Source of the DNA: Pohlia nutans
Taxonomy: Eukaryota; Streptophyta; Bryopsida; Bryales; Mniaceae
Assembly: GCA_022496805.1 (NCBI GenBank)
Contig: CM040103.1
Coordinates: 4,234,001-4,298,000 of the forward strand
Direction: 5' to 3'
Length of the DNA stretch: 64,000 nt
Shown here: one piece after another, positions 1-64,000 of the stretch
How positions within the stretch are numbered: the first letter of the stretch is position 1
Layout of the letters: every line of letters starts with the position of its first letter
The notes under the pieces: model-generated
The model's input: the letters and a program-made list of their open reading frames with translations, nothing else
Databases searched by the model: none
Told to the model about the DNA's origin: nothing
Program-made: the position numbers and the translations under genes

Positions 1-1761
1 AGGAGTTCTCGTCGAGTCCACTCGATTGTTCCCAATCAGAGAGAATGGCTCTCGGTTCTTGTCTGCATAAACGCAGCAGGGTTAGCAATACCATCATTTT
101 ATGTGTTCAAAGACATGCGTTTTCGACAAAATTACATAGAGCGCTGTGAACCAGGAGCTACTATGTCTATACAACCAAGAGCTTGGATGACTAGCTATCT
201 CTTCAGTGCTTGGATTTCCCACTTTATAGAAAGTGTGCGACGGATGGGTGGCATTTCTGGTGATCAAAGACACTTGCTCATACTTGATGGTCATGGAAGT
301 CATATTACTTTGGACGTGGTTCAGGAAGTACGCAAAGCCGAACTTGACCTATTAACTCTACCAAGCCATACATCTCTCGCAATACAGCCATTAGACGTGA
401 GCATATTTAAGCCATTCACGACATTCTTCAAGGAGTATAGAGATTTTTAGACTTCTCGCAATCTCAACCAGCCTGCTACAAAACAGACACTTGCGCAGTG
501 GGTATCATTGGCATTGAAGAGGGCATTAACCCCCCACAACATCAAAAAAGGCTTTAGTAGCACCGGCATTTTACCCTTTAATAGGAACGCCATGAATGAT
601 CATCTAAGACCGAGTGCAACCTACGAGGACTCATCTAACCTAGCTCCATCAAGCCAAGAATCACCTCTACAATGTGACAATGGCCATGAACATGACCATC
701 AAAGCGATGACCAAGGAGTGGACTAGCAGGACGACGAGCAAGGACTAAACCAGCAGGATGACGAGCAAGGACTGGACCAGCAAGACGACGGCCATGAACT
801 TGATCAACCAGACTCTGGTACCGAGGAGCAGTTACTTGGTTCCGGAGGAGTCGATATTGCAGCTGAGCTAGACCAAGTTCCCGCCTCCACTGTATCGCAT
901 TTTTATGTCGATGTTGATACCTCCAATCCCGCCATTGCCGAGGAGGTAGCAGGGCTGGATCCCACTGTAAGCAATCCCGAGTCCATCACTCGTTTTTTAA
1001 CGCTTCCTACAATCACAACAAGAGTCCCATGACGACGATTCAACGACCCAATCATGGATTTCACAAAGTCCATCATGCTCACATCAGATAATTACGTGAA
1101 CGCAGTTGAACAGTTGCAAGAGAAGAAGGAAGAGGCGGCAAGAGCAAAGGAAAGAAATCGAATTGAGAGGGAAGAAACGAAACGAAGGAAGGTCCTGGAA
1201 CGCGAAGAAGAGCAGCGGCAGAGGGAAGCCCACGCAGTTGAGTTGGCTGAAGCTCGGGCAAAGAAAGCTCAGGAGCGCGAAGAGGCTGCGCGTGTAAAGG
1301 CACTCGAGCGGGAGGAGGCTGCCCGGATGAAAGCCGAGCGCGCAGCGCTACGTGCGCGTGAGCGCGCATTGAGGGCAGCCAAGGCGCTTAGAAGGAGGGC
1401 GTCGCGACGTCCAGAGGTTTCCGTGGCGGCAGAGAGCACAGAGGCCCGTCAAACTGATTCTCACCCTATGCGAGGTGGTGTAGGCGAGGATGTGAGGAGC
1501 CCCAACGTCGACATGCAAGAGCCGCAAAGAGATTTCTCATTCTTCAACCAACACCCCGCAATGTATGCAACTTCTTCCAATGGTCAGTTCGTATTCAATC
1601 ACCTGTTCCATCAATTTGGCGCACCTCTACAATCTACGTTGTCGTCTCAACCATCAGCCATGCTTCCCCACTTGAGCGCCATGCCTCAATTCCCCCTCCC
1701 CTATCCAGTTGCAACAATGAATACTCAACCATGGCCATTCCCACCTTGCAGAGAGCACTAG
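1..1761 (+). pseudogene. pogo/Tigger-like DDE transposase, decayed, 5' end outside window
   Basis: One reading frame (frame 1) runs from the window edge to a stop at 1759-1761 and is broken by TAG at 448-450, TAG at 724-726 and TGA at 1030-1032. The first part resembles the DDE_1 family of pogo-type transposases: LDGHGSH, with an Asp codon at 286-288, is followed 35 residues later by the Asp of QPLDVSIFKPF, as expected for the last two acidic residues of the catalytic triad. A low-complexity QQDDEQG repeat (about 720-800) follows, then a highly charged Glu/Arg/Ala coiled coil (about 1090-1400) and a Pro/Gln-rich tail. Each internal stop is one C-to-T change from CAG or CGA; the 724 stop falls inside the QQDD repeat, where neighbouring units have Gln. 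The upstream catalytic Asp and DNA-binding domain lie outside the window. Inactive as it stands. Confidence 0.85.
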
Positions 1762-2654
1762 CATGGAGATAGAGTCAATAGCCAGAAGTGAGACACCGCG
1801 TGTGCAATCAATCACTTAGAAAATTGGGTAATAATATTGAAGTCATTGTTGATAGCTAGCAAACCACATAGATATATAAAAATCGACTTCTTTTTAATTA
1901 CCTAATTTTTTAGATGAATAACCTCCCTGCACTGCTTATCCTCATCTGCATTTCTTTCTACTTCTTGCACCATCCTCTCCACCTGCAAGCAAGCCAAAGC
2001 TTAGTTAGAAAATCAACCACTGTATTTAAATAGCAACTACCCAGATCAACCACAAAGATCGATACCAAATAAATTAACTAGAATCTTTAATTGTATCACA
2101 TTGAGTGACAACAGTAGTGATAGCTAACAACGACAGCCCTGTAAGCTAAAAGTTTGACATCTGCAGTTAATCACAATTAAAATAGCTTACATCATCTTTG
2201 TTGAGAGTAGAAGCACCGGTAATCGTGATGTCCTATTTCTTTCCAGATCCTTTGTCTGTTGCTGTAACCGACAAAATGCCATTGGCATTAATATCAAAGG
2301 ACACTTTGATTTGAGAAACTCCACGTGGAACATATGATTGTTGAACAAACTGGCAGACAATGATTGCAATGACCATCCCGGAGCAAGAGGACTAACAACT
2401 CTGAACCCACTTGAAACTTCCAAGTGATTTCTTGTTTCTTACAAACTCACGCTCTCCCTGAAACACATTAATCTCGACACTTGTTAGACCATCAGCAACA
2501 GTGGAAAAGACCTGCAAGAAGCAACAGAACCAAGTGTAAGATGATTTTCAAAACCCACGAGTAGTTTTCTACAGTCTGATTTAAATAAGAAGTCAAGGCA
2601 TCTAAAAGTTGAAAGAAGAGCTGAAATGTTAATCAAAGAGCTTGTTTGACATGG

Positions 2655-3276
2655 AGTTGCAGACGGCAACTTTTGGATGGAACCAAGATTAGAATTGAAG
2701 GGACACCTTAGACAAAAACAAGACTGGACTAGAAGTGAGGGGATTCCTCACAAGTGATTCAAACTGCAACGCAAAGTGAGAGAACTAGAAGATGTATTGA
2801 TAACAAGAAGTGAATATAAGACTGGGGGTACAACTGGTGTTGAAGAGAGTGAGGAGCAACGGTCCTCGACTCTCTATATATACTAGGCTAGAGGAAACTT
2901 TCGGAGCAAGGTCGTAGAGAGCTTGGGAAGCCCCTATGGGACCTTCCGGAAGCCTATGGGAGCTTCCGAAATCTAAGAAGGTCAAGCGGAACCTTCCGGA
3001 AGCTTATAGAAGTTTCCGGAATTTATTAGATCCGTATGGAACCTTCTAGAAGTTTGTGGAAGCTTCTAGAAGCTACTAAAACTATACGGAAGTTTGTGGA
3101 AGCTTCCAGAAACTAGTGGAAGCTTCTAGAAACTAATGGAAGCTTCTAGAAACTAATAGAAGGTTCTAGAAACTAATAGAAACATGTAGAACCTTCTAGA
3201 AGCAACTAAACATACCTAACGTCTCACGGGGGATCCGTGCGGTCTTGATGAAGTCTAGTATGGCACTTCCGTGACA
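2655..3276 (-). mobile_element. 622-bp insertion in the Hsp70 pseudogene, solo-LTR-like
   Basis: The insert is flanked by CATGG at 2650-2654 and 3277-3281. Joining the flanks gives a continuous minus-strand Hsp70-like frame (VIPCQTSSL). On the minus strand the insert begins TGTCACGG, has a TATA-like run near 2872-2885 followed by a CT-rich stretch that could be a start site, and ends CTGCAACT. A solo LTR in minus orientation fits the TG start, TATA box and 5-bp duplication. The expected CA end lies three bases inside (CTGCA|ACT); if that is the true end, the duplication would be 8 bp with one mismatch. No open frame is evident. Class unresolved. Confidence 0.55.
2940..3203. promoter_or_regulatory. 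Array of perfect heat-shock elements phased every 10 bp
   Basis: GAA recurs at nearly exact 10-bp spacing for about 260 bp, many copies forming GAAnnTTCnnGAA, for example GAAGCTTCTAGAA near 3118-3180 and GAACCTTCTAGAA at 3189-3201. The best part is a 20-bp tandem unit (AACTAATGGAAGCTTCTAGA) with point variation. GAAnnTTCnnGAA is the known binding site for trimeric heat-shock factors, and the CTnGAAnnTTCnAG context is the form favoured in plant heat-shock promoters. A TATA-like run lies 55-70 bp downstream on the minus strand. Direct sequence evidence for the motif; heat induction is inference. Confidence 0.7.
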
Positions 3277-3842
3277 CATGGAATAACCTGAAAATGAACA
3301 AATAGAGGTAAAAAACTTAAGGTCGGCATCTCTTTCTTAGATGTTAGATGATTTTGGTCATGACGCCCCCGAAAGCCTCCAATCCTAGCGAGAGTGGGGA
3401 GACATCTAAAAGCTCAATGTTGCCGACCTCGCCAGAGAGCACTCCAGCCTGTCATCACGAAAACTAGAATAAGGACTATGTTATCAAAGTGCCATTATTC
3501 CAATCTAGCTCAATGAAATTTCTTTAACATTATAGAAAAAAATGTTTTGAAATAGCCACAAAAAGAAGCATTGTTAATCCTTTAACGTCCCAGTTCAACA
3601 CTGTTTCAAAATTTTGTTATAAAATGTTTGATGAAAGCCAAAAATATAGCTGATGTACAAAGAAAAGTTGTAAATGTCAATGTGAAGATCACATCTGTAC
3701 GGTTGGATTTATCATATATTTGAGTTATCCGTAAAGTCACCTTGAGTTTGATGAATCTACAAAGAATTTTGCTTTACTATACTTTTATTTGTTCACTCTA
3801 AATAGTTAAAAGGTGTGAAAGATTTTGGTGGTATATCGTTGT

Positions 3843-3957
3843 TAGGTGTGTAAGAGCTTGGTGGTCTTCAAAAGTTTTCAAAAGTTTTTTAGCACCAAGA
3901 AAGGAGCAAAAAAACTATTGAAAACTTTTGAAGACCACCAAGCTCTTACACACCTCT
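3843..3957. repeat. Nested long hairpin
   Basis: About 36 nt beginning TTAGGTGTGTAAGAGCTTGG (3843-3881) is repeated inverted at about 3917-3957 with almost no mismatches, separated by about 35 nt. The structure lies inside the GAGTTATCCG element and would extrude or fold as an RNA hairpin. Confidence 0.8.
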
Positions 3958-4110
3958 TACACACCTAAAAGGCCATATTCGTAATATTGAGACTTTTTGC
4001 AGTCTCATTTTTATCATCGACTTGAAGATAAACTGTTTTATCTCTATACTAGTATTTTTTTTCAATAGGTAACAACATCAAGTTTTAAAATTTCATTATA
4101 GAATCACTAT

Positions 4111-5033
4111 TTAACCCCTAAAGGACCAGGACCGTATTCTCACAAAAAACCATGAAAAACGCAACAATTGAAAGTTGCAGAAGAAATCATATGTTTTTTT
4201 TATTTTTTTTATCATCTAAACGTAAGATCTAATACCCAACTTGAATTATCATGTGAGCACAAAATTTGAGAGCAAAATGACCATTAGATTCTTAGATTAT
4301 AAGGATCAAAGTTGCAAAAGAAGATTTTTTGGGGTTCAATCCGGTGACAAATTTAAACTTTAGAAATTAATATCTTTTTTTTGAATGAGTTAGAAATTCA
4401 TTGAATGGCAAGGCAATGTTAAAAATTGAGTTAAGTCTTCAAATATAAAATCTTGTAAGAAAAAAGCTCATATTAAATTTTTCATAAAACAATTACTAGA
4501 AGTGGGTACAAAGTGAAAGGATAAAGGAAATCATTAATTAATAAGTTTGACATGGAATTGTAAAATGTCAATCTTAACGGTGAGAATGTTGTACTTGGAA
4601 ATCTTCACCCAGTGCCTTTTATTTCATTAAAAAATATTGAAAATTGAGTTTAGAAACGAGCTTCAAAGTTTTTTTTGTCCAAACTGCCCAAAAAATAGAT
4701 CTCCTCATAACTTTTATCCCATTGCTCCAAATGGGTAGATTTAAAGCTTCATTTGTAGATAAAGATCAACCAATCATGAATCAAAAAAGAAATTTTGAAA
4801 AAGAGTAAAAAATAAAAAAATTCTTGTTGCCCGATCTCGCTTCAAAAACTTCAAATGCTTATAACTTTTGCAATACTTATCGGAATGACATGAAACGAAG
4901 TGCGACATGTAGAGTGTAGTTTTTGGAAGCTACACTGAAATTTTCATTAATTTTTTTTAAAATATGAGGTCCTTGGAGGCTGCCCAAAAATTGGAACGAT
5001 CAGAATATGGTCGCTCAAAAATTTAGGGGTTAA
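4111..5033. mobile_element. TTAA-bounded MITE, 923 bp
   Basis: Begins TTAACCCCTAAAGGACC and ends AATTTAGGGGTTAA, so a 4-bp TTAA duplication flanks matching CCCCTAAA ends. Near the right end CGATCA-GAATA-TGGTCG forms an imperfect hairpin. Inserted inside the 3722-5264 element. No coding sequence seen. Confidence 0.75.
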
Positions 5034-5430
5034 GCATTATATTTCTTTGGTTTCAATTACTAGTTTTTAAATGAATTTTTGAATAACTAGCATTCCATCT
5101 TAAAAGTTGCAAAACATCTCAATGTAACGAATATGGCCATCTAACAATGATATACCACCAAAATCTTTCACACCTTTTAACTATTTAGAGTGAACAAATA
5201 AGAGTATAGTAAAGCAAAATTCTTTGTAGATTCATCAAACTCAAGGTGACTTTACGGATAACTCCATTTCTTTAAAAAAAATTATTCATTTTGCAAAGTT
5301 TTCTCTTGAAAATCAATTAAAATCATGAATTAACGGAATTTTAAAAAAAAAAATTGTGATGAAATTGGAATAACATGCACTACGAGATGTTTTGCATACC
5401 ACGATCGTGACGAAGATAGTAGATTCCTTC

Positions 5431-7034
5431 TTATGCAACACTTTGCACCGCCCTCTCAAACGCAGCTTCACCAGCACCAGCACGCTCCACAAGCACATGG
5501 GTTGGGTGTGTAATCTTCAGCTGACTGGTCATACAAGCACAAAAAAAATTAGAACTAACGCTGCAATATTTCCCATTCTCTGGAAGGCCCATCCATGTAA
5601 TAGCATATGCTGGTTAACATGGGCAGAATTAATGCAGGAAGATATTGATATGATCACGTAGATGAGTTAGGGCTCTGAAGCCATTTGTTCACCTCAGGTA
5701 TCGTCCAGTTGGCTTGCTCAAGTGTAGACTGCACACGATCAAATTAGCAAGTGTGTTGGCGTCCTTCGGATCCTGCAAATATTACCCAATGTAACCGATT
5801 AATACCCGACTGCAACTGTAAACACTGGAAACTCCATGCAAAAAATGCAGCTTGATGTTGTGCTTACTTAGCAAAAAGAATAATCGTACTAACTTATCAG
5901 AATTAAAAACCGTATAACAAAGTCTGATGTCCCAAGTAGGTACGGTAGTCTGGATAAAACACGGAAGGCAAGTATGAAATTGTCAACAGCATAGCCTCAT
6001 CCAAGAACGTAAGTTTTGATGACCGATGATCGAGACATGCAGTATGTACCTTTTTTCAGAGCCTCCAAGAGCCGCGCTTCTGCCTCTTCATATTGGCCCA
6101 TGTGCATTTGACAAACCGCACTTCCATTCATCAGCATGACTGTCCACGTGTACTTTTCACACAGCTCCTGGAAGATGTAGAATGCTTCCTGTACCTTGGC
6201 GCCACCCTAAACAAAAACACAGGAGTAGCTCATATCTTAGTACACAGCTAAGGTTTAGTGCAAAATAAGAATCTCATACTGGTTCCGAGATGTACGTTAC
6301 ACTCACGTGCATGTGATCTCGTCAAAGCTACGAGATAGATTTGAGGATAATCTTCAAAGAAAGTGAATCCATTCAAGACCACGACCTCACTAAACACATA
6401 CAACTCACGAGTCTTACGAACGACAGGTTAACCCATGCATTGGCCAACTGTATGAGAGTGTGATCTTCATCGATTTGTTGCATGATTTTCAGTTGCTTCT
6501 CTGCCAAGTCTGCTCGATGCATCTTCAGATAGATCTGTACATTCAGGGCGCATCTGCAAAGATAGAGCAAATCTAGACTGAGATCGATATGTGAAACCCG
6601 AGTCCTATGCCCTCAATCTCCTATCTTCACATAATAGGAAACCTCCCACTACAAAATTGTAGTTGTCAGGTAGCCACGAGGGCATCTCCAGGATGATAGT
6701 ATGCGACAGATTGTTCACAACAACCAATGTGAACACTTACAATAGGATTAAATGCAGCAAATCTGGAACATGTCAATGACGACAGATAATACGACTAAGA
6801 TTAGCAGCAGCACATAGACTGTGGCGGACCACAGCGCAACTTCCCATAATCACAGCAAGGTACGATTGGCTAGGTCACTTACAAGTCAAGAGTGCCACCC
6901 ACGTGAGTGTACTTAAGAGCTTCGTTATAGTTTTGTTCGTGTGTGTAGATCATGCCGGCAATGAGCAACAACGTAGGGTTGCTTGAAATAGCTAGGTCAG
7001 ATCACCACTCCGACAACCCAGCCAAAGCCTTGTC
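5431..7034 (-). pseudogene. Coatomer subunit epsilon (epsilon-COP), five exons, 5'-truncated
   Basis: Exons on the minus strand: 7034-6883 (ends NYNEALKYTHVGGTLDL), 6553-6418 ([20 protein letters not shown], then [20 protein letters not shown]), 6206-6050 (GGAKVQEAFYIFQELCEKY, then MGQYEEAEARLLEALKK), 5772-5693 (DPKDANTLANLIVCSLH) and 5524-5431 (QLKITHPTHVLVERAG...AVQSVA, stop). Order and sequence fit the TPR-rich epsilon subunit of the COPI coat, which acts in Golgi-to-ER vesicle transport. All four introns keep GT and AG. Damage: an in-frame TGA in the first exon (SEW*SD); a run of six A at the end of the third exon where five would keep frame into the next; and the N-terminal exons are absent. 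Upstream lies a carboxypeptidase exon, not the rest of the gene. Probably a captured or relic copy; the A-run could also be a sequencing error. Confidence 0.85.
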
Positions 7035-7473
7035 CTGGAAAACAGAAATTCGTGAGCTCCAGATGAAACAAATCAAAAACTGATTCAATCTTTCTTGAAT
7101 CAAGCCACGCTCACACTCATACTGCATCCGCCCTCATGCTACAAACTCAAAAAAATCACGTCTTGAGCAGTTCAAAACTGCTGTGGGACATATCACAAAT
7201 CGCAATGAAAAAGGGTTTGAGCATAAGATTTTCCTAAACCCTAAAAATTACAGGTGGAGGTGGAATTCTGGGAAAAACTAGAAACTCCAAGGCCACTGGG
7301 CCACGGTTACCAAAAGCGTTCCAAACCCGAGAAATTAAGCCAATTCCAAGGAAAATCTTCACTAAAACTACTTCTTTGCGTAAGATATCTGCATGGCATG
7401 CGAGGGAGAAACTCTGAAGTTCTGTAATCCTTGATGGTTATAAAGATATCAATCAGCAAGTAGAGCGAGGTAC
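7035..7473. other. Spacer between gene fragments
   Basis: No coding homology, repeat or RNA gene recognised. Confidence 0.4.
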
Positions 7474-7707
7474 CTCCGTTGAACCAGATGACCAAGGGTT
7501 TGGTGCCCGCGGTGTGGTTGAAGCTTTGCGCAAACACGTAAAAGAGCTCGCGTACAGGTTGAATCCCACTGCCGGCTGCCCGGGTAACGCCCTGACTTTG
7601 TCTGCATTACCGCCAGGCTGCGCACTTCGGATCCCAGTAGCAACTAAGCACAAAAAGTATACCACCGGAAACCTGGAAAGTAAGCTTCGACATTGTGAAA
7701 ATCCCAA
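7474..7707 (-). pseudogene. Serine carboxypeptidase-like, first exon, frameshifted
   Basis: On the minus strand an ATG at 7707 opens a hydrophobic signal-like stretch (VVYFLCLVATGI) followed by DKVRALPGQPAVGFNLYA, the start of mature S10 carboxypeptidases. A frameshift and short deletion near 7560 then move to the frame ELFYVFAQSFNHTAG, TKPLVIWFNGG, which ends at a GT donor (7473-7472) where plant genes of this family often have an intron. The catalytic Ser, Asp and His lie in later exons that are not present. Fragment only. Confidence 0.7.
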
Positions 7708-8336
7708 GCAAGCAAAGGCTGACTCGATCTAGCTCGATCGATCGACCTAGCTCCTCAACCATGGTGGTTCCTTCCTCGCAGAGAACACAAGCATGGACAC
7801 GTTGGTAGCCGTTGGGCGGGAAGCGCAGAGGGATAAGGTTAGGCTTGGTCATGGTGCACGGGAATGGGGTGGCCATGGGGTTTGGTTTCGAATTCCAGTT
7901 GGGCGGGATTGGGGAGTTGGCTGGCCAGTAACAGGGAATGGTCACGATGACCTCTGGGTTTCAGGCTCCGAAAAACAGGTTGCTTGGTTCACGTTAATTT
8001 AGTTTTTAGTAACGCAGTATAAAGTTCACATGGTGTTCAGTTCAAATAGCAAGAGAGTTTAATTTTGGATATCATGTGTTTTTGATATGAAGTAGCACCA
8101 ATGTCGAAATCTAGTTTTACAGTTCTTGGAAATAGGTCAGCCTATATTGCAAGAACGGGTTGGAGGGAATCTTCACTTTGAAAATTCATAGTAAATTCAA
8201 TATTGCTCCAAAATTTGTTCAAAAATATGTGACCTTCCTCAAATCTATTTCCCTACGCTCCAAAATTATTTGCGTGTTCGTTACTTCACCGGAAGTATGC
8301 TGAATTGCTTAAGGTGATCAGAAACAGGTCGTCTAC
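7708..8336. other. Non-coding spacer
   Basis: Small open frames on both strands show no recognisable family and are not supported. CGATCGATCGA near 7734-7745 is a short simple repeat. Nothing else seen. Confidence 0.4.
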
Positions 8337-8479
8337 CTTATACATGGAGTGACCAGTGATTTTTGATTGAATAGACTATTGAATCAAATAAACAATTTTA
8401 AACATTGTTGAATTGTGATTGAGTGAGTGCTTTCCATTACTGTTCATCATGGTTGATTGCTCTAGTTTAATGCCATCTG

Positions 8480-8565
8480 CCCCATAGCTACTGATGTGAT
8501 GTGGAATATTCCACATCATTTCATTGAGGGATGAAATGATGTGGGATATTCCACATCATTCTCTT
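8480..8565. repeat. Paired 24-bp palindromes
   Basis: GATGTGGAATATTCCACATC (inside 8495-8520) is a perfect palindrome, and a near-perfect copy (GATGTGGGATATTCCACATC) follows at 8537-8560. The same pair occurs at 34750-34825 and inverted at 34085-34155. Confidence 0.8.
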
Positions 8566-9362
8566 GGAGGAAGGCAGTAGTCACAAAGGCTTTTGAATGT
8601 TATGGCATAAAAATACCAAAAACCGTGAAAATAAGGAGATTTCGATATTAGAAATAAAATTGTATCTTAGGACTCAATTTAACTATATAGAAGAGAAGAA
8701 GTCATAAAGAGGCAAAGTGATGTGATATGTTTATCCCATATAGATATTTATCTACAATATTTCTAAGTGGGAAGTATTTCAAACTCCTTAGTGGTTTACT
8801 CACATAGGGTCATCTTAAACCAATACTAGGACTAATCCAAAATCAATATATGGGCTGACCCATCATGCTACCCAAAATTAAAAAAATACAAGAAGCAGAT
8901 TGGTCAACATTAATCTCTTAAAAAACGATTTATGGTCACAGTCTTAAGTGTTTCAATGTCAATCTACTGCACAACTTTTGGGCCTTCATGGTTTTCTGGT
9001 ATTTCCACGTTACACAACATTCAGAAGGGGTCGGATTAAAACCACCCCATCGAGCGTTCCGTGTGGGATGGAAGCCTACCAGTCGGAGGAGGTCGGGCAG
9101 CCCGCTCATGGCAGGCTTCATCGTCGTGGTCTTCAGATGTTCGTTGTCTACATTGTCGTGTCCATCCTCTTCATCGTCGGAACCCTCCCCTGCGGCTCCT
9201 CTTCTCTCCCCTGCGGTGCCACTATATTCAGCGTTCTGGATTTTGAGATCTCGTTTAGGAACTCCTTGATCTGCAGGTGTTTTATGCCTCATGATCTGCT
9301 CTATGAGGGCAGCCTAAGTGAGCATGGTTTTGGGCTTCATGGTCTTACTAGAAATCTTTGAG

Positions 9363-10115
9363 TTAACCCCTAAAGGTTGCCATGGGTCTATGACCATGGA
9401 AGCATGTTTTATCTGTCACACTCAATTTTGCTACTAAAATTAATACAAGAATTCAAATTTATATTTTTAGTAGATGAAGTCACATGTCTACTACAAATCA
9501 TGAATTTTTCATAAATTTTGGTGAAAATTTCAAATTACTATGGTTTTATGAAGTGATTGTAAAGAAAATTTATATCGATTACAAAATGTATTAGAAAATT
9601 CCGAGTTTTTTTTCCTAAAGTATAAATTACAATGAAGAAAAGTCTAGTTGATGAAAATCATCTATGTATCTAAATTTAGAAATTTTGCTATACCTTGGTG
9701 ATACCTACTGAACTTGTAATTACAATAAAACATTTAGTTTTCAATTTTTAAAAAAAAAATCAGTGTGGGGTAGAAACTAGACTTGGTGAGCTTTATTTTG
9801 TTAGTGAAGCTCAAATGTAAATAATTGAATTCATTTTCATGGCCTAAATTTAGTTTAAGTAGAATAAACAAAATAATCCAAAATACACTACATGGTGAAC
9901 CATTAGTACGACTCTTTTTGTAGTTGGGACCCTATGTAAAATCCGAAAATAGCTCGAATGATTTGACTTGAAGGGGTGGCATCACGAAGCAAGCCCTTTC
10001 AATAAAGAATTGGATGGAAATTATCCACGTAACATTCATAATAATTGAATTGGAATTGAATAGTCGACTTCATTCATAAGCCATTTTTTTGGTCTCAGCG
10101 ACGTTGAGGGGTTAA
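9363..10115. mobile_element. TTAA-bounded MITE, 753 bp (copy A site)
   Basis: TTAACCCCTAAAGGTTGCC at the left, GACGTTGAGGGGTTAA at the right. A hairpin (CCATGGGTC/GACCATGG) starts 13 nt inside the left end. The same insertion, with the same flanks, is in copy B at 35984-36729, so it predates the duplication of the unit. Much of its interior is repeated in inverted orientation just downstream (10360-10930). Confidence 0.75.
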
Positions 10116-10359
10116 TGAGGCCATAATGCTTTGCTCAATTTGAGCAATCTTGGATGCTTTAGTACCTTTACCATGCTGGAAGCTCTTCTTCACAAGCTCT
10201 ATGACCCATAAACGCCTAGGAGGACAAAAATTGGCTTATGAATGTAACTCACCATTCAAATATAACTGGTACATGAACGATTTTCATCCATTTTTCTTTT
10301 TTGCAAAGGATTTTTTTTGGTCATGCCACTTCTATAAGTTAAATTCATATCATTCAAGC

Positions 10360-10930
10360 TATTTTTTAATTTTATATGGGGTCCCAACTACAAAAGGAGT
10401 CGTAAAAATGGTTCACCGTGTGGTGTATTTTGGATTATTTTGTTTATTCTACTTAAACTAACTTTAGGCCATGAAAATGAATTCAATCACATTTGAGCTT
10501 CACTAACAAAATAAAGCTTACCAAGTCTAGTTTCTACTCCACACTGAATTTTTGAAAAAAATTGAAAACTAAGTGTTTTACGAGGTGTTTTATTGAAGTT
10601 ACAAGTTCAGTAGGTGTCACCAAGGTGTAGCAAAATTTCTAAATTTAGATACATAGATGCTTTTTATTTCCTGTAATGTTTTTCATTGTAATTTACACCT
10701 TTGGTAAAAAAAATTGGAATTTTTGAGTACGTTTTGTAAGTGATATGAATTTTCTTTACAATCACTTCAAAAAATCACAGTAATTTCACATTTTCACCAA
10801 AACTTTCGAAAAAATCACGATTTGTAGTAGACATATGGCTTCATTTACTAATTTGTTTTTGAGATTTTATCTTATTTATAGTGGCAAAATCGAGTGTGAC
10901 AAGTACAGCTTGATTTCACACTCATAGGCC
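10360..10930. repeat. Inverted copy of the 9400-9960 element interior
   Basis: GGGGTCCCAACTACAAAAGG and the following sequence is the reverse complement of 9838-9960, and the relation continues to the TTTAAGGG at about 10930. The pair forms an inverted repeat of roughly 560-bp arms. The same arrangement occurs in copy B (36990-37530). Confidence 0.7.
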
Positions 10931-11390
10931 TCACATTTAAGGGATATGCACATGCATCGTTTCTCACTCTGGAGGATCTTGTTCATTGTCCTACACAATG
11001 AATCCCACTTACCAAATCCAACTTTAAAAATTGGTGCGATCAAAGTGGCGCCGTTTGACTCACAAAAGGAGTGAAAAGCAACGCCTTCTCCTTGTAGTGA
11101 AGGGACTTTGCACAGCCTGTTGAATAATTAGTTTGGATCAAAATTTCAGACTTCCCTGCAGATGTTTGACATTTTAAGGCGATTGGTACGTGATTTGACT
11201 CCCTCTACAGGTGGTGCATGCTAACTGAGCTTTGCCATTACAAAATTCTCTTTTCAGCATTGGATTCTCATATTTGTCGACAAACTCAATCCTTATTGCA
11301 TATTTACCAAGCTCTTCAATGTAACCATGGTCTTCAGGAGTCAGCCCTGCTTGCCCTCTTGCAAAGGAAGATGAAACATTGTATGTATTA

Positions 11391-11861
11391 GAGTTTTCCG
11401 CAAATTCATCTCATTTGACATGGGCAGAATGCAAATTTTCTTGGTAAAACGAAAATCCACCCGCGCGAATGGGGGGGGGGGGGGGGGCGAAATTTTCTAA
11501 AAACAATTGAAGAGCAGCCGGCAGGGCAGGGCCTGCCGCTGGCTCTGCCCCGCCCTGCCCGTTGCCGACTTGCCAGGTCGGCAGCCGGCTCTGCCCCACC
11601 TGCTGCGGGCTCACGGCCTGCAATAGGCCGGGCCCGCCGCGGGCTCCGCACCGCTAGGTTTAGCATGCCAAAAGAATTGTCAGACTGTCACAAGAAAACT
11701 TAGGTCGTGAAATCAAAAGGCACCGTTTTTGGTTCCTCCAAACTTCAGACCTGTAGTTTTTTTCAGGGCAACTGACACGTCTACTTTTATTGGGAATTGA
11801 ACCTCTCTTTTTGAAAACTATGGTCCAGTCACCCTACTTGAGACCACTTTGCGGATAACTC
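11391..11861. mobile_element. GAGTTATCCG-family element, 471 bp, TSD TATTA
   Basis: Ends GAGTTTTCCGCAAA and TTTGCGGATAACTC are inverted repeats, flanked by TATTA at 11386-11390 and 11862-11866. The matching place in copy B (39470-39480) has a single TATTA and no insert, which shows the borders and a 5-bp duplication. The interior contains a G-run (about 11469-11487) and a GC-rich block (11515-11655) with repeated GCCGGCTCTGCCCC, very unlike the surrounding DNA. Confidence 0.8.
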
Positions 11862-13485
11862 TATTATGATACTAAACATGTACACACGGTCATTGAACAA
11901 TGTGTTCAACCCTGAATCATCACCAAAGTAGCAATTCTGTGAGCACAATGCTACGGAGTGCACTAGAGTTAAAAAAGAAGGACAAATTCATGTTATGTAA
12001 GGTGAGTAGAAGGTGAGTCAAGTGCAGCGGAGTTGACTCGCACCGTTGCCATAGAATCCCAAATAGACTACATGTTGAACTAGTTTTTCCGTTAAAATAA
12101 CGACAAAACCAATTCTAATAGGAGTTTGGTGCCGGATGCATGCATTGGTTAACTAATGTGGCTTGCAAGTTTCTTTCTTGGCCATCTGCTATTTCTGCCG
12201 ACTAAAGAAGTTATCCTATTACAGGATTAGAGTAGCTGGGAAGTCAAAGGAAAAATGGAGTCTTCAATATACGTTTTCATTTTCGGCTACACTCGTGAAG
12301 AGCACAAACTTCCATTTCCTGGAATTTTAGGGGTCAAAACAGAGAATTATGATTTTGGTTAAATCAACTGTCGCAACAATTTATCAGTGTAGCTCATGTA
12401 TGTGGAGCTCTAATTGTAACGTCAAAATCCTTCCTAGAATTTGATCAGAAAACATTCCGAAATATGGCATGTTAACCAGAGCTGCTAAAACAAGTACATA
12501 TTGATTAACTCATTAACTCATTACGGTCAAACGTAACGCCCATGACCATGGAATGAAGTTGCACCTGTTACACTCAATTTTGCCACTAATAATAAGATAA
12601 AAAAAAAATTAATTATTTTTAGTAGATGAAGCCATGTGTCTACTATAGTAGACCATATGGAACATTCTACATCCAACAGTACTTCATCGGTAGCTAAGTG
12701 GACAAGTGGAGGGTTAAGGTGATGAGCAAAGTGCATGAAAGAAATGTGATAGGCATGAAGGCTACTGAATGTTATGTACACTTGTTCATGGAGTACAAGC
12801 ACATGTGGAACTACATGGCTAGCATCTTATCATCTCTGGAACTGCCGAGCCACTTGTCCTTGCGCGAAATGCTCACTATGATTGCGCCCAACACTCGCCT
12901 CGTTGGTGGAGGTTACTCCCTCTCCAAGAGACCCCCCGTCTACTGGCATGGGATGCTTGCCATCCTCCGGCACACTTGATGCGCTAGAAATTGATTTATT
13001 TTTCAACAAGAACCCTTCAACGTACTTCAAATTTGCCATCTTGCTTGGAGGGATTTCATTCATGCGGAGATGGCGCATAGAAACACGGCTCCTCAACTAT
13101 TTTCACAAATGTGGAGAGAAGAAGCAAGCGGCCTTGGTGAAGACGTTCTCAACTACTTGGTGTATCAATAAGATGTTTTCAGAGGTAATATTTTCTTAGC
13201 CAGATGAAAACTTGCTCCCACTCTACTCCCATGCTGCCCCTTATCTGGAACCACGGCCAATTGTTCTTTTCCTTCTTTTCCTCACATTTTAATGGATTGA
13301 TTTTACTCTTTGGATTTGTTTTTTTTTTAAATGGATCATACTATTCGACAGCTGACCCAACCTCATTCAAACTCATAAAACCTCATTCAAACTGCACTGG
13401 CTGGGAACTCACAAGCTGCTTCCAGCTTCAGGTCATCCATTGAAGATATATGGTAGTTACGTAGAAATACCATGAATAGAGACAA

Positions 13486-14062
13486 TTAACCCCTAAACGT
13501 CCTCACCTATGTCCAGTTTGGGCAGTTTTGCAAAGATGCATTATAAAATGCAACTAACATGAATATCTGGAACTTGATGTATGAATAAAAGTTATACATT
13601 TTGAATTTTAGATTCTATCCATACGGTTAGATCTATGATTGCTATCATTAATTTTTTTCTACAAATTTTGAAACATTAAATAAAAAATTATTTTGAAATT
13701 TGATTATGAATAAGATATTGACAGTCTATCGATGAAATTTGTTGTGATGGGTTATAATGTAGTACTCTAGGTGTAGTGATTTTTGGAGATTTTTTGGATG
13801 CTTGATTTTATGAGTTTATTTTTTCAAGAACACTTTTAGACTAAAATCTTCAATATTTTGGGTGAAACACTGCAACACAAAATGAGACATAACTTTTTCA
13901 AAAAAAATTTCCTTTTCAATCGGATCACACATACATTTAGCTAACTTTCCATAAAAAATTCAGTAAAAAAATCACACTACAAAAAGTGCATGACGGATGA
14001 GAAACTACAGATGAAATCTGTACATCATGCAAAATATGCATGGTTGGGCAGTTAGGGGTTAA
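13486..14062. mobile_element. TTAA-bounded MITE, 577 bp
   Basis: TTAACCCCTAAACGTCCTCACC to GGTTGGGCAGTTAGGGGTTAA in outline (first and last bases as given). Sister of 37530-38105. Near the right end CATGCA-AAATA-TGCATG (14026-14042) forms a perfect stem. Inserted at the right border of copy A. Confidence 0.75.
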
Positions 14063-14470
14063 CTCCTCAACATCCTCACCCTGCTTCAAATTCGGGAGTT
14101 TTGCAAAGATGCATGAAGAAATGCAACCCAAAGGGATATTTTGCACTTGGTGTATGAATATTTGTACATTATCAATTTTAAACTCTATCCATGCGGTTAG
14201 ATCCACGATTGCTATCACCAATATTTTGTATAAAATTTGAAACTTGAACTTTAAAATGCTTTTGTAATTTGACCACAATTAAGATATTGACAATATATTG
14301 ATCAAATTCGTTGTGATTGGTGAAATGTAATACTCTAAGTGTAGTGATTTTTGGAGATTTTTTGGTTGCTTAATTTTGTGAGTTGACTTTTTAAAAAGCA
14401 CTTATACACTGACATCTTTGAAATATGTGGTGAATCACTACAGCATGAAATGAGGCTTAAAATTTTCAGA
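14059..14470. mobile_element. Second, partial element of the same TTAA subfamily
   Basis: Shares the TTAA at 14059-14062 with its neighbour and begins CTCCTCAACATCCTCACC, then follows the 13486 element at reduced similarity (GCAAAGATGCAT, GTAGTGATTTTTGGAGATTT). It loses similarity near 14470 with no right end. Confidence 0.6.
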
Positions 14471-15308
14471 AATAAGGGTTTCCAACGACCTCCACCAACT
14501 TGCGTAACCTATGTATTGTAGATATGCCATTGACCGCACACATCAACTCAGTTTTAGCCCAGGTACACTAAACCATACTGAAAAGAACTCTTCACATCCT
14601 GTACGGGTGATACATGATCTTGTGTAGGTTACATTAATATGAATTTTTTTATATGTATCAAAAGTTATGACAGGTTGATCAGCAATGTGAGTGCATTCCA
14701 AATGTGAATCTATGATTACTTTAGTTGTCACAAAATTTGCAATCCTTGGGGTGGTGTGTGGTGATGGACATACTTACCATACTGGATGTCTACCTGTTGT
14801 GATAGTTTTTGAAGAGAATTGATTCTTTCTGACTATCATGTATTGTCCCGTTTGTCGATGTGGTGCCTGAGTTAGATGTTAGCTAGTTTTGAAATCTGGG
14901 ATCGTTTGTGTGCACAGGTGGATAAGAAGCAATGCCAATTTTCTTTCAACTGAAGATGGTATATCTGAACTTACTTCAGCAATCTCTGGAGCCGAAGAAG
15001 ATGGCTGGGTCTCATAATCATTTCTCATGCTCGTGCTATTCAATATGCTCCAAGAAGCTCTTCTTCAGAAGAAGCTCTTCTTCTGAACAGCCTATTCTAT
15101 AACAGTACTGGTATGGCTTCAATATCAGGCTTTCAGTCATGAATTTGTGAAGGCAGAGATGGGGAGGCTTGAGGAAGAAGAGGGCGGGGAAGAGGGTAAT
15201 TTTGAAATGATATAGTTATTTGTTTTGCACATCCAGATGTCATTTGGAATGCCATTACAAAACAAAAGTGAGTTGGGCTAGAGTTGTGCAATGGTTTTGT
15301 AATGGAAG
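14471..15308. other. Spacer with a segment repeated near the ankyrin gene
   Basis: 14490-14740 resembles 19205-19450 (shared CCAACTTGCGTAAC, later GGGTGATA). No open frame or RNA gene is supported. A short direct repeat AGAAGCTCTTCTTC occurs near 15050-15085. Confidence 0.45.
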
Positions 15309-16376
15309 TTAACCCTTTAGTGCTCAAGCGACCACATTGTGGTCTCTCCTTTGTCGAAAACGCAAGTAACGGAAAATTTGTGAAGAATTGGATTTTGAAT
15401 TGTGAAGTTCAGACGATGATGGGTATAATATACATCTTCTAGAAATAGAAATTTTCAATTTGGAGTTGTGCAACTATCAAAATACCTATGAACAAAACGC
15501 GAAACGCAAAAATACTCTAAATACTTGAAAATACAGTAAATACCTCGGGGAGGTCACTCTTTGTATCATTTGAGTATCACGTGTGAACAAAGGGTATTTA
15601 AAAGCACCCTAAAATTTAAAAATAATTTTTACTATAATTAGTAATATTTAAAGAATATTCTCATTTTTATTCTTGTAATGAATTGTGAACATCCTATATT
15701 AATGTAAATCATTTATAAAAATTATCTTCAAAGATTTATTTGGACCCTATCTTTGTTCGCACGTTGTTACGTAATATTTGGAAGTGACCTCCCCGGGGTA
15801 AATACTTACAAATACAACACATGTATTATGCAGTATTTTTTGTGTTTGGAAGTTTGTTATCTTATTTTATTCACATTCTCTTGTTCATGTCCCATTAGTG
15901 TATGTACTCCGATCTTGATCCATGTACTAAGTCTTTTCATATTTTAACGTATAAAGTTTAATTTGTCCTAAACTGTACATGAAAAGTTACTCTCAGTTAT
16001 AAAATTCACAATAATTATGTGTGAGTCCGTTCTTAACATGAAAGATTTCAATGGAGAGGTGTTGACATAGATCATTGTTGAACATCTTTAACTTCATTTT
16101 AGAAAATTTTATCCAAATTCTATTTAACTTTGAAGTCACACACCCTCATTTTCGAGTGTACATTACACGGTTTGAAGACATACTATGATCTTCCAATTCC
16201 ACCATTGGATGATTCTCTAATTTTGGCAAAATGTTTGCACTTTAGTTGGAAATTTAATTGACATACGGTTACTTTCTAATTTAATACATTTTATTTTTGA
16301 AAATATTAATCATAGTGGAAAAACCCAATGATAACCAGTGAACCTTGCTACAATAACCAAAGTGTTAAAGGGTTAA
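15309..16376. mobile_element. TTAA-bounded element, 1068 bp
   Basis: Begins TTAACCCTTTAGTGCTC and ends GTGTTAAAGGGTTAA. The perfect hairpin GACCACATTGTGGTC lies at 15330-15344, 17 nt inside the left TTAA. An inner segment (15545-15800) is bounded by GGGGAGGTCACT and AGTGACCTCCCC, so another inverted-repeat insertion is nested within; a related segment is at 21955-22935. No coding sequence. Confidence 0.7.
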
Positions 16377-16603
16377 TCCCTAAAGGACCAAGAAGCCAAA
16401 ATTTGGCCTCGTGTTTTTTTTATGGCAGTTTTGAATAGGTCCTACGTAGACTTTCTTTTATCCAAATCCATTTGTCTTTTGATCAACACATGCAATGTCC
16501 GTCAATGATTCTAGTAATATAAAATTTGGTCCCATTTGAATTATATTTTTCACAATATGATCAATTAAATTTGTCATTTTAATTCTATGAATCCAAGGGT
16601 TAA
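16373..16603. mobile_element. Short TTAA-bounded MITE, 231 bp
   Basis: TTAATCCCTAAAGGACC to AATCCAAGGGTTAA, sharing its left TTAA with the previous element. GCCAAAATTTGGC at 16395-16407 is a perfect hairpin 18 nt inside the left end. A partial inverted copy is at 42968-43080. Confidence 0.65.
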
Positions 16604-17854
16604 CTTCCGAGGTGCTTCGAACTGGCACGGTTGAATTGCATTGCAAAATCATTGCAAATGTGGTGGAGCTGAAAATGCGCTGCAAAAACATTGCAAGAGT
16701 ACCACAAAAATCTTGGTACTTGATAGACTATTGTAGCAAAGCCATTACAAAACCTTACAAACTGTCATAATATAGAAAGCCATTGCAAATATGTGCATTA
16801 AGATTGATCAATTCACGAAGAACTCAAAGTTGAAGCATGAAGGGGTTATGATATCTCAACCTAATTGTCAATCTACTAATGATATTGAAACAAAATTTCC
16901 ATAAAATCTTGGCTTGTCAACATCTATAACGTTTCAAATTAAAGTTTTCAAAGTCACTAGAATAAGCAACAAGTGCCTATACTTGCCACTTTATTGTACC
17001 AAAAAGTTGTCACCACCTCCATGCTAAAATAATCACAAGAATTCTCTCTCCTCAACTCATTCTTTGTCCCATAGGACAAAGCTTGTGGTTTTCATTGGCT
17101 ATTCGTGAGGTGTTAAAGTTTTTCGAAGATTGGAGAAGAATCATTATTCTACTGTTTAGTATTGGCAATAATCCATTTTAAATCTTATCATTATTAAAAA
17201 CTTTATTTAACTCCCTTTATTCAACAATAAATGTTCATTTTCATGTTTGAGACCGAATGAATGCGTCATTTATCATAATTGAGAATGGAAGATCAGATAG
17301 ATAGATAGAAACTCCGGCCTTTTATCAAGGCCGACGTAAATGAAGTGTTTGTTTGTAATGTTTATGATTCAGGACAAAGGGCCATTGAAATAATGGGAGG
17401 TCACTTATGATATCTATTCCAAACATTAAAAACATTCGTATCAATTTCAATTGTTGAATCGATTGCCAAATCTTTTTAATAATAAACATATTGATGTAGA
17501 GGAATAAAATGTTACTATAGTGGTTGAATTTCTATAACTACATTTGTTAAAGAATTACATATCTATCTTATTGACATTGAACCCAAGGATTGCTCTTAAT
17601 GTTAAGACTAGAAATCACATGAGTGCATAATTTTGATCCCCCTATGTATATACTAAAAAGTCACCTAAAAATTATAAGAAATATATGAAGTTGTTAAGCA
17701 CAATCTAAAATTCTTGTTGTATAAATTTCAAAAATAATCACTTCTATATATTTCTAAATTGATTTTTGAAGCAAAAACCAACAAATTTTAGTTTAAACTT
17801 CTATCATTTATTTTATAAGATTTTACAAACATTTGGTCCTGAAATTTATACCAA

Positions 17855-17920
<66 letters not shown>

Positions 17921-19527
17921 GATGTAGGACCTAAAAAAATATTAATAAAAAAACTATTTTAAGGCCAAGTATTGTAGGGGTTATGCTATTAAAACGCACT
18001 TTGTGTTTTCCTAATTTTAACATTAAGTGAACTCCCTTGGCATTTGAAAGGAGATTCTAATGTATCATAGAATATCTCAATTGAATATCCAATGTAATAG
18101 TAATGCAATATTAAAGTTTGAACTACATTAGTATAGTAGGTGTGATAAACAAATATACACCACATTAGGGCATTCCTACTGTGGCACAAGAAATTTGACA
18201 CACTAATATTCTCTCTATATTTAAAGAACTTTCCAAATGAAAATGGACACTGTACTCATACACCAAATGTGTTTGACAAATAATTCATTGACAAGTTACA
18301 AGTAGAATATAAAACAAAACTAACTAGGATTAAATTGATTAAGCTCCTTTTATGCTCTTGGAAGCAATTTGAAAGAGCCTGCAACTCCTATCGCCCATTT
18401 TGGCTATGTGTCATATTCGACCACAGGTATGGTGGCCATGCATTTAGACACTTGTTTCCAAAAACAATGCTTTTTTAAAGTAGTCATAGAGTAGATTTTG
18501 ACTCAAATTCCATAGATTAATTTTTTCACTAAAAACCAAGTTTCTAGAGACTTCGGGACCCAGTTCTACATTTCAAGTGACATTTTGAAAAAAAAAAAAA
18601 GTGGAGAAGTTTTCATGAACTATAGAGGTTCTCAAACCTAAGACTTTATGGCAACTTCTTCCTAACCAATCAAATTTGTTCAAGTTTCACCTCACTTCAA
18701 CCATAACCAATCAAATTTTTTCATGTTCAAGTTCATAAAAGTGTGCATCGATTCATTGCCGGATATGAGACAATTTGTTGTACCACTTTTTTCCCTCCTC
18801 TTGCCTACTTCCATGGACAACTACTAAAATCCATGAAAGTTGGCTCTTAACGCATAAAAAAGGTGTTATTTTCATTTCTAAACCCTAATTGTTCACAAAA
18901 AAATTAGTCAAAAATCCTAAACCCTAATCCTTAAGCACTGACCACACTCAACCTAAATGAAGATGTTTTGCAACTTGGAATTGTAAATCGATGTTGGTAG
19001 ATGCTCTAGGTGGCTATCAATATTTCTAGCCAATTTTGAGAAAGATTTTGAGTCCTTGTTTTGCAAGAATTGCAAAGTTGGAAGGTATTGTAATTTGCTA
19101 TGTGGAAAAAGTAGATTTCTTAGGAGTGGTTCAATTAGTAATTTAACCAATTTTACGCTCAATTTAATAATGTAGTTTGACTTTGAACATTGATATTAAT
19201 TAGAATTTCCAAACCAACCCTACCAACTTGCGTAACGGTTGTGTGAAAATACACCATTGGTCACACGAATCACATCAATTTGGGCTCGCATGCATTGAAT
19301 CATAATAAAAATAATTCTTTAAATGTAGTATGGGTGATATATTTTACTTCTAATTATTATCTTTATAGACTAAATGATTCTAGTTCAAATGATTCAAAAG
19401 CTCCAATAATTGGCATTCATATAGTTCAAACAAAATCTCCATTCAATGTGGTCTATCATCTACTTTCCATAGTAGCTAATTGTAGAAGATGGAAAGCATT
19501 ATATTAAAGCACAACTGTAAAAAGCAT
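16604..19527. other. AT-rich intergenic region
   Basis: No gene or bounded element recognised. It includes the TA microsatellite at 17861-17918 and scattered low-complexity tracts. The part next to the ankyrin gene (19205-19450) resembles 14490-14740. Confidence 0.45.
17861..17918. repeat. (TA)n microsatellite, about 29 units
   Basis: Uninterrupted alternating TA over nearly 60 bp. Confidence 0.95.
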
Positions 19528-22500
19528 TTAGAACTTGACAAAGGTTTTGTACAACCACCTATTTGTTTCGCTTTTGTTGAATACCAACCTCAACAATCTT
19601 AAAAAGAACAAACTAATGCTTATCATACATATAAGCCCACCTATTAGTGTTGGATAGAAAGAGAGACCACCATGTTTCCAAGAATACTCTTCTGATACTA
19701 TCGAGTTTGACGCAGCTGCAAAGGAAATAAGAACACCTAGTACTGACATCAAAAGAAAAGATAATGCCATCCCTACAGCTCTCCGTGCACGTTGCCATTC
19801 CGCATATATCCCTTCTTGAGGCATCGGAAGAGGTGGCGCTAGAGCAAACATAATGGATGCAATAGCAAGATAAAAAGAGAAATTATTGCTCACCATGAAG
19901 ACTCTCACAGACAAATTTGTATCTTGTCCATAACCGAGCGGTGGTTGTAGTGGACTTACAAAAGATGCCGTTGCAACTAATGCTGCAACCACTGAAATAG
20001 CATTAGCAGCATCATTGAGGCTTTTTTTGGCTTCAGATGTTTCTTGTGCAATCCTATTGTACCACCAAAGACGAGCTTCTTGGGTAGCTGCAGGTCCCGG
20101 TTCAGCAAACCTATCTTTGTCATCTTTTTCCCATATGTCAACACCAGCTTGCAACAACATAATGATGCAAGCTTGATTAACAAGGTACGATGTTGATGTA
20201 GTATGCTCTTCCATGTCTGAAGGGTCAAGCCTTTTAAGCTTGAAATCTCTATTGACGGAATCAAAATCATGATCAAAGAGGAAAACATTGACTTGACCAT
20301 TGCTTATGCGAATCGGACGTTTCTCAAAGATTTTCTCTTTATGTATCATAGAATATGGCATGCTTGCGTTGGATGCATAGTGCAAAGCTGTGGCCCCTTC
20401 AAATTTGACCAATGGATTGAACATTTGATTGTTCAAGAATAATCCTAGAGTATCAGGATTTCCTGATGCAGAAGCAAGAAGTAGGGCAGAGATCCTCCGA
20501 AAATTCTTGTGTGGGACAGCAATATCATTAGAAAATTTTCCATCATCAAAAATAGCTCGTAACTGCATCAACATGAAAAGAGCTCATCAAACAACACTTC
20601 TTGTCAGAGAGAGCAATATCATTAGAAAATTTCCCATCATCAAAAATAGCTCGTAACTGCATCAACATCAAAATAGCTCATCAAACAACACTTCTGATAG
20701 CATAATTGTTATTTTCCATTCAATTTTGAAACAAATAAGAACCTAAAGATCTAGAGCTTGAGAGCAAGACAATGAACATCAACTATATTTAATTGGCAAC
20801 AATTGTTTGCACATAACGGTGGATTTTATATAATGCAAAGATGTGTAATACCACAATATTTGATTATCATGTAAGTTGGTACATGAAACCACATAATATT
20901 TTTACTTTGTAATGAATTATTATGTATCCTTTTCAGGCTTGTAATACTTCACTTAGCTTTTTGAATTCTAATTATTTGATTTTAGATCCAAAAACTATAT
21001 TGTTTTCTAAGTACATTATCTTAAATGACCTATTACAAAAGCAAATGTAAAATCGTAATTTACGTACAATAATTCATAGTATACAGTTGACTATTTGGAA
21101 AAAAAAACAAACTAATTAAATCATTCAACCTCTCAACTTTGAATATTTTTATACCTTAACTAAGAAGAAAAACATTGAAGTAATAGAATTTAAGTTGTTT
21201 ATTTTATAACTACCCATGCCATTGAAAAATAATATTAAGGTCAATAATCTTCAAGCCTAAATTCGAACCAAATCCAATCTACCTTTGTTGTGACTATTTC
21301 AACACCACTCTCAAAAATTTGATTTGCTTTGGTGAAAACATTGAATGTCAATATGTTTGAATTCACTATGTATTAGAGAAGCCTAGCAATATCAATATGT
21401 AATAGATACTCTTTTAACTCAAACATGGAAACTTTATTAGTGAAGTTTTTGAAATTACTTCATTCATAAGGAATGAACTTAATTAAAAATTATCACTTTG
21501 TTATAGTGGACATTGCATAGCTTTACCACTCTTCATTGGAATTAAAAATCAAAACCAGCAAATGTCAAATTGTTAACAAGTTTTAAACGATTATGTCATC
21601 CATCTGATGCTTTAAAGTTCTGTACAGACTTAAGAACTAAAGTAGGTAGATTTTTATTTACATACATTTGGTTACAGTTATGAATGTGTATTGATAAATA
21701 TTTCAAATATAGGATTCAATATTCATTATATGATCATTTAAATTCAAAATATTAGGTGAAACTTGAAATTGATTCTTAATTGGATAAACATAATAAATTT
21801 GTTAAAAAGATTAATTTGTATAATTGGAAGCATGTAATTTAGAGATTTATTTCTAAATTACATGCTTGGAATTACTCATTGAATAAAATCACTAAGCAGT
21901 TTTAGCATTTAGCAATCCCTGTTGTTCAAGTGTTGTTAATCTCTTCATATATTTTGCATATCATGTGTGAAAAAAGGGTATTTAAAAGTATCCTTAAAAG
22001 TTAAGCTAATTCTCACTATAATTAGTATATTACAAGAATATTCTCATACATATTCTTGTAATCAATTTTTAGCATCCTATATTAATGTAATTCGCCTATT
22101 AACCCTTTAAGGTGCCGATTCAACACTGTTTTCAAAGATTCGTTATAAAATGTTTGATAAAAAACTAAAATGGAGTTGATGTACAAAGCAAAGTTATAGA
22201 TATCAATGTGAAGATAACATCTATGCGGTTGGATTCATAATATTTTTTATTAATATTTTTAAATTAATTTTGCAAGGTTTTCTCTTGAAATTCAATTAAA
22301 AATCCAAAATTAACATTAAAATTTTAAAAAGTATTGTAATGAAATTGGAATAACATACAATACAAGATGGTATGGTTTTCACTATTGGGCAATGGCCTGA
22401 TATGGGTAATAGTGAGACGCGTCTCACTATGTGTGACTTATGTCTAACTCATTTTATGTGTGCTAGAATTTTCATTTTTAATACCATGTATATAGTTGCA

Positions 22501-24513
22501 GCCATGGCCCCTATAACACCATCTATTTTTTGTAATTTTTCAATGATTTTTTCTTACCAAAAAAATATTTTTAAAAAATCACACTAATTCAGGAGGGGGT
22601 ACCCATATCAGGCCATCACCCTATTTGATTCTTTTTATTATGGAAAATCATGATTAAGGTCTCACTTTTTGAACTAAGAATGAAACTTGACATAAATCAC
22701 TTTTACTATTTTTCAAAAACTCTCAATATCTTATCCTGAAGATCCGTACCGTACAAATAGTAATCAACTAGCACAAGAATTTTTTTTTAAATGAATGGAT
22801 GAAAAACATCCCCGTGCGTGGTGAAAGGGCGCATCCTGAAATCATCCATCGTCCAGATTCTGGACGCAGGCGCGTCCAAAGGTTAAAATTATCTTTTGGA
22901 CCCTATATTTTTTGCACGCCATTTGTAATTTTTTAGAAGTGAACTCCCCAAGGCTAATCTAACCAAAATAATCCAAGAATAGTTTGAAGAATTGAAAAAG
23001 GCATGCTAATCAATGTAATCGGGCAATCTCTAAGGTGTCCATCATTCAGAAATGTAAACTCCAAAGCACTAAGTAATTAATTGATTATACCAAATCATTG
23101 TAGTCAAACTATCAAAGTACAATGCACTCATTCACAATTTCTTCATGAATATTAATAGACACGTACCGACTTTGACTCCAGTAATATTCTCACTATATTC
23201 GATAAACCCATGATGGCAGCTTGTTGCAGAGGTGACCAGTAGATATGAGTTTCTTTGAGCCTTCTGTAACCGCACTCGATGTCTCTTTTAAAGAGGGCAT
23301 TTACATCCGTGCGAGAGTAGTTGAGAAGAAGTTCTACAATCTTTTCATGATCGTGTAAGATAGCCAAATGTAAAGCCGTCTTGCCCCACGAGAGCCTCTC
23401 TTCTGTGCCAAAAAGAATACAGGCTAGCCTGTCTTCTATCTCATATCCAGTCACGTATTCTGATGTTCGAGTATTCACATCCACTCGCTCGTCCTTCAAA
23501 AGTACTTCCAAAGAGTCATGGTTACCAGTGGCAGCAGCATGGTGCAAGGTGGTCCAACCTTTTGCATCCGCTGCATTGAAACAGTCTTTATAAGCATCGT
23601 CATTTTCCGGAAATAGACTCATTATCGTTTTCAATTTTCCCGAATGATTACCAATAAGATGGAGTGGGGTTTGCCCTTTCATATTTTGAAGTTGGAATAG
23701 ATAAGTCAAGACTTCTGCAGATCGGGGCTTACCCAAATTTAAGCATTTCGTTATAACATCCACCACATACTTCATGTTGTCAGAGAAGACAATCGCTGAA
23801 GCATAGTGAAACCGCAGCTCTTCACGTTCATCTTCAAATTTATTCAGCACCTGTTCTTCGATGGCTTTGAAAGCTTCCTTGGTAGACTCCTCTTGCATTA
23901 TTTTTAATACTTCATTCCTTAAATGCTCATTTTCATCGGAACTACTAGTTTGCATTGGATTTTTGGTGTAAGAGTTGCGATTACAGATCATATAGTAGAG
24001 TATACGACTAGTATGCAAAGCATAGTCCGCCGCTCGTGCCTCGTGTTCACCGTGCTTTGCATCAACGAGCTCCCGCCAAGTGATGTTGATCCCAGACAGC
24101 TCGTCCACAAATTTATCCATGTGCTTGAATAAATCGTACACATGCTCTTGAAGTTTATAGCATCCACCTATTGCTGCCGCATGCAACACAGTCAACCCTT
24201 CATAGCCCGTTTGCACCACTAGACAAGGATCTGCTTGCAATTGCTCCAGGAGGGCCTTGCAGTTCCCGCACCGTAAATTGCGACACCACTCTGACTCCAT
24301 GTCAAATCCCTGATAGTAAATTGCGGTAGCCATTCTCAATCCACTTCGGATGCCTTCAACCGGAAGCTGAGGTTCCTTCATCTTACAAGCTGTAAGAGCC
24401 ACTAGCTGTAGCAACAAGTCTTGAATATTCTTTTCATTATATCCGCCTTCTGAGTGGCTTGAAATTTCAGAAGGTCCTTCTTGGACATCAACTCCCGAAG
24501 TTGCCCCATCCAT
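19528..24513 (-). CDS. Ankyrin-repeat protein with C-terminal PGG-type membrane domain, two exons
   Basis: Exon 1 is 24513-23167 (449 codons) and exon 2 is 20562-19528 (344 codons and stop), joined by GT (23166-23165) and AG at 20564-20563; the frame is kept (K-S|L-R-A), giving 793 aa. Exon 1 has degenerate ankyrin repeats: GYEGLTVLHAAAIGG, KGQTPLHLIGNHSG, KGWTTLHHAAATGN, GKTALHLAILHDHEKIVELL and WSPLQQAAIMGLSNIVRILL. The last repeat is completed in exon 2 and followed by EGATALHYAS. Residues about 630-661 (SLNDAANAISVVAALVATAS, FVSPLQPPLGYG) are a PGG domain in which PLGYG replaces PPGG, then three more hydrophobic helices, so four membrane segments near the C-terminus. Proteins of this build occur widely in land plants; a few act in stress and defence signalling, but the role of this one is unknown. 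The 2.6-kb intron contains a TTAA element and a duplicated acceptor. Intact and probably functional. Confidence 0.88.
20563..20700 (-). repeat. Tandem duplication of the exon 2 splice acceptor
   Basis: About 94 bp containing the end of the intron and the first 45 or so bases of exon 2 is repeated directly upstream on the minus strand. The second acceptor, also TGATGCAG|TTACGAGC, would start an exon at 20656. The 94-bp offset is not a multiple of three, so using the distal acceptor and reading through would shift the frame. Confidence 0.75.
22099..22886. mobile_element. TTAA element of the X family, inverted, in the ankyrin gene intron, 788 bp
   Basis: TTAACCCTTTAAGGTGCC at the left, GGACGCGTCC-like sequence ending CCAAAGGTTAA at the right. 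Reverse-complement relation to 33310-33854 and 61849-63523. CGTCCAG-ATT-CTGGACG at 22850-22866 is a perfect hairpin 16 nt inside the right TTAA. The flanking sequence (21955-22098 and 22887-22935) resembles 15590-15800, where only TATAAAAATTATC is found at the insertion point. Confidence 0.75.
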
Positions 24514-26262
24514 TTCATACGTATGGGCGGGAGCCAGGCCTTACTGAACACTGGACACACGCTCCAATTTGATCTCCTTGGTGATCTACACATAAAGATA
24601 TCATGTTGGAGAAATATGGAATCAAAATAAGTACATCGCTAGTCACATCGCTAATAAGTCACATCTTTACTGAGTACCCACTAGAAGATTTGGAGGACTC
24701 AACCGGGCTAATGCTTCATGTGCTAACTCCCCTTTCAACCTCGTAGCACCCGGTTCATAACTCAAGAACCTTTTTATGTGAAGTCATTAGTCCCAAAAAT
24801 GGTCCACTTGTGCTGGCTTAATTAAGTACATTAGCCCCACATAAAGTTTGAGGGATTACCACCCATTTTCAAAAGATTAGCCCCCATTGGCCCATTGACC
24901 CCGGGGCTAACACTCCATAATCTTCTTTTCAACACTCTAGTGTGCAGAACTTTGGTATGATCTTTGTTACAACAATAACTTTACAGTCAAGTGCTTAAAC
25001 CGATAGGGTGACTACGCTGATTTTTTTAAATCACAAGTGACGAAAGCTAATCAACGAGGTGCTATTCTTTGAAACAAGAAACATTTAATGGCCATTCTCA
25101 TTAAAGTGGCATATTTCAACGCACCGTAATTGTGCCAAGTGCTCAATAGTTCACAAAACTATCAAAACTACGACGAATGAGGTTCCAGATGGGTGTTCGA
25201 AGAACTGCCCTTCTCTATAAATCTCTGTAAGATAAGGAACAGAACCTAACATTTAGAACATTTCTGGATCACCATTTTGAAACCTTCTTGAAACCAAATA
25301 TCATGTTACTGTGACCGACAGATGCAGACAGAAACTAAGATGAAGTCTACTCGTATTACACATACACGAACGCACCACACATATGTACTACACCACTTCA
25401 CAGCAAGATTCAGAGACTCTGAAAGTAACACCAACGTATATCCGTATTTACAATCTGGAAAAACATTCGCATAACAACTATATCGAATATGTGATCTACT
25501 AACAAGACAAGTGTCAAGAACATCACAGGCTTCAAGAGGGGGCTGGAAGATGATTAGACTCACCGAACAAGGTGCACATGCACCACGACAAGGCTGAACT
25601 GGAAGCCTTAGTTCGGAATGTGGACGAGGCCAAGAGTGCAGGAGAACACCAACCGAGGCTTCAGGCGAAGTTGAAGATGAGAGATTTTCCGCAAGAGAGA
25701 GTAGAATGAAACAAAGTGGTCTGTGCATGTATGTGCTACACAGACAGTCCCTGTCTAACTGCAGATCTTACGTCCACAAGTGCTCGCATATCTCGATCAA
25801 ATGAGCGGTCTCTGCAGAACTAAGGACTTGTGCTACAGACTGCTACACTACAGCCCGTTCCTGGATCTGCTACCAAACTGCAATACTCAGTATGCGCGAG
25901 ATGAGACAGATAATGTGGACAGGCAGCTGGAGGGGTCCTCAAGACGAGTGAAGCTTAATTGGGATCACTTGGGACATATATGCCCTTCACAGCCTGAGAG
26001 CATCGCCAGCTCCGGGCCTGCCACCCGTAGATCTGCATCGACGGGTCTCGTCCGTCGCAGTTCTTGCTGTCAGACCAACTCGGCGATTTGACTGTCCCAC
26101 GACAGGAACGCAATAACGTAATTCATTCAATTCATTTCTGAGGCAATCGGTATTCGGTAAGTAAGGCCAAAGCTCCTTAACTTTTGACCATGATGACGGT
26201 CAGGGAAATCGGTAAGTACTGTAACGCCAAATCTCCGAATCTTCTGACCGCGATGACGGTCC
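24514..26262. other. Intergenic region upstream of the ankyrin gene
   Basis: Promoter side of the ankyrin gene; no clear TATA box chosen. The medium-length frames at 25306-25728 (minus) and 25780-26091 (plus) match no family I recognise and are not called. Two direct repeats of about 60 bp (GGTAAGTA...CGATGACGGTC) lie at 26150-26265. Confidence 0.45.
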
Positions 26263-26850
26263 TTAACCCCTTAACGTACCAGGGTGTCCCTGGAATTGAC
26301 AATTTGAGAAAAAACATTATAAACTACCATTTAGAAGAATATTCTGGAATTGATATACATATGAAAGTTCTAGATCTTGAATTTTAGATTCCATCCGTAC
26401 GGTTCGATTCACTAATACAATCACCAATATTTAATTATAAATTTTGAAAGTTAAAATTAAAAATTCCTTCTAAATTCGATTACAATCTAAATTTCAATAT
26501 TTTTTGAGTAAATTTTTTTGGAATGAGTTCGAAATGAGATACTCTTAAGTGTGGTGATACTTTGAAATTTTTGTGTTTCTTAAATTTATGACCTCATTTT
26601 TCACGATTCCACTTTGAACTAGAGTCAATGCAATTTTGGCTTGGTCAACGACTTGACATACTTCTACATTTGCAATTTTAGAAAAATATGTACTCTAGTA
26701 TGACTAAATCGAGCCATTAGATAGGACAACAACTTGGTGAAGAATCTCCAAAAAATTGGATGAGTTTCATCCAAGCGTTGATGAGAACGTGAGAAGGCTT
26801 TGAAATCATTCGTCGTCCAGTTTCTGGACGCTGTGACGTTTAGGGGTTAA
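26263..26850. mobile_element. TTAA-bounded MITE with a hairpin at each end, 588 bp
   Basis: Ends TTAACCCCTTAACGTACC and GTGACGTTTAGGGGTTAA. The hairpins CCAGGG-TGT-CCCTGG (26279-26293) and CGTCCAG-TTT-CTGGACG (26814-26830) lie 12 and 16 nt inside the two TTAA. An inverted sister copy is at 62928-63515. Confidence 0.8.
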
Positions 26851-26863
26851 GAAGCAACTATTA

Positions 26864-27227
26864 GGGCCGCTTCACACTATGGCCGAAGGTCGAGAGGCCG
26901 TCGATTTCCACCAATCAAATTGCAAGAAACCATGGTTTCGGCCTCTCGACCCTTCACACTAGAGGCCAAAGTCCAAAGGCCGTGGACCTTCAAAAATGCT
27001 TACATGGCAACACTTTTTGACCAAGGTGACGGCCTCTCGAGAGGAAGTTTGGGTCCTACATTTTGCAAGACCCGTCACTATGGTCGAGAGGCCGTCGATT
27101 TCTTTTCATAAAAAATGAAAAATATATTTTATGCCTATTTTCAGTAGATTTCTTTGGATTCTCAACAAAGTTTGGACTCTCAATTCCCACGGCCTCTCGA
27201 CTTGACGGCCATAGTGTGAAGCGGCCT
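26864..27227. mobile_element. PIF/Harbinger (Tourist-like) MITE, 364 bp, TSD TTA
   Basis: Ends GGGCCGCTTCACACTATGGC and its near-perfect inverse, flanked by TTA at 26861-26863 and 27228-27230. The GG(G)C start and TTA duplication are hallmarks of PIF/Harbinger MITEs. Inside, GAGAGGCCGTCGA and its complement recur several times. No coding sequence. Confidence 0.75.
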
Positions 27228-27808
27228 TTACACTCGCTCGGACTCACAGGATCAATATTTTATTTTATTTCTTTTCGGAAACAAACTGAGACCCGTTTCA
27301 TCACGTATCGTACTAGGAAAGCAGGGTCGGCAGAAAATAATTCCCCAAAAAAATGCCGGAAAAAAGTAAAATTTATCAAGTAATTTGTCGAAATCAACAT
27401 AAATAAAGTCAACAAAAATTGTAGACAAAAAACAAAAGAAAATGTTTAGCTGCTAGTAAAATTTAATGTTACTTATTAATAGCCGAATTTTTAATAATTG
27501 TTTTTGACAGTGCCGACCCTCACTTTTTCAACTTTTATTAATTATTTGACACCAAAGTGCCGACCCTGCCTTTCTACTACGATACATCAGAAAAGTTGGG
27601 ATAGTCTATTTTAGTACCATTTTGACACCAAAGGCCGCATACAAGTCATTTTAGTGTCATTTTATTCATATTAGGTTGGTATGGAGGTTGGCACCAAATC
27701 ATCTTAATTGCATTTCAATGCACTATCATGGCACCATGTTTACATGACTTGAAGTTCTTGATGTACTTCAAAGTTTGAGAAAATTTGATGTTGTTGCAAA
27801 TTCCTAAG
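27228..27808. other. AT-rich spacer
   Basis: Short direct repetition of GCCGACCCT (27510-27570) and TTTTGACACCAAAG; no gene seen. Confidence 0.4.
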
Positions 27809-28356
27809 TTAGTCCCTTAAAACTGGAGGAATATTGGACAAAACATAGATGTGTTACAATATGTGCCTTCCATATGTTTGGTGAAGTTTGGTTCAATAAA
27901 CAAAATGTAGAGTATCATCTCTACAAATTATCCGTATGGTCAAATTTCCAAAAATAACTTTAGATCATTTTTTAATGAACTTAACAGCATTAACCTTTGA
28001 AAATTCGTATAAATTCTAACTTACACTTTTAGAATTTTAAATTTAACATGATTGGTTAAATTTGGTTTTTCTAATATAAACTTCAAAAAAGCAAAAGAAT
28101 TGATGGAGGGTACATCATTACTTTTCCCAAATAGCAAATTCTGTAACACTAAGACAATGTTGAGGTGATCTACTATTGAAAATTTCTCTCGAGTGGAGTT
28201 TAACTCGGATTGAAATTATTCAAATTGGGTTGGAAAGTAGACTTGGTGTAGTATTTTAAAATATTTTCTTATTTTATTTATAAAAAAATTCGTTCTGGGT
28301 AGCCCATTAGACTGGGTAGCGACCAAAAATTGATTGTTCAAGCGCTTAGGGGTTAG
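27809..28356. mobile_element. TTAA-family element with TTAG on both sides, 548 bp
   Basis: An inverted relative of 62075-62624 (shared ATTGGACAAAACATAGATGT). Its flanks are TTAG at 27809-27812 and TTAG at 28353-28356, so the 4-bp duplication is conserved although the target is not TTAA. Ends are worn (TCCCTTAAAAC, GCGCTTAGGGG). Confidence 0.65.
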
Positions 28357-29179
28357 ATAGCAATGGAATTCTATTTCATCTGTTTCAACATTGCGGATAA
28401 CTCAATAAGAAGTAGATAAAAGCTCCCAGAGTGAGTGGTGGAAACTCGGTCAGTGTTTGGCTTGTTGGCGCAGTGTAAATTAATAACAAATTAGATGGAC
28501 ATAATATTATAGAGCACTGCAATAGAGCATCCTTTTGAAAAATTGGATCAAAAGAGAATTTTTACTCATATCCACCTTTCTTAGTAATGAAGGAATGGAG
28601 TAACCAACAAGAAGAAAGAATACATGTTAGGTAAGGTGAATCTGACCCGTATCTAAGGCAATCAAGCAAACTGACATGGTTTCCAAAGAATTCAAAATAG
28701 AAAGGAAGGTGAATTAATTTTGCCGTCACAAAGGAGGCAAAATTAAAATTAAGATGAGTTCAAAGAGAGTTAAGCCTTGGAGGTGATGGCTCACATTCAA
28801 TTTCAGATAATGGCAAGACATGTGGCAAACTTGAGACATAATTGGTGATTGGTTTGATTAGTTGACTCTGACAACTTGAAGCTCATGTCTAAAATGAAGT
28901 TGGAGGGTGTTGAGTTCACTATTTGCTTTGATATGGGTTACACTTAAAGAGGGCATAGACTTTGGTTTTCTCATGTTCTGAGGGTCAGATCACATGTTTT
29001 AATTTTGGTTAACTCAAATATCATTTGTATTTCATGAATTTAAGGACTATCGTGTCATTGCCACGTAAACTAAGTAAGTTTGTAAAGTGTGGTCCCATTG
29101 CTCTATTCTGTTATGGACTCACGCAAGTCTTTTTGTTTTATGTTTTCTTTTTATTTCCTTTCAAAGACCATGAGCATTC
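28357..29179. other. Spacer without recognised features
   Basis: No gene or bounded repeat. GCGGATAACTC near 28391-28401 resembles the end of the GAGTTATCCG family without a partner. Confidence 0.4.
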
Positions 29180-29385
29180 ACTGTATGTACTCAGGCAAGT
29201 TGCAGTAGGTGCAGTCAACAAAATTTAATGGACATCACACACGAGAGTCACTGTATGTACTCAGGCAAGTTGCACTGTTGCAGTAGGTGCAGTCAACAAA
29301 ATTTAATGGACATCACACACGAGAGTTAGTCACTGTATGTACTCAGGCAAGTTGCACTGTTGCAGTAGGTGCAGTCAACAAGAAC
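29180..29385. repeat. Minisatellite, three units of about 75-90 bp
   Basis: Units contain CACTGTATGTACTCAGGCAA, then GCAGTAGGTGCAGTCAAC and TTAATGGACATCACACACGA. One further copy is at 32695-32812. Confidence 0.85.
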
Positions 29386-29641
29386 GGTACAACCGTGAGG
29401 CTCTGTCCTATGTATACTGTACATACATACATATATACATATTACATGTTTTAATAGTAAAACATGTATTGTATTAAAAACTTGTGAATTAGAATTTTAT
29501 GTATTGAAATGCTTCTATTTTTAATTAAAAATAGTATCTATGTTTCAAGAAATTTATCATTTCAAAAAGTGTGACTTTATTGTTGATGAAAACTATTAAT
29601 GTAAAACAAAGATGAATAATGATAGAACTGCAAACTTAAAA

Positions 29642-30183
29642 TGAACCGTTTGAGGTGCTTGCGTCCACATAGTAGACGACAAACATATTCAAATTGTTTT
29701 AATTTTATTCAAATTAGACAATTTTCATTCACCAAAATTTTTCATAGTTCTTGTGCAAGTTGACTATCTTTTGTCCAGTTTGGATCTTCAAAATAGATTA
29801 TTATGATTTTTGGAAAAAGAAACAAAAGTGGTTTATGTCAAGTTTCATTTTTAGTTCAAAAAGTGAGACTTTGAAGATGATTTTCCAAAATAAGTAGAAG
29901 CAAATAATGGAAACCATACCATCTCATAGTCTTATTCCAAATTCATTACAAAAACGTTGAAGAAAATTCCGTTAAAATTCACGATTTTTAATTGAATTTC
30001 AAGATACTACCTTGTAAAATTAATTAAAAAATCTATTTAAAAAAATACATGATAAATCCAATCGTATTGATGTGATCTTCACATTAACATTTACAACTTT
30101 GCTTTGTACATCAACTCCATTCATGGTTTTAATCAAACATATTGTAACGAATCTTTGAAAATAGTGTTGAACTAGGACGTAAA
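29642..30183. mobile_element. Degenerate X-family TTAA element
   Basis: Starts near TGAACCGTTTGAGGTGC and ends with the X-family right end (GTGTTGAACTAGGACG), then TAAA. Internal similarity to 33400-33840 includes AAAAGTGAGAC and CATACCATCT. Another element sits at its right end. Confidence 0.6.
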
Positions 30184-30412
30184 CCCCTAAACGTCTGAAA
30201 GTGCCTTTGCGGCCAATAGAATACGGTGTATTTTTTTAGTATTTGGAATGAATCCAAACCTTTTATAGGTTTGAGTTCAACACATAAGCTGAAATTTACA
30301 TCAATGCAGTTCTAGTGAGCTATTAAGATCCCAATTTAGAGCTTCTTGTTGGTAGCAAATGCCAATTATACAACCAAGTATCTACTATCCCCATGGGACG
30401 TTTAGGGGTTAA
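30180..30412. mobile_element. Short TTAA-type MITE, 233 bp
   Basis: TAAACCCCTAAACGTCTG at the left, GGGACGTTTAGGGGTTAA at the right (TTAA at 30409-30412), so CCCCTAAACGTC is an inverted terminus. It occupies the TTAA inside the end of an X-family copy. Confidence 0.7.
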
Positions 30413-30429
30413 AGAGATATTGTTTAAGC

Positions 30430-30860
30430 AATGTAAGACTAATCTAAGTTACAGTTGGTGCATAATTGATGTATGAGCATTGTAGGCATATAACAAATGG
30501 TGTAACCAACGTATAAGCTGTGAATGTATAACTCTAGATGTAGAGACTGAATATATAAGCAATATACAGGTTGTGAATGTGTAACTAATGTGTAGAGTAC
30601 AAATGTATCCTTACATGTATAAACTTTGAATATATAATTGCGGATGTATAGATTGCAAATGTATAATTGATATATAAGTTCTGAATGTACAACTAATGTA
30701 TAAACTGCGAATGTATAATTGTAGATGTATAGACTGCGAATGTATAATAGCGGATTTGATACAAGCGGAAGAGATACAAGCGGAAGTGATACAAGCGGAA
30801 GTGATACAAGCAGATTTGATAATAGCGGATGTGATAATAACCAATGTACAAACATGTTTT
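30430..30860. repeat. Imperfect tandem repeats, two kinds
   Basis: 30440-30750 repeats a GAATGTATAA...GTATAGA motif with roughly 25-30-bp spacing. 30756-30850 repeats a 15-bp unit (GATACAAGCGGAAGT and variants) about six times. Both create repetitive open frames in several phases that are not evidence of genes. Confidence 0.8.
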
Positions 30861-32694
30861 CCATGTCGAAAGCCCTGAATCAAAGACACGATGTCAGAAT
30901 TTGAGGGCAACCACTCTCTTCCAAAAATTGCAGCACAAAAAAAAACGTGTCAATGTTGCCAAATGAAAAAACCCCAACCTAACCTGTTGATTTTCACAAA
31001 AAGTCTCCCCCGCCTTCTTTGAGCTTTCCGAGCTGAAATCGAACCATCATATGGCACTCCCACCTAAAATATCCAAAACTCTAATTTACTACTCTGATAG
31101 AAAAAACCAAAAAAAAAAAAACGGATTGAAACTGCTATCACTACCAGAGTAATACTCATTGTGAGCAATAAATAAACTAATAGAGAAATACACAGATGAA
31201 TTAGTCAGAGGCCTCCAAAAGACCTAAAATCAAAACAAAAGTGCATACTTGAGAAAGCCAGGTATTCAAGAGAATCGATGAGGTGTCTTCACACAACATT
31301 GATTTCAGGAGCTCCTAGGAGTGCTTGGAGGCCAGAAAATGGACATCAGACCAAAACAAACAACATACACCTCTCAACTCATACAAAATTGTGACAAACC
31401 AACTTGAGAATGTGGAGATTCTCACCAGCAATTAACATATGTGTTGTAAAACATGTGACAAGCACTCATGCAAGGAATAGCAGGGACTGTAAGATCACCT
31501 GAATGACTCGACGATGACCAGCTCCATCCCAATAGCTGTATGCCCAGCTCTCCAATGGCTCGTCTGCAACCTCAGGCGAAGGAGCACAATTAAATCAAGC
31601 ACAGCGAAAAACTTAAAAATCAACACAAAAACAAGAAGAATTACATATACGCTAACTGTGAAAGAACCTATCAAACACGAAGAGAACTAGGTAAATCAAA
31701 GAAGCATTGCAACTATACCGCGTCAAAGCCAAAATCGCAGAAATCCTCTCACAATTACAAGCAACAGAACACAAATACGGACACAATAAACACTGACGAT
31801 GCGGCAAAGTGCAGCTGCAGATTCAGAAGGGGAAAAACGATGCATAACAGAACTCGTCCCCGGAAGCTCTAGTGATTTGTGGCAACACAACGAAGAAGAA
31901 TTGCAAACCTTGCTGCACACGGCAGAATAAAGAAACAAGCAAGAGAAGCGTGATAAGTTACCGCTGGTGAAAGAGACGAAGCGGAGGCTCAGTAGCGTAA
32001 TGCAACGCACAGATAGACAATTTCTGGTGACAAGATAGCTTATGAGTATTATTTTTTCCAGCAACAGCCTCTACTTAAAGAGCAATAACTGGAACTGGTG
32101 TCGGCGGGTCCAACTCGCAACAACAAGTGCCGCATGAAGGTGTGGCCCACCGTTGGAGGGAGCGTGCCGCAGCAGGTGGCGCAGCGCACCAGGACCTGGG
32201 GCGCCACCACTTTCACTCCACTCATCTACTTTCGCTCGCACGAACGAAACAACACTAGAATAAAATAAAAACTCTCTCTTCCGCACGGCACTTCACAATC
32301 AAACCACAGCTGCCAAATTGTAATCCTAACCCTAGGTCACTCTCTTCATCGTTTTACGCTAAACCTACAGTAACGCGCCGGCTCAAGAATGGAAACTGGC
32401 TCTGTGGAATGGAAAGGAAATTGGTCTCATGAAACCTTAAGTTAACTTAAACCGATCGATGTTGGACTCGGGGCAATGCAAATGGTTGGTAGCGGCGCTG
32501 AGAAAATAGAGCGAGAAAGTGTACCAGTACCCTACGTCGTGGTCAGGTCAAGAATGAACACACTGACGTCTCATCTATTAGATGAAACCACATTCATCGA
32601 AACACGCTAGTGTGAAACGGGTTCTAGATAGCACATTGGACTTTGAGGGGCAACGTTGATAGTGGTCATTGGATAGTCTTTGTCCAGATGGACA
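30861..32694. other. Region around the XAP5 exon
   Basis: Less AT-rich than its surroundings. Medium-length minus-strand frames (31723-32064, 32071-32286) match nothing I recognise. It could hold untranslated sequence of a captured gene. Confidence 0.35.
31499..31563 (-). pseudogene. Single exon of an XAP5/FAM50-type (XCT) gene
   Basis: Between AG and GT on the minus strand lie 65 bp reading DEPLESWAYSYWDGAGHRRV then IQ. YSYWDG-GHRRV is the opening of the XAP5 domain, found in a conserved nuclear protein that in Arabidopsis (XCT) affects circadian timing and small-RNA production. The neighbouring exons were not found within 1 kb on either side, so this looks like an isolated fragment. Short, but the motif is distinctive. 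Confidence 0.55.
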
Positions 32695-32812
32695 GAGCCA
32701 ACAAAATTTATTGGGCATCACACACGAGAGTTAGTCACTGTATGTACTCAGGCAAGTTGCAGTAGGTGCAGTCAACAAAATTTAATGGACATTACACACG
32801 AGAGTTAGCAAG
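32695..32812. repeat. Isolated copies of the 29180 minisatellite
   Basis: CACTGTATGTACTCAGGCAA through ATTACACACGAGAGTTAG; one full unit with part of another. Confidence 0.8.
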
Positions 32813-33309
32813 CTAGCACCTTCTGAAACACACGGACTGACACACATGTATATTATAATAATGCGGCACTTGCCGGTAGTAGCCCCGTCTCTATATCCCC
32901 GGCGGTCTTGAATGCGAGACCCCTGCGAGACCACTGTTCATGGCCCCCCCCCTTTTCTGAAATTTTCATTTTGGGCACCTTCGGTACTATTTTTGGCAAA
33001 TTGTTTTGCAAATTTGGGGCCTGTAGCCCCAAATTACCTCTGGGCACCTATTTGGGAATAAAAAACCATTGGAAGAGGGGGTTGTTTTTTAAAGTGGGCC
33101 TTGACAAGGACAAAAATAGGGGGCATTTTTGTCCCCTTTCATTGAAGACCACCGGGGGATTTATTGAAATCCCGGTAGTAGCTGGTGCTGCATGCAGCAG
33201 TGGCCATCTAACAGCAGGAATAGAGGGGGCTTGGAGTCTCAGACAAGTCATGCCTTCGGTAGGCTTACCTCAAACATGGTAACCTAGCTTTTTATTTTTT
33301 TCTTTTCTA
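32813..33309. other. Spacer without recognised gene
   Basis: Contains a C-run (32945-32953) and GCCGGTAGTAGC/CCCGGTAGTAGC direct repeats at about 32873 and 33172 that bracket roughly 300 bp. An insertion is possible but no inverted ends were found. Confidence 0.35.
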
Positions 33310-33854
33310 ATCTTTTGACGCGCCCGCGTCCAGATTCTGGACGCTAGATGATTTCTGACGCGTCCTTCACCATGCACAGTGATGTTTTTCATTCATTCAA
33401 TTTTTTTTTTAATTCTTGTATTAGTTAACTACCATTTTTCCGGTACTGATCTTCAAAATAAGATATTGAGAATTTTTGAAAAATAGCAAAAGTGGTTTAT
33501 GTCAAGTTTCATTCTTAATTCAAAAAGTGAGACCTTAAACTTGAGTTTCCATAATAAGTAGAATCAAATAGTGAAAACCATACCATCTTGTAGTGCATGT
33601 TATTCCAATTTCATTACAATATTTTTTAAAAATTTAATGTTAATTTTGGATTTTTAGCTGAATTTCAAGAGAAAACCTTGCAAAATTAATTTTAATTTAT
33701 TAATAATAAATATGATGATACCAACCGTACAAATGTTATCTTCACATTGATATTTATAACTTTGCTTTGTACATCAACTCCATTTTAATTTTTTATCAAA
33801 CATTTTATAACAAATCTTTGAAAACTGTGTTGAATCGGGACCTTAAAGGGTTAA
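33310..33854. mobile_element. X-family TTAA element without internal insertions
   Basis: Left end worn (TAATCTTTTGACGCGCC), right end GGGACCTTAAAGGGTTAA with TTAA at 33851-33854. The perfect hairpin GCGTCCAG-ATT-CTGGACGC is at 33326-33344. It shows the uninterrupted sequence (GAGACCTTAAACTTGAG near 33530) at the place where the copy at 61849-63523 carries a further element. Confidence 0.7.
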
Positions 33855-34047
33855 GGTTTTTATTTTCATTTTTACAAGAGGACATTTTATTCTTTTGAGG
33901 AAACAAAACATCACAGTGAACCAAGGGCCAAGGCTTAGGCGAGAGCAAATGTTTTGGTTTTTCTTTTTTCCCTACCACTAACGAGCATCAAATTAAAAGG
34001 ATTTTTTCTTTTTCTTTAGAAACAAATTGAAGAAATTCAATTGCATA

Positions 34048-34870
34048 ACATTCAGTAGCCTTACAGGCTGCTACTCTCTCCTGGATGGAATGATGTGGAA
34101 AATCCCACATCATTTCATCCTCCCAATGAAATGATGTGGAATATTCCACATCATATCAATAGCTATGATGGCAGGTGGTATTAAGCAAGAACAATCAAAC
34201 ATGGTGAGCAGTAATCAAAAGCACTCACTCAATCACAACTCAATAGTGTTTTGCATTTGTTTATTTGATTGATTCACAACTCAATAGTATTTTTTTATTG
34301 TTTATTTTAATTCCATCACAATTCCACAGTGATTTGTAATTTTTTATTTGATTCAATAGTTCATTCAAATTTTACAAATCACAGGTCACTCCATATATAA
34401 AGGTGGATGAAACTAAAAGGCATGGTCTTGGAAGGCTATTGAATGTTATGTGCAAGGAAAAGAAGGGAATCAAAAGGACCCAGGGCAAGAATCCGACATA
34501 TTTTAAGGATTTTAATTGATGGAGTGCGGAAAAAATGGATTATAGCTATAACATTCTGTAGCCTTCCAAGAGGCTAACCTTTATTTTCATCCACCTTTAT
34601 ATATATGGAGTGTCGAGTGATTTGTAAATGAATGGACTATTGAATCAAATAAACAATTACAAACATTGTTGAATTGTGATTGAGTGAGTGCTTTCCATTA
34701 CTGTTCATCATGGTTGATTGCTCTAGTTTAATGCCATCTGCCCCATAGCTACTGATGTGATGTGGAATATTCTACATCATTTCATTGAGGGATGAAATGA
34801 TGTGGGATATTCCACATCATTCTCTTGGAGGAAGGCAGTAGTCACAAAGGCTTTTGAATGTTATGGTATA
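34048..34870. mobile_element. Foldback element with nested inverted repeats
   Basis: The left arm (34048-34400, starting CATAACATTCAGTAGCC) is the inverse of the right arm (about 34600-34870, ending GAATGTTATGG). A second inverted repeat with the same end motif lies in the centre (34398-34450 against 34545-34600). Each outer arm carries two 24-bp palindromes (GATGTGGAATATTCCACATC cores). Copy A keeps only the right arm. Confidence 0.75.
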
Positions 34871-35983
34871 GAAATACCAGAAACCGTGAAAATAAAGAGA
34901 TTTGGATATTAGAAATGAAATTGCATCTTAGGACTCAATTTTCCAATATAGAAGAGAAGAAACCATAAAGAGGCAAAGTGATTTCATATGTTTATCCTAT
35001 ATAGATATTTTTCTACAATTTTTCTAAGTGGGAAGTACTTCAAACCCCTTAGTGGTTTACTTCCATAGGTTCATCTTGAACCGATCCTAGGACTAATCCA
35101 AAGTCAATATATGGGCTGACCCATCATGCTACCCAAAATTTAAAAAATACAAGAAGCAGATTGGTCAAGACTAATCTCTTAAAAACGATTTATCGTCACA
35201 GTTTTAAGTGTTTCAATATCAATCTATTGCACAACTTTTGCACCTTCATGGTTTATGGTATTCCCACGTTGCATAACATTCAATGGGGGTCGGATTCCCA
35301 TCGAGCGTTCCCGCTGGGATGGAAGCCTACCAGTTGGAGGAGGTCGGGCGGCCCGCTCATGGCAGGCTTCATCGTGGCTTCATGGTCGTGGTCTTCAGAT
35401 GTTCGTTGCCTAAGGTGGTTACCCCATTCCCAACTGAATAAGAAGTACAGATAGGAGGCACTGAAGTTATTTAGTGTTATTATTTTTTAGACATAGGCAA
35501 GAAGAATTAGATTCCAACGCAAGTTGAAACATAATTTTTGGGTGAAGAATGAATTAGTTACAAATTTTCAAAGTTGAAGTATGACGCATCCCATTCACGT
35601 CATATAGGTACACCTCTTTATGTCTAAAGAAGGTTTGTATTGCACACACTAAAGATGCTTGAACCAACAACAACGAACCCATAACCACACTTACACATAC
35701 TAGAACCAACAAGAGAGAACCCATTACCAACTGTAACTCATGCTACAACCAACACCGTTGGAGCAGTGCTTGTGGATAATGCCCCTACCTGTTGGTAAAA
35801 GGAGCCCCCTGTAGCACTCCTCCTCTCTCCCTTGCAATGCCACCGTTTTCAGCGTTCTTGATTTTGAGATCTCCTTTAGGAACTCCTTGATCTGCAGGTG
35901 TTTTATGCCTCATGATCTGCTCTATGAGGGCAGCCTAAGTGAGCATGGTTTTGGGCTTCATGGTCTTAGTAGAAAGCTTTGAG

Positions 35984-36729
35984 TTAACCCCTAAAGGTTG
36001 GGCCTATGACCATGGAATCATGTTTTATGTGTCACACTCAATTTTGCTACTAAAAATAATACCCAAATTCAAATTTGTATTTTTAGTAGGTGAAGTCACA
36101 CGTCTACTGCAAATCATGAATTTTTCATAAATTTTGGTGAAATTTTGAAATTACTATGGTTTTATGAAGTGATTGAAAAGAAAATCTGTATTGATTACAA
36201 AATGTGCTAGAAAGTTTCGATTTTTTTTACCTAAAGTATAAATTACAATGAAGAAAAGTTTAGTTGATGAAAATCATCCATGTATCTAAATTTAGAATTT
36301 TTGCTACACCTTGGTGATACCCACTGAACTTGTAACTACAATTAAACACTTAATTTTCAAATTTTTCCAAATATTCAAAGTGGAGTAGAAACTAGACTTG
36401 GCAAGCTTCATTTTTTTAGTTAAACTCAAATGCAATGGAGCTCATTTTCATAGCCTAAATTTATTTTAAGTACAACAAGAAAAAAAATCAAAATACACTA
36501 TACGGTGAACCGTTTTTACGACTCTTGTTGTAGTTGGGACCCCACGTAAAACCCAAAATAGCTAGAATGATTTGAATTTAACTTGAAGGGATGGCATTAC
36601 GAAGCAAGCCCTTTCCATAAAGAATTGGATGGAAATTTTCCACGCAACATTCATAATAATGGAATTGAAATTAAAAGTTGACTTCATTCATAAGCCATTT
36701 TTTCGGTCTCTGCAACGTTTAGGGGTTAA
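35984..36729. mobile_element. TTAA-bounded MITE, 746 bp (copy B site)
   Basis: Orthologous in position to 9363-10115 in copy A, with matching flanks on both sides. Ends TTAACCCCTAAAGGTTGGG and CAACGTTTAGGGGTTAA. Confidence 0.75.
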
Positions 36730-37529
36730 TGAGGCCATAATGCGTTGCTCAATTTGAGCAATCTTGGACATCTGCTTCAGTACCTTCACGGCTTCACCAT
36801 GCTGGAAGCTCTTCTTCACAAGCTCTATAATCCATAAACGCCTGGGAGGACAAAAATTGGCTTATGAATGTAACTCATCATTCAATTCTAACCGCTACAT
36901 GAACAATTTTCATCCATTTTTTAGTTTGCAAAGGATTTTTTTTGGTCATGCCACCTCTATAAGTTAAATTCATATCATTCAAGCTATTTTTTAATTTTAT
37001 ATGGGGTCCCAACTACAAAAGGAGTCGTAAAAATGGTTCACCGTGTCGTGTATTTTGGATTATTATGTTTATTCTACTTAAACTAACTTTTAGGCTATGA
37101 AAATGAATTCAATCACATTTGAGCTTCACTAACAAAATGAAGCTTACCAAGTTTAGTTTCTACTCCACACTAAACTTTTGAAAAAATTTGAAAACTAAGT
37201 GTTTTATTGTAGTTACAAGTTTAGTAGGTTTCACCAAGGTGTAGCAAAATTTCTAAATTTAGATACATGGATGCTTTTCATTTCCTGTAATGTTCTTCAT
37301 TGTAATTTACACCTTAGATAAAAAAAAATGGAATTTAGTAAGTGATATAATTTTTCTTTACAATCACTTCAAAAAATCACAGTAATTTCAAATTTTCTCC
37401 AAAACTTTTGAAAAAATCATAGTTTGTAGTATACACATGGCTTCATTTGCTATTTTTTTTTTGAGATTTTATCTTATTAATAGTGGAAAAATCGAGTGCA
37501 GCTTGATTTCACACTTATAGGCCTCACAT

Positions 37530-38105
37530 TTAACCCCTAAACGTCCTCACCCTTTTCAGATTTAGCAGTTTTTCAAAAATGCATTATAAAATGCAACTAA
37601 GAGGGGTATTTTCAATTTGATGAATGAATAAAAGTTGTACATTATGCATTTTAGATTCTATCCATACGGTTAGATTTGCGATTGCTATCACCAGTATTTG
37701 TGTATAAATTTTAAAACTTAAGATTTAAAGCTCTTTTGTAATATGATTACGAATAAGATATTGACAATCTAATATTGAATTTTTTTGAGATGGGTTGAAA
37801 TGCGATACTCTAAGTGTAGTGATTTTTGGAGATTTTTTGGTTGCTTATTTCTAGTACTTGACTTTTTTCAAGAGCACTTTCAGACTAAAATCTTTCAAAT
37901 TTGGGGTGGAACACTACAACATGAAATGAGGCATAAAAATTTCACAAATCATCCCCTTTCTAATCGGATCACACATGCATGAAGCTAACTTCCCATAAAA
38001 GTTTGGTAAAAATTTCACACTGCAAAAAGTGCATGATCAATGAGAAATCCGAGTCCAAATTTGTACACCATCCAAAATATGGATGGTTGGGCGGTTAGGG
38101 GTTAA
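37530..38105. mobile_element. TTAA-bounded MITE, 576 bp, with empty site in copy A
   Basis: TTAA at 37530-37533 and 38102-38105 flank CCCCTAAACGTCC...GGGCGGTTAGGGG. Copy A reads CCTCACATTTAAGGGAT at about 10929 with one TTAA and no insert. The hairpin CCATCC-AAAATAT-GGATGG is at 38068-38086, 15 nt inside the right TTAA. Confidence 0.88.
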
Positions 38106-38282
38106 GGGATAAGCACATGCGTCGTTTCTCACTCTGGAGGATCTTGTTCATTGTCCTACGCAATGAATCACACTTACCAAATCCAACTTAAAAAATTGGT
38201 GAGAGCAAAGTGGCACCGTCTGACTCACAAAAGGAGTGAAAAGCAACGCCTTCCCCTTGTAGTGAAGGGACTTTGCAGCCTT

Positions 38283-39208
38283 TTAACCCCTAAAGGACGA
38301 GGTGGACACATTGTGTCCTCGAATAATTTCATTACTTTAATAACTTGTTTGGATTTCATAATTTTGACTCAATGTTAACTAGAGAATTGAAAATGTTTGT
38401 TACAAGAACACAAAAATCCTTTAAGATTTGCAAATATGTTGATTGATTCATTGGGAAAAAACTAAAACGTCAACGTAGGTAAACTTGGGACATAGTAGTT
38501 AGGGCGGTTGATGACTTGGAGGGCGTTTTCACACTTGGATGTCACATTCGTAAAAACAAAAAGTGTATAGTATGTAAAATATTTTCCATTACTGCATCAT
38601 TAACAATATATAATAATTACGGAAAATGTTTAAATATATTTAGAATGGAATCTTTTCAAAATAACTAGAATCTTTTCTATATATTTTATATTATTTTTGG
38701 AATATTTTGGAATATTCCAAATATATATTTGAATTTTCTAAAACATTTTTGCAATGTAAAAGTAAATAACGATCACAAACACCGGCTCAACAAGTCACCA
38801 ACAAGTCACCTCATCCAAACATAAATCTTTGAGAATCAATCATTGTTGTTGTATTTAGTTTTAGAACACCATTTTTAGTGAGCACCTAGATATAGTACAT
38901 CGTTGTATGCTCTTAAACTTTCAAACGCTAATCATGGTTTTTAAATTTATGAGAAAGCTCGCAATGAATGACTTGTTGGTTTTGTTCAAATTTTTTATAA
39001 ATCAACCTATGATCAAACCTTATAATCATGTAATATATATGGTAGATTTTTCTAAAAGTTGATGTACAATCTCATGACTAAGTTCTCTTTGAGTTTCAAC
39101 GGTGAAGTTTTTTACATGAATACCAATTAAGAGATACAATTGCTTTTTTGAAAGCATCACAAAAAAGTGATAAAATTTTAGGAATGAGCATGGACCTTTA
39201 GGGGTTAA
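38283..39208. mobile_element. TTAA-bounded element, 926 bp, absent from copy A
   Basis: TTAACCCCTAAAGGACGAGG to GGACCTTTAGGGGTTAA. The perfect hairpin GGACACATTGTGTCC is at 38304-38318, 17 nt inside. Copy A at about 11120 has TTGA and no insert. No coding sequence. Confidence 0.82.
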
Positions 39209-39492
39209 ACAATTAGTTTGGATCAAAATTTTAGAATTCCCTGCAGACATTTGACATTCTAAGGGGATTGGTACGTGATTTGACTCCCTCTACAGGTGGT
39301 GCACGCTAACTGAGCTTTGCCATTACAAAATTCTCTTTTCAGCATTGGATTCTCATATTCGTTGACATAAGCAATCCTTATTGCATATTTACAAAAGCTC
39401 TTCAATGCAGCCATGGTCTTCAGGAGTCAGCCCTGCTTGCCCTCTTGCAAAGGAAAGTGAATCATTGTATGTATTATGATGCTAAACATGTA

Positions 39493-40537
39493 CAGTGGGG
39501 TACCAATCAAAATGTCCTTTTGGAATTCGCAGTGAGAAAAATTTAAGTTTTGCCAACTTTGAAAGCCTCCCGAGAGCTCAAAAATTGGTGTTTTACCACG
39601 AAATTTTTACCAAAGAATTATCTTTAAGTCGATTATATGTATGCCAAATTTCAAGGCCAAAAGATCAACCAAAAAAACGTTATTCAAAATCTACCAACAT
39701 TGTAGCTGTGGAAATGTTTTCAACTTTGATGGCCTCCCAAAGATTGAATTTTTTTTGTTTTTTTTTTGCCACGAAATTCTTGGAACAAAAACCTCTTTAT
39801 GTTAATAACATATGATAAAAATTCCAAGGCCAAAAGATTAATGCAAAAAAGATGTTAACAATCTACCAACATGTGTAGTTGTGGGAAACAATGGGGGAAA
39901 CCATTCCATTGCTACCAACTTTGACTACTATGTTACCAAGCTACCAATGTTGGTCAATTTTGAATAACTTTTTTTTGGTGAATCATTTTGGCCTTGAAAT
40001 TTGGCATACATATAACTAACTTAAAGATAATTCTTTGGTAAAAATTTCGTGGGAAATACCAATTTTTGAGCTCTGGGGAGGCTTTCAAAGTTGGCAGTAC
40101 TCAAAGTTGGTAGCAATGAAATGGTTTCCCCCATTGTTTCCCACAACTACACATGTTGGTAGATTGTTAATATCTTTTTTTGCATTAATCTTTTGGCCTT
40201 GGAATATTTATCATATGTTATGAACATATAGAGGTTTTTGTTCCAAGTATTTCATGGCAAAGAAAAAATAATTCAATCTTTGGGAGGCTGTAAAAGTTGG
40301 CGGCAATGAACAAATTTCCACAGCTACCAATGTTGATAGATTTTGAATAACTTTTTTTTGGCGTATCTTTTGGCCTTGGAATTTGGTATACATATAATTA
40401 ACTTAAAAATGATTCTTTGGTAAAACTTTCGTGGTAAAATACCAATTTTTGAGCTCTCGGGAGGCTTTCAAAGTTGGCAGTAGTGAAAACATTCTCACTG
40501 CGAATTCGAAAACGACATTTTGATTGGTACGCCACTG
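39493..40537. mobile_element. 1045-bp palindromic Tc1/mariner-type element, TSD TA
   Basis: Ends CAGTGGGGTACCAATC and GATTGGTACGCCACTG, flanked by TA at 39491-39492 and 40538-40539. Copy A has CATGTACACACGG at about 11877 with a single TA, which confirms the borders. Nearly the whole element is an inverted repeat around about 39955, so either strand could fold into a hairpin of about 450-bp arms. CAGTGG ends and a TA target are typical of Tc1/mariner-like MITEs. No transposase frame. Confidence 0.85.
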
Positions 40538-41094
40538 TACACACAGTCATTGAATAATGTGTTCAACCTTGAATCATCACCAAAGTAGCAATTCTATGAG
40601 CACAATGCTACGGAGTGCACTAGAGTCAACAAAAAAGAAGAAGGACAAATTCATATTATGTAAGGTGAGTAGAAGGTGAGTCAAGTGCCGCGGAATTGAC
40701 TGGCACCGTTGCCATAGAATCCCAAATAGAATACATGGTAAACTAGTTCTGCCGTTAAAATAACGACAAAACTAATTCTAATTGGAGTTTGGTGCCGGAT
40801 GCATGCGTTGGTTAACTAATGTGGCTTGCAAGTTTCTTTCTTGGCCATCCGCTATTTCTGCCGGCTAAAGAATTTATCCTGTTACAGGATTACAGTAGCC
40901 AGGAAGTCCAAGGAAAAATGGAGTCTTCAATATACGTTTTCATTTTTGGCTACACTCGTGAAGAGCACAAACTTCCATTTCCTGGAATTTTAGGGGTCAA
41001 AACAGAGAATTATGATTTTAGTTAAATCAACTGTTGCAACAATTTATCAGTGTAGCTCATGTATGTGGAGCTCTAATTGTGACGTCAACCGGCT

Positions 41095-42288
41095 AAGGTG
41101 GTCCTGTATTTCATCCCTTGCAATGAAATTTATTGGCTCTGACCTTTGGGAAGAGGCATTGCGGGGACACTCATTTTTTTGGGCTAAATATCACTGTAGC
41201 AAATATATTCCGTCCACCAAATATTCCATTCTTCACTTTTTCGTCCACCACTATTCCGTGCGCCGTTATTCCGTCCACCAAGAGCAACTTGGAGCTTCAT
41301 TCGCGTTCATTCCGGAGCTCCAGGAGCGGAGATAGAGAAAGGAGCGCCGATAAGGTTTCAGGCGATCTGTGAGACAGCCGTGAGAAATTTGTCTGGCGCG
41401 GCAAGTGAGTTCAAAGGGTTAAGCTCGGCATTGCAGCGTGCCGAGATCCATGAGAAATTCGCTTGGAGCGGCAACTGAGTTCAAAGGGTTAAGTTCGGCG
41501 TTGCGGCGTTATCGGATACTCAGGTGCTGTTGCATTGGGAGATGAAGTAGGTCGTGAATTGTGAGACATCGTACATTCTTAGTAGAGTATCGCTATACTG
41601 TGACAATCTCCATTCTTTGATTCGAAATTTTCAAGGACTCGGGGATTTTCTCAGAATTGGAGTACTTGGATGTTGCTAACTGCTTTTCTGTATTCTGCGA
41701 GTGACTTATTGGACTAGCTTAGTAAGGTTTAACAGCTGTAACGTGATTCTTGCGACCACTTCACGTTGCTTTATGTGCATCCAAGTCAACTACCCCGGTT
41801 ATTGCCATTACTGTGAGTCACAGTAATTGAGTACCGGTATTCTCACATTAATTGTGGTATTAAAACAAAAGTGTGAGTCACAGTAATTGAGAGTATTTGA
41901 GAATTCTTACAGTAATGTACATTTGAGATGTATGTAGTGAGAGGATTGGTGTATGGTCTCACAGTATAGTTCTGTGACTCACAGTAATGGCAACAATCGG
42001 TGTACCGAGCTTATTATTACGTATCGTAGTGGTAACTATCGAGCATTGGATTTTCTGACTTATCAAAATTGCTTCAATAGTTGTTTGAGTGTTAACAACA
42101 TATTGATCAAGGACTTCAAGTTTGTACATATCAAAGCCTTCAGTTTATCAAAGACTGGACGTTTTCTTTATTAGTACTTTTATTTTCGAACTACTCATGA
42201 TGTCATTCGATTCATTCATTTCCCGATCTATCCCAATTACCGTCTGCGATTTTTATTAATTGCTTCTTGCTCACCAATCTGAGTGTAG
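41095..42288. other. Region with CCGTCCACC repeats and a small MITE
   Basis: ATTCCGTCCACCA and variants recur at 41205-41282. AAGGGTTAAG with TTCGGC/CTCGGC sequence is repeated at 41413-41510 (two units of about 65 bp). No gene recognised upstream of the VPS13 exon. Confidence 0.45.
41798..42001. mobile_element. Small MITE with about 29-bp inverted ends
   Basis: The left end CCGGTTATTGCCATTACTGT and the right end (inverse of CCGATTGTTGCCATTACTGT) match for about 29 bp with two differences. GTGAGTCACAGTAATTGAG recurs inside. TAC occurs near both flanks, but the target duplication is uncertain. Confidence 0.65.
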
Positions 42289-42392
42289 GTAATGTGGAGC
42301 TCAAAAATATGCAGCTGAAGCCGGAGGCTCTCAACGCCCTGAAGCTGCCAATCAAAGTCAAGGCTGGATTTCTTGGCTCCATGAAACTAAAG
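42289..42392 (+). pseudogene. Exon of a VPS13-type lipid-transfer protein
   Basis: Between an AG (42287-42288) and a GT (42393-42394) the frame reads GNVELKNMQLKPEALNALKL, then PIKVKAGFLGSMKLK. This is the N-terminal chorein segment of VPS13 proteins, which transfer lipids at membrane contact sites. The first exon and the expected next exon (V-P-W-x-x-L) were not found nearby. Probably an isolated captured exon, though the exon itself is undamaged. Confidence 0.75.
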
Positions 42393-43095
42393 GTGTGGTT
42401 AAATGTTTACTTCTCTAGAAAATGCAGTATTAATGTTACGTATATCTTGGCTTTTAGAGTAAGACTGCGGAGATTGTTGTGAATCAAGTCCTCAGTGATT
42501 CTACTTACATCACAACGACTAGGGCAAGTGAGAATTCAAAAGTTTGTAGAATGGTTACTAATAGAATTTTAGCTTCACTATTGATCTTAAACTCATACAA
42601 GGTGTGAAACCATGCAAAAAACAATGGAATATTGGTGTATAATACTGATCGAAAAGGGCTCTCTAGACCTTTAAGGGTTAAAACACCAAAGATTGCATTA
42701 AATGTGATGGATCTTGAAATGCAATTAGTAAACTGAGACTTATTTTTATATCATTCTTAGTTCTTCATGTGCTGTGTGTGAACTTTGAGTCACGTTTTAT
42801 GCAATGTGTTCATAATATGGCAGAGCGGTGCGGGTACTGAAATTTGCGGAGGTAATCCTGGCTAAGGACACTCAGCATTCATCGAGGGTTTTGTGGCATT
42901 ATAATATGGCCACTCCTACAGTTAGTAAGTGATTCAATGAGCTTTCCCCTCTTTCAAATGCAATGGAGTTAATCCCTAAAAGGATTCATGATTTGAAAAT
43001 GATCATATCATGAAAAATATAATTCAGATGGGACTAAGTTTTATACTCCCCGTTCTGTCCAGAAATAATTGTACTAATTTTGGGCACTTTTTTGC
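42393..43095. other. Spacer with partial TTAA elements
   Basis: An unpaired right end (CTTTAAGGGTTAA) lies at 42669-42681, and an inverted partial copy of the 16373 element starts TTAATCCCTAAAAGG at about 42968. No gene recognised. Confidence 0.5.
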
Positions 43096-43337
43096 TTAAC
43101 CCTTAAACGACAATGCCAGCCCCATGGGCTTGGTTTTGTTTTGGGAGAATCTTGTTCATAACTTCTACTCCATTGCACCAAATGGGGTTTTTAAAATGCC
43201 AAACGGAGCATCTTAGAGAGATCTATACTTCTTTAGAATAGAGCCAAAGTCAATTAAAAACAGAATCATGCTTTAAATGGAATTTGAAAGAGATTTTGGG
43301 TGTGGTATTAGGATAGTACATGTCGTTTAAGGGTTAA
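43096..43337. mobile_element. TTAA MITE with perfect 13-bp inverted ends, 242 bp
   Basis: TTAA at 43096-43099 and 43334-43337 flank CCCTTAAACGACA and its exact inverse. The hairpin AGCCC-CAT-GGGCT is at 43118-43130, 18 nt inside. The best-preserved small member of the group. The right TTAA is shared with a further left end (CCCATTAACCGTCC). Confidence 0.85.
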
Positions 43338-44063
43338 CCCATTAACCGTCCACGCTACAATTACTTGATCAAACCTCATCAATTCATCAAATTTTATAAA
43401 ATATAATATTTTATGGTGTTTTTCCTCATAAAAGGTATTGTTAAACTAATTTATCGTGATTTTTTCATAACTTTAAAAAAAAAAAATTATTATTAAAAAA
43501 TTCAAAGCTGCTTTCTTGCAAAAATCATAGTAATTACAAAAGAGCTTAGAAAAGTATGATTTTTTTTAGAGAAAATGCAAATAATAGTGATGAACAACAA
43601 AGTGCTTCTTGAACTACATAAAAAGAAATTTGATAGAAAAAAAAATTTACAATGTACTTGGGAATTTTAGGGTTTGGAGCTTTAAAAAAAAACACAATTT
43701 TAACAATTTTGAAGAACAGTAAAATTGAACTAGAAAGTAGAAGATTACCCCAACACTTTCTTAGTTAGGGTCACTTATTCACTTAGCTATTGATTTGGTC
43801 TTATTGGGTGTGAAATGTAGTGCATGACTATGTTGTAATATGTATTTAATTGAAATGGTTTCAAGCATAAAACATTTTTTCATTAACTCAGTGATTATGT
43901 GCTAACATTATTATGTTTTAATATGTATTTAGTTGAAATAGTTTCAAGTATAAAACATTTTATTATTAACTTAGTGACTGTGCTAACATGGCTATGTTTT
44001 AATATGTATTTAGTTGAAATGATTTCAAGTATAAAACATTTTTCTTGTTACTAATGGTATTTC
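43338..44063. repeat. AT-rich spacer ending in a 77-bp tandem repeat
   Basis: Three units at about 43830-44050 contain ATGTATTTAGTTGAAAT and TTTCAAGTATAAAACATTTT, ending just before the zinc-finger gene. The rest is AT-rich without features. Confidence 0.7.
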
Positions 44064-44084
44064 ATGGTTTTATTTTCATTAGAC

Positions 44085-45111
44085 ATGCCAGAGGCAAAAG
44101 AAAATCGAGATTGGAGAGTAAAGACAGAGAATGACATCACATCATATGTATGTCTGATGAAGATGGATGGTGTTTCGTGTGGATGGGGTCCTTACAAGCA
44201 CAAGTGCCATCTTCAAGATCATATGAAGAAAATGCATGGGATCAAAATCCCTCTGGCACCAAATCAAGGTAGGCCAAAAAACCCAGAAAATTTGGAAAGA
44301 AAAGTCAATTCTAAAAAAATGAATCTAAAAGTTATGGGCAATCTTTTCAAGCGTGCAAGAAAAGAATTGTGGAAGAAAAATAAGCAGTGGAAGAACCAAG
44401 CAAAATTGGAGTGGGAGAAAATTGAGGAGAAATCGAGTTCTATTGAGAGCTGCAAGGATCTTCCCATCTTGACTCTTCTTTTCAAAGAGGATTGTGTGGA
44501 GACATTCCTTGGAGTTCAAAAAATCGGGGAAGGAGTTCTTGATTCCAGAAAATGTGAAATTTTGCACGATAATGTTGATTTTGCCAAGTTAGTGGTAAGC
44601 TCAAAGGCAAAATCAATTACGTCCGCTATGAAAGCGATATGGAGGAAGAATTGTAACTGGGTTGCTAATCAGAATGAAAGGAAGAAGATGGTGATGGATG
44701 TCATCAAATGGCATCGTGGAAAAGCAATCATAGATTCGTAAGTTATTTTGTCTATTTATTATTTTGTCTTTTGTCTATTTATTTTGTTTATTTGTTTTTC
44801 AAATTTCAATTTTACTCTTCAACATTATATGTTATATTTTTGTTTAATGAATTTTTTTCTTATGTTGTTCAAATTTATATAGGGTCAAAGAGGGAAAAGA
44901 AAAATGGGTGGCAAGGTTTGTTAGTTGTTCAAAAGCGGTATATGAGATGAAAAATGCAACGCGTATGGATCGTCTCGAGGCTGCGTGTGCGATTTATCGA
45001 GAACGGCATATGGCGCTTGTAGACGATAGTGTTGACGAGGATACTGATGCAAACAGTGATGCCGATAGTGAGGGAGATGATTATATGATTGACTTCTATG
45101 TTGTGTTTTGA
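44085..45111 (+). CDS. Zinc-finger-containing protein of unknown function, two exons
   Basis: Exon 1 to 44737, intron 44738-44882 (GTAAGT...TATAG), exon 2 44883-45111, giving 293 aa from the ATG at 44085. An ATG at 44064 is also in frame but lies within a TTTTCATTAG acceptor-like sequence, so an untranslated first exon is possible. Near the N-terminus, C-x8-C followed by LQDHMKKMH suggests a single C2H2-like finger. The middle is rich in Lys, Trp and Glu, and the tail is acidic (DEDTDANSDADSEGDD). No catalytic motif and no family recognised. It sits directly upstream of the satellite array that precedes the Helentron genes and could be a host gene or cargo. Confidence 0.6.
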
Positions 45112-45619
45112 ATTTATTTTTAGGGTTCTTTTTTGTTCTAAGATTTATAAACTCTATTGTATGGTTTTTTTTTAATATATATGTATTCGTTGAAATTTAA
45201 TTGGAAAGATGATTGCATGGTACGGTTCATTGCATTGTAGGAATTTAGGGTTGTTTATTATTGTGCGTTTTGATACACATTTGTGTTCATTGTGGATTTG
45301 TGTGCATTGTGATATCTTTTTGAAATTATGTATGTATTAACTACGATACAAAATTGTGGTTTATCAAATTAATTTTGTCTTGAAGATTTTAGGTATCAAA
45401 ACTCCTTTTTAATGACAGTTGGACAAAGTAATGATCAAACTTTGTAATTAAGTGTAGTTAAAATTTGATCCTATGTTTCAATTTTAAAAAGTAAGCATGC
45501 TTTCTAAAATTTCATTTTCTAGCACATTCAAAAAAGAAATCTCTTAAAGAAAAAAAATCAAAATTAGAAAATAATTCAATGATACCAAAAACAACACAAT
45601 TTTTTATTGATAATCCTCT
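45112..45619. other. Downstream region of the zinc-finger gene
   Basis: AT-rich; no features beyond likely 3' untranslated sequence. Confidence 0.4.
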
Positions 45620-46380
45620 TGTATACTCCTAGTCAATACCTATCATGAAAAATATATTTTTAAAACTTATCTCTAGTTGAATTTTTCACAAGCAATACCC
45701 ATCATGCAAACATATTTCCAAAAACTTATCTTTGGTTTTTCACAAGCAATACCCATCATGCAAACATATCTCCAAAAACTTATCTCTGGTTTTTCACAAG
45801 CAATACCCATCATGCAAACATATCTTCAAAAACTTATCTCTGGTTGAATTAAGCAATACCCATCATGAAAAACGTATTTTCAAAACTTATCTCTGGTTGA
45901 ATTTTTTATAAGCAATACCCATCGTGGAAACATATCTTCAAAAACTTATCTCTGGTTGACTTTGAATTTTTCATAAGCAATATGTATCATGGAAACATAT
46001 CTCGAAAAACTTATTTCTTGTTGATTTTCTCATAAGCAATACCTATCATGAAAAACGTATTTTAAAAACTTATCTCTAGTTGAATTTTTCATAAGCAATA
46101 CCCATCATGCAAACATATCTCTAAAAACTTATCTCTAGTTTTCATAAGCAATACCCATCATGCAAACATATCTCCAAAAACTTATCTCTGGTTGAATTAA
46201 GCAATACCCATCATGAAAGACGTATTTTCAAAACTTATCTCTGGTTGAATTAAGCAATACCCATCATAAAAAACGTATTTTCAAAACTTATCTCTGGTTG
46301 GTTAGATTCCTCATAAGCAATACCCATCATAGCAAATGTACCTTCAAAACTTATCTCTGGGCTATTTTGAAGTATTTAAT
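45620..46380. repeat. Satellite array of about 55-bp units
   Basis: About a dozen units with the core AAGCAATACCCATCATG, then AAACATATCTCCAAAAAC and TTATCTCTGGTTGAATT. Spacer length varies. Confidence 0.9.
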
Positions 46381-47674
46381 TAAATTTTTATAGTATTTCA
46401 CAAAGACTTTAAAAAAAAAAGATAAATATTTTTAAAATACTCAACAAACATTTAGGAAAAAGTTGATAAATGTTAGGAACAAACTGACAAGGCTTTGTAA
46501 ATCTATATAACAAATATTCTACAAAGGTTTAATGATAAGATTTTAAGAATGAATAAAAATAATAAAAAAATCATTGAATTTTTAATAATTCTTGTATAAA
46601 ATAGTATTAAAAATTATTAAAATTTCAAATTTAATAATGAATAAAAATAATCAAAAATCATTGAAATTTTAATAATTATTGTGTAAAATTGTATTAAAAT
46701 TTATTAAAATTTATATTTTGTATAAATTTTAAATTTAAAAAATTCAATTGATAATTTAGTTTTTAAAATTCAATTTTGTATAAAATTCAAATTTTAAAAT
46801 TCAATTGAAAATTCAATTAAAAATTCAATTGAAAATACCATTTTTAAAATTCAATTTTGTATTAAAAAAATTTTAATTCAATTTTGTATAATTTTTTTAA
46901 AATTCAATTATCTACATTTATGAACACCAATTTTTTTGTATATAGTTTACATTTTGAATTCAACTTTTTAATAAATGTATTATAAATGAAATATTTATCA
47001 ATTGAAAGTTCATTTTGAAGTGATCACTTGAATTGTGAAATTTCAAAGCGGGCTTTCTTTATACATAATACACAAGATATGAATGTTTCATTAGAAGAAA
47101 TTGGTTTCTAAAAAATTGAGTTCTTAGTGTGAACATACTTATACATGATCCAATCTTAAGGAATATATGACATGGCTACTTTGTCTTATTAGGCCAATTA
47201 GTAGCTTAGTAACGTGTACAAATTCTTAACTAAGTGTATTGCTTTCTCGATATGTGTTTTATTCTCCAATATCCACCTCATACACGAATCTTCTTTATAT
47301 ATATTTAGTTTTTAAATATTCCTTCATTTGTCTTTTATCATTTAATTTTGTTTTATTCATGTGTCTTTTTCTATGACTCACGAGCAACATATTTTTAGAT
47401 TATGATGTGCTCCTTCACCTCCTTGTTCTTTTTAAGTATATATTATTGCTTTATTCTCTCATTCACTTCCACTCTCACTTATGCACTCTCTATGCGTTCC
47501 TGAGGCTCTCAAGTTGCACCTATTTAGTTTGTTCCCTTCACTTGTTGGTTGGAGGATTGGTGAATTGTACTTGTGCATCATTTCTCAGTAAGGTGTGATT
47601 TTTGTACATTTTGAATTGTTGTTTTTGGGGATTGTATTTGTGTAATTTCATTTCCTTTCAAATAAGAGTTTGTT
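46381..47674 (+). promoter_or_regulatory. AT-rich leader and promoter region of the RPA-like gene
   Basis: 46390-47000 is low-complexity AT-rich sequence (AAAATTCAATT repeats). 47090-47400 resembles 57850-58110 upstream of the 58399 gene (TCATTTAAT...TTTGTTTTATTCATGTGTCT). A shared promoter is inferred. TATATATATTTAG near 47297 could be a TATA box. Confidence 0.5.
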
Positions 47675-49202
47675 ATGGCTTCTTTTGCAAATACACAAAA
47701 GAGAGTCGTTGTGAGCGTTGATGAGTTGGATCAAGGAGTTCGAGATGTGGCTTTTGAGGGAAAAGTCATGTGCCGTTACGGTACTTTTGATGTGATAAGC
47801 TCAAGGAAAATGAAGGATCCGGGTTATGCTTTCTTGTATTGTGATCTTTTAGATAGAGGAGGGTTTACTACGATCACTTTGATGATCAAATCTCCTTTGA
47901 TTGAGGAGCATGAAGCTCACTTGCGCAAGGGGATGTATGTGAGAGTTGAGAATTTTGGCTTGGAGGAGAGAGCCAAAAAAAATTTCCAAAAGGGTGATAT
48001 GCCAATGATGATTGTTATTGGATCTACCACCCTTCTCTCTAGCATTCCACCTTTTCAACCTGAATTGGTGCCAATGTTTTTTCACACTGAGTCTATACAA
48101 GAGTTCAAAGGAAAATCATGGGATAAATGGGCATATGCTTCATTGGCAGTCATTGTGGTTGGAGTTCGCGGTGAGACGAACGTCAACATTGGAGACAATC
48201 GAACCGAAGTAGAGAAGCAACTCATGATTGCAGATGGACGACATTTTCATGACCAGGATGTGATTTCCATTGGAGCGCATTTCAAAGAGGAGTATGATCA
48301 ACTTGTGGAGAATTTTTATGATGGAAAATGTGCTATGGTTTTGATAAAAAATGTGGTTGCAACATCATATGGTGATCGACACTTGAGAGCTCAAGCGTAT
48401 ACAATTTTTACTCAAATTGTTGAAGAAGATGTTCGTGCAAGGCTGCTTGATCTTCACAATACAATCACGGGAAACCAACCTCCAAGGAGAGAGGTATGTT
48501 TAATTGCATTTTTTCTCAATTGATATTTAAGATTTGTTGAAAATTATGCAAATAAAATGTAGTGTAGACTTTTAAAATTATCATTTGGCTATTAGTTCAA
48601 TTTTCATGTATTAACAAAATGTTATTTATATGACTACGTGATATTTTTTCAACTAAGATGCAAGTGGTTTTAAGAGTACTTTTGTAATAAACATCATTTA
48701 ACATTTGAAACTTCAATTAATAAAATGTAAAAAAAATTATAATTTATAATATTAATACATTGAATGATTGATTTGAGAAGTTTTAAAATCATGTAAAGTA
48801 ATAAAATAATGAAGATACCTAAATACAATATGTTTGTACTTTTAGGTGATTGGAGTTCTTACCATTACCAGCCCAGCTGCTCCACCATTTCGAAAAGTTT
48901 GTGAAACTTGTTATCAAGTTGATATTATCTCTTCTGCAAACAAAGATTCCTATTGCAACGTTTGTAGAGCTAAGAAAACCTCTATCAAGAGCGCTTTTGT
49001 TCGTGGGACTATCGTCACAGACGAAAATTGGTCGGTATTTGTCAACATTGATGGAAGATGGCTTGAGGCACTTATACATGAGACAACGGATCAATTTCTT
49101 GCATCTTCCAGGTTTGAACAAATCAAGTTGCTTAAATCTATTCGCATTCGTGGAACTTTCTTATTATCCACAACTTCTCATCTTGTAGGCTTCCAAGAGT
49201 AA
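47675..49202 (+). CDS. RPA70-like single-strand DNA-binding protein of the Helentron, two exons
   Basis: Exon 1 47675-48493, intron 48494-48845 (GTATGT...TTTTAG), exon 2 48846-49202; 391 aa. Two OB-fold-like regions are visible: about residues 25-125 (GYAFLYCDLLDRGGFTTITL) and about 155-255 (YASLAVIVVGVRGETN, later DGKCAMVLIKNVVATSYG). These are followed by a zinc ribbon with Cys 292, 295, 310 and 313 (CETC...CNVC), as in the large subunit of replication protein A. Plant Helitrons often carry such genes, presumably to protect or load on single-stranded transposition intermediates. The frame stays open beyond the TAA at 49200-49202 for 67 more codons to a TAA at 49404-49406, with a basic KRKLFEE...SKLKKN tail; CAA to TAA would explain the early stop. 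The zinc ribbon and OB folds are unaffected. Confidence 0.85.
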
Positions 49203-49689
49203 TTTCAATTTCATCAGTATTCTTCAAGTCCTTCACGTTTTCAAGTTTTAGATACTATTGAGTATCCTGAATCTGAATCAACTTTGCCCAAAGTAGATCT
49301 TCGAATCTCACCTTTGGCATCAAAATTTGATGAAGAAGCGCCTTCGTCATCAAAACGCAAGCTTTTTGAAGAGCTTGCACCTTCTTCTAAACTAAAGAAG
49401 AATTAAGTGTTATTTTGCTTATTTATTATCTACGTTAGTATTAGAAGTTATATGTGTATTATTTAATAGTTGTTTCATTGATAGTATTTTGTACAATAGT
49501 TATTTAATATCTTTGTATTGCATTATGTAAGTTATGCATTATATAGTTTTTTATTTATAGTTTTTTTATAAATTGATATTTTTATGGTGAAAACTATTTA
49601 TTGGAGTTGTATTTCAATATGTGTATTGATATTTAGAATAAAGCATTTGAAAATGTTTGATTTGTAAAAGTCTTTGATTTTCATTTATA

Positions 49690-49937
49690 TTGCAATATAT
49701 TATTTACGATATACGCTAATACAATATACGCTAATACGATATACGCTAATACGATACACGCTAATACGATATACGCTAATACGATACACACTAATACGAT
49801 ATACGCTAATACGATATACGCTAATACGATATACGCTAATACGATACACGCTAATACGATATACGCTAATACGATACACGCTAATACGATATACGCTAAT
49901 ACAATATACGCTAATACGATATACGCTAATACGATTT
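49690..49937. repeat. 15-bp tandem array upstream of the Rep/helicase gene
   Basis: About fifteen copies of ATACGATATACGCTA with rare C/T and A/G variants. It ends about 170 bp before the start codon of the next gene. In one frame it would encode YTLIR repeats, but this is not taken as a gene. Confidence 0.95.
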
Positions 49938-50107
49938 GTGAAATTACAATTTATAGAAATACAATTTATGGAAATACAATTTATAAAGTTGTGATTTTAC
50001 AGAAGAATTACAATTTTATAGATTTTTAAATTTTTGATCTTTCATGATTTTACAATACCATGTAATTTCTAACTATTTTGAAAAAAATAAAGTCAAATTT
50101 TACAAGC

Positions 50108-53100
50108 ATGTCTATTTTAAAAAAGAATATACCTTCTTCATTTGAAGAAATACTATTGTCATATAATCTTCGTTTGAATTCAAGATATCATTATGTTGTC
50201 GGTGATTGCTTATTTGATTCTGTGTCTTATTTAATGAAATACTCCATCTCATCAATTTCATTGAGACAAAACAGCATGAATTATTTAAAATATTGTTTAC
50301 TATTAAATACACCTAAAGCACAACGATGTCGACTTTATGAATTGAATCCTTCATTTTTACATGATTTACATGATGGAACAGTTCTAAATGAACATGAATA
50401 TGTTGAAAAGATGTCATTAAGTGCAACAATGGGAGGACTATGGGGAGACTTTACAGCTACCTTTTGGATAGCAGAATATTTACAAAGGCCAATTCATGTA
50501 TGGAACAAACAATCAAAACGAATAATGCAAAAATGTGGAACCGATTATATTAGTGATCCTTTACATTTAGCATTTAGTTCAAGCAAAAGTGCATCAAGTG
50601 GTCATTTTGAACCCATAGATTATATAGAAGATTTGCCTGTAGTGCAATCTCAATCATCACAAGCAACTAAAGAAATAAATGTACAAGAGCTTGATACTTT
50701 TCAATCCTCATCACCAACTTTAACCAAAGAATTAGAAACGCATTCATACAATTCTCAAAAAACAATCAATTTACAATTTAACATGAATTGTCCTTGGACA
50801 GAGGAGAATGATTCAATATTAATGCACATTTTACAAAATAAAGACAAATTATCGATACAAGATATTGCTTCAATATTTAATGATTCTTGTCAAACAAACA
50901 TTAGTACCACTCAATTACAAAGTCATATCCAAGTGCTTCAAAAAAGAAAATTACAACATGTAACAGATACTTCATTTCAAAATAATAGTTGTACATCCAA
51001 AACATTTGTTGAAGTGATACCAAAAATTGAAAATGTGTTTAAAACAATTAAAGAGAAAGATACAATTATAAATGATGTAGATTTGAAAAGTAAAAAACAA
51101 AAAATCATTCACAATGTCAACTTTCAAAATAACATAAACCGTTCTTCAAATTCTAAAGATATAGCAAGGCTTACAAAACAATATGTTGAAATTCTTTTGA
51201 TTTCTAAATGCAACATACCATGCCCTATAACACCTCCCACAACACCTTCGATAACATCTACTAATATTTCTAAAAAAAACAATCATTTACCAATAACCAA
51301 AAAATTTCGCTTTAATGAAGGATACGATGCTATTTTAACTCAAATTCTAATTGATAATTCTAAATTACCACTTCTAAATATTTTAGCGTTATTTAATACT
51401 TCTTCTAATACAAACATTACTTTATTTCAATTAGAAAAACACATTAAATATTTAAGAAATAAGAAAGAGAAAAGGAGTTTTTTTAATTGGACACCATATG
51501 AAAACACGATTACTCAAATTTTACATTCTCACTTTAGTTCGACTATAACAGAAAAAATGGAATTGTTTATGAATCATTTTCCCAACATTGATAGAACAAA
51601 ATTTGAAATCCTCATTCATATTAGTGATTGTGAGGAAAAAATGTCAAAACTTACAAATGAAGTAATTAGAGATGAAACCACTAATGAACAAATCATACAA
51701 ACACATGAAAGTTGTAATGAACATAATGATTTTCAATCAATTTATATTGATAGTTTTAAAGAAAGTATAGTTGATGTCCCAATAACACCATGTATTAGTT
51801 GTGAAAGATTATTTTTTTTCAAGCAACTCAAACACCTAACAAAAAGATTACAAAATAAACTTTCCAATCATTTCAATATTGAAGAGAACAACGACATTAA
51901 ATTGTATGTATGTTTAAATTGTTTGGATAGTTTTAATAAAAATAAGGAGCCTATGCATCGAGTACCAAATTCTATTTCAAGAAACAAAATCATTCCATCA
52001 GTGCAAAAATTGACACAATTAGAAGAACGTCTCATCTCTCCCCGCCTAGCTTTTGCTCAAATTTACAAGATTCATGGGTATGGTCAATACAAAATGCATG
52101 GTAGCATAATCAATGTTCCTGCAGATGTTAATGAAACGCAATCAATTTTACCACGTTTGCCCCACGATGACTCTACTATAGGCGTATTTTTAAAGCGACG
52201 TCTTGAATATAAATCTCCATACATGTCAGGAAATGTCCGTCCAAATTTTGTGATGTTTGCACTAAATGATTTATTGAAAACTCCACTATATGAAAATTTA
52301 AATGTGACCATCCGTCAAGATTGGAAGGGATTGTTTAATATGCACATACAATCACAAACTCAAAATATTGAAACTTCAAATATATTAACAACATCAGATA
52401 GTTCAGATTCGGATGACGATGAAGAAATAAAAAATATTCAAACAGATACAATGATACATAATTTTTTGGATGCTTTCAAAATATCTGATTATGAGAACAC
52501 AGTATATTCTGTAGCTCCTAGTCAAAATCATCATCCACTAGGATTATTCAAAGATAAAAATTCAGAAGAATTAAATTTTCCAACTTTATTTTATGGCCAT
52601 CCTCGTACTTCAAATATGTACAAAAATTTAACATATCAACAAATATCAAAATGGGAATTACTACACAAATCTAATGATTTTTCAACAAATATTCCAAATT
52701 TATTTTTTAAAGCAGCCAAAATTTGCATTCAAAAAGTCAGGCAATCTGCATCAATAAGAATTCGGAAGGGGAAATTAATTGGTAGGACATTAAAGGCTTC
52801 TCAAGTTAGAGACCAACCAAATTTAGATAAAATTTTAAAATCACACATAGGCTATTGTGACTTACAAGCTCTACGTACTTCTCCTGATTATTTGGAAGGA
52901 TTGAGAAAAAACCTATTTGCAATGATCAGGCAACTTGGACCTCCTACATTTTTTGTAACACTAACATCAGCTGAAAAGTTATGGGAACCTTTGATTAAAG
53001 CATTACATTCATTACATTTTAAGCGATTAAATCTTTCAGAAAATTTTGAAGAACTTCAACCTACTCATATAGCACAATTAATTCGAACAGATCCTGTAAC

Positions 53101-56100
53101 ATGTGCAAGATATTATGATCATAGAACATCAAATTTTCGCAAATTAATAATGAAAGATTCAAGATTTTTTGGAAAGCTTTTGGACTTCTTCTTTGTTACT
53201 GAATTCCAAAATCGTGGAAGTGAACACGATCATGGACTTATATGGATAAAAGATGCTCCCATATACAATGTAAATTCGAATGAAGAAATAGAAGCTTTTA
53301 TAGATAGATATGTTTCTTCGGAAAAGTCTATACTACCGATTAAATTACAGAGTGCTCAAGAACATCAACATAGTAGGACTTGTAAGAAAAAAAACAATGT
53401 CGTTTGCAGATTTCATTACCCATTGCCCGCCATGCATGCAACAAAAATTTTGGAACCCTTAACACCAAATGAGGAGTTATCTTTCTCTGCAAATAATTTT
53501 AAAAAACAAGCAACCAAGATTTTTCAAAATTTAAAAACTTTGAATACAGATATTGACATTACATTTGAACAATTTTTAGAATCATTGGAAATGAATGAAG
53601 AAATGTATATATTAACTTTAAGAAGTCAACTCACTAAGCCACACATATTTTTGAGAAGAAAACCAATGGATATCAAAACTAATGCATTCAATGTGCATAC
53701 AGCTCGTACATGGTTTGCAAATACTGATATACAATTTGTGCTAGATCCATATGTAGCTGCAAATTATTGCACATCGTATATGACAAAAATTGATAAAACT
53801 ATAAGCAAAGAATTACACAAAATAATTCAGAATTGTATCACAGAAAAAACAGAAGCAAACATTAGAATTATAAAATTAGGAAATGCATTTCTTAATTCAC
53901 AACAAATGTCCGCACAATTAGCTTCATATTTGGTTCTTTCTATACCCTTACATCATGCATCTCGATCATTTAAGTTTATTAATACTTCACCATTAGATGA
54001 AAGAGCATTTGTTTTAAAGCCGCAAAATGTTTTAAATAAGTTGGAAGCAGATTCAACAGACATCCTATGTTCTTCAATCATTGATAAATATTTAGATCGA
54101 CCTAAAAATCTTGATTCATTATCATTGTCAGAATTTGCATCTTCTTACAATATAAGGAATAAACGACTTGTACAATGCAAAAGTCCACAAATCATTCGAT
54201 ATGTAAACTTCAATAAACATAAAGATGTTGAAAATTGGTCAAGAGAACAACTTCTTCTATACTCACCTTTCAAGAATTCAGAGTCTTCTCTACTTGGATC
54301 ATATGATACATGGCTAGATGCATATAAAATAAAGGAACATGAAATATCTAAAATACGTTCTACATTTCAATACAAACTACCAAACAGTAAAATGGCCGAG
54401 GAAGTTGATTGGACCAATTTAGATGATAAAACATCAAATCCTTCTAATCTATGGAATGATGATATTAACAACTATCCAAATTCAGATTTTGGAGCTATTC
54501 CTATTACAAATACTTTACATGTTGAAAAATACGATCTTAAAAATGACTTTATAATCCATGCAAAAAATGGAACATGTAAAAAACCACAAGAAAAAGATCA
54601 TGAAAATTTTACAACATCTACCTATCCTATGATGATGGAAGAGTCTGAATATCGCTTCCTTTTGAGAAAATTAAATGATGAACAAAGATTGATTTTTGAT
54701 GATGTTGTGCATAGGAAAAGATTATTTCCAAACGAACCAATACATTTATTTTTAACTGGAGATGCAGGAACAGGAAAGACTTTCACATTAAAACTCATTA
54801 TTCAAGGTTTATTACGTTTATACAATAAAGATTTATCAATAGATTTGGAGAAAACAAAAGTTCTCATAATGGCATTCACTGGTAAAGCTGCATTCAATGT
54901 GGATGGAATGACCATACACTCTGCTCTAAATATTCCTATAAATCAATCACTAACCAATTTATCCAATCTTGCTTCAGATACCTTAAATAGGCTTACAAAT
55001 AAATATGAGCAATTGCAACTTGTTGTAATAGATGAAATTTCTCTTGTTGGAGCAAGGATGTTCAATGCAGTAGATCAAAGGTTACGTTCAATAAAGCATA
55101 TTCAACATAAGTATTTTGGTAATGTAGATCTTATAATGACAGGAGATTTTTATCAAGCACCTCCAGTGAAAGATGCTTGGATTTTTGACAACATACGTGA
55201 AGGTGTCAATAGTTTAGCTCCAAATTTTTGGCACACGCATGTTAAATGTTATCAACTCAAAAAGGTTATGCGCCAGTCAGATTTAAGGTTTATTGAAGCA
55301 CTAAATAAATTTCGAACATCCACTCAAACTTTGGCAGACATTCATTTCATTAACAAGGAATGTTTTCGAAACCCACCAAAAAGCCTTACTATTCCATATT
55401 TATTTTACACAAACAAACACGTAACAAAACATAATGAAATTGTATTCAATGAAACAATTGGCCCAACATTCACTTTTCAAGCAACAGATATCCCTAATTC
55501 TTCGTGCCCACCAAATTTTAAGCTTCCTAATGATCCAAGCAAAACAGCTGGGTTGTATTCAATAATTCGTTTAAAAAAAGATATGTTAATAGAACTATGT
55601 GCTGGAAATTATAATGTTTCGGATGGTCTTGTGAATGGAGCTGATGGATTATTTAAAGGATCAACTACCTATTCCAACAAATCAATAATGTGGATTTATT
55701 TTTCTAATTCAAGGGTTGGAGCACTAACTAGAGAGAAGTTTTCCCACTTTTATACAATTGAGATAGAAAAAGAATGGACACCAATTGAACCATTAGTAAA
55801 AGAAATAAGATCGGGAAAAACTCAAACATATGTCGTAACAAGAATTCAATTTCCTGTTCAACTTGCTGCAGCTAGGACTATACATCGTTCACAAGGATTA
55901 ACATTAGATGAATTGGCATTTGATCCCACCAATGTTACAAAGCATGGATTAACATACACAGCTTTATCACGTATACGTACAACAGAAAAATTATACTTAT
56001 TGGCACCGCTTCAAAGTTCAAATTTTCAGGTAGACGAACGTGTTAAATCAGAAATGCTTAGATTAACAACCACAGCAGGGTGGCAGCCAATGGTTCCAAA

Positions 56101-56821
56101 TTTAAAAAAGAATCAACATTCTCATGTAATCATACAAGCCCTCAACACAAACTCTTTGCGTCAGCATTTTCAAGATATTTCTAGTGACTATAGCCTTCAA
56201 AGTTCCAACATTTTATGCCTCATAGAAACTAGGCTACGTTCTTCATCAAATGAAATACAAAAATTCATTGACACGTCAAAATACAATCATTTATCAGCAT
56301 ATGATGGCCATGGCTTGTTAATGTTATATGATAAATATATGACATTGAATTCTTCTGAAATAACCACAGTTGATGGATCTGAGTACATCACAGCCACATT
56401 TAATTCAAAAACACGAAATGCAATTCATGTCATATCTCTTTATAAAGCTCACAATTGTTCAATGTCGACATTTTTAAAAACTCTTCAAAATCTAATTCAA
56501 AAATCTCCTCTACATTGTCCCACTATCATCTTGGGAGATTTCAACATTGACATCCTTGACTGCAATGATATTACTCAAAATAAAACAAAGTTAGTAGAAT
56601 TTATGAGACATTTCAACTTACAATCACAATTTAGTGCAAGTACCACTAAAGGAGGGACTCAATTAGACCACATATGGGCAAATATACCTGGGAATGATTG
56701 TAACGCTGGAGTATCCGAAGCATATTGGCCAGATTATCATAAACCAATTTATATTGCATTTAAATTACCAAATTTTCTTCCAATATTCAAAAGCCAACTA
56801 GTATATTCCTCATTTCTATAA
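50108..56821 (+). CDS. Helentron Rep/helicase with OTU and endonuclease domains
   Basis: Uninterrupted 2237-aa frame; the ATG at 50108 is the first in frame. Domains in order: OTU-type cysteine protease (GDCLFDS with Cys34; GHFEP with His166); two Myb/SANT-like stretches (about 230-280 and 400-450); a CxxC pair region (about 560-620); Rep-type HUH nuclease (FVTLTSAEKLW, EHDHG with His1040 and His1042, NYCTSYMTK with Tyr1220 and Tyr1224); SF1B PIF1-like helicase (Walker A GDAGTGKT 1551-1558, VVIDEIS with Asp1642-Glu1643, GDFYQAPP, later ARTIHRSQGLTL and YTALSRI); and a C-terminal exonuclease-endonuclease-phosphatase domain (IETRL with Glu2040, GDFNID with Asp2144, QLDHIW with Asp2187-His2188). 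The C-terminal endonuclease marks the Helentron branch of Helitrons. The HUH domain nicks and joins DNA and the helicase unwinds it during rolling-circle-like transposition. All key residues are present, so activity is plausible. Confidence 0.95.
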   Translation: MSILKKNIPSSFEEILLSYNLRLNSRYHYVVGDCLFDSVSYLMKYSISSISLRQNSMNYLKYCLLLNTPKAQRCRLYELNPSFLHDLHDGTVLNEHEYVEKMSLSATMGGLWGDFTATFWIAEYLQRPIHVWNKQSKRIMQKCGTDYISDPLHLAFSSSKSASSGHFEPIDYIEDLPVVQSQSSQATKEINVQELDTFQSSSPTLTKELETHSYNSQKTINLQFNMNCPWTEENDSILMHILQNKDKLSIQDIASIFNDSCQTNISTTQLQSHIQVLQKRKLQHVTDTSFQNNSCTSKTFVEVIPKIENVFKTIKEKDTIINDVDLKSKKQKIIHNVNFQNNINRSSNSKDIARLTKQYVEILLISKCNIPCPITPPTTPSITSTNISKKNNHLPITKKFRFNEGYDAILTQILIDNSKLPLLNILALFNTSSNTNITLFQLEKHIKYLRNKKEKRSFFNWTPYENTITQILHSHFSSTITEKMELFMNHFPNIDRTKFEILIHISDCEEKMSKLTNEVIRDETTNEQIIQTHESCNEHNDFQSIYIDSFKESIVDVPITPCISCERLFFFKQLKHLTKRLQNKLSNHFNIEENNDIKLYVCLNCLDSFNKNKEPMHRVPNSISRNKIIPSVQKLTQLEERLISPRLAFAQIYKIHGYGQYKMHGSIINVPADVNETQSILPRLPHDDSTIGVFLKRRLEYKSPYMSGNVRPNFVMFALNDLLKTPLYENLNVTIRQDWKGLFNMHIQSQTQNIETSNILTTSDSSDSDDDEEIKNIQTDTMIHNFLDAFKISDYENTVYSVAPSQNHHPLGLFKDKNSEELNFPTLFYGHPRTSNMYKNLTYQQISKWELLHKSNDFSTNIPNLFFKAAKICIQKVRQSASIRIRKGKLIGRTLKASQVRDQPNLDKILKSHIGYCDLQALRTSPDYLEGLRKNLFAMIRQLGPPTFFVTLTSAEKLWEPLIKALHSLHFKRLNLSENFEELQPTHIAQLIRTDPVTCARYYDHRTSNFRKLIMKDSRFFGKLLDFFFVTEFQNRGSEHDHGLIWIKDAPIYNVNSNEEIEAFIDRYVSSEKSILPIKLQSAQEHQHSRTCKKKNNVVCRFHYPLPAMHATKILEPLTPNEELSFSANNFKKQATKIFQNLKTLNTDIDITFEQFLESLEMNEEMYILTLRSQLTKPHIFLRRKPMDIKTNAFNVHTARTWFANTDIQFVLDPYVAANYCTSYMTKIDKTISKELHKIIQNCITEKTEANIRIIKLGNAFLNSQQMSAQLASYLVLSIPLHHASRSFKFINTSPLDERAFVLKPQNVLNKLEADSTDILCSSIIDKYLDRPKNLDSLSLSEFASSYNIRNKRLVQCKSPQIIRYVNFNKHKDVENWSREQLLLYSPFKNSESSLLGSYDTWLDAYKIKEHEISKIRSTFQYKLPNSKMAEEVDWTNLDDKTSNPSNLWNDDINNYPNSDFGAIPITNTLHVEKYDLKNDFIIHAKNGTCKKPQEKDHENFTTSTYPMMMEESEYRFLLRKLNDEQRLIFDDVVHRKRLFPNEPIHLFLTGDAGTGKTFTLKLIIQGLLRLYNKDLSIDLEKTKVLIMAFTGKAAFNVDGMTIHSALNIPINQSLTNLSNLASDTLNRLTNKYEQLQLVVIDEISLVGARMFNAVDQRLRSIKHIQHKYFGNVDLIMTGDFYQAPPVKDAWIFDNIREGVNSLAPNFWHTHVKCYQLKKVMRQSDLRFIEALNKFRTSTQTLADIHFINKECFRNPPKSLTIPYLFYTNKHVTKHNEIVFNETIGPTFTFQATDIPNSSCPPNFKLPNDPSKTAGLYSIIRLKKDMLIELCAGNYNVSDGLVNGADGLFKGSTTYSNKSIMWIYFSNSRVGALTREKFSHFYTIEIEKEWTPIEPLVKEIRSGKTQTYVVTRIQFPVQLAAARTIHRSQGLTLDELAFDPTNVTKHGLTYTALSRIRTTEKLYLLAPLQSSNFQVDERVKSEMLRLTTTAGWQPMVPNLKKNQHSHVIIQALNTNSLRQHFQDISSDYSLQSSNILCLIETRLRSSSNEIQKFIDTSKYNHLSAYDGHGLLMLYDKYMTLNSSEITTVDGSEYITATFNSKTRNAIHVISLYKAHNCSMSTFLKTLQNLIQKSPLHCPTIILGDFNIDILDCNDITQNKTKLVEFMRHFNLQSQFSASTTKGGTQLDHIWANIPGNDCNAGVSEAYWPDYHKPIYIAFKLPNFLPIFKSQLVYSSFL

Positions 56822-56915
56822 ATATAAATACGACAAGATATCCAAAAACAAAAAAGTTAGAAAACAAGGTTTGCAATTTTGTGAAATACGTACATAAATT
56901 ACATTTGTGTTGGGA

Positions 56916-57230
56916 TTTTGTCACCAAGCCATGAGCTCAATTGTTGATTGGAATAAGAGCAGTTTCATATAACTGGTCCGGGTTTGAATCCCGCCGGACT
57001 TGTTTCTAGCGGTTCTGTGGTACACATGGCTTGGCACTGCTAGCGAGAAATCGAAGGCAGGAAATTATGTAAGTTGTACTAATCAGCGGTGCCCACCTAA
57101 ATACCTGAGACTAAAAATAGTTAAGTCATGTGACAATATGTTCTAGTGGTTGTTATCACTACTCAATAAAGGCGGTAGTTAACTAGTTATGACTACCCCT
57201 TTTATTGTTTATATATATTTTTTGTGCAGT
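56916..57230 (+). mobile_element. SINE-like element with tRNA-type promoter boxes
   Basis: B-box-like GGGTTTGAATCCCGCC at 56980-56995 and an A-box-like CACCAAGCCATGAG about 60 bp before it. Shares GGCTTGGCA-GCTAG-GA and CACC...ACCTGAGA-type sequence with 59945-60240, in the same order and spacing. Lies just after the Helentron gene. Confidence 0.6.
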
Positions 57231-57589
57231 AGGAAAATTGATGTTATAAGATTTTCTAAATGCATTAAATAGATATAATTTTCAAAATGAAAACATGCAT
57301 TAAATCATGGATTACAAAATACCAATGTTTTGAGAAATTTAAAATGTAATATAGAAATACATTTGTTCAAAACGCGGTCACTTCTTTCGTTGAAAAAACT
57401 TAGATCAAGTTTGAAGATATAAAAGTCATAAAACATATCATGTAGTTGGCTAAACTCGTTCTTAAACAACTATTGGCTAATTGTATCATTCTCATGAAGC
57501 AAATTAAAAAAATCAAAAGTGACTATTTTTTGTTTATGAAATGTAAACATTACATATATAAAAAAAAAATCAAATACTCGCCATATAGT

Positions 57590-57790
57590 GCAATACCCAT
57601 CATATAAATTTTTCTCTTCTAAACCCATCTTTGGTCCTAATCCTCATAAGCAATACCCATCGTGAATAACTTTCTTTCTAAAACCCATATGTGGTCCTAA
57701 TCCTCATAGGCAATACCCATCGTGAATAAATTTCTTTTTGAAACCCCTCTCTTGTTGTATACACCATAAACAATTCCTATCATGGAAAAC
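57590..57790. repeat. Short array of the AAGCAATACCCATC satellite
   Basis: Four diverged units of about 60 bp with a different spacer (AACCCATCTTTGGTCCTAAT). Precedes the promoter-like region of the 58399 gene. Confidence 0.85.
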
Positions 57791-58398
57791 CAACATATAA
57801 TTTTTTTAATTATTATGTCTTGAATAAAAAAACTCAAAAGCATAGTCGTTAATGTGAACATCTTTATGAAGGACCTATCTTAAAGAATAATTGCCCTAAG
57901 CGGTTTGTCTTATTAAGCCATGTAGCAGCGTAATGAGAGGTGCAAACACTTAGCCATGCATGTCAATGTCTTGATATTTGTGTAATCTTGTGATTTACAG
58001 CTCATACGTCCATCCTTTTCATATATTTGGTTTCTGAATATTCCTTTATTTGTCATTTGTCATTTAATGTTTGTTTTATTCATGTGTCTTTTCTCTGACG
58101 TGTAAAGTACATTTTTATAAATATTGAATATAACTTAATTCTTCTCAAATATATATTGATATTTCGTTCTCTCATTTCTCTATTCTCTTCTCTTGTTGCT
58201 TTATTTTCTCACTTCTTCACTCTTTTGTTCTCTTATCAACTCAAGAGAACACTATGTTTCATGTCAAATATATGACATCATTAGAGCTAGTTCTATAGTA
58301 AAATATCATCATTGACAAATAGGAGTCACCTACTTAAGCATAGTCTTTCATTGGTTTAGTTTCATTTTGAATCTTTCGGAATTCCTTGAACCTTGAGT
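57791..58398 (+). promoter_or_regulatory. Upstream region of the 147-aa gene, related to the RPA promoter
   Basis: 57850-58110 parallels 47090-47400. Similar blocks include CTTTATTTGTCATTTGTCAT and TGTTTTATTCATGTGTCTTT. The CT-rich stretch at 58165-58240 may mark the 5' leader. Confidence 0.5.
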
Positions 58399-58842
58399 AT
58401 GTCCAACTATAGAGTTTTTATGGACTCTCAAACTCCTGAACCTAATCTTGAGCTTGAACTCTCTTTATCGCAATTGCCAGATCCACCATTTCGACTTTCG
58501 CAATCATCTTTTGGTCATCCTCAAGATGAAGCTGGACCATCTCAACGACGAAAGCGACCACGCATGGAGCAACGTTGGCATGGAAATCTCCAAGAAGAAG
58601 CTCGAGCTTTGGTGATCTTATTGCAAGTTGGCAGTGTGGAGCCTGGAGGTCATGATGTCACATTCCATGGACATTTTCAAGGGCTTAATTCTGACCAATA
58701 TCGAGGAACAAATCCTCCAAAAGAAGGAGACTCTGGTCATCACCGCTATTTAGACGGACCTGTTTATCCTTTGGCAAAAGATCAACGTGCAGCCTTTGTT
58801 GCATCAACTCTTCAACGCATCCTTGAATTTCTAGAGATGTGA
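58399..58842 (+). CDS. 147-aa protein of unknown function in the Helentron region
   Basis: ATG at 58399, stop at 58840-58842. An N-terminal Leu/Pro/Ser-rich stretch (NLELELSLSQLPDPPF) is followed by a basic QRRKRPRMEQRW likely to be a nuclear-localisation signal, then a soluble part with HHRYLDGPVYPLAK and a helical end. No domain recognised. It has the same kind of satellite and upstream region as the RPA-like gene, which suggests it is expressed or mobilised with the element. Could be cargo or an accessory protein. Confidence 0.5.
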   Translation: MSNYRVFMDSQTPEPNLELELSLSQLPDPPFRLSQSSFGHPQDEAGPSQRRKRPRMEQRWHGNLQEEARALVILLQVGSVEPGGHDVTFHGHFQGLNSDQYRGTNPPKEGDSGHHRYLDGPVYPLAKDQRAAFVASTLQRILEFLEM

Positions 58843-59225
58843 GAAGATTATATTGGTTTTTGCTGTTCTCTTCATAACTTGTTTTACTTGAGGAGAAGTG
58901 ATGTAGTTAACATATTGTTGATTGGATTTGCATAGAAAGTTTGGTAGATTCTTACTATGTTTGCGTAGTATTTATAGTGATTCTTGATACGTTGAAGGGC
59001 TTGTTTGAATGTCAACAATCCTTGTTATTCCAGAGGTCAACTATTATTATTTGTTGTAGTTGGATAGTATATAGTCAAGGCAATTTGAAAATCTTGCTAA
59101 AACAAGCTTTGAAGCATAATAGTTGAAAATTGTCTTTATAGTGTACTTTTGAAGTTAATTCAAATTACTGGAGTTATTTGGGATTTTCATAATCTTGAAC
59201 ACAATTGTTGATTAAATATAGCAAT
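58843..59225. other. Downstream region of the 147-aa gene
   Basis: Probable 3' untranslated and spacer sequence; no other feature. Confidence 0.4.
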
Positions 59226-59720
59226 TGAATTTGAATTTTTCATAAGCAATACCTATCATGGAAACATATCTCCAAAAACTTATCTCTTGTTGATTTTCTC
59301 ATAAGCAATACCTATCATGGAAACATATCTCCAAAAACTTATCTCTTGTTGATTTTCTCATAAGCAATACCTATCATGAAAAACGTATTTTAAAAACTTA
59401 TCTCTAGTTGAATTTTTCATAAGCAATACCCATCATGCAAACATATCTCTAAAAACTTATCTCTGGTTTTCATAAGCAATACCCATCATGCAAACATATC
59501 TCCAAAAACTTATCTCTGGTTGGTTAGATTCCTCATAAGCAATACCCATCATGAAAAACATATTTTCAAAACTTATCTCTAGTTGATTAAATTTCTCATA
59601 AGCAATACCCATCATAGCAAATGTACCTTCAAAACTTATCTCTAGGCTATTTTGAAGTATTTGATTAAATTTTTGTAGTATTTCACAAAGACTTTAAAAA
59701 AAAAAAGATAAATATTTTTA
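59226..59720. repeat. Right-hand satellite array, direct repeat of the left one
   Basis: Seven units of the AAGCAATACCCATCATG family followed by GGCTATTTTGAAGTATTTGA and an AAAAGATAAATATTTTTAAA tail. The last two units and the tail match 46290-46430 almost exactly. Confidence 0.9.
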
Positions 59721-59944
59721 AAAGTCTTAGATTGAACAAGAGAGTATATGGCGGTACAAAGGGAGAGAAGATGAATAGTACTTCTCTCCCATAGGTTCGA
59801 AGTTGGAGTATCTTATCAGTAGTGAGTCATCTAGCTACTAGTACTAGGAAGAGCGTATGTGGGAATTTTATATCTCAACACTCCTCCTCGCTCGACGTAG
59901 TATCAGAAAAATAAATAAACCGAATACACTAGTACAAATACGGC
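59721..59944. other. Spacer between satellite array and SINE-like element
   Basis: Contains ACTTCTCTCCCATAGG and a CACTCCTCCTCGCTCGACG stretch; not assigned. Confidence 0.35.
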
Positions 59945-60337
59945 TGAAAGCCAAATAAGATCGCCAAGTCGTGGACTTGGTCGACTGTATAAGGACGTCA
60001 GTGGTTAACTGACCGGTCCGAGGTTCGATCCCCGTCGGGTTCGTTGACTGGTCAGAATAACTCGCGGCTTGGCATGCTAGTGAGGCAGGAATAAACAGTC
60101 GACCCGCTCATCCACCGTACCCCTGAGCTGTGACAAGATGCAAAGCACCCCGAGATAGCTGACAAGCTCCGTGCATTGATTCCTAAACCGTGGTTCTCAC
60201 CACGACCCCCCCCCCCTTTTTTTATTTGTTGCCTTGTTAAAACCTTATTAAAACCTTGTAGGGATTTTTGAAATCCCTACATTTTTTTTACCAAAGGTCA
60301 GAGCCTCTCGTGGCGTAGCTGCTTGTTCTATTTGAGT

Positions 60338-60380
<43 letters not shown>
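59945..60380 (+). mobile_element. SINE-like element with poly(A) end
   Basis: A-box-like TCGCCAAGTCGTGG at 59961-59974 and B box GAGGTTCGATCCCCGTC at about 60020-60036; GCGGCTTGGCATGCTAGTGA follows as in the 56916 copy. Ends in about 40 A (60339-60378). GTAGGGATTT...AAATCCCTAC near 60258-60281 forms a hairpin. Features are those of a tRNA-derived retroposon transcribed by RNA polymerase III. Confidence 0.7.
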
Positions 60381-60694
60381 AACTAACTAACTAACTGTGA
60401 CGTCAAAATCCTTCCTAGAATTTGATCAAAAAACATTAAAAAATATGGCATGCTAACCAAAGCTGCTAAAACAAGTGCATATTGATTAACTCATTAATTC
60501 ATAACGGTCAAACGTAAAGCCCATGACCACGGAATGAAGTTGCACCTGTCACGCTCAATTTTGCCACTGTAAATAAGACAAACATTCAAATTCATATTTT
60601 TAGTAGATGAAGCGATGCGTCTACTATAGTAGATGGTATGGAATATTCTACACCCAACACTACTTCATCGGTAGCTAAGTGGACAAGTGGAGGG

Positions 60695-61272
60695 TTAACT
60701 CCTAAACGCCTGAATGACCAATTTTGGCTGATCAGTTTTTGCTGCAGCTGAAATGCGATTTCGGCCATTGAAATGATATTTTTTGAATTTGAGCTCAACT
60801 AACAAAATGTAGCTTACGAAGTCTAGTTTCCACTCCATTTTGAAATTTTGAAAAATTCCTAAAATTGAATGATTTATAGCAATTACAAGTTCAGGGTCTA
60901 TTACCGTGGCACCTCCACAGTGTTCCACGGTTTTAGGTTTTTCCACTGTATTTTTAAATTTTAAAATATTTTTTGAGCACGGTAAACAAAATAATGTTTT
61001 TCTTTGTAATTTACACATTTGGCAAGTTTTTTGTATTTTTAAAATATATTTTATAATTGATGTGAATTTTCTTTGCTTTTACCACTTTGAAAAATCATGA
61101 TAATTTGAATTTTGCATTAATAATTTTGAAAAAATCATATATTGTAGTTGACATTTGGTTTCATGCAGGAAAAATATGAAATTTAATTTTTTGTTCAATA
61201 ATAATGGTGAAAGATAGCATCCAGTCTAAAGTTCTTCCACCACAGTAATAGGGTCAGGCATTTAAGGGTTAA
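60695..61272. mobile_element. TTAA-bounded MITE, 578 bp, with empty site in copy A
   Basis: TTAACTCCTAAACGCCTG to GGCATTTAAGGGTTAA. Copy A at about 12711-12720 reads GGAGGGTTAAGGTGATG with one TTAA. CCAATTTTGG lies near the left end. Related in its interior to the 9363 element. Confidence 0.85.
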
Positions 61273-62074
61273 GGTGATGGGCAAAGTGCATGAAAGAAAG
61301 GCGGTTGGCATGAAGGCTGTTGAATGTTATGTACACTTGTTCATGGAGTACAAACGTATCTGGAACTACGTGGCTAGCATTCGATCATCTCTGGAACTGC
61401 CCAGCCGCTTGTCCTTGTGCGAAATGCTCACTATGATTGCGCCCAACAATCGCCTCGTTGGTGGAGGTTACTCCCTCTACAAGAGACCCCCTGTCTTCTG
61501 GCATGGGATGCTCGCAATCCTCTGGCATACTTGATGCACTAGAAACTGATTTATTTTTCAACAAGAACCCTTCAACGTACTTTGAATATGCCCTCTTGTT
61601 TGGAGGGATTTCATTCATATTGGGATGGCGCGTAGGAACACAGCCCCTCAACTATTTTCACAAATGTGGAGAGAAAAAGCAAGTGACTTTGGTAAAGGCA
61701 TTCTCGGCTACTTGGTGTATCAATGAGAGTTTTTGCACTGATAATATTTTCTTAGAGAGATGAAAACTTGCTCCAACTCTGCTCCCATGCCGCTCCTTAT
61801 TGGGGACCACGACTGATTGTTCTTTTCCTTCTTCATTTTCCTGTCATTTTAACCCTTTGACGTGCCAGCGTGTAGATTCTGGACGCTGGATGAATTCTGA
61901 CGTGTCCCTTGACCACCCACGGTGATGTTTTTCATCCATTCATTTTCTTTTTAATTCTTGTACTAGCTGACTACCATTTGTACGGTAGATTTTCAAAATA
62001 AGATATTGAGAATTTTTGAAAAATAGCAAAAGTGGTTTATGTCAAGTTTCATTCTTAGTTCAAAAAGTGAGACC

Positions 62075-62624
62075 TTAACCCCTAAGCTCCCAAGCGACCA
62101 TTTTCTGGTCGCTGCCCGGAAAAAACGGGCTGCCCGGAACAAAAAAATCTTTTTTTGAAAAAATAAAAAATATTTTAAAATACTAAATCAAGTCTACTTT
62201 CCAACCCAATTTGAATTATGGCAATCCGAGTTCAACTCCACCCGGGAGAATTTTTCAAAGTAGATCACCTCAACATTGTCTTAGTGTTACAAAATTTGCT
62301 ATTTGGGGAAAGTAATGATGATTCCTCCATAATTTCTCTTGCTTTTTTGAATTTTACGATAGATAGCCCAACTTTAACCAATCGTACTAAATTTTGAACT
62401 CTAAAATTGAAAATTATAATTTATACAAATTTTCGAAGGTTAATGCTTTTAAATTCATTAAAAAATGATCTAAAGATTATTTTGGAAATTTGACCGTATG
62501 GATAATTTGTAAAGATGATACTCTACATTTTGTCTATTGAACCAACCTTCATCAAACATATGGAAGGCACATATTATAACACATCTATGTTTTGTCCAAT
62601 ACCCCTCGGGCTTTTAGGGGTTAA
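62075..62624. mobile_element. Nested TTAA element W, 550 bp
   Basis: TTAACCCCTAAGCTCCC to CTTTTAGGGGTTAA, inserted in GAGACC|TTAA|ACATG. The perfect hairpin GCGACCA-TTTTC-TGGTCGC is at 62094-62112, 15 nt inside. Inverted sister at 27809-28356. Confidence 0.85.
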
Positions 62625-62927
62625 ACATGATTTTCCATAATAAGTAGAATCAAATAGTGAAAACCATACCATCTTGTAGTGCATGTTATTCCAATTTCAT
62701 TACAATATTTTAAAAAAATTAATGTTAATTTTGGATTTTAAATTGAATTTCAAGAGAAAACCTTGCAAAATTAATTAAAAAATATTAATAAAAAGTATGA
62801 TGAATCCAACAGTACAGATGTTCTCTTTACATTGATATTTATAACTTTTCTTTGTTCATCAACTCCGTTTTAATTTTTTATCAAACACTTTATAACGAAT
62901 CTTTGAAAACAGTGTTGAATCGGGACC

Positions 62928-63515
62928 TTAACCCGTAAACGTCCCAGCGTCCAGAAACTGGATCACGAACGGATTTAAAGCCTTCTCATGTTCTCATCAA
63001 TGCTTGGATGAAACTCATCTAATTTTTTGGAGATTCTTCACCAAGTTGTTGTCCTATCTAATGGCTGGATTTAGTCATACTGGAGTATATATTTTTCTAA
63101 AATTACAAATGTAGAAGTATGTCAAGTCGTTGACCAAGCCAAAATTGCATTGACTCTAATTCAAAGCGGAATCTTGAAAAATGAGGTCATAAATTTAAGA
63201 AACACAAAAATTTCAAAGTATCACCACATTTAAGAGTATCTCATTTCAAACTCATTTCAACAAATTTTACTCAAAAAATATTGAAATTTAGTTTCTAATC
63301 AAATTTAGAGGGAATTTTTAATTTTAACTTTCAATTTTTATAATTAAATATTGATGATTGTATTAGTGAATCAAACCGTACAGATGGAATTTAAAATTCA
63401 TAATCTAGAACTTTCTTTTGTATGTCAATTCCAGAATATTCTTCTAAATAGTAGTTTATAATGCTTTTTCTTAAATTGTCAATTCCAGGAACACCCTGGT
63501 ACGGTTAGGGATTAA
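62928..63515. mobile_element. Nested TTAA element Y, 588 bp
   Basis: TTAACCCGTAAACGTCCC to GTACGGTTAGGGATTAA, inserted in GGGACC|TTAA|AGGG near the end of the X copy. Inverse of 26263-26850. TCCAG-AAA-CTGGA lies near its left end and CCAGG-AACAC-CCTGG near its right end. Confidence 0.85.
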
Positions 63516-63700
63516 AGGGTTAATGGACTGATTTTACCCTTCCGATTTAAATTAAAAAAATGGATCGTACTATTTGACATCTGACCCAACCTCATTCAAA
63601 CTGCATTGGCTGGGAACTCACAGTCAAGCTGCTTCCAGCTTCAGGTCATCAATTGAAGATATATAGTAGTTACCTAGAAATACCATGAATAGAGACAATT

Positions 63701-64000
63701 AACCCTTAACCCCTGAGGGCATCCTCAGTCGTCTCCCTCCACAGTTTTTGCAGAGAGCCCTGCAAAGGAGCGGGAGCATGAGCAGGGAGGAGGGTCCAAC
63801 GTATCTCCTGTCAATTGCCCAGGCAAGGAACTTATGTTATTACCTGGGCAGCCAGGTGGCGCAGGGACTTCACGTTGTTAGAATCTCGTTGGCTTGAAGA
63901 CAATCAGAGACTCTGTCAGGACTGCTACCGGGAGGACTTTCTCTCACAGCAAACAAGCAAAAATTGCCGAGAGCGGGAGGTGCTATGGCGTGAACCGCGC
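63701..64000. other. GC-richer sequence running off the window
   Basis: After TTAACCCTTAACCCCTGAGG the composition changes. CTGAGG-GCAT-CCTCAG is a perfect hairpin close to the TTAA, so this is probably the left end of another element of the group. A frame reading LLSIAQARNLCYYLGSQVAQ is too short to assign. Confidence 0.45.

Follow-up and report, generated by a model that had tools for sequence, protein, structure and literature searches.

Different short palindromes lie near the ends of many TTAA elements in a 64,000-nucleotide stretch of the Pohlia nutans genome (GCA_022496805.1, contig CM040103.1; the window), and the locus raises the question of why the words differ while the place is kept. 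All 11 palindromes listed in a preliminary description of the window were found where it had placed them, and their presence inside the transposon ends was confirmed. Nine of the 11 share one dyad axis, at bp 25 after the TTAA. Those at 15330, 16395, 22850, 26814, 38068, 38304, 43118 and 62094 each form 6-7 of 8 pairs around this axis, and that at 33326 forms 8/8 pairs when the count starts at CTAA, its decayed TTAA. The remaining two were rejected as part of the register pattern because their centres or pairs do not fit bp 25: CCAGGG-TGT-CCCTGG (26279) has its centre at bp 20, and CCATGG...CCATGG (9380) has 1/8 pairs at bp 25. The claim that position is kept while sequence varies between subfamilies was borne out by the dyad-axis test and in 12 autonomous elements. 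The window elements and ends are as follows:

38283..39208, plus strand: non-autonomous piggyBac-type element; dyad GTGGACACATTGTGTCCTC (bp 16-34) at 38302-38320, 7/8 pairs at axis bp 25; other end 3/8.
15309..16376, plus strand: non-autonomous piggyBac-type element; dyad GCGACCACATTGTGGTCTC at 15328-15346, 7/8 pairs at axis 25; other end 2/8.
16373..16410, plus strand: end TTAATCCCTAAAGGACCAA, adjoining element 15309..16376, single end identified; dyad GAAGCCAAAATTTGGCCTC at 16392-16410, 7/8 pairs at axis 25.
62075..62624, plus strand: non-autonomous element; dyad GCGACCATTTTCTGGTCGC at 62094-62112, 7/8 pairs; other end 3/8.
43096..43337, plus strand: non-autonomous element; dyad GCCAGCCCCATGGGCTTGG at 43115-43133, 6/8 pairs; other end 1/8.
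26263..26850, minus strand: non-autonomous element; dyad GCGTCCAGAAACTGGACGA at 26813-26831, 7/8 pairs at axis 25.
22099..22886, minus strand: non-autonomous element; dyad GCGTCCAGAATCTGGACGA at 22849-22867, 7/8 pairs; other end 5/8.
33326..33854, plus strand: decayed copy of the 22099 family, TTAA changed to CTAA; dyad GCGTCCAGATTCTGGACGC at 33326-33344, 8/8 pairs from CTAA; inverted repeats I3 and I9.
37530..38105, minus strand: non-autonomous element, N/E/I lineage; dyad CCATCCATATTTTGGATGG at 38068-38086, 7/8 pairs; other end 2/8.
13486..14062, minus strand: non-autonomous element, N/E/I lineage; dyad CCATGCATATTTTGCATGA at 14025-14043, 6/8 pairs; other end 3/8.
4111..5033, minus strand: non-autonomous element, absent from the first list; dyad GCGACCATATTCTGATCGT at 4996-5014, 5/8 pairs; other end 0/8.
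62928..63515, plus strand: copy of element 26263-26850 in inverted orientation; dyad GCGTCCAGAAACTGGATCA at 62947-62965, partly decayed, 5/8 pairs.
61849..61886, plus strand: element end; dyad GCGTGTAGATTCTGGACGC at 61868-61886, partly decayed, 6/8 pairs.
9363..10115, minus strand: family-A-like element; the end at 10115 (GAGACCAAAAAAATGGC) resembles the left end of family A and has an imperfect dyad; 3/8 and 1/8 pairs.

These short elements share ends with particular transposase families. The autonomous left end closest to 62075..62624 is that of family Q (transposase G000:C6:4363620), with 40/52 bases matching the assigned Q end. Element 43096..43337 is closest to family O (34/52) and 4111..5033 to Q (33/52), and 13486..14062 matches the left ends of I, E and N at 39-42/52 bases. 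The opposite end of 37530..38105 has CCTC at bp 12-15, as in several autonomous right ends. That of 26263..26850 carries the CCAGGG-TGT-CCCTGG palindrome, with a best axis of 20.0 and 7 pairs; 62928..63515 corresponds to this element as inverted repeat I1, 92% complementary. The CCATGG palindrome of 9363..10115 lies at the end opposite 10115 and is not conserved, as the sister copy at 35984-36729 has a single CCATGG, one arm of the two.

The TTAA elements are piggyBac-superfamily transposons and short derivatives that lack a transposase gene. The 698-Mb genome contains 116 scored piggyBac transposase matches, and open-frame transposases are present in the same genome as the short elements. D231 and D317 are nearly invariant and D434 is invariant in A1; we take these three to be the catalytic residues (DDD triad). 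They fall in TIDE, DN and GVD stretches aligning with 6x67, and L008 matches PF13843 (DDE_Tnp_1_7) at E 9e-82. TTAA starts 12/12 autonomous elements with both ends read, a result partly by construction because ends were sought at TTAA. Likewise, CCCCTAAACG-type tips (a short terminal inverted repeat beginning CC) occur on both ends, partly by construction because ends were sought with the tip pattern. In 16 aligned C-terminal zinc-binding domains (CRDs), C30, C33, C43, C46, C56 and H61 are invariant, and the transposases appear from sequence and modelling to carry a piggyBat-like CRD. The CRD group of piggyBat type is marked by a C1-like fold with Cys3His1 and Cys2His2 zinc sites. The CRD was absent from the longest open frame of L018, L022, L024 and L027 and from the broken copies L001, L004 and L029. 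It had been suggested that no described element group has this feature; this was wrong, since palindromic internal repeats bound by a CRD dimer are described for piggyBac and piggyBat. A new element group was rejected because transposases, ends and register match these two systems. Thus, the palindrome itself is already known for piggyBac-type transposons, and what is new here is several palindrome words on one axis within one plant genome.

We determined how the dyad is distributed among families and ends. At least 6/8 pairs stand at axis 25 in only 7/15 families; strong symmetry is not universal, because families A, B, B2, C, F, G, I and S have 2-4 of 8 pairs. The 12 autonomous elements in the left-right count are those with an end found on each side, picked by position, orientation and tip. 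For family I, the G-like left end (3 pairs) was preferred to two others, one matching the tip better (1 pair) and one with 5 pairs, and for families M and G the end was chosen by tip match. Family Q, one of the seven families with at least 6/8 pairs, lies outside this count; of its two candidate ends, that at 676 (6 pairs) was used rather than that at 364 (3 pairs) for its resemblance to window element 62075. The left ends of families H, J, K and L were not found in the flank search. An end of the correct type was identified in 3 of 11 elements with only an upstream piece (L060, L062, L068), in 5 of a second batch of 10, and in 11 of a third batch of 20 (L068 again included; the L128 end is uncertain and was unused). 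The 79-end register statistics described below do not include ends from the second and third batches.

The dyad proved to be a left-end feature of the 12 autonomous elements, with 48/96 pairs at left ends versus 16/96 at right ends (p 0.001, a value that overstates independence because the elements are partly related). At least 5/8 pairs were present in 4/12 left ends and 0/12 right ends, and a palindrome at every end was rejected on this bias. Of the window elements, 10 could be paired at both ends; in these, at least 5/8 pairs occurred at one end only in 8, at both in 0 and at neither in 2; the chance of no double-ended element is about 0.09, which is not decisive alone. An eleventh pairing, 62075-63515, was discarded as spurious. 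Element 22099-22886, outside the 10-element pairing, has 5 and 7 of 8 pairs at its ends and is an exception to the one-end rule, because its second end has 5/8 pairs. The ends fit the piggyBat-type pattern, with the palindrome at the left and not the right end and the axis, 25.0, near bp 24.5-25.

The best explanation overall, which we consider very probable, is that the left-end palindrome is a putative binding site of a CRD dimer, with family-specific words on a fixed bp-25 axis. It builds on the fixed axis, the cluster-specific words, the left-end bias, the open-frame transposases and the sharing of ends with families, all of which were observed, together with the piggyBat-like CRD indicated by sequence and model. 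With the tip gripped by the catalytic core, a constant spacing between core and CRD dimer would set the dyad axis 25 bp from the TTAA, and the half-site word would differ between families because each CRD would have its own specificity. CRD binding, DNA bending, a role in complex assembly and differences in CRD specificity are proposed by analogy with the published piggyBac and piggyBat structures. The earlier idea of a dimeric protein recognising a family-specific word probably captures the best explanation, and it matches the known mechanism as given in the available parts of PMC7351741 and PMC11707139. Two features are unexplained by the CRD-dimer model: the additional bp-20 palindrome at the opposite end of the 26263 family, and the 5/8 pairs on the second end of 22099-22886.

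According to the accessible portions of the reports, piggyBat of Myotis lucifugus (PDB 9c0f; PMC11707139, PMC13405395) resembles the present elements in its piggyBac-type core, an apparently similar CRD zinc-ligand pattern with a C1-like fold, and an imperfect palindrome at bp 19-30 of the left end only. It binds a palindrome unrelated to that of piggyBac (PMC11707139), and its words differ from those found here, where one genome holds several words and the arms are often more perfect. piggyBat also has repeated inner palindromes, and its left end carries repeated G and P motifs deeper inside. The available text on Trichoplusia ni piggyBac (PDB 6x67/6x68; PMC7351741) describes the same TTAA target and a palindromic 19-bp internal repeat whose left-end CRD-dimer axis, at about bp 25, is the register seen here. 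However, its repeat is on both ends with a different right-end placement, and its published CRD fold differs from that of piggyBat. Subterminal inverted repeats are common to invertebrate and human piggyBac-like elements in the accessible part of PMC12324416; the human MER75, MER85 and Looper are also short and carry inner inverted repeats close to their ends, but the repeats are said to be at both ends except in MER75B, whereas here they are mainly at one end.

A reading compatible with the CRD-dimer explanation and going beyond it is that CRD specificity and palindrome co-diverged, each transposase moving only its own family; we hold this tentatively. The presence of several distinct words on a single axis within one genome is consistent with it, as are families E and P, which have identical arms and both carry TRT in the CRD loop, while the related N and C have TLT. 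In the available account of piggyBat engineering, swapping CRDs together with their palindrome yielded an obligate heterodimer (PMC13405395). However, a partial Mantel test of arms versus CRD given the core gave r -0.14, p 0.86, and a whole-CRD to palindrome correlation is therefore unsupported in these 15 families with core controlled (family M was omitted because no CRD was read for it). Arms correlated with the core (0.605) more than with the CRD (0.513), and the CRD correlation was higher for the tip (0.632) and bp 35-52 (0.713) than for the arms. A one-residue code, with R in the CRD loop matching CGTCC arms, fits E and P, but such a simple code is contradicted by family S, whose loop is TTLT and whose arms lie close to those of G and I. 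The proposed subfamily-specific address agrees with the CRD-swap engineering, but arm distance does not track CRD distance when core distance is taken into account.

Rather than a dimer reading a duplex word, recognition might involve shape, with the palindrome folded into a single-strand hairpin or a cruciform. Extrusion is conceivable for arms of 6-8 bp separated by short loops, and such structures are discussed for piggyBac-like elements in the accessible part of PMC12324416. However, the feature constant among ends is the axis, not the loop, and the arms of 15330 and 38304 reach to within 1 nt of the axis, so a folded hairpin is unnecessary. In the available descriptions of related structures, the site is bound as duplex (PMC7351741, PMC11707139). 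Unpaired cells in 14 palindromic clusters were G-T in 1/20 and A-C (G-T on the other strand) in 6/20, too few to decide. We consider shape recognition very unlikely; where either structure or a dimeric protein had been thought to be selected, the dimeric protein reading a family-specific word is retained.

The register was assessed in 79 distinct ends in 51 clusters, where dyad complementarity reached its maximum exactly at bp 25.0 (z 5.9). With one random end per cluster and half-sites swapped between clusters about axis bp 25, we observed 159/408 complementary pairs versus 107.4 +/- 8.6 after swaps, and 0/5000 swaps reached the observed value. Window clusters alone gave 87/200 pairs versus a swapped expectation of 51.5 (0/5000). 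Held-out clusters outside the window gave 73/208 versus 56.7 (44/5000), and in them the centre 25.0 ranked second (z 2.48) after 62.0 (z 2.65); taken alone, ends outside the window lend only moderate support to the register. Since swaps never reached the observed pairing, the words are distinct and their two halves changed in concert. Half-sites of different clusters are thus not interchangeable, which argues against shared ancestry only, in which one ancestral palindrome drifts and symmetry persists without selection. That account, which fits the TGTACAG and similar flanking words common to the ends of one lineage and the free decay of short elements (62928 versus 26850), is highly improbable in our view. 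Two-sided pair changes in a 13-sequence lineage equalled the shuffled mean (3 versus 3.0), which counts against the CRD-dimer explanation; this set omits window ends 26850, 61849 and 62928, though of the same cluster, and the near-identical copies L062, L085 and L089.

The preliminary description had proposed comparing the ends with shuffled and internal sequence. Perfect arms of at least 6 bp starting at bp 10-22 occurred in 8/28 window clusters versus a shuffle mean of 0.95, and 0/300 shuffles reached 8. Compared with bases about 50-100 of the same ends, the excess held for arms of at least 6 bp (8 versus 3 of 28), but longer arms were not cleanly lower internally (at least 7 bp, 4 versus 2; at least 8 bp, 1 versus 2). 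There was no perfect-arm excess in the 22 clusters known only outside the window (2/22 versus 0.70, 52/300 shuffles; internal control 2/22). The perfect-arm excess is the weaker evidence, and the register test is the stronger of the two. Chance palindromes picked out by a pattern-seeking reader would account for the two of 11 listed palindromes off register (9380, 26279) and for the outside-window clusters without excess of perfect arms, but are exceedingly unlikely given the shuffle and swap controls over window ends and the left-end bias in autonomous elements.

Under the CRD-dimer explanation, the piggyBac/piggyBat end architecture, structurally known from insect and bat elements, would extend to a plant genome at the same axis bp. 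The piggyBac radiation in this genome is large and partly recent. Its many CRD-palindrome pairs would offer a ready panel for how the CRD reads its site, which may also be usable for orthogonality tests in genome-engineering tools. It is possible, though rather doubtful, that this is a natural panel whose CRDs have diverged to read several palindromes, each excluding the others, with bp 25 as a rigid scaffold. If true, the palindrome would serve each family as its address, and many families could share one genome without mobilising one another.

The preliminary description had placed palindromes near the TTAA ends of many elements in the window. All 11 were found at their coordinates, and the observation was confirmed apart from two off-register cases (9380 and 26279). 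In 79 distinct ends from 51 clusters, dyad complementarity peaked at base pair (bp) 25.0 after the TTAA, with a value of 0.392 (z 5.9) where column composition predicts 0.262; z at the next centre was 2.7. When one random end per cluster was taken and right halves were exchanged between clusters 5000 times, 159/408 pairs were complementary about the bp 25 axis compared to 107.4 +/- 8.6 after swapping (0/5000). Pairs per cluster were two-humped, with 0-3 of 8 in 37 clusters, 4 in none, and 5-7 in 14. Window clusters alone gave 87/200 pairs versus 51.5 swapped (0/5000). Clusters found only elsewhere in the genome gave 73/208 versus 56.7 (44/5000), and centre 62.0 was slightly higher than 25.0, so that on their own they confirmed the register moderately. 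An excess of palindromes over shuffled ends was seen in the window clusters, where perfect arms of at least 6 bp occurred in 8/28 (shuffle mean 0.95; internal control 3/28), but not in the outside clusters (2/22; 0.70; internal control 2/22).

The 697.8-Mb assembly (332 contigs) was searched for transposases. The piggyBac transposase family PF13843 gave 116 scored matches from 1305 first-look candidates, many with long open frames. Copies in three transposase families were 98-99% identical over ~4 kb, which suggests that these piggyBac families moved recently. Flank reading gave both ends for 12 autonomous elements and left ends alone for further families. A TTAA-CCCCTAAA-type start was common to element ends, and short window elements had ends in common with particular transposase families (designated by letters) in a 52-base comparison. 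No close source family was found among the ends read for 38283 (best match 25/52 bases) or 16373 (29/52).

Window ends and their nearest transposase families
62075 end: family Q, 40/52 bases
43096 end: family O, 34/52 bases
26850 end: family E, 36/52 bases
62928 end: family E, 38/52 bases
14062 end: I/E/N lineage, best 42/52 bases
38105 end: I/E/N lineage, best 41/52 bases

Other features of the window
50066-56821 (+): a Helitron-type open frame (2251 aa) encoding OTU, DUF6570, Helitron_like_N and PIF1 domains; an endonuclease/phosphatase match in it scored under the cut-off
19528-20583 and 23152-24540 (-): gene parts, bearing a PGG domain and ankyrin repeats; among the best 120 of 135 relatives of the PGG part, most of them unnamed, the few with a name come from Sphagnum species and from a liverwort, Calypogeia fissa, which points to a probable bryophyte host
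49645-50019: a 15-bp unit arrayed in tandem (17 copies of 135 nt, overlapping at spacing 15)
45683-46304 and 59237-59579: repeats related to each other, spacing mostly 53-59 bp

In the 12 autonomous elements, which are partly kin and for a few of which one end was picked from several candidates, 48/96 pairs were complementary upstream of the transposase versus 16/96 at the downstream end (exact sign-flip p 0.001). Among 10 paired window elements, at least 5/8 pairs were found at one end in eight, at both ends in none, and at neither in two; taken alone, this pattern could be due to chance (0.09). Outside these 10, 22099-22886 had 5 and 7 pairs at its two ends. In both copies of its family, 22099-22886 and 33854 (-), the second end (ATTCAACACTGTTTTCAAA) paired at 5/8 positions about axis bp 25, contrary to a one-end rule. 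A second, different palindrome, CCAGGG-TGT-CCCTGG, lay at 26263-26282 with its centre at bp 20, on the end opposite the bp-25 dyad. It was retained in copies at two loci outside the window (L044:1291 and L060:2779) and had one change in the copy at 63515 (-). In families E, G, I, N, and C, the right ends (L034:1994, L038:786, L039:1495, L041:204, and L035:1059) had in common CCTC at bp 12-15, then A or G, possibly a separate right-end signal.

Strong dyads (at least 6/8 pairs) were present in 7 of the 15 families compared, and the remaining eight had 2-4 pairs of 8. Further words, such as GCCAAA (16395) and GACCACA (15330), were seen in window elements and were absent from the 15 families.

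Strong dyads by family
E: CCGTCCA/TGGACGA
P: GCGTCCA/TGGACGA
N: CCATGCA/TGCATGA
O: CCAGCCC/GGGCTGG, with three additional copies at 8/8 pairs
Q: CGACCA/TGGTCG
R: GGACACT/AGTGTCC
D: interrupted

In 13 left ends of one lineage, pairing was 63.5% at the true register versus 11.5-51.0% at every slid register, and two-sided pair changes occurred at three positions (e.g., G-C to C-G at bp 20/30). Stem covariation was supported by its score (0.200 versus 0.127 shuffled; 4/500) and not by the count of pairs with two-sided changes, which were no commoner than the shuffled mean (3 versus 3.0).

The palindrome as a family address is attractive but unproven. Across 15 families, half-site distance correlated with distance in the C-terminal zinc-binding domain (CRD) of the transposase (r 0.51), and more highly with that in the catalytic core (r 0.61). 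Given the core, no positive association of arms with CRD was left in these families (partial correlation -0.14, p 0.86), and CRD distance was tracked better by control stretches of the same ends (tip 0.63, bp 35-52 0.71) than by the arms. Families P (L071/L072) and E (L053/L008) had the same arms, and TRT stood in the CRD loop of both, although the two differed at 33% of CRD positions and 23% of core positions.

In Trichoplusia ni piggyBac, a CRD dimer is reported on bp 17-33, the palindrome of a 19-bp internal repeat, with a narrowed minor groove around bp 25 (PMC7351741), where the dyad axis lies here (bp 25.0). The piggyBat CRD is described as of another fold, bound to an unrelated imperfect palindrome at the left end and not the right (PMC11707139); here the dyad was mainly at the left end in the 12 autonomous elements. 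Invertebrate and human piggyBac-like elements reportedly share subterminal or inner inverted repeats (PMC12324416), and an obligate piggyBat heterodimer is reported to have been made by exchanging CRDs along with palindromes (PMC13405395). Given these precedents, the palindromic ends belong to an already described kind; the proposal that the place is kept while the words vary stood, and the claim of no described element group was not borne out.

The genome has a fixed axis, left-end bias, and varied words, with matching transposases carrying a CRD that appears to be piggyBat-like. The palindrome is very probably a left-end CRD-dimer site at a fixed distance from the core. By analogy with relatives, the two CRDs of a transposase dimer would grip the palindrome and put a bend in the left end, with the core keeping hold of the tip, and the axis would thus have to remain at bp 25. 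The bp-20 palindrome of the 26263 family is not explained by this model. The main interest lies in the number of distinct palindrome words within one plant genome.
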